Assembly (NCBI GenBank): GCA_009829735.1
Contig: CM020618.1
Location: 5,268,882-5,332,881, forward strand
Reading direction: 5' to 3'
From: Pyropia yezoensis
Taxonomy: Eukaryota > Rhodophyta > Bangiophyceae > Bangiales > Bangiaceae
DNA length: 64,000 nt
A program made the position numbers and the translations under genes. This document shows, in pieces, positions 1 through 64,000 of this stretch; the first letter of the stretch is position 1, and each line of letters begins with the position of its first letter. Below the pieces are notes generated by a model, which worked only from the letters and a program-made list of their open reading frames with translations, was not told the origin of the DNA and made no database searches.

Positions 1-1970
1 GGGGGAGGGGGGGTGTGCCGGGGAGGGCCGGCTGCATGGGTGAGAGGATTGGGTAGGGAGAGTGAAGGTGGGGAGGAGCGGGAGCATACGGGGGGAGGGG
101 GGGAGGCGGGGGGGAAAGGGAGGGAGGTTGCCCATGAGGGCACCTCGCGCGCGTGCCACCCCCGGTTGGGCGGCGCTGCGCTGCGCATGGCGTCCCGGGA
201 CGCGGTGTGGAATAAAGGGTACGCCTACATGGATGCAGTGGGGGGGGGCGCAGGCTGGGCCGCCCTGACGGTAAGGGCTGACCCGGGGTGTCCCGTCGAA
301 ACATAGAGGATGCGGGCTGCGCGAGGGGGATGGGATGATGAACCTTCTGGGAGGAAGGTTGCTTTCTCGGCCCGTCAACCGGCTGTTCGCGCAGGCGGGT
401 GGATTTGGCACGCGCAGCCGAGCGCCACCGGGGACGTCTCAAGGCGGGGGGGAGGAAGGGGGACGCCGCCCCCCGCCGCCCTTCTCCCGCCAGACCAAAC
501 TGGCCGCGGCCCAGGGCAGGCGACCGCCGCCGGCCGCTGCCGCACATCATCGCCTCACCACGCGTCACGCAGTATCCGGACACAGGTTGAGGGGTGGTCT
601 TCTCTCGCGGGAGGGGGGCGGGATGTCCCCCCCACCATACGGTGCCGGTCGGTACGATCTGTAGCGCGGCAGCAGGGGAGGAGTGGGGAAGTGACGTCGC
701 ACTCACCGAAAATACTTCCCGTATTTAACAGCTTGCATGGTCACCCCCCCTCCCTGAACAGGCAGCGCCAGCTTGCGGCCCCGCGGCTGACACCACGTGG
801 TGGTGTGCTGGTGGTGTCGTCCCCCGCTCCACGGTCCCCCCCGCGTGGCGCGGCTGCACTCTGGGCTTCCCAGTGGCCACCCGGCGTGCGCATGCCATGT
901 ATGTATTTGTACATACAGTACAACGTTGACTGTTCCGCTGGGGCGGCGCCGGCCGCGGTAAGGGCGCCGCGGCGGCGGCGGGGGGCGGCAGAGGGGCCGG
1001 CAGTGGGGGTGAATGACGGTGGCGATGGCTGTCTGGCGGTGGTGACCGGCCGACGTCACCTCCGCGCCTCCCCCCCCGTCCCTGCGTCGGAGACTGGCAG
1101 GCGTGGGCGCCTGGCCGGCACCGCTTGCGCACCCCTGCCAGTGGACGGCCTGGCCAGCAGTCGCCGCTGGGGGGGCCATTGGCCAACGTCACCACCCCCT
1201 CACCCCCCCCCCTCCCTCACCTGCTGTCGCCCGCCTTTCTTTTTCGACCACGCCCGCCGTCTGGGTGCCACCGCCGCCACCGCCCTCTGTGTGCGGCGCC
1301 GCCCTCTGTGCGCGCCGCCACCTCTCTGTCTGGGCGCTGCTGGGCACGCCGGTCCTCGCGCCCCTTCCCCTCCGCCGCGGCGGGGGGTGTTACGCGTCTA
1401 CACTGCTGTGTGCGTCATCACACGCGCGCGCTAGGGGGGGGGGGGCGGCAAGGCGGGGGGTGGGCGCACGCGCCCCTCCCCCCCCTCTCTCCCCCCCTCT
1501 GCAGGTCTGGTGGCGGTGCTGGGACGCGGGTGCGCTTCCCTCGTCACGGCCGACACGAGCGCTGGGAGAGGGAAGAAGGGTGGGGTGGGGCGGCGTGCGG
1601 TTGATGCGCTTCCCTCGTCACGTCCGACACTGACGTGGGGCGGACGGGGGGGCGGTGGGTACGGCTGTGTGCCTCACGCCCGGCTGAGGATGAGCGTACT
1701 CACGCGCGTGGAGGGGGGGGGCGGAGAATACCACGGGCATTGACGCACAGGCACGCACGGCCGCGGTGGTGGCGTGCGCGCGCCCGCCCCCCCGCGTGAC
1801 GCTGCCGCCGCGTGCCTGACGGTTTCGCCTTTGGGGCTGGCACGGGGCGTTGCGTGTGCTTGCCTGTGTGGAGGTCGGCCCGTAGGGGTTGGCTTCCGAG
1901 CTGTCGCCTGGCAGGGCAGAGGCAGGAGGCGCCGATGCGGGCGGCAGCAGCAGAAGCAGCTGCCCATCGG
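1..1970. other. GC-rich DNA without a supported gene
   Basis: The stretch is dominated by G and C homopolymer runs and by GGC/CCG-type repeats. Long reading frames exist on both strands, but they mirror each other, are built of Pro/Arg/Gly/Ala and contain no recognisable domain. I see no tRNA, rRNA or transposon end here. Confidence 0.6.
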
Positions 1971-1978
1971 TATATAGG
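1971..1978 (+). promoter_or_regulatory. possible TATA box
   Basis: TATATAGG stands out in GC-rich DNA and is followed by about 390 bp of pyrimidine-rich sequence that resembles the 5' leader of the PEPCK gene further right. If real, it would drive the small ORF at 2371. Confidence 0.3.
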
Positions 1979-2370
1979 GACGGCGATGGCTGTCTTCTTT
2001 TTGCCGCCGTCCATCCTCCCCATCCACACAACAGTCGCATACCAACCACCGTGCCCACCTCCACCGCCCTAGCTCTTCGCCCTCTTCTCCTGGCTCCACC
2101 TTCCCGCTTCCTCCCCATTTTTGCCACCCTCCACATCCTCCCCACTTTGCTCACCCCGCCCCTTCCTCCCTACGTTGTTGACCTTCTTCACCCCACCCAC
2201 CCTTGCCGCTCCATTGGACCTCTCGAGCACGACCCCCAAGACCAACATTGGCCAGGCGACTTGGCTGCGTCGAGCACCCCTATATCCAACCCTCTGGCCG
2301 GTTCGCCCCCGCTCCCGCCTTACCCCCCCCTCCACCCCCGCCCTTCCCATCCCAACCTTCTCTCGTCGCC

Positions 2371-2466
2371 ATGTATTCCTACAAGTCCCCCACGGGCGGC
2401 AGCAACCCGCCCGTATCGTCTGACGACTGGTCGGCCGAAACGTCTGACGCGGCCGAGGCTGCCTAA
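2371..2466 (+). CDS. possible 31-residue ORF or first exon
   Basis: The ATG sits in a fair eukaryotic context (CGCCATG) after a CT-rich leader that starts near a TATATAGG. The 31-residue product begins MYSYKSPTGG and is Ser/Asp/Ala-rich towards the end. Downstream DNA encodes a Gly-rich stretch in another frame (about 2520-2690), so this may be the first exon of a spliced gene: GTATCG within the ORF could act as a donor. No known family is recognised. Confidence 0.2.
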   Translation: MYSYKSPTGGSNPPVSSDDWSAETSDAAEAA

Positions 2467-4687
2467 ATGGCGCGCCACACCCGGACACGGCCGCGCCGCG
2501 GCGGCACCCGCTGCCGTCGGCACTCGCCGGGGGGCTCTCCACCGCGGCTGGTGGCGGCAGCGGCGGCACGCAGGCGGGTGGCAGCGGTGGCCGAGGCGAC
2601 CGCGGCGGCAAGGACGGTAGAGGCGGCGGCGGTGTTTTCCTGCAGCCACCACACCACACCATAGGCGGTACCGTGGCGTGCGTGGGGATGCACTGACCCT
2701 GGCTTCACTGTCGAGGTGCGCGAGGTGGTGGTTTATTTTAAGACTATTTTATGACTCGACCTATTTATCTACTGTTAATTTAACTGTACAGTACATAGCA
2801 CGTTCCCATCTGGCTGTGTCTGTTCGCCTTCCCGGACACGGGGAACGGGGCCCGCCGCTCGTACCAGACGCGGACACCCTGCTCGCGCGGTCCCGCACGG
2901 TGGTGTTGCACGCGCAAGACCATGTCGTCGGTCTCAGAGGGTGGGGGCCAACAGCAAGCCAGCTGACGGGGCGTCGAGTGGTGCGGCACGCGCTCTTACG
3001 CGCTGTCAGAGGCCTTTAAGGCCGGGTCTCGGTGGCGAGTACAAGTCCCCCCTGTTATGTTATATATGTGCCCCTTTTTGTTTCTTCTTCTTGTTCTCGC
3101 CACTGTCATTCGCGGTGGCCATGCGCCGCTGGAGACACGTGCAAAGCCAAACGAGAGGACAGCAGCTGCTGTAGCGGGCTGCTGGCACGTGAGGTCGGAA
3201 GTGCGCCACCGTGCGAGGCACCCGGTGGTTGGAGGCGCGGCGGGGGGAGGGACCAAAAGGGTCGGACGCGGGCCAAGCGGTCGCGGTGGCGAGGCTTGAA
3301 GCGGGTGAGCCATCCGGGGCCTCGCACAGTTATATGTACATACTACAGGCGAGGAGTTTGCATGCGCACCGGGTGGTGGGCGTGCGTCCCTCCTGCAGGA
3401 GATGTGGCGCCAGCGGGGGTGCTCTGTGGGGTGAGAAAAGAGGGGTGCTTTGGCCTGCTCGAGCAGCCATTGTATGACCGATGTATGGGGCTAAATGGCA
3501 GGGGACGTTGGCATCCGCACACAACGCCGAAGGGCCAAAGAAGCAACGTCGAGTAGGCGGGACATGCACAGGCCCTGAGGTCCATACAATTGGTGAAGCT
3601 GCAGTGTCCACCTCGCGCGACAGGAACTGTCGTCGCAGGCCGGCCTGCGTGATTTTCGCAGGCGCTCTGGTGGGCAGGGACCAGCGCTCTCGCGACGAAC
3701 GGGGGCGCCGCGGGGGCCGCCTGCCTGCCCTTTGGTGAGGCGTCGGCCTCATCATAGTAACCATCATGCAGCGACGTGTCCGGGTCATGACCCTGCAAAC
3801 AGCTCCGCGGGCTGTTTGCCTTCAGGTGTGCTCCGGATCGGATGATCTTTGACGGCCACCACGGTCAATCATGGGGCGCTGACAGCCAGCCAAATTCAGA
3901 CAGCGGCACGGCATGCGTCACGGGTGCGCCGTTGGGCGCGCCATCTTCCACCGGATTCCTGTCCGCGGGCCAGACACGGCTCGTGCGGACAAGTGCGGCT
4001 ATCAAGTAGTTCCTCCTAGGTGGACTGACAACCACTAATTTCCACACCGTTCTGTGGGATGGCCGCTACCCTGGCCACGCGTCTGCTCCTTCCTTCCACA
4101 CACATAGCGGTGAGTTGGGCGTGGGGGGAAGCGTGACGGGCCAGCGCCCACGCCCACCCGCCGACACCTGGCGGGTGCTGCATAGGCAAGCCAAGGCCCC
4201 ACCCCACTGACCGAGATGGGTAGAGTTATTTTGGGCATCCCCGGTACCCTAGTGGTCGGCATCGTCCAAGCGGGCCGTGTGCCGGCTTGTGGAACCTGAC
4301 TGCTCGCCGCCATCTTGACGTCCGCCGCCACGGGCCCCCCGCTTTTCTTTTCTTCCGCGTTTTGGCTGCGAGGTGGGGCTTTCCCTCCGCCCTTCCACGG
4401 ATATGGGAGATATCGGGCTGCTGCTCTGTCTCTGGTCGTGAGAGTCGGGTCTGCGGGGGCGACGCAGGGTAAGCCTGCGATGTCTTGTGATTGCTATACG
4501 GTGGGAGTGCTGTGGAGGCCGTGATTGGGGGGGGCAGCTGCGGCTGGCGGGGTTCGGGAGGGGCTCTCCCGTGCGCTGCTTGTGTTCTCCCGGGGCTGGA
4601 CACCCGAACTGCATGCGGCGGGCCAGGGCAACCTGGACTCGGGGGGGCTGCCAAGGAGGGTGAGACGGCATGGCTTGTGAAGGTGCC
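2467..4687. other. intergenic DNA upstream of PEPCK
   Basis: There is an AT-richer pocket around 2740-2800 that could be a 3' end for the small upstream ORF. The rest is mixed sequence with short overlapping frames on both strands and no domain. The minus-strand frame at 4226-4780 overlaps the PEPCK promoter and is probably spurious. Confidence 0.5.
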
Positions 4688-4695
4688 TATATAAG
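4688..4695 (+). promoter_or_regulatory. TATA box of the PEPCK gene
   Basis: TATATAAG lies about 180 bp upstream of the PEPCK ATG, which would put initiation near 4715-4725. The following leader is C/T-rich (CCACCTCACCATCTCTGC and similar) up to the start codon. Confidence 0.65.
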
Positions 4696-4874
4696 TGGCG
4701 CCTACCGAGTGCTCCGACGCAATTGGACTGGTTCGACGCCATCCCCACCTCACCATCTCTGCATCGCACCCTCTCCTCAACTGAGCACTCCCTCATACCT
4801 CCACACACGAGCTTGTCCCCGCGCGTCGGCTGCTTGGCCACCGGTTGTCTGAGTCGCCAACCGCGGATCTCACC

Positions 4875-6884
4875 ATGGTTGTCGTTGTCCGGGACTTGGA
4901 GACGGCCCGGGACAACGCCCGCAAGGCGGCTGCTGTCCTGCAGGGTGTTCCCGCTGCTACGGAGGGCGGGGACGGCACCTCGGCGTCCCCCCCGCCTACA
5001 CCGGCTGCGCCTGTCCGCACTACTCTGGCGGCGCTCATCCCCGAAGCTCCCCCTGGGCTAGTACCCCCCCATGTGGCGGCGGCTGCTGACGTCACTGTCG
5101 AGATATTCTACAACTTGACGTTGCCCGAGGTACAGCAACACGAGCTCGACCGTGGCGAGGCGGTGCGCGCTGCCAATGGGGCCATGGTCGTCCACACCGG
5201 CGCCTACACAGGGCGGTCCCCCAAGGACCGTTTTATTGTCGACCGGGCCGGTGGGTTTGCGCAGCACATTGACTGGGGGGAGGTGAACCAGCCCATCTCA
5301 CCGTCGAACAACGATGCGTTGTTTGAGCTGGTCACCGCCGGGTTGGCTGGGAAACACCTGTTTGTCTTTGACGGCTACGTCGGGGCGTCGACGATCAGCG
5401 GGAGGCGCGTTCGAGTCATCACCTGTGACGCCTACTTGCACCACTTTTGCATCAATATGCTCATTCCGCCGGCGGCACTTGGAGAACCAGAGCCAACGCT
5501 GGACGCCTTTGACCCCGAGTACACTGTCCTCTCGGCCAGCTGCGTGACCGACGAGGCGGGGTGGCGGCAGCATGGGCTTCACAGCGCGGCGTTTATCACC
5601 ATGGACTTCGACCGGCGGCTGACGTTGATTGGTGGCACAAAGTACAGCGGGGAGATCAAAAAGGGGTTGTTTGCCTGCCTCAATGCGTGGCTCCCGCAGG
5701 AGGGCCGCCTGTCGATGCACTGTGCGGCCACGACGAACCAGACCGGCACGGATAGTGTCCTTTTCTTTGGGCTATCGGGTACGTATGGTCACAACGGTTA
5801 CTGCGAGCGATGCGGTTGGCGGTGATTGCTGCCGTTGCTCTGTTACTGTGTCTTGTGAATTGGGGAGCTACCTTGGGAGGTGCTGCGGCATGCCCGGGGA
5901 AAAAGACGGATGAGAGACTGACGGGGGCTGTTGCTTGCTCTTGTCCCGTACCACTGTCACCCCTTGACGAGTACAGGGACTGGCAAGACGACGTTGTCCA
6001 GTGACCCATCGCGGAAGCTGATTGGCGATGACGAGCATGCCTGGTTTGACTTTGGGGTCTACAACCTCGAGTGGGGCTGCTACTGCAAAACTCTGGGCCT
6101 GACAGAGGCGCGCGAGCCCGACCTGTATCATGCCATCAAGGACGGCAGCATTTTGGAGAACGTCGTGCTGGATTCGAAAGGCAATCCCGTCTACTCGGAT
6201 GCGTCCTTGACGCCCAACGGCCGAGCGTCGTACCCCATGCACTTTGTTCTCGCGCACGAGCCGTCCCGCCGGGGCCCACATCCGCACGCCATCATCTTCC
6301 TCACCTCTGACGCGTTTGGCGTGTTCCCCGCCGTATCGCGCCTGTCACCAGAGCAGGCTAGCTACCACTTCCTCTCGGGGTATACGGCCAAGGTCGCGGG
6401 CACGGAACGGGGCATTGTCGAACCAGTGCCGACCTTTTCCCATTGCTATGGCGCGGCGTTCATGCCGCTGCGACCCGGTGTGTATGGGGATCTATTGGCG
6501 AAAAAGATGCGTGAGCACAATACGGACGTGTACCTGTTGAACACTGGATGGACGGGCGGGGGGCCCGGTGTGGGCCACCGGTTCCCGCTTGCCGTCACTC
6601 GCGCCCTCGTGACCGCCATTGTCACCGGTGCGATGGCGAAGGCGACGCTGGCGCAAGCAGACCCCATCTTCCGCCTGCGCTCGCCCGTGGTGGTGCCTGG
6701 TGCGGCCGGGGAGGCCATCCCGGCGGGGGTGCTTGACCCCAAGGCCGCGTGGGTGGCCAACGGCAAGGGCGACGAGTATGACGCGGTGGCTCGCCGCGTG
6801 GCGGGGCTGTTTGTCAAAAACTGGACGGAGCGCGGGTTCTCAGCGGAGCTGGCGGAGTATGGTCCTGTCGGGGAGGAGGCATGA
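4875..6884 (+). CDS. phosphoenolpyruvate carboxykinase, ATP-type
   Basis: Two exons, 4875-5778 and 5977-6884, encode about 603 residues. The enzyme interconverts oxaloacetate plus ATP with phosphoenolpyruvate, CO2 and ADP, serving gluconeogenesis or CO2-concentrating metabolism. The start is the ATG in CACCATGG; the frame is open further upstream but without another ATG. Visible family signatures in order are TGRSPKDRF (substrate site), GGTKYSGEIKKG (catalytic Lys region), FFGLSG/TGKTTLS (P-loop), LIGDDEHAW (metal-binding kinase-2 motif), LSGYTAKVAGTE and NTGWTGGGPGVGHR. The 198-bp intron (GTACGTATGG...GTACAG) falls inside the glycine codon of the P-loop and joining restores GLSGTGKTT exactly. 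The family is usually near 530-550 residues; the extra length is an Ala-rich N-terminus of about 65 residues that could be a targeting or regulatory extension. Identification is firm; the compartment is unknown. Confidence 0.95.
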
Positions 6885-7378
6885 GGGTTGTTGTGGGTAC
6901 GTATGGCTGCAGAGTACTGAGAGCAGCCTTTGGTGTGTGTTGGCCAGGTGCGCGTTCGTTCACCGCTGCGTGTGTACCGTTGCGTGCAGTTGGGTTGGGT
7001 GATATGTGCTGTTGTGGGTTTTGCACATCGCGTTTGATTTCTCAGTTCCTGTTTTTGTGTTTGTTCTGTGTTCACTCTGTGTTGCACGTGTGGTCTCGGC
7101 TTCTCTCTCGTCCTCCAATGAACTGTTTGCGCCTTACGCTTGTCCGGGCCACCCACCTTGTGTCGTGCCATGCATGCAACCTCTTTGGCCAAGAATACTT
7201 GAGGACACCGCGCGGCAAGTACGAGCGCTGCGCCAAAGAAGAACACAAGCCAGGTTAGGCAGCAAACCCCGTGTCGCGACACCCCCAAGAAGTGCCCACT
7301 GCAGCAAACCACTGCCACAAAGCCATCTCCCACACAAGAAACGAAGGACCCCGCAACCGCAGCGCCCTCTTTCCCCCG
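6885..7378. other. shared 3' region between PEPCK and the ankyrin gene
   Basis: This is T/G-rich, lower-GC sequence between two convergent genes and likely holds both 3' UTRs. No coding evidence is seen. Confidence 0.5.
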
Positions 7379-8599
7379 TCAGCCACCACACCATGGGTGC
7401 GCATCCGGAAGGACTCCCTCACCCCTCAAGGACGCCGCCACCAACGCCAGCTCCCGCTCCGCCGCGGGCGCCCCCACCACCGACGCCAGCTCCTGAGGGG
7501 ACAACCCGATGCGATTGACCACCTCCAACGGTGCCCCCGCCCCCACCAGCAGCCGCAGCACCACGAGGCCGTCGGCAACGTGGCGAGGGGGAGGGGGCGC
7601 CGCCGCCTCCGCCGCCATCGCTGCCGTTGGCGCCACCTCTCCCCGACCCCCCCCCCCCCCATCACGCCTCCACCCCTCCACCGCGACGCTCCGGCGGCCG
7701 ACGCACCGCCGCACCGCCGCGTGGAGGGGCGTGTCGCCGGCCACGTCTGGGACGGCCAGCGCCGCCGCGGCCGCCGCGACCCGGTTGGCGGCGGCCAGCA
7801 AGAGCACCACTGACTCGGCATTGGCCGCTGCCGCCGCGGCGTGCAGCGCCGTCACCCCCGCCTCGTTAGCCACCAGCAGCCGCTGCCGCAGCTGCGCGAG
7901 CGGCACGTCCAGGTGGGGGGCCAGGCCGCCCGACGCAGCCGTCGCCAGCCACGTGGCCACGGAAAGCGTAGGGGCGACGCCGGTGCCGCCGCCGTCACCG
8001 CCACCACAGCCGTCGCCGGTGCTGTCACGGCCGGTGCTGTCGCCGCCACCCAGGCGCAGGGCCCCGAGGCTATGCCGCAAGCAGCAGTCTGCCAGCGGCT
8101 CGAGCCGCCCGCCACCAACGCTGTCGGCTGCGCTGTCGCTCCCGCTGCAGCGCGTGAGCAGCGCCGCGGGCACTGGGAGGGGGCTTCCAAGGCCAGCCGA
8201 CAGGGGTGGGCCCGACGCGGTCGCGACGGGGGGGGCACCCAGGCCGAGCGTCGCGGGCGCTTGCCGCCGGGCCCGAGAGGTGGGCGACTGCTGCGTCGTA
8301 GCGGACGGCCCTCCGCCGCCGGGCGCGCCGCCGCCCTCCCCGGCGCCGCCACCACCATTGCCGCCGCCGCCGCCACCGCCGCCGCGACCACCTCCGCCCC
8401 GCCCTGAGCCGCCGCCGCTGCCCAGGCGGCTGCGCCCAACCGAGGAGGCACGGGTACCTCCGCGGGGGCAGCTGGACACGCCCCCCCCACGGATGGGTGG
8501 GAAGCTGCGGAAGCCCAGCTGCGAAAAGGCGAGCATGCTGGGGAGAGGTCGGGGGAGTGTCGCGGGCGCGCCGCCGGCCACCGCCATCGCCCCCGCCAT
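7379..8599 (-). CDS. ankyrin-repeat protein
   Basis: The ORF of 406 codons reads on the minus strand from ATG at 8599 (context ACCATGG). An in-frame ATG at 8839 would add 80 residues. The N-terminal two thirds are Gly/Ser/Ala low complexity. The C-terminal third carries ankyrin units: NEAGVTALHAAAAAANAESV...LLLAAANR, then DVAGDTPLHAAVRR, then a third starting VADGLVVLRLLVGAGAPLEVVN with a degenerate GLSPQELA. Ankyrin repeats mediate protein-protein contacts, so no enzymatic role is implied. The first residues after 8599 (MAGAMAVAGG..., Arg/Ser-containing, acid-poor) could be an organelle transit peptide. The gene is convergent with PEPCK. The plus-strand mirror frame is Pro/Arg-rich and lacks domains. 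Confidence 0.7.
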   Translation of the reverse strand: MAGAMAVAGGAPATLPRPLPSMLAFSQLGFRSFPPIRGGGVSSCPRGGTRASSVGRSRLGSGGGSGRGGGGRGGGGGGGGNGGGGAGEGGGAPGGGGPSATTQQSPTSRARRQAPATLGLGAPPVATASGPPLSAGLGSPLPVPAALLTRCSGSDSAADSVGGGRLEPLADCCLRHSLGALRLGGGDSTGRDSTGDGCGGGDGGGTGVAPTLSVATWLATAASGGLAPHLDVPLAQLRQRLLVANEAGVTALHAAAAAANAESVVLLLAAANRVAAAAAALAVPDVAGDTPLHAAVRRCVGRRSVAVEGWRRDGGGGGRGEVAPTAAMAAEAAAPPPPRHVADGLVVLRLLVGAGAPLEVVNRIGLSPQELASVVGAPAAERELALVAASLRGEGVLPDAHPWCGG

Positions 8600-8839
8600 G
8601 GTACGACCGACCCAGACCGCCAGTTGAGCTGGACAGGAAGGTGTGTGTGACTCTGTCGGCGGGCACGACAGGTCACAGAGGGACGGTCGTCGATGGCACA
8701 CTCGCTGACCGGTACGCCCACAGTCGGCACCCGCTCGCTCTACCGGGAAGGACGGCGAGGCCACGGCACAGAGCCTGCCGCCGCCGCTTCTAAGAGACAC
8801 CCTCCTGAGGGGTCGGTGGTAGGCCATGTCGGGCACCAT

Positions 8840-9116
8840 CCCCTACCTCACAGGCCACCAGGAGCCAGCATGGCCCGGCATCTGGGACGGGTCATGACAA
8901 TCTGAGCACTGCTGCAATCTCATTGGCGCCATCACTCGGACCAGCAGTGCCGCACCGCCGTACGCATCCTCGTTCGCGGCGGGGCCCGGCTGTGAAGAGA
9001 TTATCCATGGGGGGGGACCGGCGCAGTAGGTCTTAAACCGTGTACCCAGGATTCCTCGCATTTCGATGCGCGCACGTGCGGGGACGTGTTTCGGGCCTCC
9101 TTCGACCGCGGCATCC
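8840..9116. other. short intergenic stretch
   Basis: This stretch lies between the ankyrin gene and the left inverted repeat. No gene or repeat is recognised. Confidence 0.4.
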
Positions 9117-9154
9117 CATCGTCGGGGAAACGTACCACTCGTACTGGGACTTAC
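9117..9154 (+). repeat. left 38-bp inverted repeat
   Basis: It begins CATCGTCGGGG and contains CGTACCACTCGTACTGGG. It matches the reverse complement of 21267-21304 with two mismatches. Probable terminal inverted repeat. Confidence 0.6.
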
Positions 9155-9375
9155 AGTCAGTATTGGGCATTGTCACGGCCCATGGCATGGCTGACACAAC
9201 TGTATACCTTGCCCACCCCATTGCTATTTTTGGCAACGATCGACGTTTATCGCAGTGTGGAGGCCTGTGTAAGGCGATGATCGTCGATCGATCGTGACTG
9301 GGTATTGTCACGCGCGTGACAATACTCAGTCAAACAATACCCAATACTGACTGTACTGGGGCGTACTGGGGCTCA
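9141..9375. repeat. fold-back with perfect 24-bp palindrome
   Basis: A perfect 24-bp palindrome centred on GTCACGCGCGTGAC lies at 9302-9325. Around it, ACAGTCAGTATTGGG (about 9152-9166) recurs inverted as CCCAATACTGACTGT (about 9340-9354), and GTACTGGG occurs at both sides. The whole block can form a cruciform next to the putative transposon end. Confidence 0.65.
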
Positions 9376-9939
9376 GATCGTGTGCTGAGCTCCCCCATCA
9401 GCACGGGCGTGGTGCTGGCGTGCTGAAATTGCGGGCGAATGCGTGCCGAGTCCATAGGAAGGTGGGCTACTACTCTCCGGGCTTTCAGATCCTGGCCGAG
9501 ACCAGTCTGTTGGCAGTCAATGAGCGGGCTACAAGTGGTGGACACAGCAGGAATTTTAGTGCCAGAGGAGAAATCACCGCTGCGCCTGACCCGTCTGTCA
9601 CACTTCGCAGCACACACGTGGGCCGCGCCGATCCAGAGCCTTCCCTCCGTCCACTGCGTAGATTTGCCTGTCGCCGACAGCAGGACTTGTCACGCGTCGA
9701 CGACGCGATCCGCTGTGAACCAGCTCGGGAGGGTGGTCTTGGCCAACGGGGCATCCTTCGCTCGTTGCGTGGTGCCTTTCCCCTCTCGCGGGCCCGTTCC
9801 CGAAACCCCCCTCCCCTACTCGCAGCCCCGCCCCCCGGCGCGGCGCTCTGGACGAGCCCAGGCACGAGGGCCCGTCACCCGCACGGGGCCCACCCCGACC
9901 ACCCCTTGCATGCCAGCAAGCATTTACCTATTCCTGGCG
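9376..9939. other. unassigned sequence between fold-back and minisatellite
   Basis: A plus-strand frame runs through here into the minisatellite, but its composition changes abruptly and no domain is visible. I make no gene call. Confidence 0.3.
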
Positions 9940-10740
9940 GGGGCGGCCGCCACAACCCCGCGCCTGCCGCCGGCCGTGACCCCGCTGCTGGCCACGGCCG
10001 CCGCCACGACCACCACCGTCTTTTTGTCGCCGGCGGTGACCTCCCGGCTGGCCGCGGCGGCGGCCACGGCCACCACGCTCTTTAGAGCACCGGCGGTATC
10101 CCCCGTGCTCGTCGGGACGGCCGCCACCTCCACCACGTACCCCTGGCACCGGCTGTGACCCCCCTGCTGGCCGCGACTGCGGCCACGACGACCACCCTCT
10201 TCATGTCGCCGGCGGTCATCCCCCTTGCTTGCGGCGAGCGGCGCCACCACCACCACGCTCTCCTTGGCGCCGGCAGCAACCCTCTTGTTGGTGGGGGGCG
10301 GCCGCCACCACCACCACGTGTCCACCGCCGGCGGTCGCCCCCCTTACTGGCGGCGAGCGGCGCCACCACCACCACGCTCTCCTTGGCGCCGGCGGCCACC
10401 CTCTTGCTGGTAGGGGCGGCCGCTACCACCACCACGTGCCTGCCGCCGGCGGTCGCCCCCCTTACTGGCGGCGAGCGGCGCCACCACCACCACGCTCTCC
10501 TTGGCGCCGGCGGCCACCCTCTTGCTGGTAGGGGCGGCCGCTACCACCACCACGTGCCTGCCGCCGGCGGGCACTTTTCTTCTGGCCGCGGCGGCAGCCA
10601 CGACCACTACCCTCTTGTTGTCGCTGCCGGTGACGTTTCTGCTGACCGCCGCGGCGGCCACGACCACCACCATTTTTTTGGCGCCGGCGGTGACCCCTTT
10701 TGCTGGCGGCGGGGGCAGCCCCCGCCATCCTTTTCTTGTC
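9940..10740. repeat. minisatellite with about 60-bp units
   Basis: Imperfect units of about 60 bp are built around GCCGCCACGACCACCACC followed by CTC/GTC TTT and GGCGCCGGCGGT. Two neighbouring units form a 118-bp block repeated almost exactly (starts at 10334 and 10452). Because 118 is not a multiple of three, reading frames shift from copy to copy, which argues against a coding role. It lies just beyond the transposase stop, in a subterminal position of the candidate transposon. Confidence 0.75.
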
Positions 10741-10878
10741 GCTGGCGGCCACCCCCGTACTGGCTGCGCCCCCCACCGGCCACCGCGCCACCCCGACGCG
10801 CCGACTACGAACCGCCACTCTACTGGTGGCTCCCCTCATCACGACAACGACGTCAAAAACCTCGCCACGAGAGGACTT

Positions 10879-13800
10879 TTACAAAGAGTCTTCCTCGCTT
10901 TCAGCACCATCCATAGCTCTTGTCCCTTGCGCAGCGAAGCAGTTCACAAAAAATCTTGCAGCGCAGAGCTCCTCGCTTGTGTTTGGCACCTCGTCCGGCA
11001 TGACTGTGATCCCGTGCCGTGTGCTGAGGTCCTCCCAGTCATGCTCCACTACCAGGTAGCTGACGATGTCCTGCTGCCTCAGTACATCCAGGGAAGCAGC
11101 GTTCCCACCATGGGTGACGTCCCACCGCAGGCGCTCGCACCCGTACTGCGTCAGCACGCAACCAGGGTCGGCTGCGGCTTTCGTTGCTCGTCGTACCATC
11201 AGTCGCTGCCACGTACCCGTGCGGTTGCACAGGACCAGGGCAGCTTGCCCAACCCGTAGCTCTCTTTCTTCCGCCCGATAGCGGACCCAGTCGAACCATG
11301 ATGATCCGTGAAAACACGGAGACGCCCGGATGGTGTACTGCGACCTACCGTGTAGTACAGGCGCAGAACCGAAGTACATACTGGAACGGGGACAAACCAT
11401 GACGGTGTCCTCACAGCCAAGTGCGCTCGCGAGACCCGGAAGGTTGCGACCGGCAGCCAGCCAGGCGACCGACCGCTTCCTAGTGTATCGGTGCCGCACC
11501 CGGCGACCTCCACCACGTGGTTGGCGGGGCATGCTTCGTGGAGGGGGCGATCGCGACTCGGCGCCGCCGTCGTCGCTTCTTTCCGAGCACCGGGAGTCAT
11601 CGTCCTCCTCCAGGAGGGCGGCGTGCACCTGCTCGTTGACGATCAGCTGCTCAACAAACTGGTCCCTTCTCTTGTTTGTAGTTCGGTATGCCGCCTTCAC
11701 AGCTTTGTGAAGCGACTCGTTAAACGCACTGTCGCCGTCAAACACGTTACCTCCTAGGCGAGACTCGTCCAGTAAGTGTGCCGACACGCGATGGAGCTTA
11801 GTCGTATGAGCAGGACCCAGTACAGGCTGGAAGTGGTCACCCACCCACTCGTGTGCCTTCTTTGCCAGTAGAGCAGCCTCATTCAAGGTGACGCCTTGAC
11901 TGCCGGGGCCACTTGCAGCGAAAAGAGAGTTGGTCAGCGCGACCAACTCACAGACGCACTGCAATACTGCGCGGTGCTCGTCGCCTTCACCAACAGGACA
12001 GACGACGCCCGCTACAGCAAACGGCAGGTACGGCAAGGCACGACGGTGCTCACTCCCAGTAAGGGTTGCCTGCTTGACCGTCTCGAGGACGAAGTGCCCT
12101 GGGTAGACGTAAGGAACACGCAGGCGGCGCGATGCGTACTTGAAGCGTAGATTCATGGCTCGCTCTGTGTTGGTGACGCTGTCGAACCGCGCGCGCCCTC
12201 CTTCGCCTGCTACTCTTCTCAGCGTCACTGGTACGCTGTTGGCGACCTTCCCTATTTACACCGGTGTCCATCACCTGGGAGATGAATTGGCAGAGCGCAG
12301 AGCATAGGCACAGTACAGAAACACGTCCAGCATAAACCGGTCAGTACGTCACCCATGTACAGGGTCATACTGAGCACGAAGCAAAAACATGGAGCACGGT
12401 GCACCCCAGTAGCGATGAGGGACACGTTCTCGAGGCAACGTACATGTAAGCAGTCAAACCCAGGTAGACGGTACAGCATGCGTGGGCCATTGCCGAGGCC
12501 GGCCCAGGACGCTAAAGCGGGTACAGTGCTGTTGAGACTGTGCTCCAGCTCCACCTCGGCTCGCCTCGCATGCGACCCCCAGTACGTCCCCATCATGGAA
12601 TTGCGCAGCTGAGCCCCAACAGTCTCGTCGACATCGCGAGCCGGGGCCGTCGCACCGGCTGCCGAGCATGAGTCGTCCCGTGACACCTTGCATGGTGTAC
12701 ATGGGTAAAGACAGCTAGCTGCCTTGAGGCACATTACCGCCCGCTCTTCTGGCTGGTCACAGACGTACAGGAGCACCCGAGGAGACATCCGTACGCGGCC
12801 GCCGTCAGAAAGATCCATCCACGCCCCTTTGTGGCTGGCCTGGATTGAAGTACGAAAAGTCAGGTGCAGTACACGTTGCAGTAGCTCCGCCCGCACCTCT
12901 TGCCCCTTTCGAGTCTCCAGGAACTTTCCCGCCACCTGAGGGATGTAGGCGATGGTGACCCAGCTCTTTTCGGAACTACTGGTATTCAGCACACGCATGC
13001 GCAGAGGGTACGCAGACACTGCGCCGCTGCTGGACAGCACCGTTGCATCCGAGTAGACATGGAGTGCAAGGACGCGGGTACCGGTCCGCATGGTACCAAG
13101 GACGTGTGCCTTCTGCTCCTTGTACATCTCCCCATCCCACGGACCCCGCAGTAATGACGGCTGGGCCCCCTCAGTACCGTTGTCCATCTCGGGCGCGTCG
13201 GCGGGGGGAGTGTCCCAGCACATGTCTTGAGGATCAGTACGCATCAGCTCGTCTTGGGCAGCGGCTAAAGCGTCACGGAAGCACACTGCGTACTTGCGCC
13301 CGTCCACAGTCAATGTCACCCTCTGCCAATTCAATGGGGCGATGAGAGCGCGCTTGAAGCGCCGTACTGCAGCAATGAACCGGTTCGGGGAGCGAAACGT
13401 TTCCGTGAACGGCGCCCTGGCAGCGCCGGTGGCCGCCTCCACCATCCTCGTGTACGCGTACTGCCTCTTCAGGCCCTTTTGAGACAGCCCGAAACCGTTG
13501 CTGGCAGTACACGCATTCACGAAGACGTGCCACAGGCCATCCTTGGTCCAAGGCGTCCTACCTTCGGAGCCGCCTCCCCCGCCAGGCGGAACACAGAAAG
13601 CAGTCGTGGCGCGCGCGGCATCCCCGTACCGCTCGTAAAGGTTGTAGACCTGAGTACACAGGTCACGGTCACGGCTCAGAGCCGATGCTGGCTGTGGCTC
13701 CGACCCTCGCCCTCCACCACCCGCACGAGCATCGTCGGTAGCAGACCAGGGGGAATCTCCAGCTGCAGCTGCACTGGAATATTCATCGTCCCCAGCGCCA

Positions 13801-14213
13801 GTACCGGAGTCCGTGCCGTGCGCAAGCTTCCTACCCCGCCGACGCGTTTTGCGCGGGTACCCGTGGCCAGCACGGCGGGCCCGTCGCGCGCGGTCAGACG
13901 GCGCGCGCTTCCGAGAGCTGCCTCTTTGAGGAGATTCTAAGGGGCTGGTAACTGCTCGAGACAGCTCCAGGAAAACAGGCGACTCCAGCCCAATCACATC
14001 TCTAACACGCTCCCCTGAACCTCTTCCCGCGCTGCTCTCCCGCGTGCCCTCATTCCTCGCCTCGTACTCGTCACCAGACTCAATGCAGACGGTATTGAAG
14101 GCAGGCAGGACGGGGTCACGCAGTCGGTTGTGCATTGCTCCGACATGTCGCGTCTCGCCCAATGCACTCTTCAACACACGACCGCAGCCGGGTACTCGGC
14201 ATACGACACCCAT
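10879..14213 (-). CDS. KDZ/Plavaka-like DDE transposase
   Basis: Proposed exons on the minus strand are 14213-12444 and 12246-10879, about 1045 residues. The start is the ATG giving MGVVCRVPGCG, opening a C2H2 finger (CRVPGC...H...H), as is common in Plavaka-type transposases. A long Ser/Arg/Asp-rich linker follows. The core contains HVYSDATVLSSSGAVSAYPL (first catalytic Asp region), WVTIAYIPQVAGKFLETRKG, then LLYVCDQPEE and a Cys-pair segment SCLYPCTPCKVSRDD, then FDCLH at the exon end. Exon 2 has LTGSEHRRALPYLPFAV and KLHRVSAHLLDESRLGG...FNESLHKAVKAAY. The proposed 197-bp intron (GTACGTTGCC...GGAAG) resembles the PEPCK intron in size and donor, but the acceptor is a guess. Superfamily assignment rests on motif memory; exact clade is unsure. 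No in-frame stop is seen inside the proposed exons. Confidence 0.72.
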
Positions 14214-15039
14214 GATCCAACCCCGCGGACGCGACCACGACCGAGTGCAGTGAGGTGACCGCGAAGCGCAGAGAACGTCGGGGCGAAGAGGACGACGACG
14301 GTCCCAGATACCCGGCGGACCAGTACCACGGGGCGTCCGATTGAACCAGGTTCGTTTTCGAACTTTTTGAATTGAAAGTAGCCCAGGTTCACGCCTTCCT
14401 CGAAGGCGGCTTACTGGCTGGCACACGAGGAGGCACCGTGCTGACGCGATTGGACACGCGACGATACGCTGTGCGCCACGCAGATGTCCCCAAAGTCTGG
14501 CACCCTCTGCGGCAACCCCAGAAATCAGGACTCTTGGTGGGGTCTGCCTCACCGCGCGCCACGCCGAGCGGGCCCTGTACTGGCCCATTCCTCTGTGTTG
14601 CAGCCCGGATTTGCCCACGTACCGGGCCACCAGGCGGGCAACCAGGTGGGCCCCGCGCCGGTGCAGGATGATGCACCCTTCCAAGGGGGTGCTGTGGTCC
14701 ACCCGCTGGTAGACCCTGGGTGCTGTCCGCGACACAGGGCGCCGCCCGTGACAGCTCTCGCGGGCCGGCGTGCAGTACTGCCTTGTGCTAGCTCGAGAGC
14801 CACCTCTTCTTGGCCCGCCCCACCGCGCCATCTCCCCTCGTCCTCCCCCCCCCCCTCCCCCTCATAACCACCCCCCCCCTCACGCCCCCGCTGCCAACCA
14901 CTGCCCTCCTCCTCCCCCCCTCCCCCCCCCCCCCCCCCCCCCGCCCGCCCTCCATTTTTCCTTCCCTCTCTCCCGCCGCCGCGCCCTCCCGTACCGTCTT
15001 GCCGCGTTTGCGTGGCCGTTCGCACGCCGCGTTGCAGGC

Positions 15040-17475
15040 ATGAGCGCGCGTCAGGCCGAGTACGGTCGTCGCATGAGGAGCTCAGTGCCGTACGTACCGC
15101 CCGCACTGGGGCCAGCGATCGCTAGCTCCGTCAGGAACACAGCCGGTGGGCGGGCCGCTGGAGGCGCGCCCGCTGGTGGCGCCGGCGGCAACGCCACCTA
15201 CCCCGCCCCTGACGGCGACGCAGCCGGTCACGCCGTTGTCGGCGACGCGATTGGGCGCGTCGTCGTCGGCGGCGCGACCGGCCGCGCCGGGGACAACGCC
15301 GCGACCGACGACACCGGCGACGCCGAGCATCCTCGTCCTACGCGCGATCCCCTCGCGTCTCTATCTACCGAGCTGCACCCGGACGCAAGCACCACCCCGT
15401 GGGCCGTCGATCGGATGTCGGTCGTGGCGGCTGCTCCCGCAACCTGCTCTTGCGGGGCAAGAGCGACTCGTCCCGGGAGAGCCTCACCTCACGTGGGAGA
15501 GTCGGGTGCGACCGGCACGGCAGGCGGCGCGATCGGCACGGCCGCCACGACGGGCAGTACGACGGGTGGTGACGCCAGCACGGCGGTAGGTGCCGCAAGC
15601 ACGGTCGGTGCCGCCAGCACGGCAAGCGGTGCCGCCAGCCCGTTCGGTGGCGCCAGCACGGCGAGCGGTGCCGGCAGCATCGTCGCTGCTGCCAGTAAGG
15701 TCGGTGCCGCCAGTACGATCGGCGCCGCCAGCACGGCGGGTGGTGCCGGCAGCACGGTCGCTGCCGCAAGCACGGTGGGTGCCGCCAGTACGATCGGCGC
15801 CACCAGGACGGCGGGCGGTACCGGCAGCATGGTCGGTGCCGCCAGCACGGCGGGCGGTGCCGGCAGCGCGGTCGCTGCTGTCAGTGAGTTCGGTACCGCC
15901 AGTACGATCGGCGCCGCCAGCACGGCGGACGGTGCCAGCAGCACGGTTGCTGCCGCAAGCACGGTCGGTGCCGCCACCACGGCGGGCTGTGCCGCCAGGC
16001 CGATCGATGCCGCCAGCATGACGGGCGGTGCCGGCAGCACGGAGGGAGCAGCCAGCACGGTCGGTTCCGCCAGGACGGCCGGCGGTGCGAGCTGCCCGGT
16101 CGGTGCCCCCAGCACAGCGGGCGGTGCCGGCAGCACGGTCCGTGCCGCCAGTACGGACGGGGCCGGCAGCACGGCAGGCGGTGTTGCCCGCACGGCGGGC
16201 GGTGCCGCCAGCACTGCGGACGGTGCCGGCAGCACGGTGGCTGCCGAAAGCACGGTCGATGCCGCGGGCACCGCGGGCGGTGCCGCCAGCACGGCGGACG
16301 GTGCCGGCAGCACGGTGGCTGCCGCAAGCACGGTCGGTGCCGCGGGCACCGCGGGCGGTGCCGCCAGCACGGCGGGCGGTGCCGCCAGCACGGTCGGGGC
16401 CGCCAGCACGACAGGAGGTGTTGCCCGTACGGCGGGCGGTGCCGCCAGCACGGCGGACGGTGCCGGCAGCATGGTGGCTTCCGCAAGCACGGTCGGTGCC
16501 GCCACCACGGCGGGCTGTGCCGCCAGGCCGATCGATGCCGCCAGCATGACGGGCGGTGCCAGCAGCACGGACGGAGCAGCCAGCACGGTCGGTTCCGCCA
16601 GGACGGCCGGCGGTACGAGCTGCCCGGTCGGTGCCACCGGCACAGCGGGCGGTGCCGGCAGCACGGTCCGTGCCGCCAGTACGGACGGGGCCGGCAGCAC
16701 GGCAGGCGGTGTTGCCCGCACGGCGGGCGGTGCCAGCAGCACGGCGGGCTGTGCAGGCAGCACGGCGTGTGGTGCCGCCAGCACGGCGGACGGTGCCGCC
16801 AGCACGGCGGGCGGTGCCGCCTGTACGGCGAGCGGTGCCGCCAGCACGGCGGGCGGTGCCGCCAGCACGGCGGGTGGTGCCGCCAGCACGGTCGGGGCCG
16901 CCAGCACGGCGGGTGGCGCCGCCAGCACGGCGGGTGGTGCCGCCAGCACGGCGGGTGGTGCCGCCATCACGGTCGGGGCCGCCAGCACGGCGGACGGTGC
17001 CGCCAGCACGGTCGGGGCCACCAGCACGGCGGGCGGTGCCGCCAGCACGGCGGGCGGTGCCGCCAGCACGGCGGGCGGTGCCGTCAGCACGGCGGGCGGG
17101 GCCGCCAGCACGGTCGGGGCCGCCAGCACGGAGTCCGGCGTGGTCAGCGCAGCGGATGTCGCCGGCGGCGCGGCCTGCAACGGAGCGGAAGTGGCCGCGG
17201 TCGGTTCTGCGGCGGGCGTTGTCGGCGCGTCGTTTGGAACGGTCCCTGCGGCGGGGGGTCTGGTTAGTGAGGTGGGGGAGGTATTGGACCAGGCCAACGA
17301 AGCTGTTGAGATGGTGGACGTGGAGCGCATGACACGGGCGAAAAAGCGCATTCGCTTTGTTCCTGGTCTGCAGCAAGCATACGTTCTCCTCGCGGGCATG
17401 TGCCTTGTGGTATGGGGTGCGATCCTCCAGTGGCGTGGTGGGTCCGTGCGTGAGACTCCGTATGAGCCGTCCTGA
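15040..17475 (+). CDS. low-complexity Ala/Gly/Ser/Thr repeat protein
   Basis: The ORF of 811 residues starts with ATG after GTTGCAGGC and begins MSARQAEYGRRMRSSV. The centre (about 15590-17130) is a tandem array of 6-7-residue units such as AGGAAST and VGAAST. The last 90 residues are ordinary sequence: an acidic helix-like part (VSEVGEVLDQANEAVEMVDVE), a basic RAKKRIRF, and a hydrophobic AYVLLAGMCLVVWGAILQ that could be a membrane anchor. The opposite strand is also open over the array (Ala/Pro/Val), so the coding strand is judged from the non-repeat ends. It lies divergent from the transposase and may be cargo of the same element. No family is recognised. Confidence 0.42.
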   Translation: MSARQAEYGRRMRSSVPYVPPALGPAIASSVRNTAGGRAAGGAPAGGAGGNATYPAPDGDAAGHAVVGDAIGRVVVGGATGRAGDNAATDDTGDAEHPRPTRDPLASLSTELHPDASTTPWAVDRMSVVAAAPATCSCGARATRPGRASPHVGESGATGTAGGAIGTAATTGSTTGGDASTAVGAASTVGAASTASGAASPFGGASTASGAGSIVAAASKVGAASTIGAASTAGGAGSTVAAASTVGAASTIGATRTAGGTGSMVGAASTAGGAGSAVAAVSEFGTASTIGAASTADGASSTVAAASTVGAATTAGCAARPIDAASMTGGAGSTEGAASTVGSARTAGGASCPVGAPSTAGGAGSTVRAASTDGAGSTAGGVARTAGGAASTADGAGSTVAAESTVDAAGTAGGAASTADGAGSTVAAASTVGAAGTAGGAASTAGGAASTVGAASTTGGVARTAGGAASTADGAGSMVASASTVGAATTAGCAARPIDAASMTGGASSTDGAASTVGSARTAGGTSCPVGATGTAGGAGSTVRAASTDGAGSTAGGVARTAGGASSTAGCAGSTACGAASTADGAASTAGGAACTASGAASTAGGAASTAGGAASTVGAASTAGGAASTAGGAASTAGGAAITVGAASTADGAASTVGATSTAGGAASTAGGAASTAGGAVSTAGGAASTVGAASTESGVVSAADVAGGAACNGAEVAAVGSAAGVVGASFGTVPAAGGLVSEVGEVLDQANEAVEMVDVERMTRAKKRIRFVPGLQQAYVLLAGMCLVVWGAILQWRGGSVRETPYEPS
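15590..17130 (+). repeat. GC-rich tandem array inside the ORF
   Basis: There are tens of units of 18-21 bp of the type GGCGGTGCCGCCAGCACG. A long higher-order segment recurs: the block around 15960-16200 and that around 16490-16730 share GGGCTGTGCCGCCAGGCCG and the following 200 bp almost unchanged. This suggests recent unequal exchange. Confidence 0.8.
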
Positions 17476-17694
17476 CATGTTGTGCTGCCGTACTGCCCCT
17501 GGTGTTATGTGTATGTTCTTTTTGTGCTTCTGTTCACCACCGTACTGGGACTAATGTCCTCTTTTCGTTTGCTTCTTTGTCGCGCACACCTTTCTCACAG
17601 TCAATCCAAGCTCTCGTTTTCCTGGCCCGGACGCAAGCTTCCCTCTGATGGCTCCGGCTTGACCGAGCGCACGGGTCCGGCTGCCAGTACTGCT

Positions 17695-20253
17695 ATGGGC
17701 TCTGATTTACCACCCCCCGCCACCACTACGCGAAAGAGGGTGCGTGAGCAGCTGACTGTTGCCGCAGCCAGGCAGCTAGGCAATGACCTGGTCTGGCGAG
17801 TGGCCGGCAAGGACGTTCCCGTCGCACCCCCGCCCTGGAGCGTGGCGGATGCGAGCGCCAACTCTGGGCTTTGCGCGCACATCTCCGCTCACAATAGCTA
17901 TGTCGCGGCTGCGGCTGCCCGCGAGGCAGTGGAGGCCATCGCGGCAGCGGTGGAGGGCACGGACGCACCACCCACTGAGCGGCAGAGAAAGTCGTCGGCC
18001 ACGGCGTCGGCTCGTCGCCCCACCACTTCGCGACGCAGCAACGCGGATGGTATCAGTACGACACCAAAGCGCAAGGATGTCTCTACTGCCGACGTCGGTG
18101 AAGCTGATGGAGCGCGGTCAGGCGAGGAGGAGCAGGCCAGGGCAGCCGACGCCCCCGCGGATGCCGTGGTGAATGTGGCAGGCCCCGCAGCAGCACCCAA
18201 GGACGACTACGTTGTGCCAACAGCGTGGCACAAGACGCTACCGCGCGTCAGTAAGAACAAGACACCGGCGGGCGAGCGGCGGCCCAGTATACAGGCGCTG
18301 CGCAGCTGCTTGACAAAGAAGACGCACCGTGAACTACTGGCGCCCAGTACGAATGACGCGGTGTATCTACCACGCTCATCTCACCTGTCGTTTTTCCGGG
18401 AGGTGGTCATGTCGGCAGCCAAGGTCAACGCCGAGGAGGCGGACAACCTTTTAAAGTCTACATTTGAAGTCCCGGCTGCCAGCAGGAACGACAAGCCGAG
18501 CACGAAGGAGCTCAAGCCGTGGCTGGGGAAGGCGCTGAACAACGTCCACTTCAACCTGCGCAAGAGCATCATCAAGGCGTGGTCGGCGGCAGTGGACTAC
18601 AACGGCACGAAGGAGCAGGCTCTTTCGTACCTGAAGGGGCGTGGCTATCTCAAGGGCCCTGTGGGTCGTCGCGGGTTTGTGGCGGCATTTATGGCGGCGG
18701 TTGCGCAGTGCTCGGGAGACCCGGACGAGCACACCTTCCCAGACGGACCGGATAACGTGCTTCTGAATGCCGTACTGGTCACGCTGGCGTTTGTCCTCAG
18801 CAAGGTGAGCCGGTGGGAGGCGGTTTTGTACTGGGTGTCGGTCTAATCGCGCTGTCGCATGCTGCGAGCTTGTACTGACTATTTACTTCTGTCTCATTGC
18901 CGCGCTGCTTGTATGTTGCCTCGTGTACTGTACAGCATTTTTGTTTTTTTTTGCGTCGCTGTGGACCGTGCGGATGGCGTGCAGGTGCGCATGGGTCTGG
19001 AAGCTGACTGCATGGACCTGCTGCCTAGTGGCAAGCGTGCTAGCGAGACGATTTTGCACGGCGGGGTGCTGGTAGCTGGACGCAAGGTGTGGGCTGAGGA
19101 GCTCACATGCCTTCATGTCTACGTGGACGAGGCGGGCGACCACTGGGCGAGGCTGTTCAAAACCAATCAAGACGAGGACAACAGGGCAACTATCACCTCC
19201 CCCCCCCCACCAGTTACCCCCCGCTACACCCTTCCGGTTCACATAGACGCGCTGACCGACAATGAGCCCGTCTCCGACGCGGAGCTTCAAGCCCTCAAAG
19301 TGATGGTGCAGGAGTGGGTGGAGGCAAGGAAGTCCGTGGCGGAGGTGGTCGACTTGGACGCGGACGATGAGCCCCCTGCCGGCAACGAGGATGGGGCAGG
19401 GGGTGGGGGTCGTCGTACCGGCGCGCAGCCGGCCGCCGGCACCGGTGGCGGCCCTCCACCGGCCGTTCGTACTGGAGCGCAGCAGGACGCCGGCACCGGC
19501 GGCCGCTCCTCGCATGTGGGTGGCGGCGGCACCGGTGTGCCGGCGGCGGGGGTCGGCGGCGGCGGCAGGGGCGGCCCGCCGACGGTCGGGGGCGACGGTC
19601 GCGGCAGCGGCAGCGGCGTGCCGGCTTCCGGGGTGGGAGGCAGCGGCAGCAGCGGCCCGCCAGGGGCGGGGGTGGGCGGCAGCAGCAGCGGCAGCGGCGC
19701 GCCGGAGGGGGGGATGGGCGGCAGCGGCAGCGGCGGCGCCGCGCCGGAGGGGGGGATGGGCGGCAGCGGCAGCAGCGGCCCGCCGGGGGTAGGGGTGGGC
19801 GGCAGCAGCAGCGGCAGCGGCGCGCCAGAGGGGGGTATTGGCGGCAGCAGCAGCGGCGGCGGCGCGCCGGAGGGGGGGGTGGGCGGCAGCGTCAGCGGCA
19901 GCGGCATGCCGACGGTGGGGGCGAACTGTCACCGGTGCGGCTGCGGGTCGGCAGTGGGGGTGGGCGGCGGCGGCAGTGACGGCCCTCCGGCGGTCGGCGC
20001 CGGCGGGGAGGGCGGTGGTCGCGCGCTGGACGTGGGCGTAGGCGGCAGCGTGGGGCGCAGCCCTCCTGCACCGCCTCCTGATCGCCACCCTCTGTCTCAG
20101 GCGCCATCGGACGACGAGATTCAGCTGGTGCGGCGACGCAAGCAGCCGCTGTGGAGCCGGCGGCGCTCGTCGGGTAAGCGCGCTCGCGGGGGGAGTCTGG
20201 ACTCGGACTCTCAGTTTTCTGCGGGGGACCTGGACGACAGCGCGTCGTCTTAG
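17695..20253 (+). CDS. unknown two-exon protein with Gly/Ser-rich tail
   Basis: Proposed exons 17695-18804 and 18985-20253 give about 792 residues. The intron (AAG/GTGAGC...GTGCAG, 180 bp) is in phase 0 and joins two long open frames cleanly. The chosen ATG gives MGSDLPPPATTTRKRVREQL; the frame is open upstream, with another ATG at 17554. Residues about 190-470 are the only globular-looking part (SHLSFFREVVMSAAKV, KPWLGKALNNVHFNLRKSII, GPVGRRGFVAAFMAAVAQCS, then after the intron VRMGLEADCMDLLPSG and WAEELTCLHVYVDEAGD). Then come Gly/Ser/Pro repeats (19500-20060) and a basic RRRKQPLWSRRRSSGKRARG near the end that could be a nuclear signal. No family is recognised. Its place inside the CAGTAC-rich block suggests transposon cargo. 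Confidence 0.5.
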
Positions 20254-20488
20254 TGCCATTTGCGCTGGCGGGCTTTGCTTTTTTCTTTTCTTTGCTTCTT
20301 ATTTTTTTCCTGTGTTTTTCTTTTACTTCTTCGTCTTGCCTCTGGGGGTGCACTGGACTAGGTGAGGGGGGTTAGGGGTGCGAGGGACGATGTGAGGGGG
20401 GTGAGAGGCGTGAGGGACGAGGCGGTCGGGGCGGTGGGGTGGGGGCACCGAGAGGGGTGAGCATCCGGGTCGGGGTGCCCGTCCGCGT

Positions 20489-20795
20489 GCCCCTGGAGGT
20501 GCCCCTGGAGGTGCCCCTGGAGGTGCCCCTGGAGATGCCCCTGGAGGTGCCCCAGGAGGTGCCCCTGGAGGTGCCCCTGGAGGTGCCCCTGCGGGTGCCC
20601 CTGGAGGTGCCCCTGGAGGTGCCCCTGGAGGTGCCCCTGGAGGTGCCCCTGGAGGTGCCCCTGGAGGTGCCCCTGGAGGTGCCCCTGGAGGTGCCCCTGG
20701 AGGTGCCCCTGGACCTGGAGGTGCCCGTAGCGGTGCCCGTGGAGGTGCCCCTGGAGGTGCCTCTAGAGGTGCCCCTAGAGGTGCCCCCGGGGATC
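20489..20795. repeat. 12-bp minisatellite
   Basis: About 25 tandem copies of GGTGCCCCTGGA occur with few variants. All six frames are open, giving GAPG, VPLE or APPG repeats, so the long ORFs here carry no coding evidence. It lies near the right edge of the candidate transposon. Confidence 0.9.
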
Positions 20796-21266
20796 CAGAA
20801 ATAGCTTTTTTTTTCTGCAACGTACTGCACGCAGACTGCGGAGCGTACCCGCGAGAGCCCGGTCGGATACCCCGGTACCAGAACGAGCCCCAGCGCAGTG
20901 CGTATCAGCACCGCTGTGCTCAACGTAGACAACAAACGGCTGGACACGCTCCGTGACAGGGAGTAGACACGCTCTGGGCTGGAGGCGGTCGATAAGTAGC
21001 TGGATACAACTCCTTCCGGGGTCACAGCCTGGTCGTCTGTCGCGCTTGGGGGGTGCGCCATGTGCACACACACCCTCACAGAGCGGTCGTGGGCGCAGTG
21101 GATGCGCGTGCTGCCTAAAACCGTGCGAATATGGGCCTGTACTGAATTGGGTAGACACTGGGGAAAACACGTACTGCCAGAGCGATGCACACGTGCGAAT
21201 ATGTGTACTGCGGGTCATTTCACCCCAAATGAAATGAATCTAGGTCGGGGGGTGGTCACGGCCCCA
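20796..21266. other. right subterminal sequence of the candidate transposon
   Basis: No gene is seen. GTACTG occurs at about 20822, 21118, 21170 and 21206, continuing the hexamer enrichment up to the inverted repeat. Confidence 0.4.
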
Positions 21267-21304
21267 GTAAGCCCCAGTACGAGTGGTACGTTTTCCCGAC
21301 GATG
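21267..21304 (-). repeat. right 38-bp inverted repeat
   Basis: This is the reverse complement of 9117-9154 with two mismatches. Read on minus it can encode IVGKTYHSYW and the left copy reads IVGETYHSYW, so an alternative is that both derive from a coding repeat. Confidence 0.6.
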
Positions 21305-21993
21305 TCAACCCGTGCTTCAAATTCGAACATGCGCACGCCACCTGCAATCTCAATCGTCCCTCGAGCGCGCCTTTTTACAAACCGTGGGAGTTCTAGCACA
21401 CATCGAGAAAAGGAAAACCACCAGTGTGCCTGTGCGTGTGCAATGTTTCCGCCCACCACACGGCGCACGCACGTTGATGCCCGGGGGGCCACGTGCTCAC
21501 ACGCCTTCACATCCCGTGTGCAGTCATACTGCAAACTGATGTTCTTTTCAACACGTGTCCGCCGACAGGATGCGTGACGCAGCCCCTTCGCGCACGCCGA
21601 ACTAGGCTGTTTCACACATCCAGAATCGCCACCCAAGGAGAGGCGATTCTACGGTGCCATCGCGAGGCAAAGAGTATGTTTAAATAAAATACATAATCAC
21701 CTCATTGAATTCCAAGCGATTGTGCGCGACGGCCAGAATCGCCTCTGCGCTGACCCCCTGGCCTTCACAGTTCCGCCACACAAGTGATTTTATGCCCAGC
21801 ACTCGCAGCCAGCTGGGGCCTTCTGGTGCTGATCCGTGGACGTGCAAGCGTTCATCGGCGCCGGTCTCCGCCCGTGCCGTCCACACGTCCCTCACCGTTC
21901 CAACCATCCCGCCCCCCCTCCTGGTGCCTCAGCCGCCTCTCCCCCTCGCCCCCCCTCCCCTATACTCCTTTACTATACATTCCCCAACCGGGG
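21305..21993. other. intergenic DNA right of the candidate transposon
   Basis: A short AT-rich patch (TTTAAATAAAATACATAATC, about 21679-21698) could be a 3' processing region. Pyrimidine-rich sequence with CCTATACTCC and CTATACATTCC follows and resembles a promoter and leader for the ORF starting at 21994. Confidence 0.35.
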
Positions 21994-22355
21994 ATGGCCC
22001 GGCGCACGCGCAAGAGAGTCTTGTCGACGTTGCGTTAACGGGTTTTTCTATTTTCCTTGCTGCTCGCTGCGCTGGAGGTGGGTGCCCTCGGCAAGGGAGA
22101 CCTGCTGCCGGGGGGTTGGCAGCTGACCAAGGTATCCTTACATCTGGGGTGGGTGCTTTCCTGGAGCGCGCTCCGCAACATTCAAGCTACCCGGTACCTG
22201 CAGCGCAACCAAGGCGGGGTGCCCAAGTCAGACGCCTGGTTCCGATGGGTAATGCAGAACGCGTCGCGGGAGCGCTTCCGTGGGCTTTTTCGTATGGATA
22301 GAGCGACTTTCCGTGCAACACAGAGCGTCCTCCGGCCACAGCGTGTGTGCATGCG
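21994..22355 (+). pseudogene. PIF/Harbinger-like transposase N-terminal fragment
   Basis: After an ATG at 21994 (MARRTRKRVLSTL, quickly followed by a stop or an intron), the frame about 22057-22355 reads SDAWFRWVMQNASRERFRGL then FRMDRATFRATQSVLRP. The FRMxRxTF pattern is typical of the helical N-terminus of Harbinger/HARBI1-type transposases. Beyond about 22350 the frame runs into poly-G and loses any similarity, and no DDE catalytic region follows. A decayed or truncated copy is likely, and an intron starting at GTGTGTGC is an alternative. Confidence 0.38.
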
Positions 22356-23654
22356 GGGAAGGGGGGGGGGGGGAAGGCAGACGCGGAGGAGAGCGGGCAG
22401 GAATGGGGGGACGCGGATGCAGACGCACGGCACTAAACGGGGAGCTGCCGGAGCAGACCGCACGCGCGCGCACGCGCCCCTATGCACCTCGGCGCTTGTG
22501 CTGGTGCAGCGGCCAGCCGCAAGTGTGTGGTGTGGCACGGTCCCTGCATGGTTTGCGCCGTGCACCTGCGTTGGGGGCCCCTCCGGCGCGCCCCGGTCAG
22601 AAGCTTCCGGAAGCTGCTCCATCAGTCCACACGGAACTTGCGACACGAGGATTTATAATTTTTAGTCGAGCATCATCCTGGCCCAGGATCGCCACCGGTA
22701 CCGATGTGTCAGTCAACCTACTGTGGGCTACCGTCGCCGCCGCAGCCGTGGGAGCCCCCAACGTCGCAGCCGTCAAGGTCTCCCCCGCCGTTTCCGTCGC
22801 CGCCGCGGCCGCCGCGGCCGCCGCCGCCGCCGCAGCGGCTACCATCGCTGGCCACCTTGTTCCCGCTCCTCACGCTGACGGCACCGCCCCCCAAGTCGCA
22901 GCCGCCGCGGTCGCCGCCGCCGCCGCCGCCGCTGCCGCCGCTGCAGCTGGCACCGCTCTAGACGCCGCTCTCACCGGCGCTGCCACCGACGTCACCACCG
23001 CAGGTACAGGCTCCGTCGCATCCGCAGCTGGCGCCGGCATCGCTACCACCCACGTCGCAGCCGTCGCTGGCCGTGCCGTTCCCACGCGTCCGCACCGCTG
23101 GCGGCGTCTTCGGCGGTCTCGGCTGCGGTCACGGCGACGCCTCCGCCGCCGCCGTGGCCAACCCGTCGCCTTCCGTGGCGGCACTGTCCCTTGCCCTACC
23201 GGCCCTGCCCGCGGACTTGCACGGCGTCCCCGCCGCGCCGCACCCCCCGCCGGTGACCCCCATTGGCGGGCCACCCGCACCCTCCGCCGTCGGCGCCGCC
23301 GGCGTTGGCGCTGCCGCGACGACCACCCCCCCCACCGCCACGCGCGCCGCCGGTGCCACGACGACCATTGAAGAGCCGTGGCTCGCGGCTGCGGCCGCCG
23401 CCGTACCACCACCCCCGCGGTCGCATCGCGCCGCTACCGCGTCGGCGCGGGTGTCGTCGTCAGTGTCGTCGCGGGCACACCCGCTGGGCGCTGTGGGGGA
23501 GCCCGTGCCGTCCTTGCGGCGGCGGTTTTTGCGGCGGCATGGCACCTCGTCGCTGCAGCGGCGGCGGCGGCCGAGGGGGTGGTGGCACCACCCCCCCGGG
23601 CGGGCGGGGTGCCTGCCATCCCGGCTGCCATGGCCGCCCAGATAGGGGCGGCGT
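22356..23654. other. GCC-repeat-rich low-complexity DNA
   Basis: All frames become Ala-, Arg- or Pro-rich over 22730-23400. A same-strand frame ending at 23645, nine bases before the next ORF, contains TTTIEEPWLAAAAAAVPPPP, so part of this could be an exon of the ORF at 23655. I cannot decide. Confidence 0.35.
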
Positions 23655-24437
23655 ATGGCCCCCTCCCCGCGCGCGCCGTTTGCCGCCGAGATGGCACCGG
23701 TGGCATTCACCGCTCCGGCGCCCTTTGCCGTCGAGATGGCGCCCGGAGCGTTCTCCCCCCCCGCGGCTGCAGCGGCCTTCCCCCTCCCTGGAACTGCGGC
23801 GGCCTTCCCCCCTCCTACGCCGTACGCAGCCGATATGGCGGCGGCGGCGTTTGCTCGCCCTGCGCCGTATGCAGCCAACACGCCAGCGGCGGCGTTTGTG
23901 ACTACCCCAGCGCCGTACGTTACCAGCCTACCTGCGGCGGCGTTTCCCCCTCCCGCGCCCTACGCCGCCGGCATGCCGGCGGCGGCGCTCCCCCAGCTGG
24001 TGCCGTTTGCCGCCCACGGGCCAACGACCGCGGTGGCGCCGGCGGGGGACGGTGAGCGCTGGGCGCCGCGGCCGCCGATCTTTTGGAGCCCGCCCCCTGC
24101 GGAGGCGCCGCACGCCGCCCCGCCACCCCCCGCCGCCTGGGCACACCCTCGGCCACCCTCGGTGGCGGCCGCGGCGTGGCCTGCTGCTCCCATTCCGGGC
24201 TGGGCGGCTGCCGCCGGTGCGGCCGCACCCTTCCAACCCGCGCCCCCCGCCGCTGCCACTGGGACCGCCGGTGGTGCACCCCCCCCATTGCCCGCTGGTG
24301 GCGCCACGGTGCGCAGTCCGGGCGCGCTGCAGCTCGGCCACTCTCCCTCCCCCCCCCCCCCCGCCGCTCGACAGCCTCTCCGGTGGTGCGCCCTCCCTCC
24401 GCTTCCGTCAGCGACGGTGACGCTCCCGCCGCGGTGA
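23655..24437 (+). CDS. Ala/Pro-rich repeat ORF
   Basis: The 260-codon ORF begins MAPSPRAPFAAEMAPVAF. The first 110 residues consist of about eight imperfect 12-16-residue units of the form PYAA(D/N/G)MPAAAF(A/P)P, each with aromatic F and Y at regular spacing. This favours this frame over its Arg-rich mirrors. The rest is Pro/Ala-rich with scattered Trp (RWAPRPPIFWSPPPAEAPH). It could be a structural or wall-type protein, or the tail of a longer spliced gene. No family is recognised. Confidence 0.33.
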   Translation: MAPSPRAPFAAEMAPVAFTAPAPFAVEMAPGAFSPPAAAAAFPLPGTAAAFPPPTPYAADMAAAAFARPAPYAANTPAAAFVTTPAPYVTSLPAAAFPPPAPYAAGMPAAALPQLVPFAAHGPTTAVAPAGDGERWAPRPPIFWSPPPAEAPHAAPPPPAAWAHPRPPSVAAAAWPAAPIPGWAAAAGAAAPFQPAPPAAATGTAGGAPPPLPAGGATVRSPGALQLGHSPSPPPPAARQPLRWCALPPLPSATVTLPPR

Positions 24438-25373
24438 CCGCCGCGGTGCAACGGTGGCCTCCTCCACCCGCGCGGCGCCGGTGACTCCCCCAGCCGCGGT
24501 CAGGCGCGCCCTGGCGGACGCTCCCCCCACCGCGGGGGGGCGGCTGGTTGTGGCGGCGGTGCTTGCCCGTCCGCTACTGGAACTCGCCCCCGGTGTAAGG
24601 GGTGGCGTCGCCGTTGCCGTTGCGGTTGGGCGGCGGTGGCGGCGGTGCCGGGCCTGGGCGTGCCGGTCACGCGCGGCGGTGGCGGAGTGGCCCCGCGGCG
24701 GTGGCGGTCTGGTTGCTCGACGGTGGTTGTGTGCCTGGCGGCACTGTCAATAGCCGGGCGGCCTCGACGTTGGGCCGAGAACCCCCGGCGCTCTGTCGAG
24801 GCGGCGCCCCACTCTGGCGACGCCGCGGTGGAGGGGGCGGCGGCCGCCCCGGGGCCCCGGGGAGCGGGGCGGCGGCCTTGGTTCTCTCCACGCGCCCACC
24901 CGGCGGGCTTGTCAGTGCGGGACCAGGGAGCTCAGCCGCAGCGGCGGTGCACGGGCGCTGACGGGCGATGCCTTGGCCACCCTCATGTGTATGCACGCAA
25001 CTTAGCCTCTATTTCTCACCTGCATGTTGCTCTCATCTCGTGCACCTCTTGTCCCCCTCCTCTAGGCTGGGGTCGATTGCGTTACTCTCTCTGTCATACT
25101 GCTATGTGAGGTGCGATACAATAGTACCCTGTCCAGCATGGCGCATGAAATGTAGTAAGCGCTCCAAGCGTTTCAAACACATAGATTTACATACCTCCCC
25201 GCGGTCTCTACCCCAGACTTCAGCAGCGGGTGCCGCCGCCCACTCTGCAGCCTGCCCTGATCTCGCACTCGCCGTCCGCAGTCCTCCCGTGAAGTGTCGG
25301 CGCAGCCGCCTCGCCCACCAACCATGGCCCCTCCGGACAGCTCCTCTCCTCGCACCTACTCACCATCGCATTC
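24438..25373. other. left flank of retroelement A
   Basis: GC-rich, then (from about 24960) T-rich sequence. No domain is seen. It would have been continuous with 45631 onward before element A inserted. Confidence 0.4.
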
Positions 25374-25378
25374 CATTC

Positions 25379-25891
25379 TGTGGCAAAAACCACTTGCACA
25401 CACGGCACCCAAGTTGGGGCGGTGTACAAGGGCTGCCTCCCGTGTCGGGGGAACCGGAAGAAGTGCAAGTCGCACACACTCTGTCCCTGTTGTGGGGCAA
25501 ACCCCCCACGGACAAACAAGAGGATGGTGTGTGGTCCAACAGTTTCTTGGTCGGGACGGGGACGCAGGGCCAAGCCCCGCTGTCCCTCCCCTTATCCCCC
25601 CAGGGTCCACTCAGAATCTCGGCACTCAGAATCTCCCACCCCAGCACCTGCCCACCGGGCCACACGAAAATTCAAGACGATAAATGCAGAAAACCCTCAA
25701 ATCCAAGTTGGATTTACTACTAAGCTAACTATCCCAAACTTAGGGAATATGGACCCAAATGCAGGGGGAGGAACGGATCAGGCTAGTGGCCTGCCGCCCC
25801 TTGCATGGCACGTGTTGCCCCCCTACCTGGGGGTCAATACTGCCACACATGGCACGTGTTGCCCCCCAACCTGGGGGTCAATACTGCCACA
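25379..25891 (-). repeat. 3' LTR of element A with 44-bp duplication
   Basis: The 469-bp LTR corresponds to 25379-25847. Its terminal 44 bp (ATGGCACGTGTTGCCCCCC... to ...CTGCCACA) are repeated at 25848-25891, directly next to the polypurine tract. One other substitution (G here, A in the 5' LTR) lies about 90 bp from the left end. Confidence 0.93.
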
Positions 25892-25905
25892 CTCCCCTCT
25901 CCTCA
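25892..25905 (-). other. polypurine tract of element A
   Basis: On minus it reads GGAGAGGGGAG immediately before TGTGGC. That is the expected place for plus-strand DNA priming, and it shows that the duplicated 44 bp belong to the LTR. Confidence 0.75.
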
Positions 25906-26229
25906 GTTCCGACCGACCCGGTCGGCCCTGTGAGGGGGTGCGTAAGCGCACGTCTCGGCGTTGGGGGCGCGACTTGCTGTCCCCCATCGAGTACGTAACG
26001 CGGATGTGGAGGCGGTCACGTTGACCGCCCCTCTCCTCAAGCTTGCCCACTCGGCAGCTTGCTCTCCTCAGTTCACACTTCACCATCACCACCACCTCCC
26101 CTTCACCTTCCACTGGGCCGCCCCACGCTGGGGAGGCCACCCGTATACCCACGATCCGAGTCCCCCTCAACTCGAGGCGGGTCTCGTGCCGCGATAGCCA
26201 GAGCGTCTCTCCCCAACTTGGGGAGAGCC

Positions 26230-28173
26230 ATGGCGACCCCGGGAGTGGAGACGGACTCTCTAGATGAGCGTATGGAGGACACCACCTACGGTGCAGCACC
26301 CGCCGGGACTTCCGGCGGGGGCTCCGCGATCGCTCCGGGGGATGGGACCCCCGCGTCACCCGGCTTTGGGTTGACGGCGGGGTCTCCCCCGGAGGCGGGA
26401 CAAGTTGTCCCGCGTGAGGCCTCGGGGCGGTGGTTTTACCCCGCTTGGCCTCCCTATGAGGAGGGGTTGACTGTTCTTCGCTGTGGCCGACTTGGCGCAG
26501 CGATGGGTCGGGTATGGGACCGCCTACGGGAGAAGTATCCCCGTAGGGTCGGGTTCCCTGCCGGCTTCAGGACGGACCAGTTTGCCTTCCTGGACGACGA
26601 AGAGGTCGAAGACGTCCAGCGTGCCAAGGCCATGGTGGACCGCGGGGGAACTATCCCGGGTCCCGGCGACTTGCCGACCTTCACGTGGGACGCTGTGGCA
26701 ACTCGCCCCCCGTACCTCCACGAGGCCGATCCGCACACTCATCACTTTGATGTGCGGATGGAGAAAGACTTCCGGCGAGGTCCCTACTTTGTGACCTCGG
26801 CTCAACTTGAGTTTCCTCAACAGTCTGCTGCCAGTAAGGAGCAGTACTATCCGAAGAAGCCCGAGTGGTGGCCTCAAGTTGAGGTCCCCTACGGGTTCCC
26901 GGCGTTGCTGCCACGGTTGCTTGACCACTTCGGCTCCGTCATGTTGACAGCTGGCCCTGATCACCTGGTGTGGGCCATGTTGGCCACCCAGTGGCTCCTC
27001 GAGGTCATGTCGACCTGGGTGTCTTGTGTTCAGCGGCGGGGGATGCTCTGGCATTTCCCCCTCCGGCTTATCCAAGGTTTGGAACAGCTCACCCCTCAGC
27101 TAGTTGCTGAGGGGTGCTCATCAAGACAACTCACTCTACTTGAGGAGATGCTCCGCCTCCACAAGTTCATCGAGTGGGAGAGCATTGAGCACAAGTTGCG
27201 CCGCCCCACTCGTGGGCCCAAGGACGATGGCGCACTTCGCCAGTTCGTGTGGGTCGCTCGTGAACTTCACGACGGCCGTGTGGTCCTACGAGAGGGGTTG
27301 GGCATCGGGGACTACCCGTATGCCCCGGGGGTGGATCGCCACACTGCGCCACCCCCGGACAAGCCCATGGTTATGGCCGTGCCGTCCTATGATGACCACA
27401 TGACTCAACCCACTGCGGGGGCCCCAAGTCGGGGTCGCAGTTACACCCGGGTCCCGCCACCTCGGCGTGCCCCTCCGCTTCCTCCTGTCCCCTACCAGCC
27501 GCACGGGAACATCCCGATCAGCGTGGCCGTGGAGTCATCCACCCCGGTGTTCCCCAACTTGGGGGCCACCCTCCTGACGGTATACCCCAAGTTGGTGTTA
27601 CCGCCCACGCCTCTAACCTCAGAGATGATGATCACCACGTTGGTGCGCACCATTTCCTGGTTGGCCGCGTCGACCGCAACCCTTCAAACTTCCGAGACTC
27701 CTCAACTTGAGGAGCGCGCTCGTACTGCAGTGGCGACCGCGAGTTGCGAGTCGGTGGCGGAGTTTATGACGGCCGAGTTGGCTCGCATCGGGGCTATTAT
27801 GCCCCAGCCAGCCCCACTTGGGCGTGGCAAACGTCGCGCGAGCCGGGCATACTCGCCTCCTCGCCGTCGTCGCCGACACTCGCGGCGCTCTCCTTCCGTG
27901 TCGGAAGACGAGTTGTCTTACTCCGTCTCGGAGTCCTCTACCCCGTCAGAGACGGAGTCTGTCCAGCGTTTGCGTCGCAAACTTGCGCGCAAGACCAGGC
28001 AGAAGAGTAGCCACGGTCGGCGCCACTTGCGCGACCGTGAAGGGCGCGACGGTTCCGACTTGGAGCCGCCGCCCCTTCCAACGAGTGGAGACCGTTATCG
28101 GCGTGGGTCTTGCCGCTCGCCTCCACGTGAGGGCGAGGGCCGTGGAGTGGGAGAGTCTAGCATGCGTGCCTAG
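26230..28173 (+). CDS. antisense ORF of element A (aORF-A)
   Basis: The 647-residue ORF runs opposite to gag-pol of its element, between the integrase end (28285, tail-to-tail, 112 bp apart) and the 3' LTR. The ATG in GAGCCATGG gives MATPGVETDSLDERMEDT. An acidic N-terminus is followed by a globular middle (residues about 60-420) with VEVPYGFPALL, LLDHFGSV at about residue 234, VQRRGMLWHFPLRLI and LLEEMLRLHKFIEWESIE. The end is basic and Ser/Arg-rich (SPPRRRRRHSRRSPSVSEDE), like RS-type nuclear or RNA-binding tails. The middle matches the antisense ORFs of elements B and C. Composition and intactness, while this copy's gag and pol are damaged, argue that it is a real gene. Function is unknown. 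Antisense ORFs after pol are known in some plant Tat-lineage Ty3/gypsy elements; homology to those is not claimed. Confidence 0.8.
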   Translation: MATPGVETDSLDERMEDTTYGAAPAGTSGGGSAIAPGDGTPASPGFGLTAGSPPEAGQVVPREASGRWFYPAWPPYEEGLTVLRCGRLGAAMGRVWDRLREKYPRRVGFPAGFRTDQFAFLDDEEVEDVQRAKAMVDRGGTIPGPGDLPTFTWDAVATRPPYLHEADPHTHHFDVRMEKDFRRGPYFVTSAQLEFPQQSAASKEQYYPKKPEWWPQVEVPYGFPALLPRLLDHFGSVMLTAGPDHLVWAMLATQWLLEVMSTWVSCVQRRGMLWHFPLRLIQGLEQLTPQLVAEGCSSRQLTLLEEMLRLHKFIEWESIEHKLRRPTRGPKDDGALRQFVWVARELHDGRVVLREGLGIGDYPYAPGVDRHTAPPPDKPMVMAVPSYDDHMTQPTAGAPSRGRSYTRVPPPRRAPPLPPVPYQPHGNIPISVAVESSTPVFPNLGATLLTVYPKLVLPPTPLTSEMMITTLVRTISWLAASTATLQTSETPQLEERARTAVATASCESVAEFMTAELARIGAIMPQPAPLGRGKRRASRAYSPPRRRRRHSRRSPSVSEDELSYSVSESSTPSETESVQRLRRKLARKTRQKSSHGRRHLRDREGRDGSDLEPPPLPTSGDRYRRGSCRSPPREGEGRGVGESSMRA

Positions 28174-28284
28174 TTGGCAGCTGCCTTTGTTGTGAGAGTG
28201 TGAGGGTTAGGGCTGAAGTTAAAAGCCACTCTGCGTACCACTTCGACTTGAAGCACTCTCCTGGCACTGTTGCTCGGCCTTCCC

Positions 28285-29652
28285 TCACGTTGAGCGAGGG
28301 CTGTTAGGGTCTATCTCATTCCGGGCACAGTACGCCCGGACCTTCTCAGCGGGAAGATCCTCCACATACTCCCACGTATCATCCTTAGCTTTGTAGCCAA
28401 ACAAACGCACCCTCAACATGAGGCGGTTAGTGTCCTCATCCCATCCGTGGTCGATGAACTTATCGAACACGTACTCCTGCGGGCCCTGTTTGGCCGCAGG
28501 CAGTGAGGGGAGGCGCCACGCTTCCAAAGCACGCGCCCAAGCTGGGTCCCTTGCAGGCGGTGGTGCAACTTTGACCACGTCCTGTCCGTTCACTGTGCGA
28601 ACCCCATCGTCACTTTCGATGGTGAAGCGCCGCCCATCAGTACGAAGGACCTGGTACGGCCCCTTCGTCTGGAATACCAACTTACCCCCAGTTGGGGTGT
28701 GTGAGTGAACCAGCACCCAGTCACCCTGTTCGGGGACATGCTTAGCATTGCGCACCTTTTTGTCAAAGGTACGCTTGTAGCGCTTTTGTGCTTTGTCCAT
28801 CTCAGCCCTGACTTTAGGGATGAGGTTTTCAAGCCTAGCAGCGAACTCCGCCTTACTCTCAGTAGGAGTAGGCGTACTGCCACCATCCTCCCTAGTTGGG
28901 AGCGACCGCCGCACGGCAATAGACCGCACGCGACGGGGGGTCACAAAAGCGAGGGGTACTTCCCCGGTAGATGAGTGAACCTGCGAATTGTAGGCAGTGG
29001 TAAGAATAGAAATGTATTGGTCCCATGTTTTCACATGCTCACTCACATAGTGGCGCTGCTGCCGAACAATAGTTTTGTTGAAGCGCTCCACCTGCCCATT
29101 AGTTTGTGGGTGGTAGGGGGTGGCATAGTTTGCCTTAACCCCCAACATATCCAGCACTCCCTGAAACAGTACAGACGCAAATTGCGGTCCATTGTCCGAT
29201 AGTGTACTATCTGGGATGCCATACGCGGCAACCCAGTGATCTAGGAAGGCTGACACGACCGACATGGCCGTGATCTCTGCCAGTGGGATCGCTCGCGTAA
29301 GTTTCGTGAAGCGGTCACAGATGACCAGGAGGTACTGGTTGCCCTCCTCGGTCACTGGCAGTGGCCCAAGGATGTCCATCGCCAACGCGGCGAAGGGCTC
29401 CTTGGCCGGGAACAATAGCATAGCCGTAGTAGGCCGCCGTTCCATCAGACGGTTCTGCGCACAACTTGTGCAGGCAGCCACCCAACTGTAGATGTCCACC
29501 ACCATGGACGGCCAGTAGTACCTGGTCCTCAGGGTCTGGTACAGTTTACTAGACCCCAGGTGTCCACCCGTGGGAGCGTTGTGCTCCCTCTCAAGGATAC
29601 TGTCCTTGAGGGATGCGGGGACGACAAGTTGCTCGGTCCCCTGGAATACCCC
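28285..29652 (-). pseudogene. integrase and chromodomain part of element A pol
   Basis: This is the C-terminal part of A pol, cut off from RT/RNase H by element B at 29652/40478. It contains the CxxC half of the zinc-binding domain (CTSCAQNRL), the catalytic core with MDILGPLPV (first Asp), STLSDNGPQFASV (second Asp) and PQTNGQVERFNKT (Glu), and a chromodomain-like C-terminus (EYVFDKFIDHGWDEDTNRLM...DDTWEYVEDLP) that could guide integration to histone marks. The segment itself has no internal stop, and the reading frame continues exactly across the insertion point when the ACCCC duplication is counted once. Confidence 0.9.
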
Positions 29653-30015
29653 TGTAGCAATATGGTTGTCCGTATTGTGACCCTAATATTAGGGGGGCTA
29701 CTTCTAATCCTTAACTTTCAATTTGAGAGTCCGTACTGGTCACGGTATCTATAAGTTACGTATGACCAGAGGGACTTGCATCTTGGGGTGGAGGGTAGTT
29801 AGTAGTGTCTCCGAGGGTTTATAACGAGGGGGCCGGTGGCGAATCCACCGCCGGCCAAGGTAGAACAACAAACCCCTCCCATTTGGGCTCCCATCTTGGT
29901 CCCGTGGCTTGCGCTCCAAGGACAGCAACCTTGGCCTCCCGGTGACGTTGGTGCCGATCCCCCTTGGTGAGTGTTCCCTGAGAGTGGACGCGCGACGGAT
30001 CCCTATTGTGCTACA
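29653..30015 (+). repeat. 5' LTR of element B
   Basis: It begins TGTAGCAATATGG and ends ATTGTGCTACA, giving TGTAGCA/TGCTACA inverted ends. TCTATAAGTT and GGGTTTATAACG inside are candidate TATA elements. Confidence 0.97.
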
Positions 30016-30016
30016 T

Positions 30017-30033
30017 TGGTGGAGCAGCAGGGG
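30017..30033 (+). other. primer-binding site of element B
   Basis: TGGTGGAGCAGCAGGGG follows the 5' LTR by one base. It starts TGG, complementary to the CCA end of a tRNA. The same 16-17 bases follow the 5' LTRs of A and D. I do not recognise the tRNA. Confidence 0.75.
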
Positions 30034-30240
30034 ACGGGTCTCCGTCACCCTTGTGGTGACGCCGTCTTCGGCCCTGGCACACGGATAGGGATCCGGTCCT
30101 TTTCTTGTACTCGTGGTGTTGCGACCTGATCGATTGTGTTGAGCTTTTACCTGTGACTGTGACCTACTGTTACTCTCCCCAATCTACCCCCTCGCTCTCT
30201 TGTTCGTGGTGATTGATACGTCGGTTGACTGATTGTGACC

Positions 30241-32424
30241 ATGTCTACCCAAGAGACGGGGAACGTTCAAGATGACGGATCGGCGTCGACGCCGACCCCG
30301 GAGGTGACTACGGGAACCGGGATCGGGAACCCGATCGATAACATTGAGACGCCAATGCTTTCCGGTGCCGGATCGACGTTTGGCACGGCTCGGACGGCAG
30401 GAGGCGGGGGCCCGCCTCAACTGTCGTCGACCGACCTCACTCCGCCGCCTCCTTCACCAGGGGATTCCCTGATGGCATCATTGGCCCGCATCGAGGCCCG
30501 GTTTTCCGGGCTCGACGCCCGTCAAGATCGGACGGAGGACGCAATGGCAGTGTTGATGTCAACACGGCACACGACGGGACCCCGTCGTGTTCCTCCCACA
30601 CCGGTACGGTTCGAACCGGCCGGACTACTTTCGGAGTCCACCAGGGTCAACCCCGGTGTTGCTACTCCTGGACAACCCCCGGACACAATGGGGTATGGGT
30701 CCGACTCGTCGGCAGAATTGGAACGGAGTCACACGGAGCGATACGCTCGGAGCACCCGAAGCGGACTCCGCGGACACGACCCGGCGGATACGTACGCCGG
30801 GGGAGAGTCGGTTATTGGGGGAGGGGGTACCCTCTCGCAGTACCCCCACGACGAAGGAGGCCAGGCAACTCGGGTTCCCGAGGTGCCGACGCCTGAAGTA
30901 CCATCTTCAGTGGTGGAAGCTATGACCGCGCAGGTAACTGCGAGCCTACTGAAGCGGATGGAGTCCGATGAGTTCGCTCATCAACTGGCTAAGCGACTGG
31001 ATATCCAGGACGCTGACACGGAGATCGTCAGCGAGGTCTTCCGGTCGGTTCTTACTCCGGAACGTTATCGTTTGGAGGACCGCTCTACCACCGTATCGGA
31101 ATCGATGCGTAATACGTCGCATCGGGCGATCCGCTCTATGCAGACCCTTATGAAGGGAGTCCCTATGTTCGGGGGGCCGAACGGACGCCCGTTGGCAGTC
31201 ATCGGCTTCTTGACTAGCTTCAAGGCAGCCGCAGACAAGGCGCTCGTTAACGAGGGGCTGGCCCTGGAGATCCTCCCGTTCTTTGTTGATGAACGGGTGC
31301 GAGGCATTCTTCGCCAGGCATCCCCGATGCCGGGAATGAGGGTCGCGGCCACCCCCATGGATTACCGTGGGATATTGAAGGAGCTGCTGAGCAGTTACCT
31401 CAGTGAGGACAAGTGCGAGGACCACTATCGGGCCCTTCGCACTGCCACCGCCCAGTCCTGGGAGGATGAGGAGATGTTTGGACGCCGGATCCAAGAGCTC
31501 GACTACGAGCTGGGGAAGCTCCTCGGAGAAGGGGAGCTACGGGCCATCCTGTTCGCAGGAGTACCCAACTACGTGCGGATATCCGCACGGGGCGCCAACA
31601 CGGCACGGACGAACTTCAGTCGACTGATGCATATGTGCAAGTCCCTAGGGGACGCCTACCGGGTTCTACACCCGGAGTGTGCCTTGGCCCCGAAGCCCAA
31701 GGGTGAGGGAGGCAAGCCCAGTCTTACCCCGGTACCGAGGCAAGAGAAGGTGGAACGTAAGGCCGCACCAGTACTGGTGGCGACCGAACATACCCCTATT
31801 GGTGAGGGTGACCCTCTAGTCGACCAACAGGGCCACCTGTTGCTACCGGCGACGCCGGTGATTGATGAACATGGTACGGTAGCGTACATCGCCCCGGCTG
31901 GAACCCAGTTCCAGGTCAACGAAGGAACGGGACGGCGCGTCCCGTATGTGCGGACTACGGGGTACTCCCCGGTGACGGGTAACCCTCACCAACCCTTGCC
32001 AACATGGGCGGTGCGCACGGAGGCACCCCCGCAGATTGCGGGCCGACCCAACCGGTTGGGGGAGTCCATGTTCCGGTTGACCCAAGGACCCAAGGCCTAC
32101 CAGGGAGCAGGCACTCGGGCGCCCGAGGGAGGCAACCGTAGCTACGGGGCTACCCCGATGCGACCTCAAGGAGGGACCGGCACGTCCGGGTGTATGTTGT
32201 GTGGGGATCCCCAGCACTGGGTGTCTTCCTGCCCACTCATCCCCGAGGAGTCTCGGCGGGCAGCGGCGCAACGCAAGGCATCCACCGGGGGGTTTTCCGC
32301 CCGAGCACCCGGACCCGCACCGGGTAGGCAGCCAGCTCCAGGTGGAGTACTGGCCGTCGAGGGGGCACCTCCTCAGCCGGATGTCCCGGCGGACAGCACC
32401 CTACCAAGGGCGGGAAACGAGTAA
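30241..32424 (+). CDS. Gag polyprotein of element B
   Basis: 727 residues from ATG at 30241, about 210 bp after the primer-binding site. The N-terminal third is Ser/Thr/Gly-rich. The central capsid-like region (about residues 300-480) has FGGPNGRPLAVIGFLTSFKA, LEILPFFVDERVRGILRQA and EDHYRALRTATAQSWEDEEM. A single CCHC zinc knuckle, CMLCGDPQHWVSSC (about residue 657), should bind genomic RNA. The C-terminus ends RAGNE, and element A Gag ends SAGNE. The stop TAA is eight bases before the pol ATG, so pol is probably reached by reinitiation and not by a frameshift fusion. Packages RNA into cytoplasmic virus-like particles, by family. Confidence 0.93.
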   Translation: MSTQETGNVQDDGSASTPTPEVTTGTGIGNPIDNIETPMLSGAGSTFGTARTAGGGGPPQLSSTDLTPPPPSPGDSLMASLARIEARFSGLDARQDRTEDAMAVLMSTRHTTGPRRVPPTPVRFEPAGLLSESTRVNPGVATPGQPPDTMGYGSDSSAELERSHTERYARSTRSGLRGHDPADTYAGGESVIGGGGTLSQYPHDEGGQATRVPEVPTPEVPSSVVEAMTAQVTASLLKRMESDEFAHQLAKRLDIQDADTEIVSEVFRSVLTPERYRLEDRSTTVSESMRNTSHRAIRSMQTLMKGVPMFGGPNGRPLAVIGFLTSFKAAADKALVNEGLALEILPFFVDERVRGILRQASPMPGMRVAATPMDYRGILKELLSSYLSEDKCEDHYRALRTATAQSWEDEEMFGRRIQELDYELGKLLGEGELRAILFAGVPNYVRISARGANTARTNFSRLMHMCKSLGDAYRVLHPECALAPKPKGEGGKPSLTPVPRQEKVERKAAPVLVATEHTPIGEGDPLVDQQGHLLLPATPVIDEHGTVAYIAPAGTQFQVNEGTGRRVPYVRTTGYSPVTGNPHQPLPTWAVRTEAPPQIAGRPNRLGESMFRLTQGPKAYQGAGTRAPEGGNRSYGATPMRPQGGTGTSGCMLCGDPQHWVSSCPLIPEESRRAAAQRKASTGGFSARAPGPAPGRQPAPGGVLAVEGAPPQPDVPADSTLPRAGNE

Positions 32425-32432
32425 GAGGAAGG

Positions 32433-35400
32433 ATGACCGGGGGGCGCTGGGGTTACCCAAGCAAGCCACCTCGGAGTACCGCGGGGAAAGCCCCACGGAG
32501 AGCGCGGTTGAGCCGACGCCGCATCAACCCCCGGGTACACCTTCCGGCCCCGACGACACGGCGTCAGGGGATTGATGACCAACCTCCAAGGTTGGGAGGA
32601 AAGGACGGGAAGCCCCGTCACGTTGAACCAGACAAGGGCCCCGTTCAGGATGCCCGAGCTACACCGGATATCGGTGTAGGACATGTGTTGTTTACCTTGG
32701 AGAACTTCAAGGTATCAGCCACACTGGGGGTTGACCCCCAGTCGACACGATCGTACTACCCTGTACTGGATACAGGGGCTGGACCCAACCTTATCCGGAA
32801 GGATACCCTCCCGGACAAGTGGCTTCCACGAGTCAGAGTGACTCGGGGACCCACCATCAAGGACGCGAATGGTCGACTCATTCGTACGACCGCAGCGATG
32901 TCGCTGCAGGTTACCATCGGGGATCTCACCACGGAAGTTGACTTCCTGGTATGTGAAACGCTATCGGTGCCCTGCATACTGGGGTGCACCTTCATCAACG
33001 TTCACGTTGATGCAATCCGGCCAGGCCGGAGGACCGTCGAGCTTCAAGAAGCCGACGGGACGAAGCGAGGACACACGGCTATCGTCAGGGACCTGACGCT
33101 ACAAGGAAGCCACGTTAACGTGGCTGAGGTGTACGCAAGCGTCGAGCCGAAGACACTTCGGTTGGCCGAGCGAACTCGCTTTGAGCCGTTGTCAGAGACA
33201 GTCCTCCCGGTTAACTGCGACCTCGCAGGCATCTGCAGAGTCCAGTCCAACCTACGGACGTACAAGCGCCATGGGTTGACCATGGCCAACGGTCTCATAG
33301 ACCTCCCAGCAGGAGGGTCGTCCCTCCTAGTGATGGCGAACTACCGCCGTAAGGCAGTCACCCTCCCGAAGGGAACTATCCTCGGGATTGCCGAACTCTA
33401 CGAAGGAGATATCCTTACCCCTGATAAGGAAGGTCAAGTGGAACCACTTGAAGTACTGGCGGTCGCCGAGACCACCGAGCGACAGCAACCCGATGACGGG
33501 AAGCCTAACCCATCGGCGGCTCCGGCGGACCTGCCGCCAAAGAACCAAGAGGCCTTGAAGGCACTGGCCGAGGCTGACCTCGACCACCTTCACCCTTCGG
33601 TAGCCGAAGGGGTACGACGGATGCTAAGAAAGCATGACGTTATGTGGACAGGCGGGGCCTTGGGAACCATTGGGGCAACCCAACATCGTATAGACCTGGT
33701 ACCAGGCGCACGACCCGCCCGCTCACAACCGCACCGAGCGGGACCTATGCAACGAGAGATCGTTGATGGAGAAGTGAAGAGGATGAGTGAAGCTAAGGTG
33801 ATCCGACCTTCGATGTCGGAATGGGGTGCCCCAGTCGTTATTGTGCCGAAGAAGGATCAAACCCCTCGGTTTTGCATCGATTATCGACGCCTCAACTTGG
33901 TTACCAAGAAGGACTCATACCCTTTACCAAGGATGGATGAATGCATCGACTCCCTGGGGGAGGCTACGGTGTTTACCACCATCGACTGCAATGCCGGATA
34001 CTGGCAGATCCCGGTGGCGGACGAGGATATCCCCAAGACGGCATTCGTCTGCCACAGTGGAATGTACGAGTTCCTAAGGATGCCCTTCGGATTGTCCAAC
34101 GCCCCCGCTACATTCCAGCGGGCTATCGACATCATACTGTCGGGGGTGAAGTGGCGTAACTGCCTAGTGTACCTCGATGACGTCATCGTCTTCTCGCGTA
34201 ACATGGATGACCATGTACAACATGTTGACGAGGTACTCACCCTCTTGAGGAACGCCGGGGTAACCCTGCGTCTGAAGAAGTGCGCCTTCTTCCAACAGAC
34301 GGTCGAATATCTGGGCCACCAGATAACCCCTGGTAAACTAGGGGTACTCGAAGCCAATACCCGGGCACCGCGGGATGCCCGGTTCCCTAACACCCAGACG
34401 CAGCTCAAGAGCTTCCTGGGAATGTGCAATGTATACCGACGGTTCGTCAAGGACTTCGCTCGGATAGCTAAACCGTTAACGGTTCTTACGAGCAATACCT
34501 TACCCAAGGTACTCCAACCCCCTTCGCCTAGCGAAGAGGAGGCATTCGAGTCGCTGAAGCGAGCCCTACTAGCCCCACCCGTCCTTGCGTTACCGCATAG
34601 ACGGGGTACCTTCGTCATCGATGTCGATGCGTGTGATACACAAGTGGGATGCACCCTGTTACAGGGAGAGACGTTGATCGGTACCGATAACGTTATCCCG
34701 GACCTACGTCCGGTAGGGTACTTCAGCCGGACACTCAACCCGGCTGAGCGGAACTATAGTGCCACCGAGCGTGAATGCCTCGGAGTTATATGGGCAGTGC
34801 AACTGCTCCGTCCATACCTGGAGGGCTCCAGGTTCATCGTGAGGTCCGACCACGAACCCCTACGATGGCTCCTCAACCTTGGTGACAAGGATTCCGATAG
34901 CCATGGGAGGCTAGCCCGATGGAGGCTGAAGATGGCCGAGCACGACTACCGCACGGTGTATAAGGCTGGGTCAACCCACCACCTCGGAGACGCGTTGTCT
35001 CGACTCGACACCCCGAGCGGGGATACCCGCCCGGTGGACGAGGACATCCCGGTGGTACCGGTGTGCATGGTGGGTAATGCTACCCAGGGTATGGCTGACC
35101 ATACCATGGCACACCTTGCGTGCCCATTGACCCTCGCGGACTTCCGCGAGGCACAGGCCAACGACGATGACTGTAGACGTCATCGTGCTAACCTCCTGGC
35201 CGGTACGGCCGGCATCTTCTCCGAGAACGAAGACGGACTCATATACCGGCGGGCACCCGCCGATGGACGACACCAAGTCGTGGTTCCCGTGTCCTTACGG
35301 CAAGCCGTCATGGAACGAGAACATGAGAACCCTACAGCCGGACACCCGGGGGGTTCACGTATGTTCGCAGCAATGCGAAGGTTCTTCTACTGGCCAGCAA

Positions 35401-36599
35401 TGGCCGTCGACGTGGTCGACCACGTAAGGGGATGCCACCCCTGTGCGCGTAACCGCATGAGTCTACATAGGCAGGCGTCTGCCATGAAGCTATTCCCACC
35501 CGATGGGCCCAACGAGCAAGTCGCTATCGACATACTCGGGCCACTCCCGGTAACGGAAGAAGGGAACAGGTACATCCTGGTCATGTCTGACCGATTCACC
35601 AAGCTGTCACGAGCGGCAGCCATCCCGAATGATACGGCATACACGATTATGAACGCAGTGGTTGACCACTGGATCAGTGCATACGGAGTCATGAAGCAAC
35701 TCCTCTCCGATAACGGAGCAAACCTTACGTCGGCATTCTGCACGAAGGTCCTGGGCATGTTCGGTATCGAACCACGTCGGGCATCCGACTACCACCCGCA
35801 GTCCAACGGGCAGGTGGAGCGGTTCAACCGCACCATCGTAAAGATGCTACAGTGCTACGTGGCCGAGCACACGAACACTTGGGACAGGCTTCTGTCCGTA
35901 CTCACCCTGGCATACAATGCCAGGCCACATCGGAGCACAAACATTGCTCCGCTGGAGTGGGTCATGCCACTAGGCGTCGGTAACCTGACGCTGCCACCCG
36001 GCAGGTGCACTCGATATGATACACCGAAGGGCCGACCCGCCGAACGCATCCACCTAGCTTGGTTGGCCAAGCTATCGTGGATGATTCCTAAGCTCAAGGG
36101 TGCCCTTGACAGAACACAACTTCGGTATAAGAAGAACTTCGACGCCCGACTACGGGTGCGCAACGCAACCCTGGTAACAGGTGACTGGGTCTATATCAGA
36201 CACCAGAAGTTCCGAGGGAACAAGCTTATGCAACCGGTCAAGGGACCGTACCAGATCCTCCACAGAGATGACCACTCTGTTATCTTACACTCCGATACGG
36301 AGATCCAACGCATCAGTATGAATGATGTCACACCTGCTCCGAAGCCGGAACAGCCTCAGCCGGTACCGGCTGGGTTGCTACATGAAGCTCTTACAACCCA
36401 CCGGTCGGATGACCCGGTGGGACCGGATGGGATTCCATACCAAGTAGAGAGCGTGGTCGGACACACCGACCCGAACATACCAGGACCCTGGTACGTCAAG
36501 GTTATGTGGGTCGGATACGACTCACCCACCTGGGAACAGGCGGCGAATATACCCCGCCAACTACTCATGCCTTACATGAGGCGACGACGCCTACTGTAA
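32433..36599 (+). CDS. Pol polyprotein of element B
   Basis: 1388 residues with all domains in gypsy order. Aspartic protease has VLDTGAGPNLIRK (about residue 110). Reverse transcriptase has RFCIDYRRLN and YLDDVIVFS (about 579). RNase H starts FVIDVDACDTQVGC (about 726) and has SATERECLGVIWAVQLLRPY. Integrase has an HHCC zinc domain (HENPTAGHPGG...CHPCARNR, about 965-1005) and a DDE core (AIDILGPLPV, LLSDNGANLTSAF, HPQSNGQVERFNRT, about 1031-1128). A C-terminal chromodomain-like stretch is VESVVGHTDPNIPGPWYVKV...SPTWEQAANIP. No key residue is missing. Its ATG follows the gag stop by eight bases. Confidence 0.96.
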   Translation: MTGGRWGYPSKPPRSTAGKAPRRARLSRRRINPRVHLPAPTTRRQGIDDQPPRLGGKDGKPRHVEPDKGPVQDARATPDIGVGHVLFTLENFKVSATLGVDPQSTRSYYPVLDTGAGPNLIRKDTLPDKWLPRVRVTRGPTIKDANGRLIRTTAAMSLQVTIGDLTTEVDFLVCETLSVPCILGCTFINVHVDAIRPGRRTVELQEADGTKRGHTAIVRDLTLQGSHVNVAEVYASVEPKTLRLAERTRFEPLSETVLPVNCDLAGICRVQSNLRTYKRHGLTMANGLIDLPAGGSSLLVMANYRRKAVTLPKGTILGIAELYEGDILTPDKEGQVEPLEVLAVAETTERQQPDDGKPNPSAAPADLPPKNQEALKALAEADLDHLHPSVAEGVRRMLRKHDVMWTGGALGTIGATQHRIDLVPGARPARSQPHRAGPMQREIVDGEVKRMSEAKVIRPSMSEWGAPVVIVPKKDQTPRFCIDYRRLNLVTKKDSYPLPRMDECIDSLGEATVFTTIDCNAGYWQIPVADEDIPKTAFVCHSGMYEFLRMPFGLSNAPATFQRAIDIILSGVKWRNCLVYLDDVIVFSRNMDDHVQHVDEVLTLLRNAGVTLRLKKCAFFQQTVEYLGHQITPGKLGVLEANTRAPRDARFPNTQTQLKSFLGMCNVYRRFVKDFARIAKPLTVLTSNTLPKVLQPPSPSEEEAFESLKRALLAPPVLALPHRRGTFVIDVDACDTQVGCTLLQGETLIGTDNVIPDLRPVGYFSRTLNPAERNYSATERECLGVIWAVQLLRPYLEGSRFIVRSDHEPLRWLLNLGDKDSDSHGRLARWRLKMAEHDYRTVYKAGSTHHLGDALSRLDTPSGDTRPVDEDIPVVPVCMVGNATQGMADHTMAHLACPLTLADFREAQANDDDCRRHRANLLAGTAGIFSENEDGLIYRRAPADGRHQVVVPVSLRQAVMEREHENPTAGHPGGSRMFAAMRRFFYWPAMAVDVVDHVRGCHPCARNRMSLHRQASAMKLFPPDGPNEQVAIDILGPLPVTEEGNRYILVMSDRFTKLSRAAAIPNDTAYTIMNAVVDHWISAYGVMKQLLSDNGANLTSAFCTKVLGMFGIEPRRASDYHPQSNGQVERFNRTIVKMLQCYVAEHTNTWDRLLSVLTLAYNARPHRSTNIAPLEWVMPLGVGNLTLPPGRCTRYDTPKGRPAERIHLAWLAKLSWMIPKLKGALDRTQLRYKKNFDARLRVRNATLVTGDWVYIRHQKFRGNKLMQPVKGPYQILHRDDHSVILHSDTEIQRISMNDVTPAPKPEQPQPVPAGLLHEALTTHRSDDPVGPDGIPYQVESVVGHTDPNIPGPWYVKVMWVGYDSPTWEQAANIPRQLLMPYMRRRRLL

Positions 36600-37079
36600 C
36601 AACCCAACCGACACCGACATCGGCTGTTGGGGGGTGAGGCTTATACCTACTAAGTAGGGTGTGACATGGTTACGGCAGACTTAGGTTTCTAAGTCAAATC
36701 AGACTTAGGTTTCTAAGTCGAACCAAGCTTAGGTAACTAAGTAGAGCCAAGCTTAGGTAACTAAGTAAAACCTGAACCTTAATAAGTTAACTAAAAGGTA
36801 AAGGCTAACTCCGATAATATCGAAGTAACTAGGGAGCTTACACGGGAGGATGACCTCCCCAAGCCAAGACACAAAGTGAGGGAGGATAACCTCCCCAAGC
36901 ATGAACCAACCGGAAGAAGTTGGGCGGGAGGCAAGGCACCACTGAGCCAGAAGGGGTACTCCCCAGGGCAGCAAACAGAGGCAAGCAATGCCCCCAGCGG
37001 GGGATGAGTTTATACTCACTACTACCCGGCGACCATAAGGGTTGCCGGGGCCCTCTCCCTCACAAACAAATAGCACTCC
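36600..37079. other. pol/antisense-ORF spacer with a hairpin array
   Basis: At 36678-36765 four 24-26-bp tandem units each hold a short inverted repeat: GACTTAG-GTTT-CTAAGTC twice, then CTTAG-GTAA-CTAAG twice. A related CCTAC-TAA-GTAGG precedes them at 36646. The array lies exactly where the converging pol and antisense transcripts would end. No ORF is evident. Confidence 0.75.
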
Positions 37080-39527
37080 TCAGTGGGTAGACCCACTGCC
37101 CGAGGGAGGCCACTCACGCGTAAGCGCGTATACCTCCGTGCTCCACCGGTCGGCAATGTCACGACGGTCGACCACCCGAGTTACCTCGGTGCATAGCTGG
37201 ACGAGGGTGCTGCGGCCAGCCTCCACGTCCTCCAGAGCTTTCTGGAGGCGGTCCAGCACGCCACCAAAGCAACGCGCTGACCCAACCAGCGCAGCACCTG
37301 GGGGGATATCCCCCCAGCTAACAGAGAGACCCCCACGCATTGCGCGGGTAACAAGGGCGTCAACGCCTTCATACCAGAGACGGGGACCCCCGTCATGTAG
37401 GACAGGAGCGGGAGGTGACACTGGCGCAGCCAGAGGAGCCACAGGAGCCGACACGGCTACCACCGGAGCCGGTGGCACCTGATACGAGGCCCGGTAGGAC
37501 CCTACCGAAGGGGCTCCACCGTAACCACGGCGGTACTCCGCCCGACGACGGGACACCTCACGCTCCCCACCCACAGAGCCCCACTCTCGGGGACGACGGC
37601 CAACCGCCGCCGGCATCGGGTTACCGAACCACGGAGCAAGGACCTGAAGAGGGTCATGGATAACCATGGGAATACCCAGGTCAGGAACGGCCTCGGTGGA
37701 CGCCCACCCATGGCAACTAGGCTCACCCGGCTGAGTACGCCGGACACGCAACGAGTGACGAGGCAAGGGGGAAGCCCCAGCCTGCGGGTCCCGGTACGGG
37801 GGAAGGGCCAACACCCCAGCCCAGTTCACGGCATCGTGAACAGCCAGCAGGGCTTCGAACTCCCGGGCCAACCCGGTCTTGGCGGCTATCAGATCCACGC
37901 CCAACTGCGCGATGTGCCGACGGACACCCGTCGGAAGATGAAACAGACGACCCTGCCGGCGGACGGACAGAAAGAAGGATGAAGCCTGCCCGAGGGTAAC
38001 CTCAAGGGTGAAGGTACCCTGCAACGGGTGGACCGGCCGGGAGGCCAACACACTCCCGAAGTATCGGAGGCAGGAGCCGGTGTCAAACCGGAAAGCAGGG
38101 GCGGGTTCCCACCCCTCCTGCCATAGCGGCGGGCGCACGGGAGTGTATACCGGAGCACGACCGTTGCCGGTCTGCAACGCACACGTTATATCCGTGCGGA
38201 ACGCATCCGCCATGACACCATGGTTACGTCGCCAACTCGACGCCGACTTCAAGCCCGACATAGGCGGGTAGGAAGCAGCCAACGACAGATACGGGGGTAC
38301 CCCCGGGTAGTAGTCAAAGTCGGGATACCGACCGGTACGGCTCACCGTCTCCCCAAACGCAACCGGCTCCGCCGCCGCCGCAATCCCCCGAGCACTAGCC
38401 GGGTAGTCAATCTCCCGCGGCAACGTGGGGGCAATCAAGTCGCAGACCCCGAAGTTGGGGTCGAGGTAGACCTCACCCCGTCCCACCCGGGTGCGCCAGA
38501 GCTGCGCATGCCGGTCGTCCGGCTGACTCAGGATCCAATGGTGTTCCACCCGGACCGCGTTCGGCTGGTTGACCAGCCGCACCAACTCCCGCTCCCAGCA
38601 CGGGTCCACCTTGACGCGCCGGGAGGATTCTCCACGGGGATGCACCAGGTGGAAGTCCACCCGCATACGCCCATCGGACTCCATCGACTCTTGCACCGTG
38701 AGGCCTCGAACCCGAGCCACCAAGTCGGACACCGACATGGCGGGTTGACCCGCCGCCACGGCGACGCCGCCACCCAACGGGGCAGCCCGGGCAGGACCAG
38801 GAAGAATCGGGGGCGCCGGGGGACGCACCACCGGCAGAGGGGCCGACGTCGGAGATGGACGAGGCCGAGGAGGAAGAAGAAGGGCGGGCGCCCGCCCGGA
38901 GTAACTCCCGGTGTCAACCGCCATGGGAGAAGGAGCGTCTTGACCGCTCGACGCCCGCGGCACCGCAGGTACGGCACCGGCGCCGGCACCACCCGTCGGC
39001 GTAGCCCCCGCCTCGGAAGGGGAAGGCACTTGGACAGCCTCCGGAGCCGGAGCCCCGGCCGTGCGGACACCCGCACCGTCTTGACCCGCCGCACCGGGTG
39101 TCGCACCGCCACCACCACCCGCGTCAACGTCGGGACCGCCTCGAGGAGTCACCGCCCGGACACCCGGACCACCTTGACCAGCCGGAGTCGGCTGTGGGTC
39201 GCGACCTCCGCCGCAGGGCGGACCATCTTCAGGTACCTGCGGTGAGCCGGCACCGGCACCAGGCCCCATCCGGGCAGCCGGCAGAGAGGGGGTAGAAGCC
39301 GCCACGCGCGGTTGACCGCCGGGTTGACCTCCGGCCGACGGCACCGTCGTGCCGCTGCACACGGACGACAGTCCTCCGGCCGACAGACGGACGGACACCG
39401 CAGGCCCGTCGTCGTCAGACGAGCTCACCCCGTAACGCGCGGCGTCGGGACCGACAGGCGCGTCGTCCTCCATCTCCTCCCCGATCAGGAGGTCTTCCTC
39501 CTCTTCAAGCACCTGGGGATAGGACAT
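37080..39527 (-). CDS. antisense ORF of element B (aORF-B)
   Basis: 815 residues from ATG at 39527 (MSYPQVLEEEEDLLIGEEME); the open frame extends 94 codons upstream. It runs opposite to gag-pol between pol and the 3' LTR. Residues about 1-370 are Gly/Pro/Ala-rich and disordered-looking. The central part has VHPRGESSRRVKVDPCWERE, PLWQEGWEPAPAFRF, YFGSV at about residue 490, VRRQGRLFHLPTGVRRHIAQ and FEALLAVHDAVNWAGVLAL, aligning with aORF-A and aORF-C. The C-terminus has a helical RLQKALEDVEAGRSTLVQLC. No RS tail is present here, unlike aORF-A. Function is unknown. Transcription would need an antisense promoter in or near the 3' LTR. Confidence 0.8.
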   Translation of the reverse strand: MSYPQVLEEEEDLLIGEEMEDDAPVGPDAARYGVSSSDDDGPAVSVRLSAGGLSSVCSGTTVPSAGGQPGGQPRVAASTPSLPAARMGPGAGAGSPQVPEDGPPCGGGRDPQPTPAGQGGPGVRAVTPRGGPDVDAGGGGGATPGAAGQDGAGVRTAGAPAPEAVQVPSPSEAGATPTGGAGAGAVPAVPRASSGQDAPSPMAVDTGSYSGRAPALLLPPRPRPSPTSAPLPVVRPPAPPILPGPARAAPLGGGVAVAAGQPAMSVSDLVARVRGLTVQESMESDGRMRVDFHLVHPRGESSRRVKVDPCWERELVRLVNQPNAVRVEHHWILSQPDDRHAQLWRTRVGRGEVYLDPNFGVCDLIAPTLPREIDYPASARGIAAAAEPVAFGETVSRTGRYPDFDYYPGVPPYLSLAASYPPMSGLKSASSWRRNHGVMADAFRTDITCALQTGNGRAPVYTPVRPPLWQEGWEPAPAFRFDTGSCLRYFGSVLASRPVHPLQGTFTLEVTLGQASSFFLSVRRQGRLFHLPTGVRRHIAQLGVDLIAAKTGLAREFEALLAVHDAVNWAGVLALPPYRDPQAGASPLPRHSLRVRRTQPGEPSCHGWASTEAVPDLGIPMVIHDPLQVLAPWFGNPMPAAVGRRPREWGSVGGEREVSRRRAEYRRGYGGAPSVGSYRASYQVPPAPVVAVSAPVAPLAAPVSPPAPVLHDGGPRLWYEGVDALVTRAMRGGLSVSWGDIPPGAALVGSARCFGGVLDRLQKALEDVEAGRSTLVQLCTEVTRVVDRRDIADRWSTEVYALTREWPPSGSGSTH

Positions 39528-40102
39528 GATAACGGGTGCGGAGTCCCCCGCGCCCACAAGCCGTCGACGGCTACAACCCGGTACGGTGGGATAACCGGGA
39601 CGAGCCAGGGAAGCGCGGACACCCGCGCTTATGACCACAAACGGCCACGAGAAGCGCCGCAGGCACGCGGGTCGACCCGCGCCCCACGGGGCTACGACCG
39701 CGCTCCACCCAGGCACCTGGGCGGGACGGGGCCACACCCACACACGGGGTAAGCAAGGGGGGTCACCCCCAACCGCCCCCACGCAACGCGGGCAGCCCCC
39801 GCCCCCCACTCAATCGTCCACACGAGAGGGGCCCCCCTACCACCAGGCCCCTGGTGGCGGATCCGCTTGCACCACCCCTCGGAAAGGGGGGGCGTGAACA
39901 GCAACCCGCATCGGGAATTTAACGGTCCGGAAAACGGATCGTGTGTGTGTACCACGCAAAGGGGGGCACCCCCCTGAGACAACCTCGAAAAGGGGTGTCT
40001 GTCGCGACGGGGCGCAAAGCCCCACCCGACGGGTAAACGGTCACGCGACCCACTTACATTCGGTACCCCGAATGCAACTCGACCCGAGGACGGGCCGAAT
40101 CT
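39528..40102. other. leader between aORF-B and the 3' LTR of element B
   Basis: C/G-rich sequence. The aORF frame stays open to 39809 without a better ATG context. This is probably the antisense transcript's 5' UTR and promoter region. Confidence 0.35.
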
Positions 40103-40112
40103 AAGGGGGGGA
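40103..40112 (+). other. polypurine tract of element B
   Basis: AAGGGGGGGA lies two bases before the 3' LTR, the expected plus-strand primer. Confidence 0.8.
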
Positions 40113-40114
40113 TA

Positions 40115-40477
40115 TGTAGCAATATGGTTGTCCGTATTGTGACCCTAATATTAGGGGGGCTACTTCTAATCCTTAACTTTCAATTTGAGAGTCCGTACTG
40201 GTCACGGTATCTATAAGTTACGTATGACCAGAGGGACTTGCATCTTGGGGTGGAGGGTAGTTAGTAGTGTCTCCGAGGGTTTATCACGAGGGGGCCGGTG
40301 GCGAATCCACCGCCGGCCAAGGTAGAACAACAAACCCCTCCCATTTGGGCTCCCATCTTGGTCCCGTGGCTTGCGCTCCAAGGACAGCAACCTTGGCCTC
40401 CCGGTGACGTTGGTGCCGATCCCCCTTGGTGAGCGTTCCCTGAGAGTGGACGCGCGACGGATCCCTATTGTGCTACA
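40115..40477 (+). repeat. 3' LTR of element B
   Basis: Same length as the 5' LTR, with two substitutions (TTTATCACG versus TTTATAACG, and GAGCGTT versus GAGTGTT). Confidence 0.97.
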
Positions 40478-43094
40478 ACCCCCCTCCTCATGAGGAGGCC
40501 ATCGTCTCCCAGAAAGAAGCGCGTCTCAACCACTGTATCCAGTGTATCCCTCTGCGACTTGCAGAAGGGATCCTCGGCCTGGGCCTTCACCACCTCGTCC
40601 AGGGACAGGGGCAAGTTCTTCTTGTTCCCTGGCGCCTCGGGGTTCAACGCCTGACCCGAGCGCGTGACTACCCCCACGATGGGGATTTCCTCATCGGGTT
40701 AGTGTCCAGCCCCGCGGTAGGTACCCGAGAGAGGCCGTCGGCAAGGGCATGTTGCCTGCCAGGTCGGTACTCAATGTCAAAGTTGAAGGGTGCCAGTCGC
40801 ACCCTCCACCGATTGAGACGAGTGTTCGTACAGTCCGTCTTAAAGATGAACTGCAACGCGCGGTGGTCACAGCGGATGAGGAACTTCTCACCCTCTAGGT
40901 AGTGACGAAGTGACGTCACCGCCCACACCACTGCGAGTCCTTCCAACTCGGTGACTCCGTAGTTCTTCTCGGCCGAGTTCAGCCCCTTACTGAAGTATCC
41001 TACCGGCAAGTACTCCTTGTCCGGCTGCTGCTGAAGCAGCACACAACCAAGTTGGTCGTAGCTAGCGTCCACATCCAGGATGTAGTGGCCTCCCAACCTG
41101 GGAATAGCCAGGATAGGGGGCTTCAGCAGAAGGTCCCGAAGAGTCTCAAAGGATTCGTGCTTCACCCGACTTGGGGGAGGCATGTTCTTTGGTAGCGTTG
41201 AGCTCACTAATTCATTCAACGGCTTCGCCACCTTGGCGAAGCTCTTGGTGAAACGTCGGTACACGTTACACATCCCGTGGAAGCTCCTCATCTGGGTCTG
41301 GATCCGGGGGTACTGAGCCTTACGGATGGCCCTCAAGTTTTTCTCGTTGACACTGAGACGCCCCGGACGGACAACATGTCCCAAGTATTCCACCTCTTGA
41401 ATAAAGAGGTGGCCCTTACTCGCCTTCAGTGACACACCGGCGTCAGCAAGTAGCTTGAGCACCTGGCCAAGATGGCCAACGTGTTCCTCCGGACTTCGGG
41501 AGAACACAATGATATCGTCTAGGTACACAAGACAGATCTGCCACCGTACTCCGGCCCGAATCATGTCCATAGCGCGCTGGAAAGTTACCGGCGCGTTACA
41601 CAGACCAAACGGTAGACGCTTGCACTGGTAGGTACCACAGTGACAGGTAAAGGTAGTTTTATGCCTGTCCTCCGGGGCAATGGGAATTTGCCTGTACCTC
41701 GCGTTACAGTCCAGGGTAGAGAACACGTTCGCCTCCCCCAGAGAGTCCAGACAGTCGTCCATCCTAGGTAGGGGATAACTGTCCTTCACCGTGCTCTCGT
41801 TGAGCTTACGGTAGTCGATACAGAACCCGGGGGTCCCATCAACTTTGGGGACGATAACCACCGGACTCGCCCACTCGGCGTTGCTGGCCTCGATCACATC
41901 GAGGGCCTCCATGCGAGCAACTTGCTCCTTAACGAGGGCCCTTGAACGAGGTCCTCCCCTATACGGTTGTTGGCGTGTAGGGGGTGCACCGGGCTTCAAC
42001 TCGATCCGGTGTTGGGTGGGTCTCATGAGTCCCAATTGACCATCCCACAACGTGTGATATTGGTCCAAGAGGCGTTCAACTTGAACCCTCAACCTGGGGG
42101 GGACACCCTCCATGTTCACATGGGGCCGAGGAGAGGCGGCCGACTTGGCTTGATGCTTCTCCTTTCCGGACTTCGGGTCGCTACTTGCGCCCGCGTTGAG
42201 GGTGACCGCTACTACCGGTCCCTCGTGTTGGTAGATATAGCCGAACTTGGCTCCCGACTTGAAGTACTGGGGCGACGAGCTCAGGTTCATCACCTGGATC
42301 CTCCACGGGACTCCGGCTTTGGAGTCCATCGTGCCAAGGGCAACATGCACTTGGTGCTTGCGAGCAAGACGGGGGTAAGGGTGCACCAACCCGTTTCCCG
42401 TAAATTCAGTTACAACGTCAACGTGCGCCACCGAGTTGGGGGGCAACGTGACTTTACGGGCTAAACGCAGGGTAGCAGTAAACCCTTCCCTCACAGAGCA
42501 AACAGGTTTCGACTGTGAGACTGTCACAGGAGCCACAGACTTTCCCTTTCCAAGGATGGGGATAGTCTCCCCATTCATCAACTTGACCCAGTACTCAGGG
42601 CCACAAATCAAAGGCACTTGTGTAACAACATAAGGGGTACCCAGAAGCAGGGGTACCGATATATTCTCAACTACACCATAGGTCACGTCGACCTCATGGG
42701 TCCCCAACCTAGTTGGTAGGGTCACGGCACCAACAATGGGAAGTTTCCCACCATTGATGTCAATCATATGGTCAGCTTTGGACCTCCAGCGTTGTAGCTT
42801 CACCTCCTTTGGTAATAGCGACTTGCGTATCAAGGAGGCTCCTGACCCGGTATCAAGTACGATACGGGCACAACAGGCGCGGCCGGGGGCAAGTTGCACC
42901 CGTCCAGCCACCTGGAAGTTCTCACCCGTCAGCACCGCGATGACCCGACGTGGGTTTACGTTCGTGGGGAGTCCTACCCGAGGTGGGCGGACTCCCTTAG
43001 GTCGCCGCAGTATCCGGCACGGTTGGTTCGTCCGCTTGGCCCACTTGGCCGAGGCTGCCGTTGTGAGCTTCGGACGGCCAGCTCCAACGGTCAT
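40478..43094 (-). pseudogene. protease, RT and RNase H part of element A pol
   Basis: The ATG at 43094 overlaps the gag stop (ATGA). Visible are protease IVLDTGSGASLIRK, reverse transcriptase GFCIDYRKLN and YLDDIIVFS, RNase H YILDVDASYDQLGC and GVTELEGLAVVWAV. The frame ends early at a TAG (40668-40670). Shifting by one base near 40697 restores a colinear protein (PDEEIPIVGVVTRSG) up to the element B insertion at 40478. One base therefore seems lost in the CCC of an Asn-Pro-Asp stretch, which would inactivate integrase production; a sequencing error in the C-run is possible. The protein continues at 29652. Confidence 0.92.
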
Positions 43095-45037
43095 TCGTTT
43101 CCCGCCGACTTGGCGTCCGAATCTGAGGGCGGAGGGGAAGACGACGAGTCCGAGGACGACGTGTCCGCCTCCTTCGCCGAGGGTGTGGCGACCGCGACGA
43201 CTGGTCGAGACCCACCCTCGCGGCGTGAACGTACTTCGTTCGTAGCCGACTTCTTACTCGCATTCCTAACAAGTTGTTGGATGCGTTTACTCAACTTGGG
43301 GCAATCATATGCCCAGTGTCCATCGGAGTTGCAGTTCCAACACCGATTGTCAGTTACCGGAGGGATCTTCCCAACTGGGGAAGACGCAGAGATACCCTGG
43401 GAAGCTCTTACGGCAGCTACCACCCTCTCCTTGCGGATTCGGCGTGTCTCTCTCAACTATCTGGCCTGTCGCGACTCCGCACGTTCCTTGGCCAACTCGG
43501 CCTGACGCTCCTGGCGTTGTTCCTCCCGCAACTTGCGGTAGGCCTCGCCTCTGCGGTAGGCGAACCTAGCCAACTCGGCCAGGGTCGCCCGGGCAGTGTT
43601 ATGCTCCCGGGTCTCCATCCGGACTGACCAGTGGAGTCCCTCCACAAACCGACTCTTCACCACAGCTTGTGGATGAAGAAACCCACAAAGATTGTTGAGC
43701 TTACGGACTCGCTCCGCAAAGGACGACTCGTCCTCCGCCTCTTCCTGATGGGCTTGCGTAAACTCCTCGACTTGAGAAGCCAACGCCGCTTCATCAACCA
43801 TGGCCCTCAACAACCAGTCGACGAGCTCCAAATAGGACGTCACCTCCCCAGCGCCTCCACTTGAGGAGCTGGGCATGACGGACATAAGTTCTGTCCGTAG
43901 GTCGCCCTTCGTAAACTCCTGTAGCATGTAAAAAGCCATGCCTTCACTTATGGCATTGTCGTCACAGGCTTTTGTGAAACGACGTAGGAACTCAAAGACA
44001 CGGAGGGGGGGGGTTCCATCCCACTCCGCTTTGTGCCCAAAAGAATGAAGTGCATTCTTCTTGGCACGGCCCATGGCTTGGGCCTGGTCAGGACCATACG
44101 CCACCGACTTGTTGTGGAGGGCGTAGGTCTCACAGTCAAAGATCCGCTGGTAGACCGGGTTGGCTACCTAGATCTTGGGCGGCACCTCACGTTGAGGGAA
44201 CAGCCGCTGTGGCACTGAGGTAAGTTGACCCTCAGCGCCTGTAGTCTGGTACGGCGAGCTTGGTGTAGCCGCCGGCGTTTCCGAGGGGAACTCCCCCGGG
44301 AAGGGCGTACGCCCCACCGAGAATGGAGCGGCTCCCACGTTGGGAGTCACTGGTGTCGCCCCCTGTTTAAGGCGACCCGAGATAGGTGTGAGGGGAGATT
44401 CCCCCTGCGCCTGCGGGCTCGAAAGCCCCAATCCGGTCTGGACATTGAGGCCATCTGGCAAACTCGCCACAATCTGATTCAGAATAGTATTCGTCATCGT
44501 GACCACCAGGTCCGGCAAAGTCTGCCGCAACACATTGGTCGCCTCCCGACGGACAGTTTCCGCGAGGAGTGGATTGACGACTCCAGTTGAGTCTCGGTCC
44601 GCCTCCGGGAGTCCACCTGAGGGGTAACCACGTTCCTCAGGGGTCTCAACCGGGGGCATGGGCGCGAGCCCATCGCCGACCAACGGAGGTCCGCCGTCCT
44701 CCGAAAGCCTAGTTGGCGACGGCTCCAAGCCAAAGTTGGCTCCAACCCGAGTGGAACCCGCGGGGACAGTCCTCACCCCTTGGGACGTTCCCGTTGAGTA
44801 TACCACACGGTGGCCAGACTTCGGCCCACCCACATCAGAAGTGTCACCCGAGTGAACTCCCGACTGAGTCGGGGTGGCCTGTTGCCCGCCAGCACTTCCA
44901 GTCCTGCTGGCCTGAGGGACCTCTAGTCCCTCTGCGACCCCAGGTAAACCCACCTGTGTCTCACCAGTATTCAAAGGCACTGAAGTACGTGCGTCACCCG
45001 TGTACTCCCCGGACGACGGGGGGTCCGAACTAGCCAT
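43091..45037 (-). pseudogene. gag of element A with two in-frame TAG codons
   Basis: One frame runs from ATG at 45037 (MASSDPPSSG) to TGA at 43091 but is interrupted by TAG at 44168-44170 and at 43457-43459. The part after the first stop contains the capsid-like core (FDCETYALHNKSVAYG, EWDGTPPLRVFEFLRRFTKA, AGEVTSYLELVDWLLRAMVD), clearly related to Gag of element D (LDCESYALANKS, LWDGTPPLGVFEFRNRF). The last part has a CCHC knuckle, CWNCNSDGHWAYDC, and ends SAGNE. Both TAG codons could come from CAG by one C-to-T change. Readthrough cannot be excluded, but mutation is simpler. Confidence 0.88.
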
Positions 45038-45137
45038 GTTGGCTGACGATCCGTACGACACGGTCCAAGTCCTCCGTTCCTCTGAGACAGAGGGCCCCCT
45101 ACACCCGGGTGCACCCTGAGGTAAAGTTTACCTCTGT

Positions 45138-45154
45138 CCCCTGCTGCTCCACCA
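45138..45154 (-). other. primer-binding site of element A
   Basis: On minus it reads TGGTGGAGCAGCAGGGG, two bases inside the 5' LTR. It is identical to that of element B. Confidence 0.75.
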
Positions 45155-45156
45155 AA

Positions 45157-45625
45157 TGTGGCAAAAACCACTTGCACACACGGCACCCAAGTTGGGGCGG
45201 TGTACAAGGGCTGCCTCCCGTGTCGGGGGAACCGGAAGAAGTACAAGTCGCACACACTCTGTCCCTGTTGTGGGGCAAACCCCCCACGGACAAACAAGAG
45301 GATGGTGTGTGGTCCAACAGTTTCTTGGTCGGGACGGGGACGCAGGGCCAAGCCCCGCTGTCCCTCCCCTTATCCCCCCAGGGTCCACTCAGAATCTCGG
45401 CACTCAGAATCTCCCACCCCAGCACCTGCCCACCGGGCCACACGAAAATTCAAGACGATAAATGCAGAAAACCCTCAAATCCAAGTTGGATTTACTACTA
45501 AGCTAACTATCCCAAACTTAGGGAATATGGACCCAAATGCAGGGGGAGGAACGGATCAGGCTAGTGGCCTGCCGCCCCTTGCATGGCACGTGTTGCCCCC
45601 CTACCTGGGGGTCAATACTGCCACA
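45157..45625 (-). repeat. 5' LTR of element A
   Basis: 469 bp with TGTGGCA/TGCCACA ends, flanked by CATTC at 45626-45630. An open frame through it (Cys-rich) is coincidental, because both LTRs carry it and it has no ATG context. Confidence 0.95.
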
Positions 45626-45666
45626 CATTCCTGCCCACATATTCTCACGTCATTGAAGTTTCCTCA

Positions 45667-47889
45667 TCAGTCCAGCTCCACTGGTGCGCACTCGGCCGGG
45701 TCGCGCGCCGGATAAGCGATGGTGATGTTGTTGTTGAACCGATGCGTCCCGCATGGCAGCTTGTGGGACCGCACGATTTCCAAATTGGATGAGAACGTGC
45801 ACAGCATGGAGAACACAGAGGGCGCCGACCTGCCCAACACTGCCCATTCGATTTCCTGGTCGTCGAGTGGCGGCACGCTTGCCTTGCCGCTCTCAAGTGC
45901 ACGTACAAACCTGTGCTTGGTCGGCTTGGATAGTGGCACATAGTGTTTCGGACCCTGGGGAGTGCTCAGGGAGTACTCGGTCGATTCAGCGTCCTCTGCC
46001 ACGTTTCCATGGTTCTCAGCGGGAGCCGCAGCCGCCGCAGTCCCCGCAAAAGGAGCGACAGCTGGCAGCTCAGTAGCGGGGCGCCTGCCGCCGATGTTCC
46101 CGCAGAAGCCGCCACAGCGCGCGCCTCAGCAGCCGGTACTGCAGCCGCCGGTGTCCCCGCAAAAGCACCCACAGCGCGCGCCCCGGCAGAGGGCCCTGGG
46201 GCAGGTGCTGCAGGCCCGGCAGCTCCATGAACAGGGGCGCCCTCGCCCACACTCTTCTCTGCTGCCGTCACCGCGCTCACAGGAGAAATGGAGTCAACCA
46301 GGGCATCGTCAAGGAGCGCATCGAGCTCCAGCCCCGGCGTGGACGGGCTCGCCGGCCGGAGGAGCGGCTCCTCCGAGACGCCGACGGCGTCTGTGTCCTT
46401 GCTGACCTGCGGCTTGGTGGCGGTGAAGACGACCTCATACCTGCCATCGACAGAAAACACCATCACCTTCTGGCAGTTAGCCATCCACCTCCCAGCATCG
46501 CGCCAGCTGCCGTCCAACAAAAATGCAAACTGAGCAAGGACAACCACCCCTCCATGTGGCCAAGCTAGGAACGGCTTGACCTGGCCTATGAAAAAAGGCG
46601 GCTTGAACACAGTGGCCCGGTTCTCGTTGTCAATAGGTGCCGTCACGCACATAGTGACGACCTTGTCCCACTTGGCCTTGGACTTGTGGTGCTTGAGGTT
46701 GCGCACCGAGCCCGCGACGGGAAGCACCGGCTCGACTGGGTCAGCTGCCCCCCTCTTTTTGGATCGAGATGACTTCGCCGCAGCCCCCGACGGCGGGCGG
46801 GCAGCCGCCGTGGGCGCACTTGCGACCGGGTCCGGCACCCCCACACGCCCAGCAGGGATGGGCGCCGAAGCCAACGTCGACCCATCTTCAAGGGCCCCGT
46901 GGACGAAGCGCGTGTGCAGCACGCGGGAAACCATCTCGAATGTGCTGTTCGATACATGAGCAGTGTCCCACGCCCAGTTGAGCTTGTCCACCCGCACCTG
47001 GTCCTCAGCCGTGCCCGCAGCACGGGTGATAACGGGGTCGCACCCCACCGGCAGCGTTCCGTCCAACGCGCTGAGGCCCACAATCGTCTGACAAACTCTG
47101 CGCAGTTCCGGTTCTGATAGGCCCTGACGAAAAACCTCGTCCGCCGTCGGGCTTCCGAGGATAGAAACGGAACGCAGCTTCAAGTTACGTGCGACCCAGG
47201 TCCATTTCTTGCGATCAGGGTTTAGCATCTGTTTGACCAACTCCCCGTTGAGGTCAGGCCGGCTGGTTCAAGACGACTTTCTGGTACTGCGGTCGAGCAA
47301 GCAGACCCATCGGACAAGACAACACAACGGGGACAGACACAGCCCACACAAGGAGAAAGACGTGCACAAGGATCCCCGCAGCCAGTGGTCGAAGTCAGTT
47401 GCAGAACTCGATGACGATAAATAGAGAGCACCCATCCTAAACGCGCCTGATTCCACAGCACTACCACAGACGCGCAGAGAGACAGAGCTGCCGTACCGTC
47501 ACACGCTGTGCAACGTCCAGATGACCCACTGGCACATTGAATGCCTTAGCCAGCAGCTTCGTGACGGGTACCACCTTCAACCCCTGGTACGTTATCGTCA
47601 TGTACGACGCAAGCGCGACGGTGTCAGACAGCATGTGGGGAAGGGCCAAGTTGCGCTGCGCCAGGACGACACGAAAAAGCAGCAGGAGCGGCATGTTATT
47701 GCCGTTGTTGACGTTCTTGACTGTCACTTCCGCAACCATGCGGCACAGCAGGGAAAACACGTCCGGCGGCGGCATCGGCGCCATCGTGAGGGAAAGGAGC
47801 GTCAAATCCGCGGCCCCGTTGCCCGTGGTGCGGAAAGTGCAGCGGAAGGTGGGGTGCTCCTCGATAAGCCGTTGGCTCGCCCTCCCCAA
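45667..47889 (-). CDS. unrecognised multi-exon gene, possibly frameshifted
   Basis: Three colinear coding segments lie on minus. 47889-about 47495 reads LLSLTMAPMPPPDVFSLLCR and VTVKNVNNGNNMPLLLLFRVVLAQRN without a clear ATG start (an internal ATG is near 47787). A GTACGG donor could splice to about 47240. 47240-46080 reads LNPDRKKWTWVARNLKL, KWDKVVTMCVTAPIDNENRA and FLLDGSWRDAGRWMANCQKV, then an Ala/Pro repeat. 46080-45667 continues in the next frame (PAVAPFAGTAAAAAPAENHG through YVPLSKPTKHRFVRALE to a TGA at 45667). The Ala/Pro repeat is colinear across the frame change at a GGGG run near 46078, so a one-base shift or sequencing error is likelier than an intron. The stop is 37 bp from element A's target site. 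No family is recognised. Confidence 0.42.
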
Positions 47890-48850
47890 GACGCCACCAA
47901 GCCTTCACCCCTTCTCTTATGCTCGGATTCACGGACTCCAGTGAGCCGTGGAGGGCTGCCGGGTTGGTTCGAGCTGCGACCATGCCGCGGCCACGTGACA
48001 ACACATCGTCCGCCCACAGGGAGCGGGCGACCGCTGGCAGTGTGTGATCTGCGCTGAGTGCACGCCCTCAGCGCCACGCCTCGAATGCCGTTCGTGGTTG
48101 TCTCCTGGTCCACATGACGTCCACCCCCCCCCCTCCCCACCCCTATCGCGCCCCATCCGCTCCCGCCGCATGCCATCCGGAAGCTGAACGGCTCGATGCA
48201 CGTGCCTGCCGCAACTGGCCGCCATCGCTGGTGGAGTCCGCTTACCGGCCACCTGCCACCTCCACGCGGGCGGGTGATGGCGTGCAACCGGCACCAGCGC
48301 CTCCGACGCAACCTGCCGCCTCAGCATGGGCGGGGAAGTCAGTCCGTGCGGCACCGCCAACGCCGGCGGGACAGTCGCGCGACAAGAACGTACCTCGCCC
48401 AAGTCGGTGGGCGACCGCGCGCGCCACACACGCGCGCACGTGATCGTCGCAGCAAATTCCACGCAGCGAGCTGGTCTGAGCAAATTCCGTGCGAAAGCGT
48501 GTGTCGGCTGACATTGGCGTGGAGGTGGAAGAAGCGCGACGGACAGCACTGCGTGGCACATCACAAGACACGAGACTCTTCCCTTCGCATGTCCAGTTTG
48601 AGCTGCAGCTACTTTACGTCTTTTTTCGTCTCTGCCTTGATACACCTGCGCACTGGAGCTTACAGAAGTGCCCGGCCAGTTCAACTGATTTGCACTGGTT
48701 GCTGGTTTCTTAGCAGTCCCGAGCCGAAGAATGGACGCACAATCAGATATCGAAGGAAACTTTCGGGTGCGCAATCTTGCGTTCCTATCGTCCACACCAC
48801 GTTTTTCTAGGCGTCTTTGTCAGCTGGATCGCTCCCGCGACCGTGACTCC
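47890..48850. other. region with conflicting short frames
   Basis: Open frames on both strands overlap over 47930-48800, all Arg/Pro/His-rich mirrors. It probably holds promoters for the flanking, oppositely oriented ORFs. Confidence 0.3.
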
Positions 48851-49297
48851 ATGGCCGTCACCGTCTCCTCCCCATCCGCCCACCAACAGCACCGTCGTCG
48901 TCGTCTCACCCCATTTTATCCCCCAAGGACCTGCACGAGAGCGCGGGCGAGCGACTCCGCCCGAGGTGCTGTTCCGGAAGCTGCACTGAACCCCCGCAGC
49001 GGACTCAATTCTTTCTCCTGCACGTGCTCACCACCCCTGCTCTGTCACCTGCCCGTCACAGAGGAGCTCATCACGACCATCCTCGGGGCCTTCTTCGAGG
49101 CAGTACCCTCCCTCCCCGTCCTCGAGGACATCCATGCGGGGGACCTCTTCGCGTGGTCGGCCGCGGCTCCGCTGGTGAAGCAGGTCGACTTCAGGCTGGC
49201 GCGCCAGCTGGCCGCGGGCGGGCCCGCCACCGGCATCCCCTCCACGCCCGACACCTCCTTGCTATCACCCGCGGCAGCCCGCGAATCATGCGCCTGA
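48851..49297 (+). CDS. unknown ORF, possible first exon
   Basis: 148 codons from ATG in CTCCATGG. After a Ser/Arg-rich start it becomes ordinary in composition (VTEELITTILGAFFEAVPSL, DLFAWSAAAPLVKQVDF). Downstream in another frame, about 49345-49500 reads LLPFSPVAVAAASLAATRGV and LRGFDVCWTPIFAITRPVVK, which also looks coding. The two may be exons of one gene, but I could not place a convincing splice. No family is assigned. Confidence 0.27.
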   Translation: MAVTVSSPSAHQQHRRRRLTPFYPPRTCTRARASDSARGAVPEAALNPRSGLNSFSCTCSPPLLCHLPVTEELITTILGAFFEAVPSLPVLEDIHAGDLFAWSAAAPLVKQVDFRLARQLAAGGPATGIPSTPDTSLLSPAAARESCA

Positions 49298-49500
49298 GGT
49301 CGGGGTCGTCCGCCGGTACGGCCCGTCTGTGGACATGTGATCGGTGCGGGTGCACGCGCACACCCTCCTGACCGGGCTTCTGCCCTTCTCGCCCGTCGCC
49401 GTCGCCGCCGCGTCTCTCGCGGCCACCCGGGGCGTCTCCGCCGCGGAGCAGATGGTGCTGCGCGGGTTCGACGTCTGCTGGACCCCCATTTTTGCAATCA

Positions 49501-50305
49501 CTCGCCCCGTTGTCAAGACTTCGATGTGCGTCAATCGAGCCGGGTGCTCTACGGCTGCCGCTGTGGTCGGCCATTTGTTGCTGCGCGGCCGTGGGCCGGT
49601 GATGTCGACTAGAAGTGGCGGGGGTGCTGGACGTAATGGTGGCGGTGGGGGGCCCGGCGGAGAGGGGGCGGAGGACGGGGGGGGGTTCTCTCTGCAGCGT
49701 CGCGGGAGGTGTGGTAGGTGCCCTTGGTGGGGGGGTGGAGGGGTGTCGTCGGCGGCGGCGGCAGAAGCGGCGGCAGTGCCGTTTGCGGCGGCGTTGGCGG
49801 CGGAGGTGGGGCGGCGGCGTTGCGGGTGGGATGGCAGCGGCGCAGAGCGAGGGCAGGGGAGGGGATGGCCGCTGTGGCGCAGCTCCATACCACCCGTTCT
49901 TTTATTACCTGGAGCGTCTTCAGCTGAATATAGTACGCCAACACCAGCGCGTGCGTCACGTGGAAGTGAGCACTAAGGAAGATGTTGCTGAAAAGCCGTA
50001 CAATCCGACTATCGTTATGCTCGCACGTGACACTCTTCCGGTGGCGCTGGGTAGGATTGGGTTATTTTCAGGAGTCTGATGACCGCAACGCGGCCTCGAA
50101 GGCTTGTCGGCAACTGCACCTCACGACAGACAAATGTAGCTGCTGTGATGCCAGGCGCCTCGGTCGTAATTGTGAGGACCGCCATCAGCCTGCGAATGGC
50201 TGCCTCATCACGAACGAGTACGAGGTGCTTCTCTATTGATCATCTATCGCCTCTTGTGGTACACTGACCTAACAGCCCAAGAAGGAGCAAACAGTGTGCC
50301 CCACA
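49501..50305. other. Gly-rich low-complexity and spacer
   Basis: GGC/GGT-rich repeats lie at 49610-49860, then mixed sequence up to the BRCT frame. No supported gene. Confidence 0.35.
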
Positions 50306-51679
50306 TCACGTCGCGACGTAGTCTGAGTACGGCAGTGCCTCCCAACGTGCAATGGACTCCGGAAGCCAGCGCTGATTGACGACAGCAGCTCCTCCTGGGA
50401 GACGCACCTGGTTACCTTGTAAAGCGCCCTCCACAACGACTGCGGCGCCTCTGGTTGCAAAGCCGGCTGCTTCTAAGAGCAGGCGAAACACATCTTCATC
50501 CACGTCCAGGGCGCCATTGAACCCGACCAACAGACCTCCGAGCAAGGTCCGACCTGCAGCATGCGCTGCGCGCGCAGACGGCACTGCAGGGCACAGTGGC
50601 GCCACATACTCGGCACATGGCTTCCAGGCACGTTGCTGGAGGGAGTCCAGCAATCACATGTCACCGACGACCCAACATCCCCGGGCCATCGCCACCAACA
50701 CCCGTACTGTGCGACGCGGCCGTATCCCCAAGACAAAGACGTCTGCGCGGGTGTCTGCGTCTCTGGAAAGTTCTGGTGATGCTTCAGCTTGGCCCACCTT
50801 CCGATGGAGACCGACTATCCGATACAGCCCCAGCGCACTCACCGCATGAAGAACTCCGGCCTTGAGAGTGGCGTCTCCACGAGCAAACGCAAGAGCAGGT
50901 CGATGCTTGCGCAACTTTGACAATGCCGCTTTAGACCTGTTCTTGCCCCTACCGTCGCCGCTACCATCATCGCCGCTTTCCTCGTCTTCGTCCTCGCCGC
51001 CGTCCTCCTTGCTGTCGCTGTCACCAAAGCCGCCGTTGAGGCCATCCTCGCTCTTGTCGCCGCTGTCATCGCCACTGCCATCGCCCGTGTCTCCGCCGGC
51101 GCTTACGTCTCTGCCGTCACTGCCGCCACCACCGCCGCCGCGGCTCTCATCGTCGTCACTTTCCTCGCCCTCGTCCTCTCGGCTGTCCTCCTCAATGTCC
51201 CCGTCTTCAAGGCCGTCCCTTAGGCCATCCTTGCACTTGTCGCCGCCATCACCGCCGCTGCCATCGCCCGTGTCGCTCCCGGCGCATTCGTTGCTGACGT
51301 CACTCCTTCCACTGCCGCCGTCGCGGCTACCGACATTGTGGTATTACTTGTCGTCGTCCTCAGCACCGCCCTTCTTGCTGTCACCGTCGCCAAGGCCGTC
51401 CCTCACGCCACTCCCACAGCTGTGGCCGCTGTCCATCCCTCTGCCATGTCCGCTCGTCTCTTAAACGGTCATTGGCGAGGTCTGGTCGTAGGGGTCGAGC
51501 TGTACAAACTTTAAGCGCGCACCGCCGGCCAGGGTATTCGACCGCTCCGCTGCAGCCTTTCTTGAAGCCCGCCAAGCTGCACAAAGACCTGCCTCGTCGA
51601 GGTCTGCAGACCTGTCGCGAGCACGGGCCACCGCGACGCCCTCCCCACCCGCCCCTCCAGGATGAACGCTGCCTCCCAT
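50306..51679 (-). pseudogene. tandem-BRCT protein frame with three stops
   Basis: One minus-strand frame from ATG at 51679 to TAA at 50306 is colinear but broken by TAA (about 51470), TAA (about 51346) and TGA (50654-50656). The N-terminus is Ala/Arg-rich (DEAGLCAAWRASRKAAAERS). A long acidic Asp/Glu/Gly/Ser repeat region follows (EDGGEDEDEESGDDGSGDG). BRCT 1 has TVRVLVAMARGCWVVGDM then stop then LLDSLQQRAWKPCAEYV; the TGA sits where the conserved Trp of BRCT domains is expected. BRCT 2 has LLGGLLVGFNGALDVDED and VVNQRWLPESIARWEALPY. Tandem BRCT pairs bind phosphopeptides in DNA-damage signalling. Two stops could be CAA-to-TAA and one TGG-to-TGA. The first two could be spliced out, the third hardly. 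It is a pseudogene or an allele with nonsense changes. Confidence 0.62.
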
Positions 51680-52629
51680 CTCAGGTTGTCGACAGAGGGG
51701 TTGTGAACATAACCAGCGGAGAGGTGGCTCGCGGAGAGTAACGGTAGGGAAGTGTGGGGTAGGGAGGGGTAAGAGAACGGGATGCTCGTCATCTGCATCC
51801 GTGCACCCCCCCCCCCCCCCCCCTTGTCACACTACCTGACGCACCTACCTGCTCCCCAGACCGCTCGCGACCAATGCGCATTGGACTGACACTGGCGGTT
51901 GGGTATGCTCGTGGGATGGGCTCTCCGAAGACCGCAAACATGAAATACCATCCGCCTCCCCTCAGTTTCTCCCTTACAAAGGACCTCCGCAGCCGAGCGT
52001 TTTCAGTTACATCTTCTGACAGGTCGTTAACGTAGTAAGAAGGCAACAAAGGGCTCATCCGCGCTATTCGAACCTGGTGCGGTCTCATTAAAGGCGGCGC
52101 GCGGGTCGATTTGGTTGATCAGCCCGCAGTTGCTGAATGACGTCATACGAAGATCACCCGTCATCTCGCTGCCGTTACGCCTTGGCATCATGATCTGGAC
52201 ACCTCGCCAATCCTCCCCACAACGCCAACCCGTGCTCCCCATCACAGATATCCACGTCGTCATCCACACTGTCGACACAGTCCGGACGACGTAACCGACG
52301 CGCCCGACCAAGTCCCCGAGGACAGGTGGAGCGGGCTGGGGGGAGGGGGGGGGCGGCGTCTGTGGCGGTTGTGGTACAAAACTCGATCCTCTCAGACACG
52401 TGTCAATATCCCTCGGGGGAAAGGGACAGGTAACACAGAAAGGGGAAGTACGAGAATGGTATGCCTGTTGCCTCACGTGCCTGCTCGCAGAGCAAGCAGA
52501 TACGCACGGTAGTGCACACGGGGAAGAGGAAAGCAAACGCGCAGTTGTCTTTTTCCTGAGGGCGCGGGCCAAGGGCGCCTCGCTGTCCCTCTTAACGTGC
52601 ATCTGGGGGAGCCTCGGCACGTTGGCCAG
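51680..52629. other. possible decayed upstream coding fragments
   Basis: On minus, 52088-51870 reads LPSYYVNDLSEDVTENARLR and FVREKLRGGGWYFMFAVFGE. A neighbouring frame ends NQIDPRAAFNETAPGSNSAD. Both look coding but do not join in one frame. They may be remains of a gene upstream of the BRCT frame. A poly-C run lies at about 51806-51823. Confidence 0.3.
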
Positions 52630-52650
52630 GTAGCCCCCCCATACCCCCGA

Positions 52651-52694
52651 GTGGCCCCGACCCGAGTCTAACCTCGTCAGGTCGGGGGCCACTA
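52651..52694. repeat. hairpin in the probable 3' LTR of element C
   Basis: AGTGGCCCCGACC and its complement GGTCGGGGGCCACT are separated by 17 bases. Element D's LTR has a comparable hairpin (TTGGCCCGC...GCGGGCCAA, 59560-59610). These may be R-region structures. Confidence 0.45.
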
Positions 52695-53125
52695 TCCCTA
52701 CTAGTTCTATTCCCACTCACTAATCTCACACTCAAATTCTCTCAAATCAAGTCCCTCACAAGTATGCAAAAACCCATCAGAAATCCCTCTCTCACGTGTG
52801 GATAGCGTAGTCCACCGCATCCCAGTGCCGGGCACGGGCCACGGCCGCCAACCATCACCACACGGCGGGCGTGTTCTGGCACCTGGTGCCCTCTGGTTAT
52901 AGTCCCGGGTCGGCGCCAAGTCGGGGCCAGGGATGCTACGTAGCTCCCTCCCTAGTCCGGCACGTCCTCGGGCCGAACCTGGTGCCACCGTGCACAGCCT
53001 CGAGCACGTCCACACCGGTGCCGAGGTCGAGCGTCTACACCCCGGTCACGATAACCTGCTCTGATTCTGTCCCCCCCCCTTCTCCTTCACCTTGGCCCTC
53101 TCGTTCCCCCCGGATTCTGGACGTC

Positions 53126-55038
53126 ATGTCCAGTTCCGAGATCCAAGCTGGGCCCGTGGTTCCGGCGGCGAGTGTTGCGGAAGAGAACTCGGGTAGTCGC
53201 GCCCCTCTCCTGCCTCCGGTTCCTCGAGTGTCGGTGCCCGCGCCGGTCGCCACGGCGGGGACGGATCGGGTTCCCCCGGCTTCTGCATTGCACCCGGTCG
53301 AGACCCCCCCGGGGGTCTCCCAAAGATGCTTCTTGGTCAGGATCCTCTGGCGGGCCGGCGCTACTCCACGGTGGTCGGCAACGCCAGCGCGGCCCCGTGC
53401 CCACAGGATTGCTTGGACATCTGGCGCAAGGAACTCCAGCGCGGGGTCTTGACCGAGATGGACAAGACTCGCCTTCATACGGCGGACCAGATGCGCCTGG
53501 AACAAGACCGCTCCCAGAGCTTCTCGGGTTCCTCTTGGGTTGCTCGCCTGGAGGATCTTCCCTTCGCGCTGATGCTGGATCTACCCTTGACCGAGCGTCG
53601 CGTGTCTGCGTCCGTTCTCCGGTGGCCAGAGGAGGAAGGGTACGTCCACCGGGCGCTCAAGGTCTGGGACGAGGCGCTCAAGGGGTCGGGGAGCCTGAAC
53701 TGCGATCCCCGTCCGAGCATGGTCGCTCTGGAGCCGACCCTCCTGACCCGGAAGTATTCCAAGTTGTCGCCGGCACGGGAGCAGGGCGAGCGACGCGGCC
53801 GCCAGCGTGACTTCATCGTGAGCTGCAACCATCAGGAGTTCTGAAAGCTGGACAAGGCCAACCGGGCGGCGTACTACCCCAAGGTCATCCCGCAGCAGCA
53901 GGAACTCGAGATCCCAGTCGGGTTTGCTCCATCCAGCATCCCCTTCACCTGGTAATTCTTGGACGCCTTGACCCAGGCGTCGATCAAGGGCTTCTTTCAC
54001 TCGGTCCCTTACATGATGTACACCTCCGAGTTGACGGTCTTGGCGGCCAACCACTGGCTCCACGAGGTCCTGGTGTCCAACCGGCTTTGGTTCCTCCCCG
54101 ACCTCCTGATGGTCTGGATCGTTGACAAGTCGACCTTCGACTTCCTGTGCAGGCAGGACGAGGAGTACATGGAGCTCATCCAGGCGATGATCGACTTCCG
54201 GCGTCGGCTGCCGGTGCAGGACCGGAGCTTCTTGAACGCGATCGCCGACCAGAACAGCCCGCGTCGGGATGGCTCCGGTTGGGTGCAGGTGATCTACCAG
54301 TCTTCTCCGGCCAAGGTGCAGCTGGCGACACCGCTTCAGGCGTGGCCGCAGCTAGGCAGCTTTCCTGCTCCGGTCGCCCTCGATCTTCTGCCAACTGGGC
54401 CGCCGGTGCAAGAGTCGGGATGGGCCGCGGCGGTCGGTCGGGCGTCTGCGGCGGCTCCGCTTGCTCCTGTTGCACCTGTCGTCCCGGTGGCTTCGCCTGG
54501 TCCGTCGCCGGCGTGTTTGCGTTCTGCTCCGTCTGTGCCGGTGCTTCAAGCTCCTCCGGCACCGCGGTTGTCTTCAGCGAGTCTGGGCGTGGCCGTGCTG
54601 TCGCCGACTACTCCGGCCGTTCTGCCTCGGGCGCCTTCTTCAAACGTCGGCGGCCCTGTGCCTCCTCTTGAGTTGGGGACTCCGGTTTCCGGGGCTGTTG
54701 TGGACCGTCCGGTAGTGGCATCCTCGGGGCGGTTCGAGATCCCGGCGCCGACTCTTCGCCTTACCCGCTTCCGGGTGCCTGACTGGTACCTGAACCAAGG
54801 TGGCCCGACGTGCGACCAGTATGACGTCGGCATGATTGAAGACCAGCTGGGTCGTCTTCCTGTGCAAGTCGAAGGCGTCGGGACTTCTCTGGTGCTGGGC
54901 ACCTACGCTAGCGTCTTGAACAACGTGGTTGACCGGGTGTTTGCTTGCGCGGACAGCGGCCAGTTGTCGGACAGCCCGGTGGTTGGCGAACTTCTGGCGA
55001 CTTTGACGCGGCATGGCTTGGCCCAGCAGTGGTCATAG
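53126..55038 (+). pseudogene. antisense ORF of element C (aORF-C), broken
   Basis: Starts at ATG 53126 (MSSSEIQAGPVV). It changes frame around the C/G run at about 53305-53315, then carries TGA (53842-53844) and TAA (53953-53955) in the continuing frame, ending at TAG 55036. The protein is otherwise colinear: FALMLDLPLTERRVSASVLR, YYPKVIPQQQELEIPVGFAP, GFFHSVPYMM (about 53989), LVSNRLWFLPDLLMVWIVDK and YMELIQAMIDFRRRLPVQD. These align with aORF-A (YYPKKPEWWPQVEVPYGFPA, HFGSV, VQRRGMLWHFPLRLI) and with aORF-B. The end reads GTYASVLNNVVDRVFACADS. Both stops could be single transitions (CGA to TGA, CAA to TAA). It is opposite to pol, with 84 bp between the two stops. Confidence 0.75.
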
Positions 55039-55122
55039 ACCTTCACTGGCTTCCAGGGGCGCCGACAGGCATACCTGGATGAGCGGGAGCGCCCGGGAAC
55101 TACCAGTACTACTCCTATGGCG

Positions 55123-58100
55123 TCAAACCTGGATGCGCCGCCCCCACCGCACTACGTCATTCCGCCTTCCTCCGGTTCCCGTCGTGCCGCGGAGGCAGCG
55201 CTGGAGGACGCCCCCGCGGCGCAGCGTCCGCGCCAGGAGTAGTACTTGGAGCCAGGGAGGGTGAGAGTCTTGGGAGAAGCGAGGAGGGAAGAGGCGGAGA
55301 GAAGGGTTGCTCGAGCGGGTGCTTGTTTTTCTTGATAGATCCATGCTTGCATTGCGTGTTTTCCTTGATACACCCGTTCCCTTCTTCTCAACACTCTTGT
55401 TCCACGTCCGTTGCAGGTGAGCTCGGCTCGTCCTGAGAATCTTGATCAGCCCCGTCCTCCTGGTCCTCCTCCGAGCCCGACTCCAGGATCTTCCCGCTCT
55501 GGCCACTGGAGTGCCCTCAATCCCGTTCCGTCGCGTGTAGGCGCAAACGTCCGCGATGGGTAACCGGTTGGAGGGTTCCCAGGTATCATCTGCCGGGTGA
55601 AAATCGAACCAGCGTACTCGCAGGTACAAGCGCCCGTCCCTCCTGGCATGGTCGACAAACTTGACGTAGACATATTCCCGGCCTTCTTCTTGGGATAGCC
55701 GGGATACTGCAGCCCGCTTGCGCCGGGTCAAGTCCCGTTTGCTTGGCGGTGGAGCTCGGGTGACATGGTCGCTGCTCACCCGGTACGGGGAGCCATCCAC
55801 GTCTAGAAGAAAGGTCCAGCCATCCGTATTCAGGATCTCATAGGGTCCATCCGTCTTAGAGTCCAGCTTCCCCCGGGTCTTGCTATGGTTGTCCGCAAAA
55901 ACCCAGTCGCCACCTTCCAGTTCCTTGTTCTTTTCCCGGACTCCCTTGTCATAGTCCCGCTTGTATCGCTCCTGGGTCCTTGAGATTGACTCCTTGACTC
56001 TGGGAAGCAGGACCTTCAGTTGTTCCAGGAACTCATCCTTGGCCTTGGGACCTGACTTCAATGCAGGCTGGAGACCGTCTGGTATTCTTTCCAGGAAGAA
56101 GTTGGTCAGCCGCCTTGGGGTGACAAAGTCGAGTGGAGCAACCCCCGTTGTCCGGTGAACTCGGGAGTTATAGGCTAGAGTGAGGACAGCCAGGAGCTCG
56201 TCCCAGTCTTCTTGGTGCTCCTTTACGTAGTGCCGTAGCATGTCCACTAGGGTCCGGTTGAATCGTTCCACCTGGCCGTTCGTTTGCGGGTGGTACGTCG
56301 TGGTGAACAAGTTCTTGATGCCCATCAGGTCACAGGCTCCTTGGAAGAACAGGGATGCAAACTGGGGATTTTTGTCGGTCAAGACGGAGTGTGGAGGGCC
56401 GTAGGCCGCTATCCAGTACTCGCAGAAGGCTGACGTGACATCCAGAGCCGTGATGGTCCTCAGCGGGATTGCTCGAGTGAACTTGGAGAACCGGTCACAA
56501 ATGATGAGCAGGTATATGTTGCCACTGGATGTTTCAGGTAGGGGCCCCAGGATGTCCATGCTTAAGCTTGCAAAGGGCTCCGCCGCAGGGAATAGGCGTA
56601 GCTTAGAAGTCTTCTTCCTCTGGGACAACCGGTTCCTTGCACACGAAACACAAGCCTCCAGGTACTTATGGACGTCGCTGGCCATGGTTTCCCAGTAGTA
56701 ATATCGTCGCATTGAAGCATACATCCGATTGATACCAGGATGTCCGGCCTGGGGAGACGAGTGCTCCAGGCGTAGGATGTCAGCTCGTAGACTTCGGGGT
56801 ACGTAGACTTGAGTTGCCCCATCGAAGGGTGACACCCGTACCGGGAGTCCATCTGTAGACTCGGAGAAACGACTGTTCCGGTTCAGGTCCATTTGGTGGC
56901 GAAGCTCCAAGCATTGAGGATCCGTCACTTGTGCCTCCAGCATCCGGTGAATGGTCACCGGTTGATGAGCTTCAGGTGTCTCATACAGGGGAGCGTGCCA
57001 GCCACGTCCGACATTCGGGGGGATGAAGCAAAGTATTTCCTCCGGGACAGGACCGGTATCGGCTGCAGGAGTCTCCAGCCGGGACATGGTGTCGGCGCAG
57101 TGGTGCTCCCTCCCTGCTCTGGTGCACACCTTGTACTTGAACTCCGAAAGGCGTAAGCGCCACCGGGCGACCCTTCCTTGGCTGCTGTCCATGCATAGCA
57201 GCCACCTTAGGCTGGCGTGGTCGGTCCGGATGAGGAACTCTTGTCCTTCAAGCTATGGGCGTAACAGGAAGCAAGCCCAGACGACTGCCAAGCACTCGCG
57301 CTCGGTCGTGAAATAATTCTTCTCGGCTGGAGTCAGGACGCGACTGTAGTAGCCTATCGGGAGGAAGTGCCCAGCAGGTGGCTGCTGGAGTAGTGAGCAC
57401 CCCACCTGGACGCCACAGGCATCAGTCTCCAGGACAAACTGGCCCTCCCGCTTGGGTGACGCCAGTACTGGAGTGGTGGTCAGGCGCTTCTTGAGCTCTT
57501 CGAAGGCCGCGGTCTGCTTCTCGTCGAACACCGGGAGTTGTGCGGGAAGCTTCTTGCTGGTGTGCTTGGTCAATGGCCGGGCAATCAGAGCATAGTCCCG
57601 TACGAACTGGTGGTAGACGTTGCACATACCCAGGAAGCTCTTGAGTTCCGTCTGGGTTTTGGGTTGCCGTGCATGCCGGAGGGCCTTGATGTTCTTCTCA
57701 TTGACTCGGAGCTCCCCCGGACTCAGCACGTGCCCCAGATACTCCACCTCAGTCTCAAACAGGTGGCACTTCTCGGCCTTGAGGGTAGCTCCAGCCTTAG
57801 ACAGGAGAGCCAGGACCTCTCGAAGGTGCTCCAGGTGTTCCGCCGGGGTCTTGGAGAAAACGATAATGTCGTCCAGGTAGACCAAACATGTTCTCCACCT
57901 TAGCCCCGACAGGATGATATCGATGGCTCTTTGGAAGGTTGCCGGAGCATTGGTGAGACCAAAAGGAAGACGCTTGCACCGGAATAGTCCCAGGTGGCAC
58001 GTGAAGGTGGTCTTGTCCTTGTCCTCGTCAGCCAGAGGGATCTGCCAGTAACCGGCATTACAATCCAGCGTTGAGAAGAGGGTGGCATCACCAATGAAGT

Positions 58101-59280
58101 CGATGCAATCATCCATCCGGGGTATCGGGTATACATCATTGACTGTCATCTCGTTAAGGCGCCTGTAGTCAACACAGAAACGGAATTGACCGCCAGGTTT
58201 TGGGTCGACTACCACCGGGAAGGCCCACTCGCCATCAGACGGCTCGATGACATCCATCTTGAGCATCTTGTTAACCTGCTTCTCAATATCATCCCGGCGA
58301 TGAGGTCCAGCCCGGTATGGTTGCAAGTGTACTGGCTTGGCATCTGGCTTGAGTTGAATCCGGTGTAGAGTGGCGTCCATCTTGCCCAGCTCTCCAGACC
58401 ACAGGTGCCGATATTCCTGGAGAAGCTTCTCCAGTGCCTCCTTCAAGTCGGGAGGGACATTTTCTTGCTTGACCTTCGGCATCCCGGGTGGTGCTTGTTC
58501 GGGCTTCGGAGTGGCGCTGCCAGCCTGCTCTTGTTTCGGAGGTACGTCTAAGGCCGTCAAGTTGGATGCCAGCTCTTGTTTCAGGTTCAGGAGGTCTTCC
58601 TTGCTCATAGCACGGGCGGACCCCCGGTAAGGCTCTGCTGTACCAACTCGGGTGCCCTCGGCGAGGGTTATTGGCTTTCGGCTCACGTTGACGATCAGCA
58701 ACGAGAACGGGGTGTGCCTTTCTACCTTCTTGTGATGTCCGTGGGCCAAGTATAACCGGTGTTTCGCCAGAAATTCCTTACGTCCGTAGATCAGGCATTG
58801 ACCTGCAGTCCGGGTCGTTACTTGAACCTTGGTCTCCGAGCGAGGAGGTAGGGGCACCGGTTTGAAGAGAGTCAAGGTAGAGGGTGGGATGCGTTCCTTC
58901 TTGTTCTTGACTACACGAACCTTGGCGTCCAGATGCTCCAACACCGGTGACCCAAACCCATGGTTGAACTGCACCTTTCCTTCTCCGGGTAGGATGCTCT
59001 TGACATGCTGCTTCTGAAAGTCCCAGCCTAGGATGAGGGGGACTGATAGGATCTTGACTACTAGAAAGGGAAAAAGCAGCGGTTCATTGTTGACATAGAT
59101 GGCGACGGGAAGGCGGCCCAGCGGTCGTAGGGTTTGACCTGATCCGTCGAAAATGTGGGTTCCGGTAGGCGCTCTCCAGGCATGTCGACTGTTGGGGTTT
59201 ACCGCACCCCTCGGACTTGGGGCATCCCCCTTCAGGGGGAGGCGGATCGTGGCGACCCCTGCCCCTGACCAATCGGGGGC
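55123..59280 (-). pseudogene. Pol polyprotein of element C
   Basis: A colinear minus-strand frame has one in-frame TAG at about 57253-57255. Protease is only partly recognisable: LVVKILSVPLILGWDFQKQ (58990-59060) is the C-terminal half, and the catalytic Asp region upstream is degenerate (DWSGAG). Reverse transcriptase has RFCVDYRRLN and YLDDIIVFS, RNase H FVLETDACGVQVGC and TTERECLAVVWACFLLRP before the TAG, where related elements have Tyr. Integrase has CVSCARNRL, MDILGPLPE, VLTDKNPQFASLF (Lys in place of the usual Asn-Gly pair) and PQTNGQVERFNRT. A chromodomain-like end is EYVYVKFVDHARRDGRLYLR...DDTWEPSNRLP. The last 90 residues are probably out-of-family readthrough. Confidence 0.88.
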
Positions 59281-59346
59281 AGGAGGGGGTCGCTCCTCCC
59301 TCGGGAGGGGCGCACCACGTCATCCTCGCTGGATCCCCTCATGAAT

Positions 59347-59830
59347 GGGGGCGGGAGATAAGATAATATCGGGTAGAGCGATCACGCCCGCCCGATTGGA
59401 ATTGGCCTTCTGGCCAGTGAAGGGAAGTTACCTAGGGCGGGCTACTTCCGCCCCAATCTAGCCCAGATTTAGTGAGATCCCTCCACTGAGCGTGTTTTGT
59501 GTGGAGAGATGTGTTGGAGGGTTCTGAGTGTTTTGATTGGGTGTTTAGTGTAGGGAGTGTTGGCCCGCACTCTGGGGTCCCACAGCGGGCCCTGGACCGG
59601 CGGGCCAAAGAGGGATATCTGTGCGTGGGGCTGTGCCCGTTGCTTCCCCCTCACAAAAATCAACCTTGCGTTACCCTCGTGTTCCCTGTCCCGGACGCTT
59701 CCACCTTCGCGTGGAGCTCTACGTTCCGGCGGTTCTGACTCTAGGGTTTATACCCCGGGTTCCCCACCATTCTCCTTCAGGAGGATAAGGTACCCCGTTG
59801 GTGTGGGCTTACGCCCAGATAACCACCGCA
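59347..59830 (+). repeat. probable 5' LTR of element D
   Basis: The right edge (...AACCACCGCA) is fixed by the primer-binding site. The left edge is only estimated from loss of element C similarity and a TG start. GGGTTTATACCCC near 59745 may be a TATA element. The 3' LTR is needed to confirm. Confidence 0.55.
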
Positions 59831-59832
59831 TT

Positions 59833-59849
59833 TGGTGGAGCAGCAGGGC
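59833..59849 (+). other. primer-binding site of element D
   Basis: TGGTGGAGCAGCAGGGC, two bases after the LTR; it differs from A and B only at the last base. Confidence 0.7.
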
Positions 59850-59976
59850 AGGAGATTCGCTCCGCCTTCTGGTGGATTCTCCTCTCCTTTTATTTGGTGG
59901 TTTCTTGGTCGTGTGCTCTGTGGTTGGGTTGTGAGCCCTGGTACCTTTTCTTTCTTGCCTTTGCAGGTGGGTCAAG

Positions 59977-61767
59977 ATGCAGTCTGATACTTCTGCTCCT
60001 CCTCAAGGAGGAGGTCCTACACCTGTTGAAACGTCAAACGTGACAGCAGGCACCGGCGAAGCTCCCGGTGGCGCCTCACGGACCAACCCTGGTGTTGAGT
60101 CGGCCGCTCAGCGGGAACGCACGAGTTTGTCCCGTTTGGTCCTGCCTCCGGGTGGAGTGCCAGGCGCCGGTGAGGCTCCCGGCCTGGCACATGCCACTCC
60201 AGTCGCGACCCCTGATGGGGAGGCAGCCCACGGCTTCGGCGACCGCTCTACCTTTACTTCCCGTAAGTGGGGGGCCTGGGCGTCACCCACGGGTGGGGGT
60301 ACGTTCGCATCGCCCACCCAGGACCGTATGGCTACGGATAACTTTAGAGGCGCCCCTTTGGGGGGCGTACCCGCTGTGGGGGGGTCGTCCTCAACGGCTA
60401 TGGGAACTGTTCCTCTGGCGGCTTTCCGCCAGATGTTGACTGAGGTGGTGTCACCAATTTCTGCTCGACTCGATAAGGTCGAGGGTTCAATCTCTCGATC
60501 TGGTCGGCGGACTCGCCGCCGACCCCACGGTTATTCGCAGACATCATCCTCTCCAGAGGCAAGTGATGTTGATCCTGAGAGGCGTGCGGCGAGGCACTTA
60601 AGCGCTTCGACCCACCGCCGGGTAGCCCGTGTGCTATCCCCCGGACGTAACGGGGAACCGGAACGGGTTATGCCGCTCAAGATAATACCCCATGATGATA
60701 CCTTTAAAGGTATCCTGGATTGCGAGTCTTATGCACTCGCCAATAAGAGCGTACGCTATGATGAAGAGATGGCTCACGGCTTAGGCCGGAAGCGCAAAGA
60801 GATATCCCTCACGTTTGGGCGTGACGCCCTCTGGGACGGGACCCCCCCTCTAGGGGTGTTCGAATTCCGAAATCGCTTCCGTAAGGCTAGCGATGACAAC
60901 GACCTCTCAGAAGGTCGCGCTATGTACCTCCTTCTGGAGTTTACCAAAAGGAAACTCAAGAAGGAGCTCCTCTCCCTTATCCCCTCTAAGGCGGGGGGAC
61001 AAGCGGGAGAGGTCACTTCGTATCTGGAGCTGGTTAACTGGCTCCTCCGCAGTTATGCGGACGAGGAAATTATATCATCCCAAGTGGCAGCGTTTAATAA
61101 CGATGCCCAAGAGGAGGATGAAACCGAGACCGCCTTTTACCGGCGCGTCCGCGACGCAAATGCGCTCTGCGGGTATATTCATACTGCGAGCCAACTGAAG
61201 GGCCGCCTTATGCAAGGGGTCCGGTGGGAGGTACGGACGGACGTCCGTGAATTTAATACACCAGACACGCCCATAGAGGCGTTGGTACGCTATGCTCAGC
61301 GCAAAGGCGACATATGTCGCCGGCGCAATGAGGAGCTGCGGGCCCAATGGTCCGCAGACGCCGCGGAGCGTCGGGCTCGGCGCAATGCCTCTAAAGGCAT
61401 TGCAGCGGGGGTGGCTACTACCCCCAGCGGTTCCTCCGTACCTTCGTTGTACGGGGGAAAGGCCAAAGTTGGCGCTGATGCGGGGAGGGAGCGTTTAAAT
61501 CGCTACCCCTGCCTGGCTTGTAATAGCCATGAGCATTTTACGCGGCACTGTCCCGACCGTAGTGTCGAGACGCGGGCCAAGTTTGAGAGAGCTCGTAAGG
61601 AGCGCACACAGGTTGATGTCCGTACCCCGCGGGGTACGGCAGGGACGGCGCAGCCGGTAGCGGTTGTCACTGAGGGGGGGCCTTCTGGCGCCCCTAAAGG
61701 GGGGCTTGGCCCCCAGGGGAATATTGAAGAGTCAGAGGACTCTTCATCTGAGGATACCCCCTCTTAA
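59977..61767 (+). CDS. Gag polyprotein of element D
   Basis: 596 residues from ATG at 59977, just after TTGCCTTTGCAGGTGGG, which looks like a splice acceptor and could end a leader intron. The N-terminus is Gly/Pro/Thr-rich. The capsid-like core (residues about 240-470) has ILDCESYALANKSVRYDEEM, LWDGTPPLGVFEFRNRFRKA and GEVTSYLELVNWLLRSYADE, shared with element A Gag. The CCHC knuckle is CLACNSHEHFTRHC (about residue 511). It ends EDSSSEDTPS at TAA, followed by a run of eight A and continued open sequence in the same frame. Confidence 0.9.
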   Translation: MQSDTSAPPQGGGPTPVETSNVTAGTGEAPGGASRTNPGVESAAQRERTSLSRLVLPPGGVPGAGEAPGLAHATPVATPDGEAAHGFGDRSTFTSRKWGAWASPTGGGTFASPTQDRMATDNFRGAPLGGVPAVGGSSSTAMGTVPLAAFRQMLTEVVSPISARLDKVEGSISRSGRRTRRRPHGYSQTSSSPEASDVDPERRAARHLSASTHRRVARVLSPGRNGEPERVMPLKIIPHDDTFKGILDCESYALANKSVRYDEEMAHGLGRKRKEISLTFGRDALWDGTPPLGVFEFRNRFRKASDDNDLSEGRAMYLLLEFTKRKLKKELLSLIPSKAGGQAGEVTSYLELVNWLLRSYADEEIISSQVAAFNNDAQEEDETETAFYRRVRDANALCGYIHTASQLKGRLMQGVRWEVRTDVREFNTPDTPIEALVRYAQRKGDICRRRNEELRAQWSADAAERRARRNASKGIAAGVATTPSGSSVPSLYGGKAKVGADAGRERLNRYPCLACNSHEHFTRHCPDRSVETRAKFERARKERTQVDVRTPRGTAGTAQPVAVVTEGGPSGAPKGGLGPQGNIEESEDSSSEDTPS

Positions 61768-64000
61768 AAAAAACGATTAAGGGGGAGGCCTGATGAGGAA
61801 TACTCCTCCCCCGGGGAAGAGGATGTCGTGTTGAAACGCATCTTACCCCGGCCTCGTGGGGTGAAGCGTAAGATGATCCGCCCTAAAGGGAAGGACGAAG
61901 CTAAACAAGCGACTCGGATGGTGGCATGAGTGTCACCACCCACGGCATATCAATTAGCCGTACGGCTTTTTATTACTAAGGGATATGAATGGGCGACGAG
62001 GGCCATCCTCGATACCGGGAGTGGCCCTTCGCTCGTCCGGAAGCAGGCATTACCTCGGGGGTTTCCTATGGAGCCCCTGGGAGACCTGGAAACCTTAAGG
62101 TTTTATGATGTGAACGGGGGATGGCTCCCCACAGTGGGAAGCGTCTCCCTGGGGGTCTGGGTGGGAAAACAAATCTCATACATATCCTTTGGCGTGGTTC
62201 CGAATATGTGCGTCCCTGTTATCCTGGGGAACACATTCGTGGACCACGAAACTAAGAGTATTAACTCGGAGGACCAGACGGTCACCCTCTTATCGGGGGA
62301 GACCGTCCCCATCCTCCGGGGGGTTCAGAAGAACCCCTGCCGAAAGCCGAACAGGGAGGCGGTGTGTGCGTGTCCCCAGGGGGGTAACGCCCGCCTGGTC
62401 CTTACCCACAAGACGCGTATGCGTCCGGGTACTATCGCGCACGTTCCAGTGCGAGGCAACTTTCAAGGCCACGGATACATCCGTGGCAAGAGCACATTGC
62501 ACTCCATTCATGGAGCGCAACTGGCCGAGGGGCCCGCCACGCTTAAGCCTGGTCAGCCTACTACGGTACAGGTTATGAATCCGACTAGACGGCCGGTACG
62601 TTTACGTTCCGGCATGGCCATAGGACTCATTTCTGTGTTTGATGGCGTCAGCCAAGAGGCTTCCACCGAGGAGTTGAAGGATCCGGAGCCGAAACCGGCT
62701 CCGAAAGAATCCTCCCCCGCCACAGGCATAGACCTGGGGACGGTGCCAGAAGGCCTGCGAGCTAAGCTCACGGCGCTTTTAGAGAGATATAATTCTCTTT
62801 GGGATGGCACCCTCGAAACGATCAAAGAGACGGTACACCGTACCCGGCTTAAGCCAGGAGCGGTCCCCGTACGACAAAATCCCTATAAGTCTGGTCCTAG
62901 GACCCGGCTAGTGGAAGAGGAGCAAGTCCGATTAATGGACTCGCTCGGGGTCATAAAACCCTCCCACGGGGAATGGGCTAGCCCCTTGGTAATCGTCCCC
63001 AAGACTGGGGGCGGTAAACGATTTTGCATCGACTACCGTCGTCTTAATGAGATGACGGTGAAGGATGCATATCCTATCCCGCGTATGGACGAGTGCTTAG
63101 ATTCACTCGGGAACGCCAACGCCTTTTCGACGTTGGATTGTATTGCTGGCTACTGGCAAATACCGGTAGCCGAAGAGGACCGGCCGTCAACGGCCTTTAC
63201 GTGCCACTCTGGCACTTGGCAGTGCAAGCGCCTCCCTTTTGGGTTGTGCAACGCGCCAGCCACCTTTCAGCGTGCCATGGACATGATCCTGCCAGGCGTG
63301 AAGTGGCAGAGATGCATCGTCTACTTGGATGACGTTATTGTCTTTTCAAAGTCGGCGGAGGATCATTTAGAGCACCTTGAGACGGTGCTTTCCCTCCTCA
63401 AGGCTCATGGGGTTTCCCTCAAGGCCAACGAGTGCCACCTCTTCCAAGAGAAGGTCGACTACCTCGGCCATGTCATAAGACCTGGCCGAGATCTCGTTAA
63501 CGAGAAAAATACGAGAGCGCTACGAGGGTTGCAATACCCTCGTACACAAACTCAGATGAAAAGTTTTCTGGGGATGTGCGGCGTCTATCGGCGCTTCGTA
63601 CGGGACTTCGCCAAAGTAGCGAAGCCCCTAACCGCGCTGACGAGTACCAAGCTTCCCACGAAGCTATCTTCCCCCACAGAGGTGGAGAGGAACGCTTTCG
63701 AGACGCTACGGGGGCTGCTTCTATCACCCTCCGTGTTAGCGATACCTCGGATGGGCGGCCACTATATAGTGGACGTCGACGCGAGCTATGAGCAGCTCTG
63801 CTGTTGTTTATTACAGCAGCAACCCGACGGGGAATACCTCCCTGTAGGGTATTACTCCCGGCCGTTGAATCCGGCCGAGAGGAATTATCACGTCACCGAG
63901 ATTGAAGCGCTCGGTGTCGTATGGGCCGTGACACACCTACGATCCTACCTTGAAGGGGAGGAATTTGTAATAAGGTGTGATCACCGTGCCCTTTTGTCGG
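61768..64000 (+). CDS. Pol of element D, partial
   Basis: In the gag frame, open sequence continues after the gag TAA, is interrupted by one TGA (61927-61929), and then stays open to the window end (over 690 codons). Protease has AILDTGSGPSLVRK (about 62002), reverse transcriptase RFCIDYRRLNEMTVKDAYPI and YLDDVIVFSK (63328), RNase H begins YIVDVDASYEQLCC. There is no in-frame ATG between the TGA and the protease active site, so expression of protease would need readthrough of TGA or an unseen start. The TGA may be a mutation (TGG or CGA). Related pols of A and B start at their own ATG further upstream. Confidence 0.88.

What the first reader, a model, noticed from the sequence alone, without database searches (positions are those of the whole stretch)
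26230..55038. Conserved antisense gene in three divergent Ty3/gypsy elements
Elements A (26230-28173), B (37080-39527) and C (53126-55038) each carry a long ORF on the strand opposite to gag-pol, at the same place between pol and the 3' LTR. The three proteins share a colinear core: a Tyr-Pro/Glu-Pro-Phe segment, (F/Y)FxSV, a V-x-R/N-x-x-L-x-x-P-x-x-(L/V) segment and a Leu/His/Trp helix about 35 residues later. The similarity is weak but ordered. The ORFs are intact in A and B even though A has a damaged gag and pol. Antisense ORFs are known in plant Tat-lineage elements, but I know of no description for this group. Possible roles are host silencing suppression, nuclear import (A has an RS-like tail) or control of sense RNA. 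All roles are inference.
Basis: partly seen in the sequence, partly recalled or inferred. Interest (0 to 1): 0.88.

Follow-up and report, generated by a model that had tools for sequence, protein, structure and literature searches.

The report
Antisense gene in red-algal retrotransposons
Three different families of jumping genes in a nori-type red alga each carry, on the strand opposite to their usual genes, a related extra protein gene that natural selection keeps working, which suggests that these elements depend on a so far undescribed helper protein.

Summary
Elements A, B and C each carry a long ORF antisense to gag-pol between pol and the 3' LTR. The cores of A and B, and of A and C, are homologous (0 of 3000 shuffles reach either score); B-C directly is only suggestive. 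It is a real protein gene. In family A, window copy against three others, dN/dS is 0.08-0.10, as low as in the adjacent integrase (0.09-0.14). In family C, variants shared by 5 or more of 42 copies are 128 synonymous to 64 not, against 286:675 for singletons. The C gene is broken in the window; 19 of those 42 copies are open. B has homologues in Pyropia vietnamensis. No domain is recognised and the AlphaFold models are too poor to use.

The architecture is known from flowering-plant Retand-type elements, but no TRP28 domain is found and the host is a red alga. I read it as a trans-acting, probably nuclear, regulatory or anti-silencing accessory protein. The coding gene is shown; expression and role are inferred.

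The parts
25379..25847 (-). Element A, 3' LTR (element reads on the - strand)
   Evidence: pair with 45157-45625; TGTGGC...GCCACA ends; CATTC duplication
26230..28173 (+). Element A antisense gene, 647 aa, intact; RS-like basic tail
   Evidence: 68 of 68 scored places open, the window's own included; dN/dS 0.08-0.10
28285..29652 (-). Element A integrase part of pol with weak chromodomain-like tail, cut off from the rest of pol by B
40668..43094 (-). Element A protease-RT-RNase H
   Evidence: Pfam RVT_1 4e-29
43457..45061 (-). Element A gag, with an in-frame stop in this copy (copies without it exist)
45157..45625 (-). Element A, 5' LTR
29653..30015 (+). Element B, 5' LTR (nested in A's pol)
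   Evidence: pair with 40115-40477, ACCCC duplication
30235..32424 (+). Element B gag, 729 aa
   Evidence: similar to A and D gag
32433..36599 (+). Element B pol, 1388 aa
   Evidence: Pfam RVT_1, RNase H, H2C2, rve
36676..36772 (.). Four 24-bp, partly palindromic repeats between the convergent pol and antisense gene of B
37080..39527 (-). Element B antisense gene, 815 aa, intact; homologues in Pyropia vietnamensis
40115..40477 (+). Element B, 3' LTR
52370..52938 (-). LTR-like repeat next to C (3' LTR side; ends not fixed)
   Evidence: 97.9% identical to an inverted copy at L059:6340-6908
53126..55242 (+). Element C antisense gene (705 aa in open copies), broken by frame changes and stops here; overlaps the pol end by 120 bp
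55123..57192 (-). Element C integrase part of pol with chromodomain-like tail
   Evidence: Pfam rve 2e-9, Chromo 1.7e-4 on the tail alone, below the curated cut-off
57253..58974 (-). Element C RT-RNase H
   Evidence: Pfam RVT_1 4e-36

Best explanation
It is a protein-coding accessory gene shared by at least three diverged families of red-algal Ty3/gypsy elements whose integrases have chromodomain-like tails; it was probably present in their common ancestor (no gene tree was made). It lies antisense between pol and the 3' LTR and is kept by purifying selection while the elements multiply. Inferred: it is transcribed from a promoter in or just inside the 3' LTR, independently of the gag-pol RNA. 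Its product, a helical core plus proline-rich linkers and a helical C-terminal part, with basic stretches in A and C, acts in trans in the nucleus to keep the element expressed, by regulating its transcription or by countering host silencing. Shown here: gene, homology, constraint, position. Not shown: transcription, localisation, action.
For: Homology beyond 3000 shuffles for A-B and A-C. dN/dS 0.08-0.10 in A, with codon positions 6-7/7-8/49-53 of 63-66 differences, against 0.09-0.14 in the adjacent integrase. If the 65 differences between the window copy and L060 fell at random they would give 19 synonymous on average and at most 33 in 2000 trials; 52 are seen. In C, shared variants are 128:64 synonymous:nonsynonymous and singletons 286:675, Fisher p 1.8e-21. 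Of the six frames only the antisense one is both constrained and open in the unbroken copies. 68 of 68 scored A places open (young copies, so weak by itself). B-type proteins in P. vietnamensis at 52-63% identity over 21-98% of the queried region. Nuclear location and an own promoter upstream of the gene are reported for the positionally equivalent gene23 of maize Grande (PMC7264820, passages).
Against: No transcript or protein evidence could be looked at. No recognised DNA-binding domain. The AlphaFold models have mean pLDDT 34.8 and 38.5, so no fold supports a function, and the helical core is only a low-confidence prediction. B shows no basic cluster by the pattern used. B-C similarity is weak on its own. 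23 of 42 C copies have a stop in the gene frame, as dead copies would.
Confidence: 0.6

Rival explanations
1. The protein works in the replication cycle itself, for example as a second structural protein, an RNA chaperone or a nuclear-import adaptor of the pre-integration complex, not as a regulator.
For: Constraint as strong as in the adjacent integrase; the basic RS-like tail in A and basic stretches in C could carry cargo.
Against: No BLASTP similarity to the gag proteins of A, B or D (best antisense-gag match E 0.72). A product made from the opposite strand is uncoupled from gag-pol, unlike known structural parts (recalled).
Confidence: 0.25
2. The antisense transcript is the functional thing (a regulatory RNA that forms duplexes with the genomic RNA) and the ORF is incidental.
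For: Suggested as a possibility for plant antisense ORFs (PMC7264820, passages). The 600 bp upstream of the C gene hold few shared variants (0.037 per site against 0.06-0.13 in the gene).
Against: The codon-position and synonymous signal in A and C and conserved amino acids in P. vietnamensis need a translated product.
Confidence: 0.04
3. Chance ORFs in GC-rich, young copies, with similarity from composition.
For: The region is GC rich and A and B are recent insertions.
Against: Shuffle controls, codon-position constraint against a singleton baseline, 7-24 stops in every other frame of A and B, P. vietnamensis homologues.
Confidence: 0.01
4. The gene came from a host gene or from another mobile element inserted backwards into an ancestral Ty3/gypsy element (a question of origin, compatible with the main explanation).
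For: The orientation itself is what an inserted gene would give; such origins are discussed for plant antisense ORFs (PMC11963269 discussion).
Against: No relative of another kind was found in Pfam, NCBIfam, PDB sequences or three protein searches, all of limited reach; whether the P. vietnamensis genes lie in elements was not checked.
Confidence: 0.3

Closest known systems
Antisense additional ORFs (aORF-3R) of plant LTR elements: TRP28 proteins of Retand elements (Retand ORF4), maize Grande gene23, rice RIRE2, PvRetro13
   Same: Antisense gene between pol and the 3' LTR, present in many copies, function unknown; nuclear protein and own promoter reported for gene23 (PMC7264820 passages; PMC11963269 abstract, background, discussion).
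   Different: Flowering plants; Retand is a non-chromovirus lineage. The red-algal proteins show no TRP28 (PF04195) or other credible Pfam match, and their elements have chromodomain-like integrase tails (below cut-off).
HBZ / APH-2 antisense genes of HTLV-type deltaretroviruses
   Same: Antisense gene of a retroelement with a nuclear regulatory product (PMC11963269 background).
   Different: No bZIP match (that HBZ is a bZIP protein is recalled); unrelated host and element; no transcript shown here.
VANC anti-silencing proteins of Arabidopsis VANDAL elements
   Same: An element-coded protein that counters silencing, the role supposed here (search listing and abstract starts only).
   Different: From a DNA transposon (recalled); no sequence relation was tested beyond Pfam; function here is only supposed.

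Membership tests
Plant Retand-type antisense ORF (TRP28) family | ORF antisense to gag-pol between pol and 3' LTR | tested here: met
Plant Retand-type antisense ORF (TRP28) family | TRP28 / Transposase_28 domain (PF04195) | tested here: not met
   no such hit in hmmscan of A, B, the window's C pieces and six relatives or copies
Plant Retand-type antisense ORF (TRP28) family | Element belongs to that non-chromovirus lineage by RT phylogeny | not tested
   no reference RT set was used; Pfam Chromo hits on the integrase tails of A, B and C (E 0.019, 0.063, 1.7e-4, all below the curated cut-off) point away from it
Ty3/gypsy (Metaviridae) | LTR pair, gag, pol in the order protease-RT-RNase H-integrase | tested here: met
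   A and B have LTR pairs and the order; in C no gag or 5' LTR was identified
Chromodomain-bearing Ty3/gypsy elements | Chromodomain at the integrase C-terminus | tested here: inconclusive
   sub-threshold Pfam matches in all three
HBZ-like antisense regulators | bZIP domain | tested here: not met
   no bZIP match
HBZ-like antisense regulators | Antisense transcript | not testable with these tools
   no RNA data at hand
VANC-like anti-silencing proteins | Binds element DNA and reverses silencing | not testable with these tools
   needs experiments

The most novel reading that the evidence does not exclude
Red-algal Ty3/gypsy elements recruited, independently of land plants, an unrelated protein family into the same antisense slot next to the 3' LTR, and this protein is a fast-diverging, sequence-specific nuclear factor that each family needs to escape host silencing. 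That would be convergent evolution of retroelement regulator genes in red algae, flowering plants and deltaretroviruses.
Probability: 0.3. Interest if true: 0.82.

Novelty: new variant of a known kind. Interest (0 to 1): 0.64.

Why it matters
It adds a new setting to the antisense-gene architecture and gives evidence of selection on the protein: as strong as on the adjacent integrase in one family, independently supported in a second, with homologues in another species in a third. That makes the question of why a retrotransposon would keep a gene on its opposite strand testable, in an alga in which the A and C genes alone have 68 and 113 scored matches, both lower bounds.

Tried and rejected
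AlphaFold on B (residues 260-815) and on the A core gave mean pLDDT 34.8 and 38.5; only about 60 C-terminal residues of B reach block means of 60-86 (helical). No fold search was run on them. Pfam hits to DUF6214 and DUF6525 are below cut-off. PDB profile hits (an MHC class I chain, E 0.0096; Rieske protein, E 0.0054) I take for chance. The idea that the antisense protein is a duplicated gag was rejected on BLASTP. The chance-ORF idea was rejected. Rfam found nothing in 25300-64000 and ARAGORN no tRNA in the window. Whether element D, next to C, has the gene could not be told because a B-family copy follows its pol. The copy number of B stayed unknown because the search did not complete. Literature listings for Pyropia, Porphyra, red-algal and Rhodophyta retrotransposons, in part with antisense terms, showed no description of this gene (open-licence PMC only; of these papers only passages of PMC7264820 and PMC12477816 and parts of PMC11963269 were read). 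misread the orientation of minus-strand loci and was replaced.

Rows dropped: of 50 C loci (L009-L038, the 30 best, and L039-L058, 20 that I chose, out of 113 scored matches) L014-L016 (units of a tandem array) and L044 (masked letters) were left out before alignment, then L017, L045, L046 and L053 (ends did not align), leaving 42. With those last four still in, the codon-position pattern was the same. For A, 3 copies of 68 scored were compared with the window copy. In one search two of the three integrase copies matched only over 805 of 1221 bases.
Full report
Setting. The window lies at C1:5268882-5332881 of a 107.5 Mb assembly in 11 contigs. The right half is a nest of Ty3/gypsy elements. 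Element A (- strand) has LTRs at 25379-25847 and 45157-45625 with CATTC on both sides. Element B (+ strand) sits inside A's pol with LTRs 29653-30015 and 40115-40477 and ACCCC on both sides. The LTR pairs differ at 1 of 472 and 2 of 363 aligned sites, so both insertions are young. Element C (- strand) has pol at 55123-58974 and an LTR-like repeat at 52370-52938. The aligned pol stretches are 41-53% identical between A, B, C and a fourth element D, so the families are old relative to their copies.

The genes. Each of A, B and C has an ORF antisense to gag-pol between pol and the 3' LTR: A 26230-28173 (+, 647 aa), B 37080-39527 (-, 815 aa), C 53126-55242 (+, broken here, 705 aa in open copies). 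The ATG lies 382, 587 and 187 bp inside the 3' LTR or LTR-like repeat. The 3' end meets the end of pol tail to tail: a gap of 111 bp in A, 480 bp in B, where four 24-bp, partly palindromic repeats lie between the two genes, and an overlap of 120 bp in C.

Is the likeness real? BLASTP of A against B gives E 9e-8 (24% over 189 aa) and of A against C 1e-7 (22% over 166 aa). Core against shuffled core: z 12.8 for A-B and 11.5 for A-C, with 0 of 3000 shuffles reaching the score. B-C alone is weak: BLASTP E 0.05 for the core, z 4.0 with 8 of 3000 shuffles reaching it, hhalign probability 3%. Against all 200 window ORFs of 120 aa or more, the partner (B for A, A for B) comes first after the query's own ORF; for C, A comes first after C's own two pieces and B next, barely above an unrelated ORF.

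Is it selected as a protein? Family A: window copy against three other copies, 63-66 differences, 49-53 of them at third codon positions, dN/dS 0.08-0.10. If the 65 differences to L060 fell at random, 19 would be synonymous on average and at most 33 in 2000 trials; 52 are seen. The integrase stretch next door gives 0.09-0.14 for the window against the same three copies. Pairs among the three other copies rest on only 9-21 differences and range from 0.08 to 0.11 in the antisense gene and 0.04 to 0.31 in the integrase. Family C: 42 copies. Variants found in one copy fall nearly evenly on codon positions (312/300/350; synonymous:nonsynonymous 286:675), as expected for dead copies. Variants found in 5 or more copies, which arose while the family was multiplying, fall 38/26/128 and 128:64 (Fisher p 1.8e-21). 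The ratio of ratios is about 0.21. In the six-frame version the gene frame gives 0.22; the mirror frame on the other strand gives 0.27, as third positions face each other there, but it holds at least 6 stops in each of the 34 copies without gaps in the aligned gene (frame numbers shift in some of the other 8); the remaining four frames give 1.6-2.8. In the gene frame 19 of the 42 copies have no stop and 23 have one or more (my count). Family B: own-genome copies could not be searched, but eight proteins were found elsewhere: two at 94% and six in P. vietnamensis at 52-63% identity over 21-98% of the queried region. A protein open and recognisable at that distance is itself a sign of selection.

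Copies. The A protein matched 68 scored places (of 3546 candidates, the window's own included), all with an open frame of 723-779 aa; all but the window's own are 98% identical to it. The C piece (360 codons) matched 113 scored places (of 691 candidates), 95 of them without a stop inside the matched piece by my count of the table, many with frames of 760-846 aa. Both are lower bounds.

What the protein is. No Pfam, NCBIfam or PDB match is credible. Relatives from the three protein searches are one for A (96%), one for C (98%) and eight for B; those for A and C and the two close ones for B come from assemblies without an organism name and may be the same or a near species. Each search scored only about 8000 candidates, so absence elsewhere is weak evidence. 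A has an arginine/serine-rich tail and C two short basic runs; B has none by the same pattern. The proteins have proline-rich stretches. AlphaFold models are unusable except for a helical C-terminal stretch in B.

How it may work. The sense RNA starts in the 5' LTR (general knowledge), so a gene on the other strand must have its own promoter, most simply in or just inside the 3' LTR. In C the 600 bp before the ATG carry fewer shared variants per site (0.037) than the gene (0.06-0.13), which fits a constrained promoter and LTR but is not proof. A product uncoupled from gag-pol could be made when the sense promoter is silent. With the reported nuclear location and own promoter of maize gene23 (PMC7264820, passages), I think a nuclear trans-acting regulator or anti-silencing factor most likely (0.6), a role in the replication machinery next (0.25). 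That the protein cores differ more between families (22-24% identity) than pol (41-53%), while being as constrained as integrase inside family A, fits a factor that recognises family-specific targets; this is inference.

Compared with the known. Antisense ORFs between pol and the 3' LTR are a common feature of flowering-plant Retand elements; 97% of the clusters in one survey encode TRP28 (PMC11963269 abstract). The architecture is therefore known. The protein family, the host phylum and the chromodomain-like element type did not turn up in what I could search. I recall, without having read it here, that a survey of plant Ty3/gypsy elements (Steinbauerova et al. 2011) found extra ORFs in chromoviruses only in 5' regions.

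Verdict. A real, selected antisense protein gene family; new variant of a known kind; function inferred.

Noticed in passing
G000:C2:16966315-16975413 (L014-L017): Four copies of the C antisense gene stand in a row at exactly 2673-bp spacing, a tandem array of part of the element.
   Followed up: no
36676-36772: Four 24-bp repeats with partly palindromic units between the convergent pol and antisense gene of B; could be a two-way end signal.
   Followed up: no
25804-25892: The 44 bp at the inner end of A's 3' LTR are repeated directly beside it (97% match).
   Followed up: no
59400-65052 and beyond (L063, L059): Another Ty3/gypsy element D (gag 59977-61767, pol frame to 65052), followed by a B-family gag-pol copy and then a C-family LTR-like repeat in opposite orientation: a deep nest of elements.
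   Followed up: partly
45140-45154 (-), 30017-30031 (+), about 59833-59847 (+): A, B and D share the same primer-binding-like sequence TGGTGGAGCAGCAGG, beside the 5' LTR in A and B.
   Followed up: no
15500-17130, 20425-20840, 9930-10760: Long tandem repeats (18/21-bp, 12-bp and 118-bp spacings) in the left part of the window, the first inside ORFs open on both strands.
   Followed up: no
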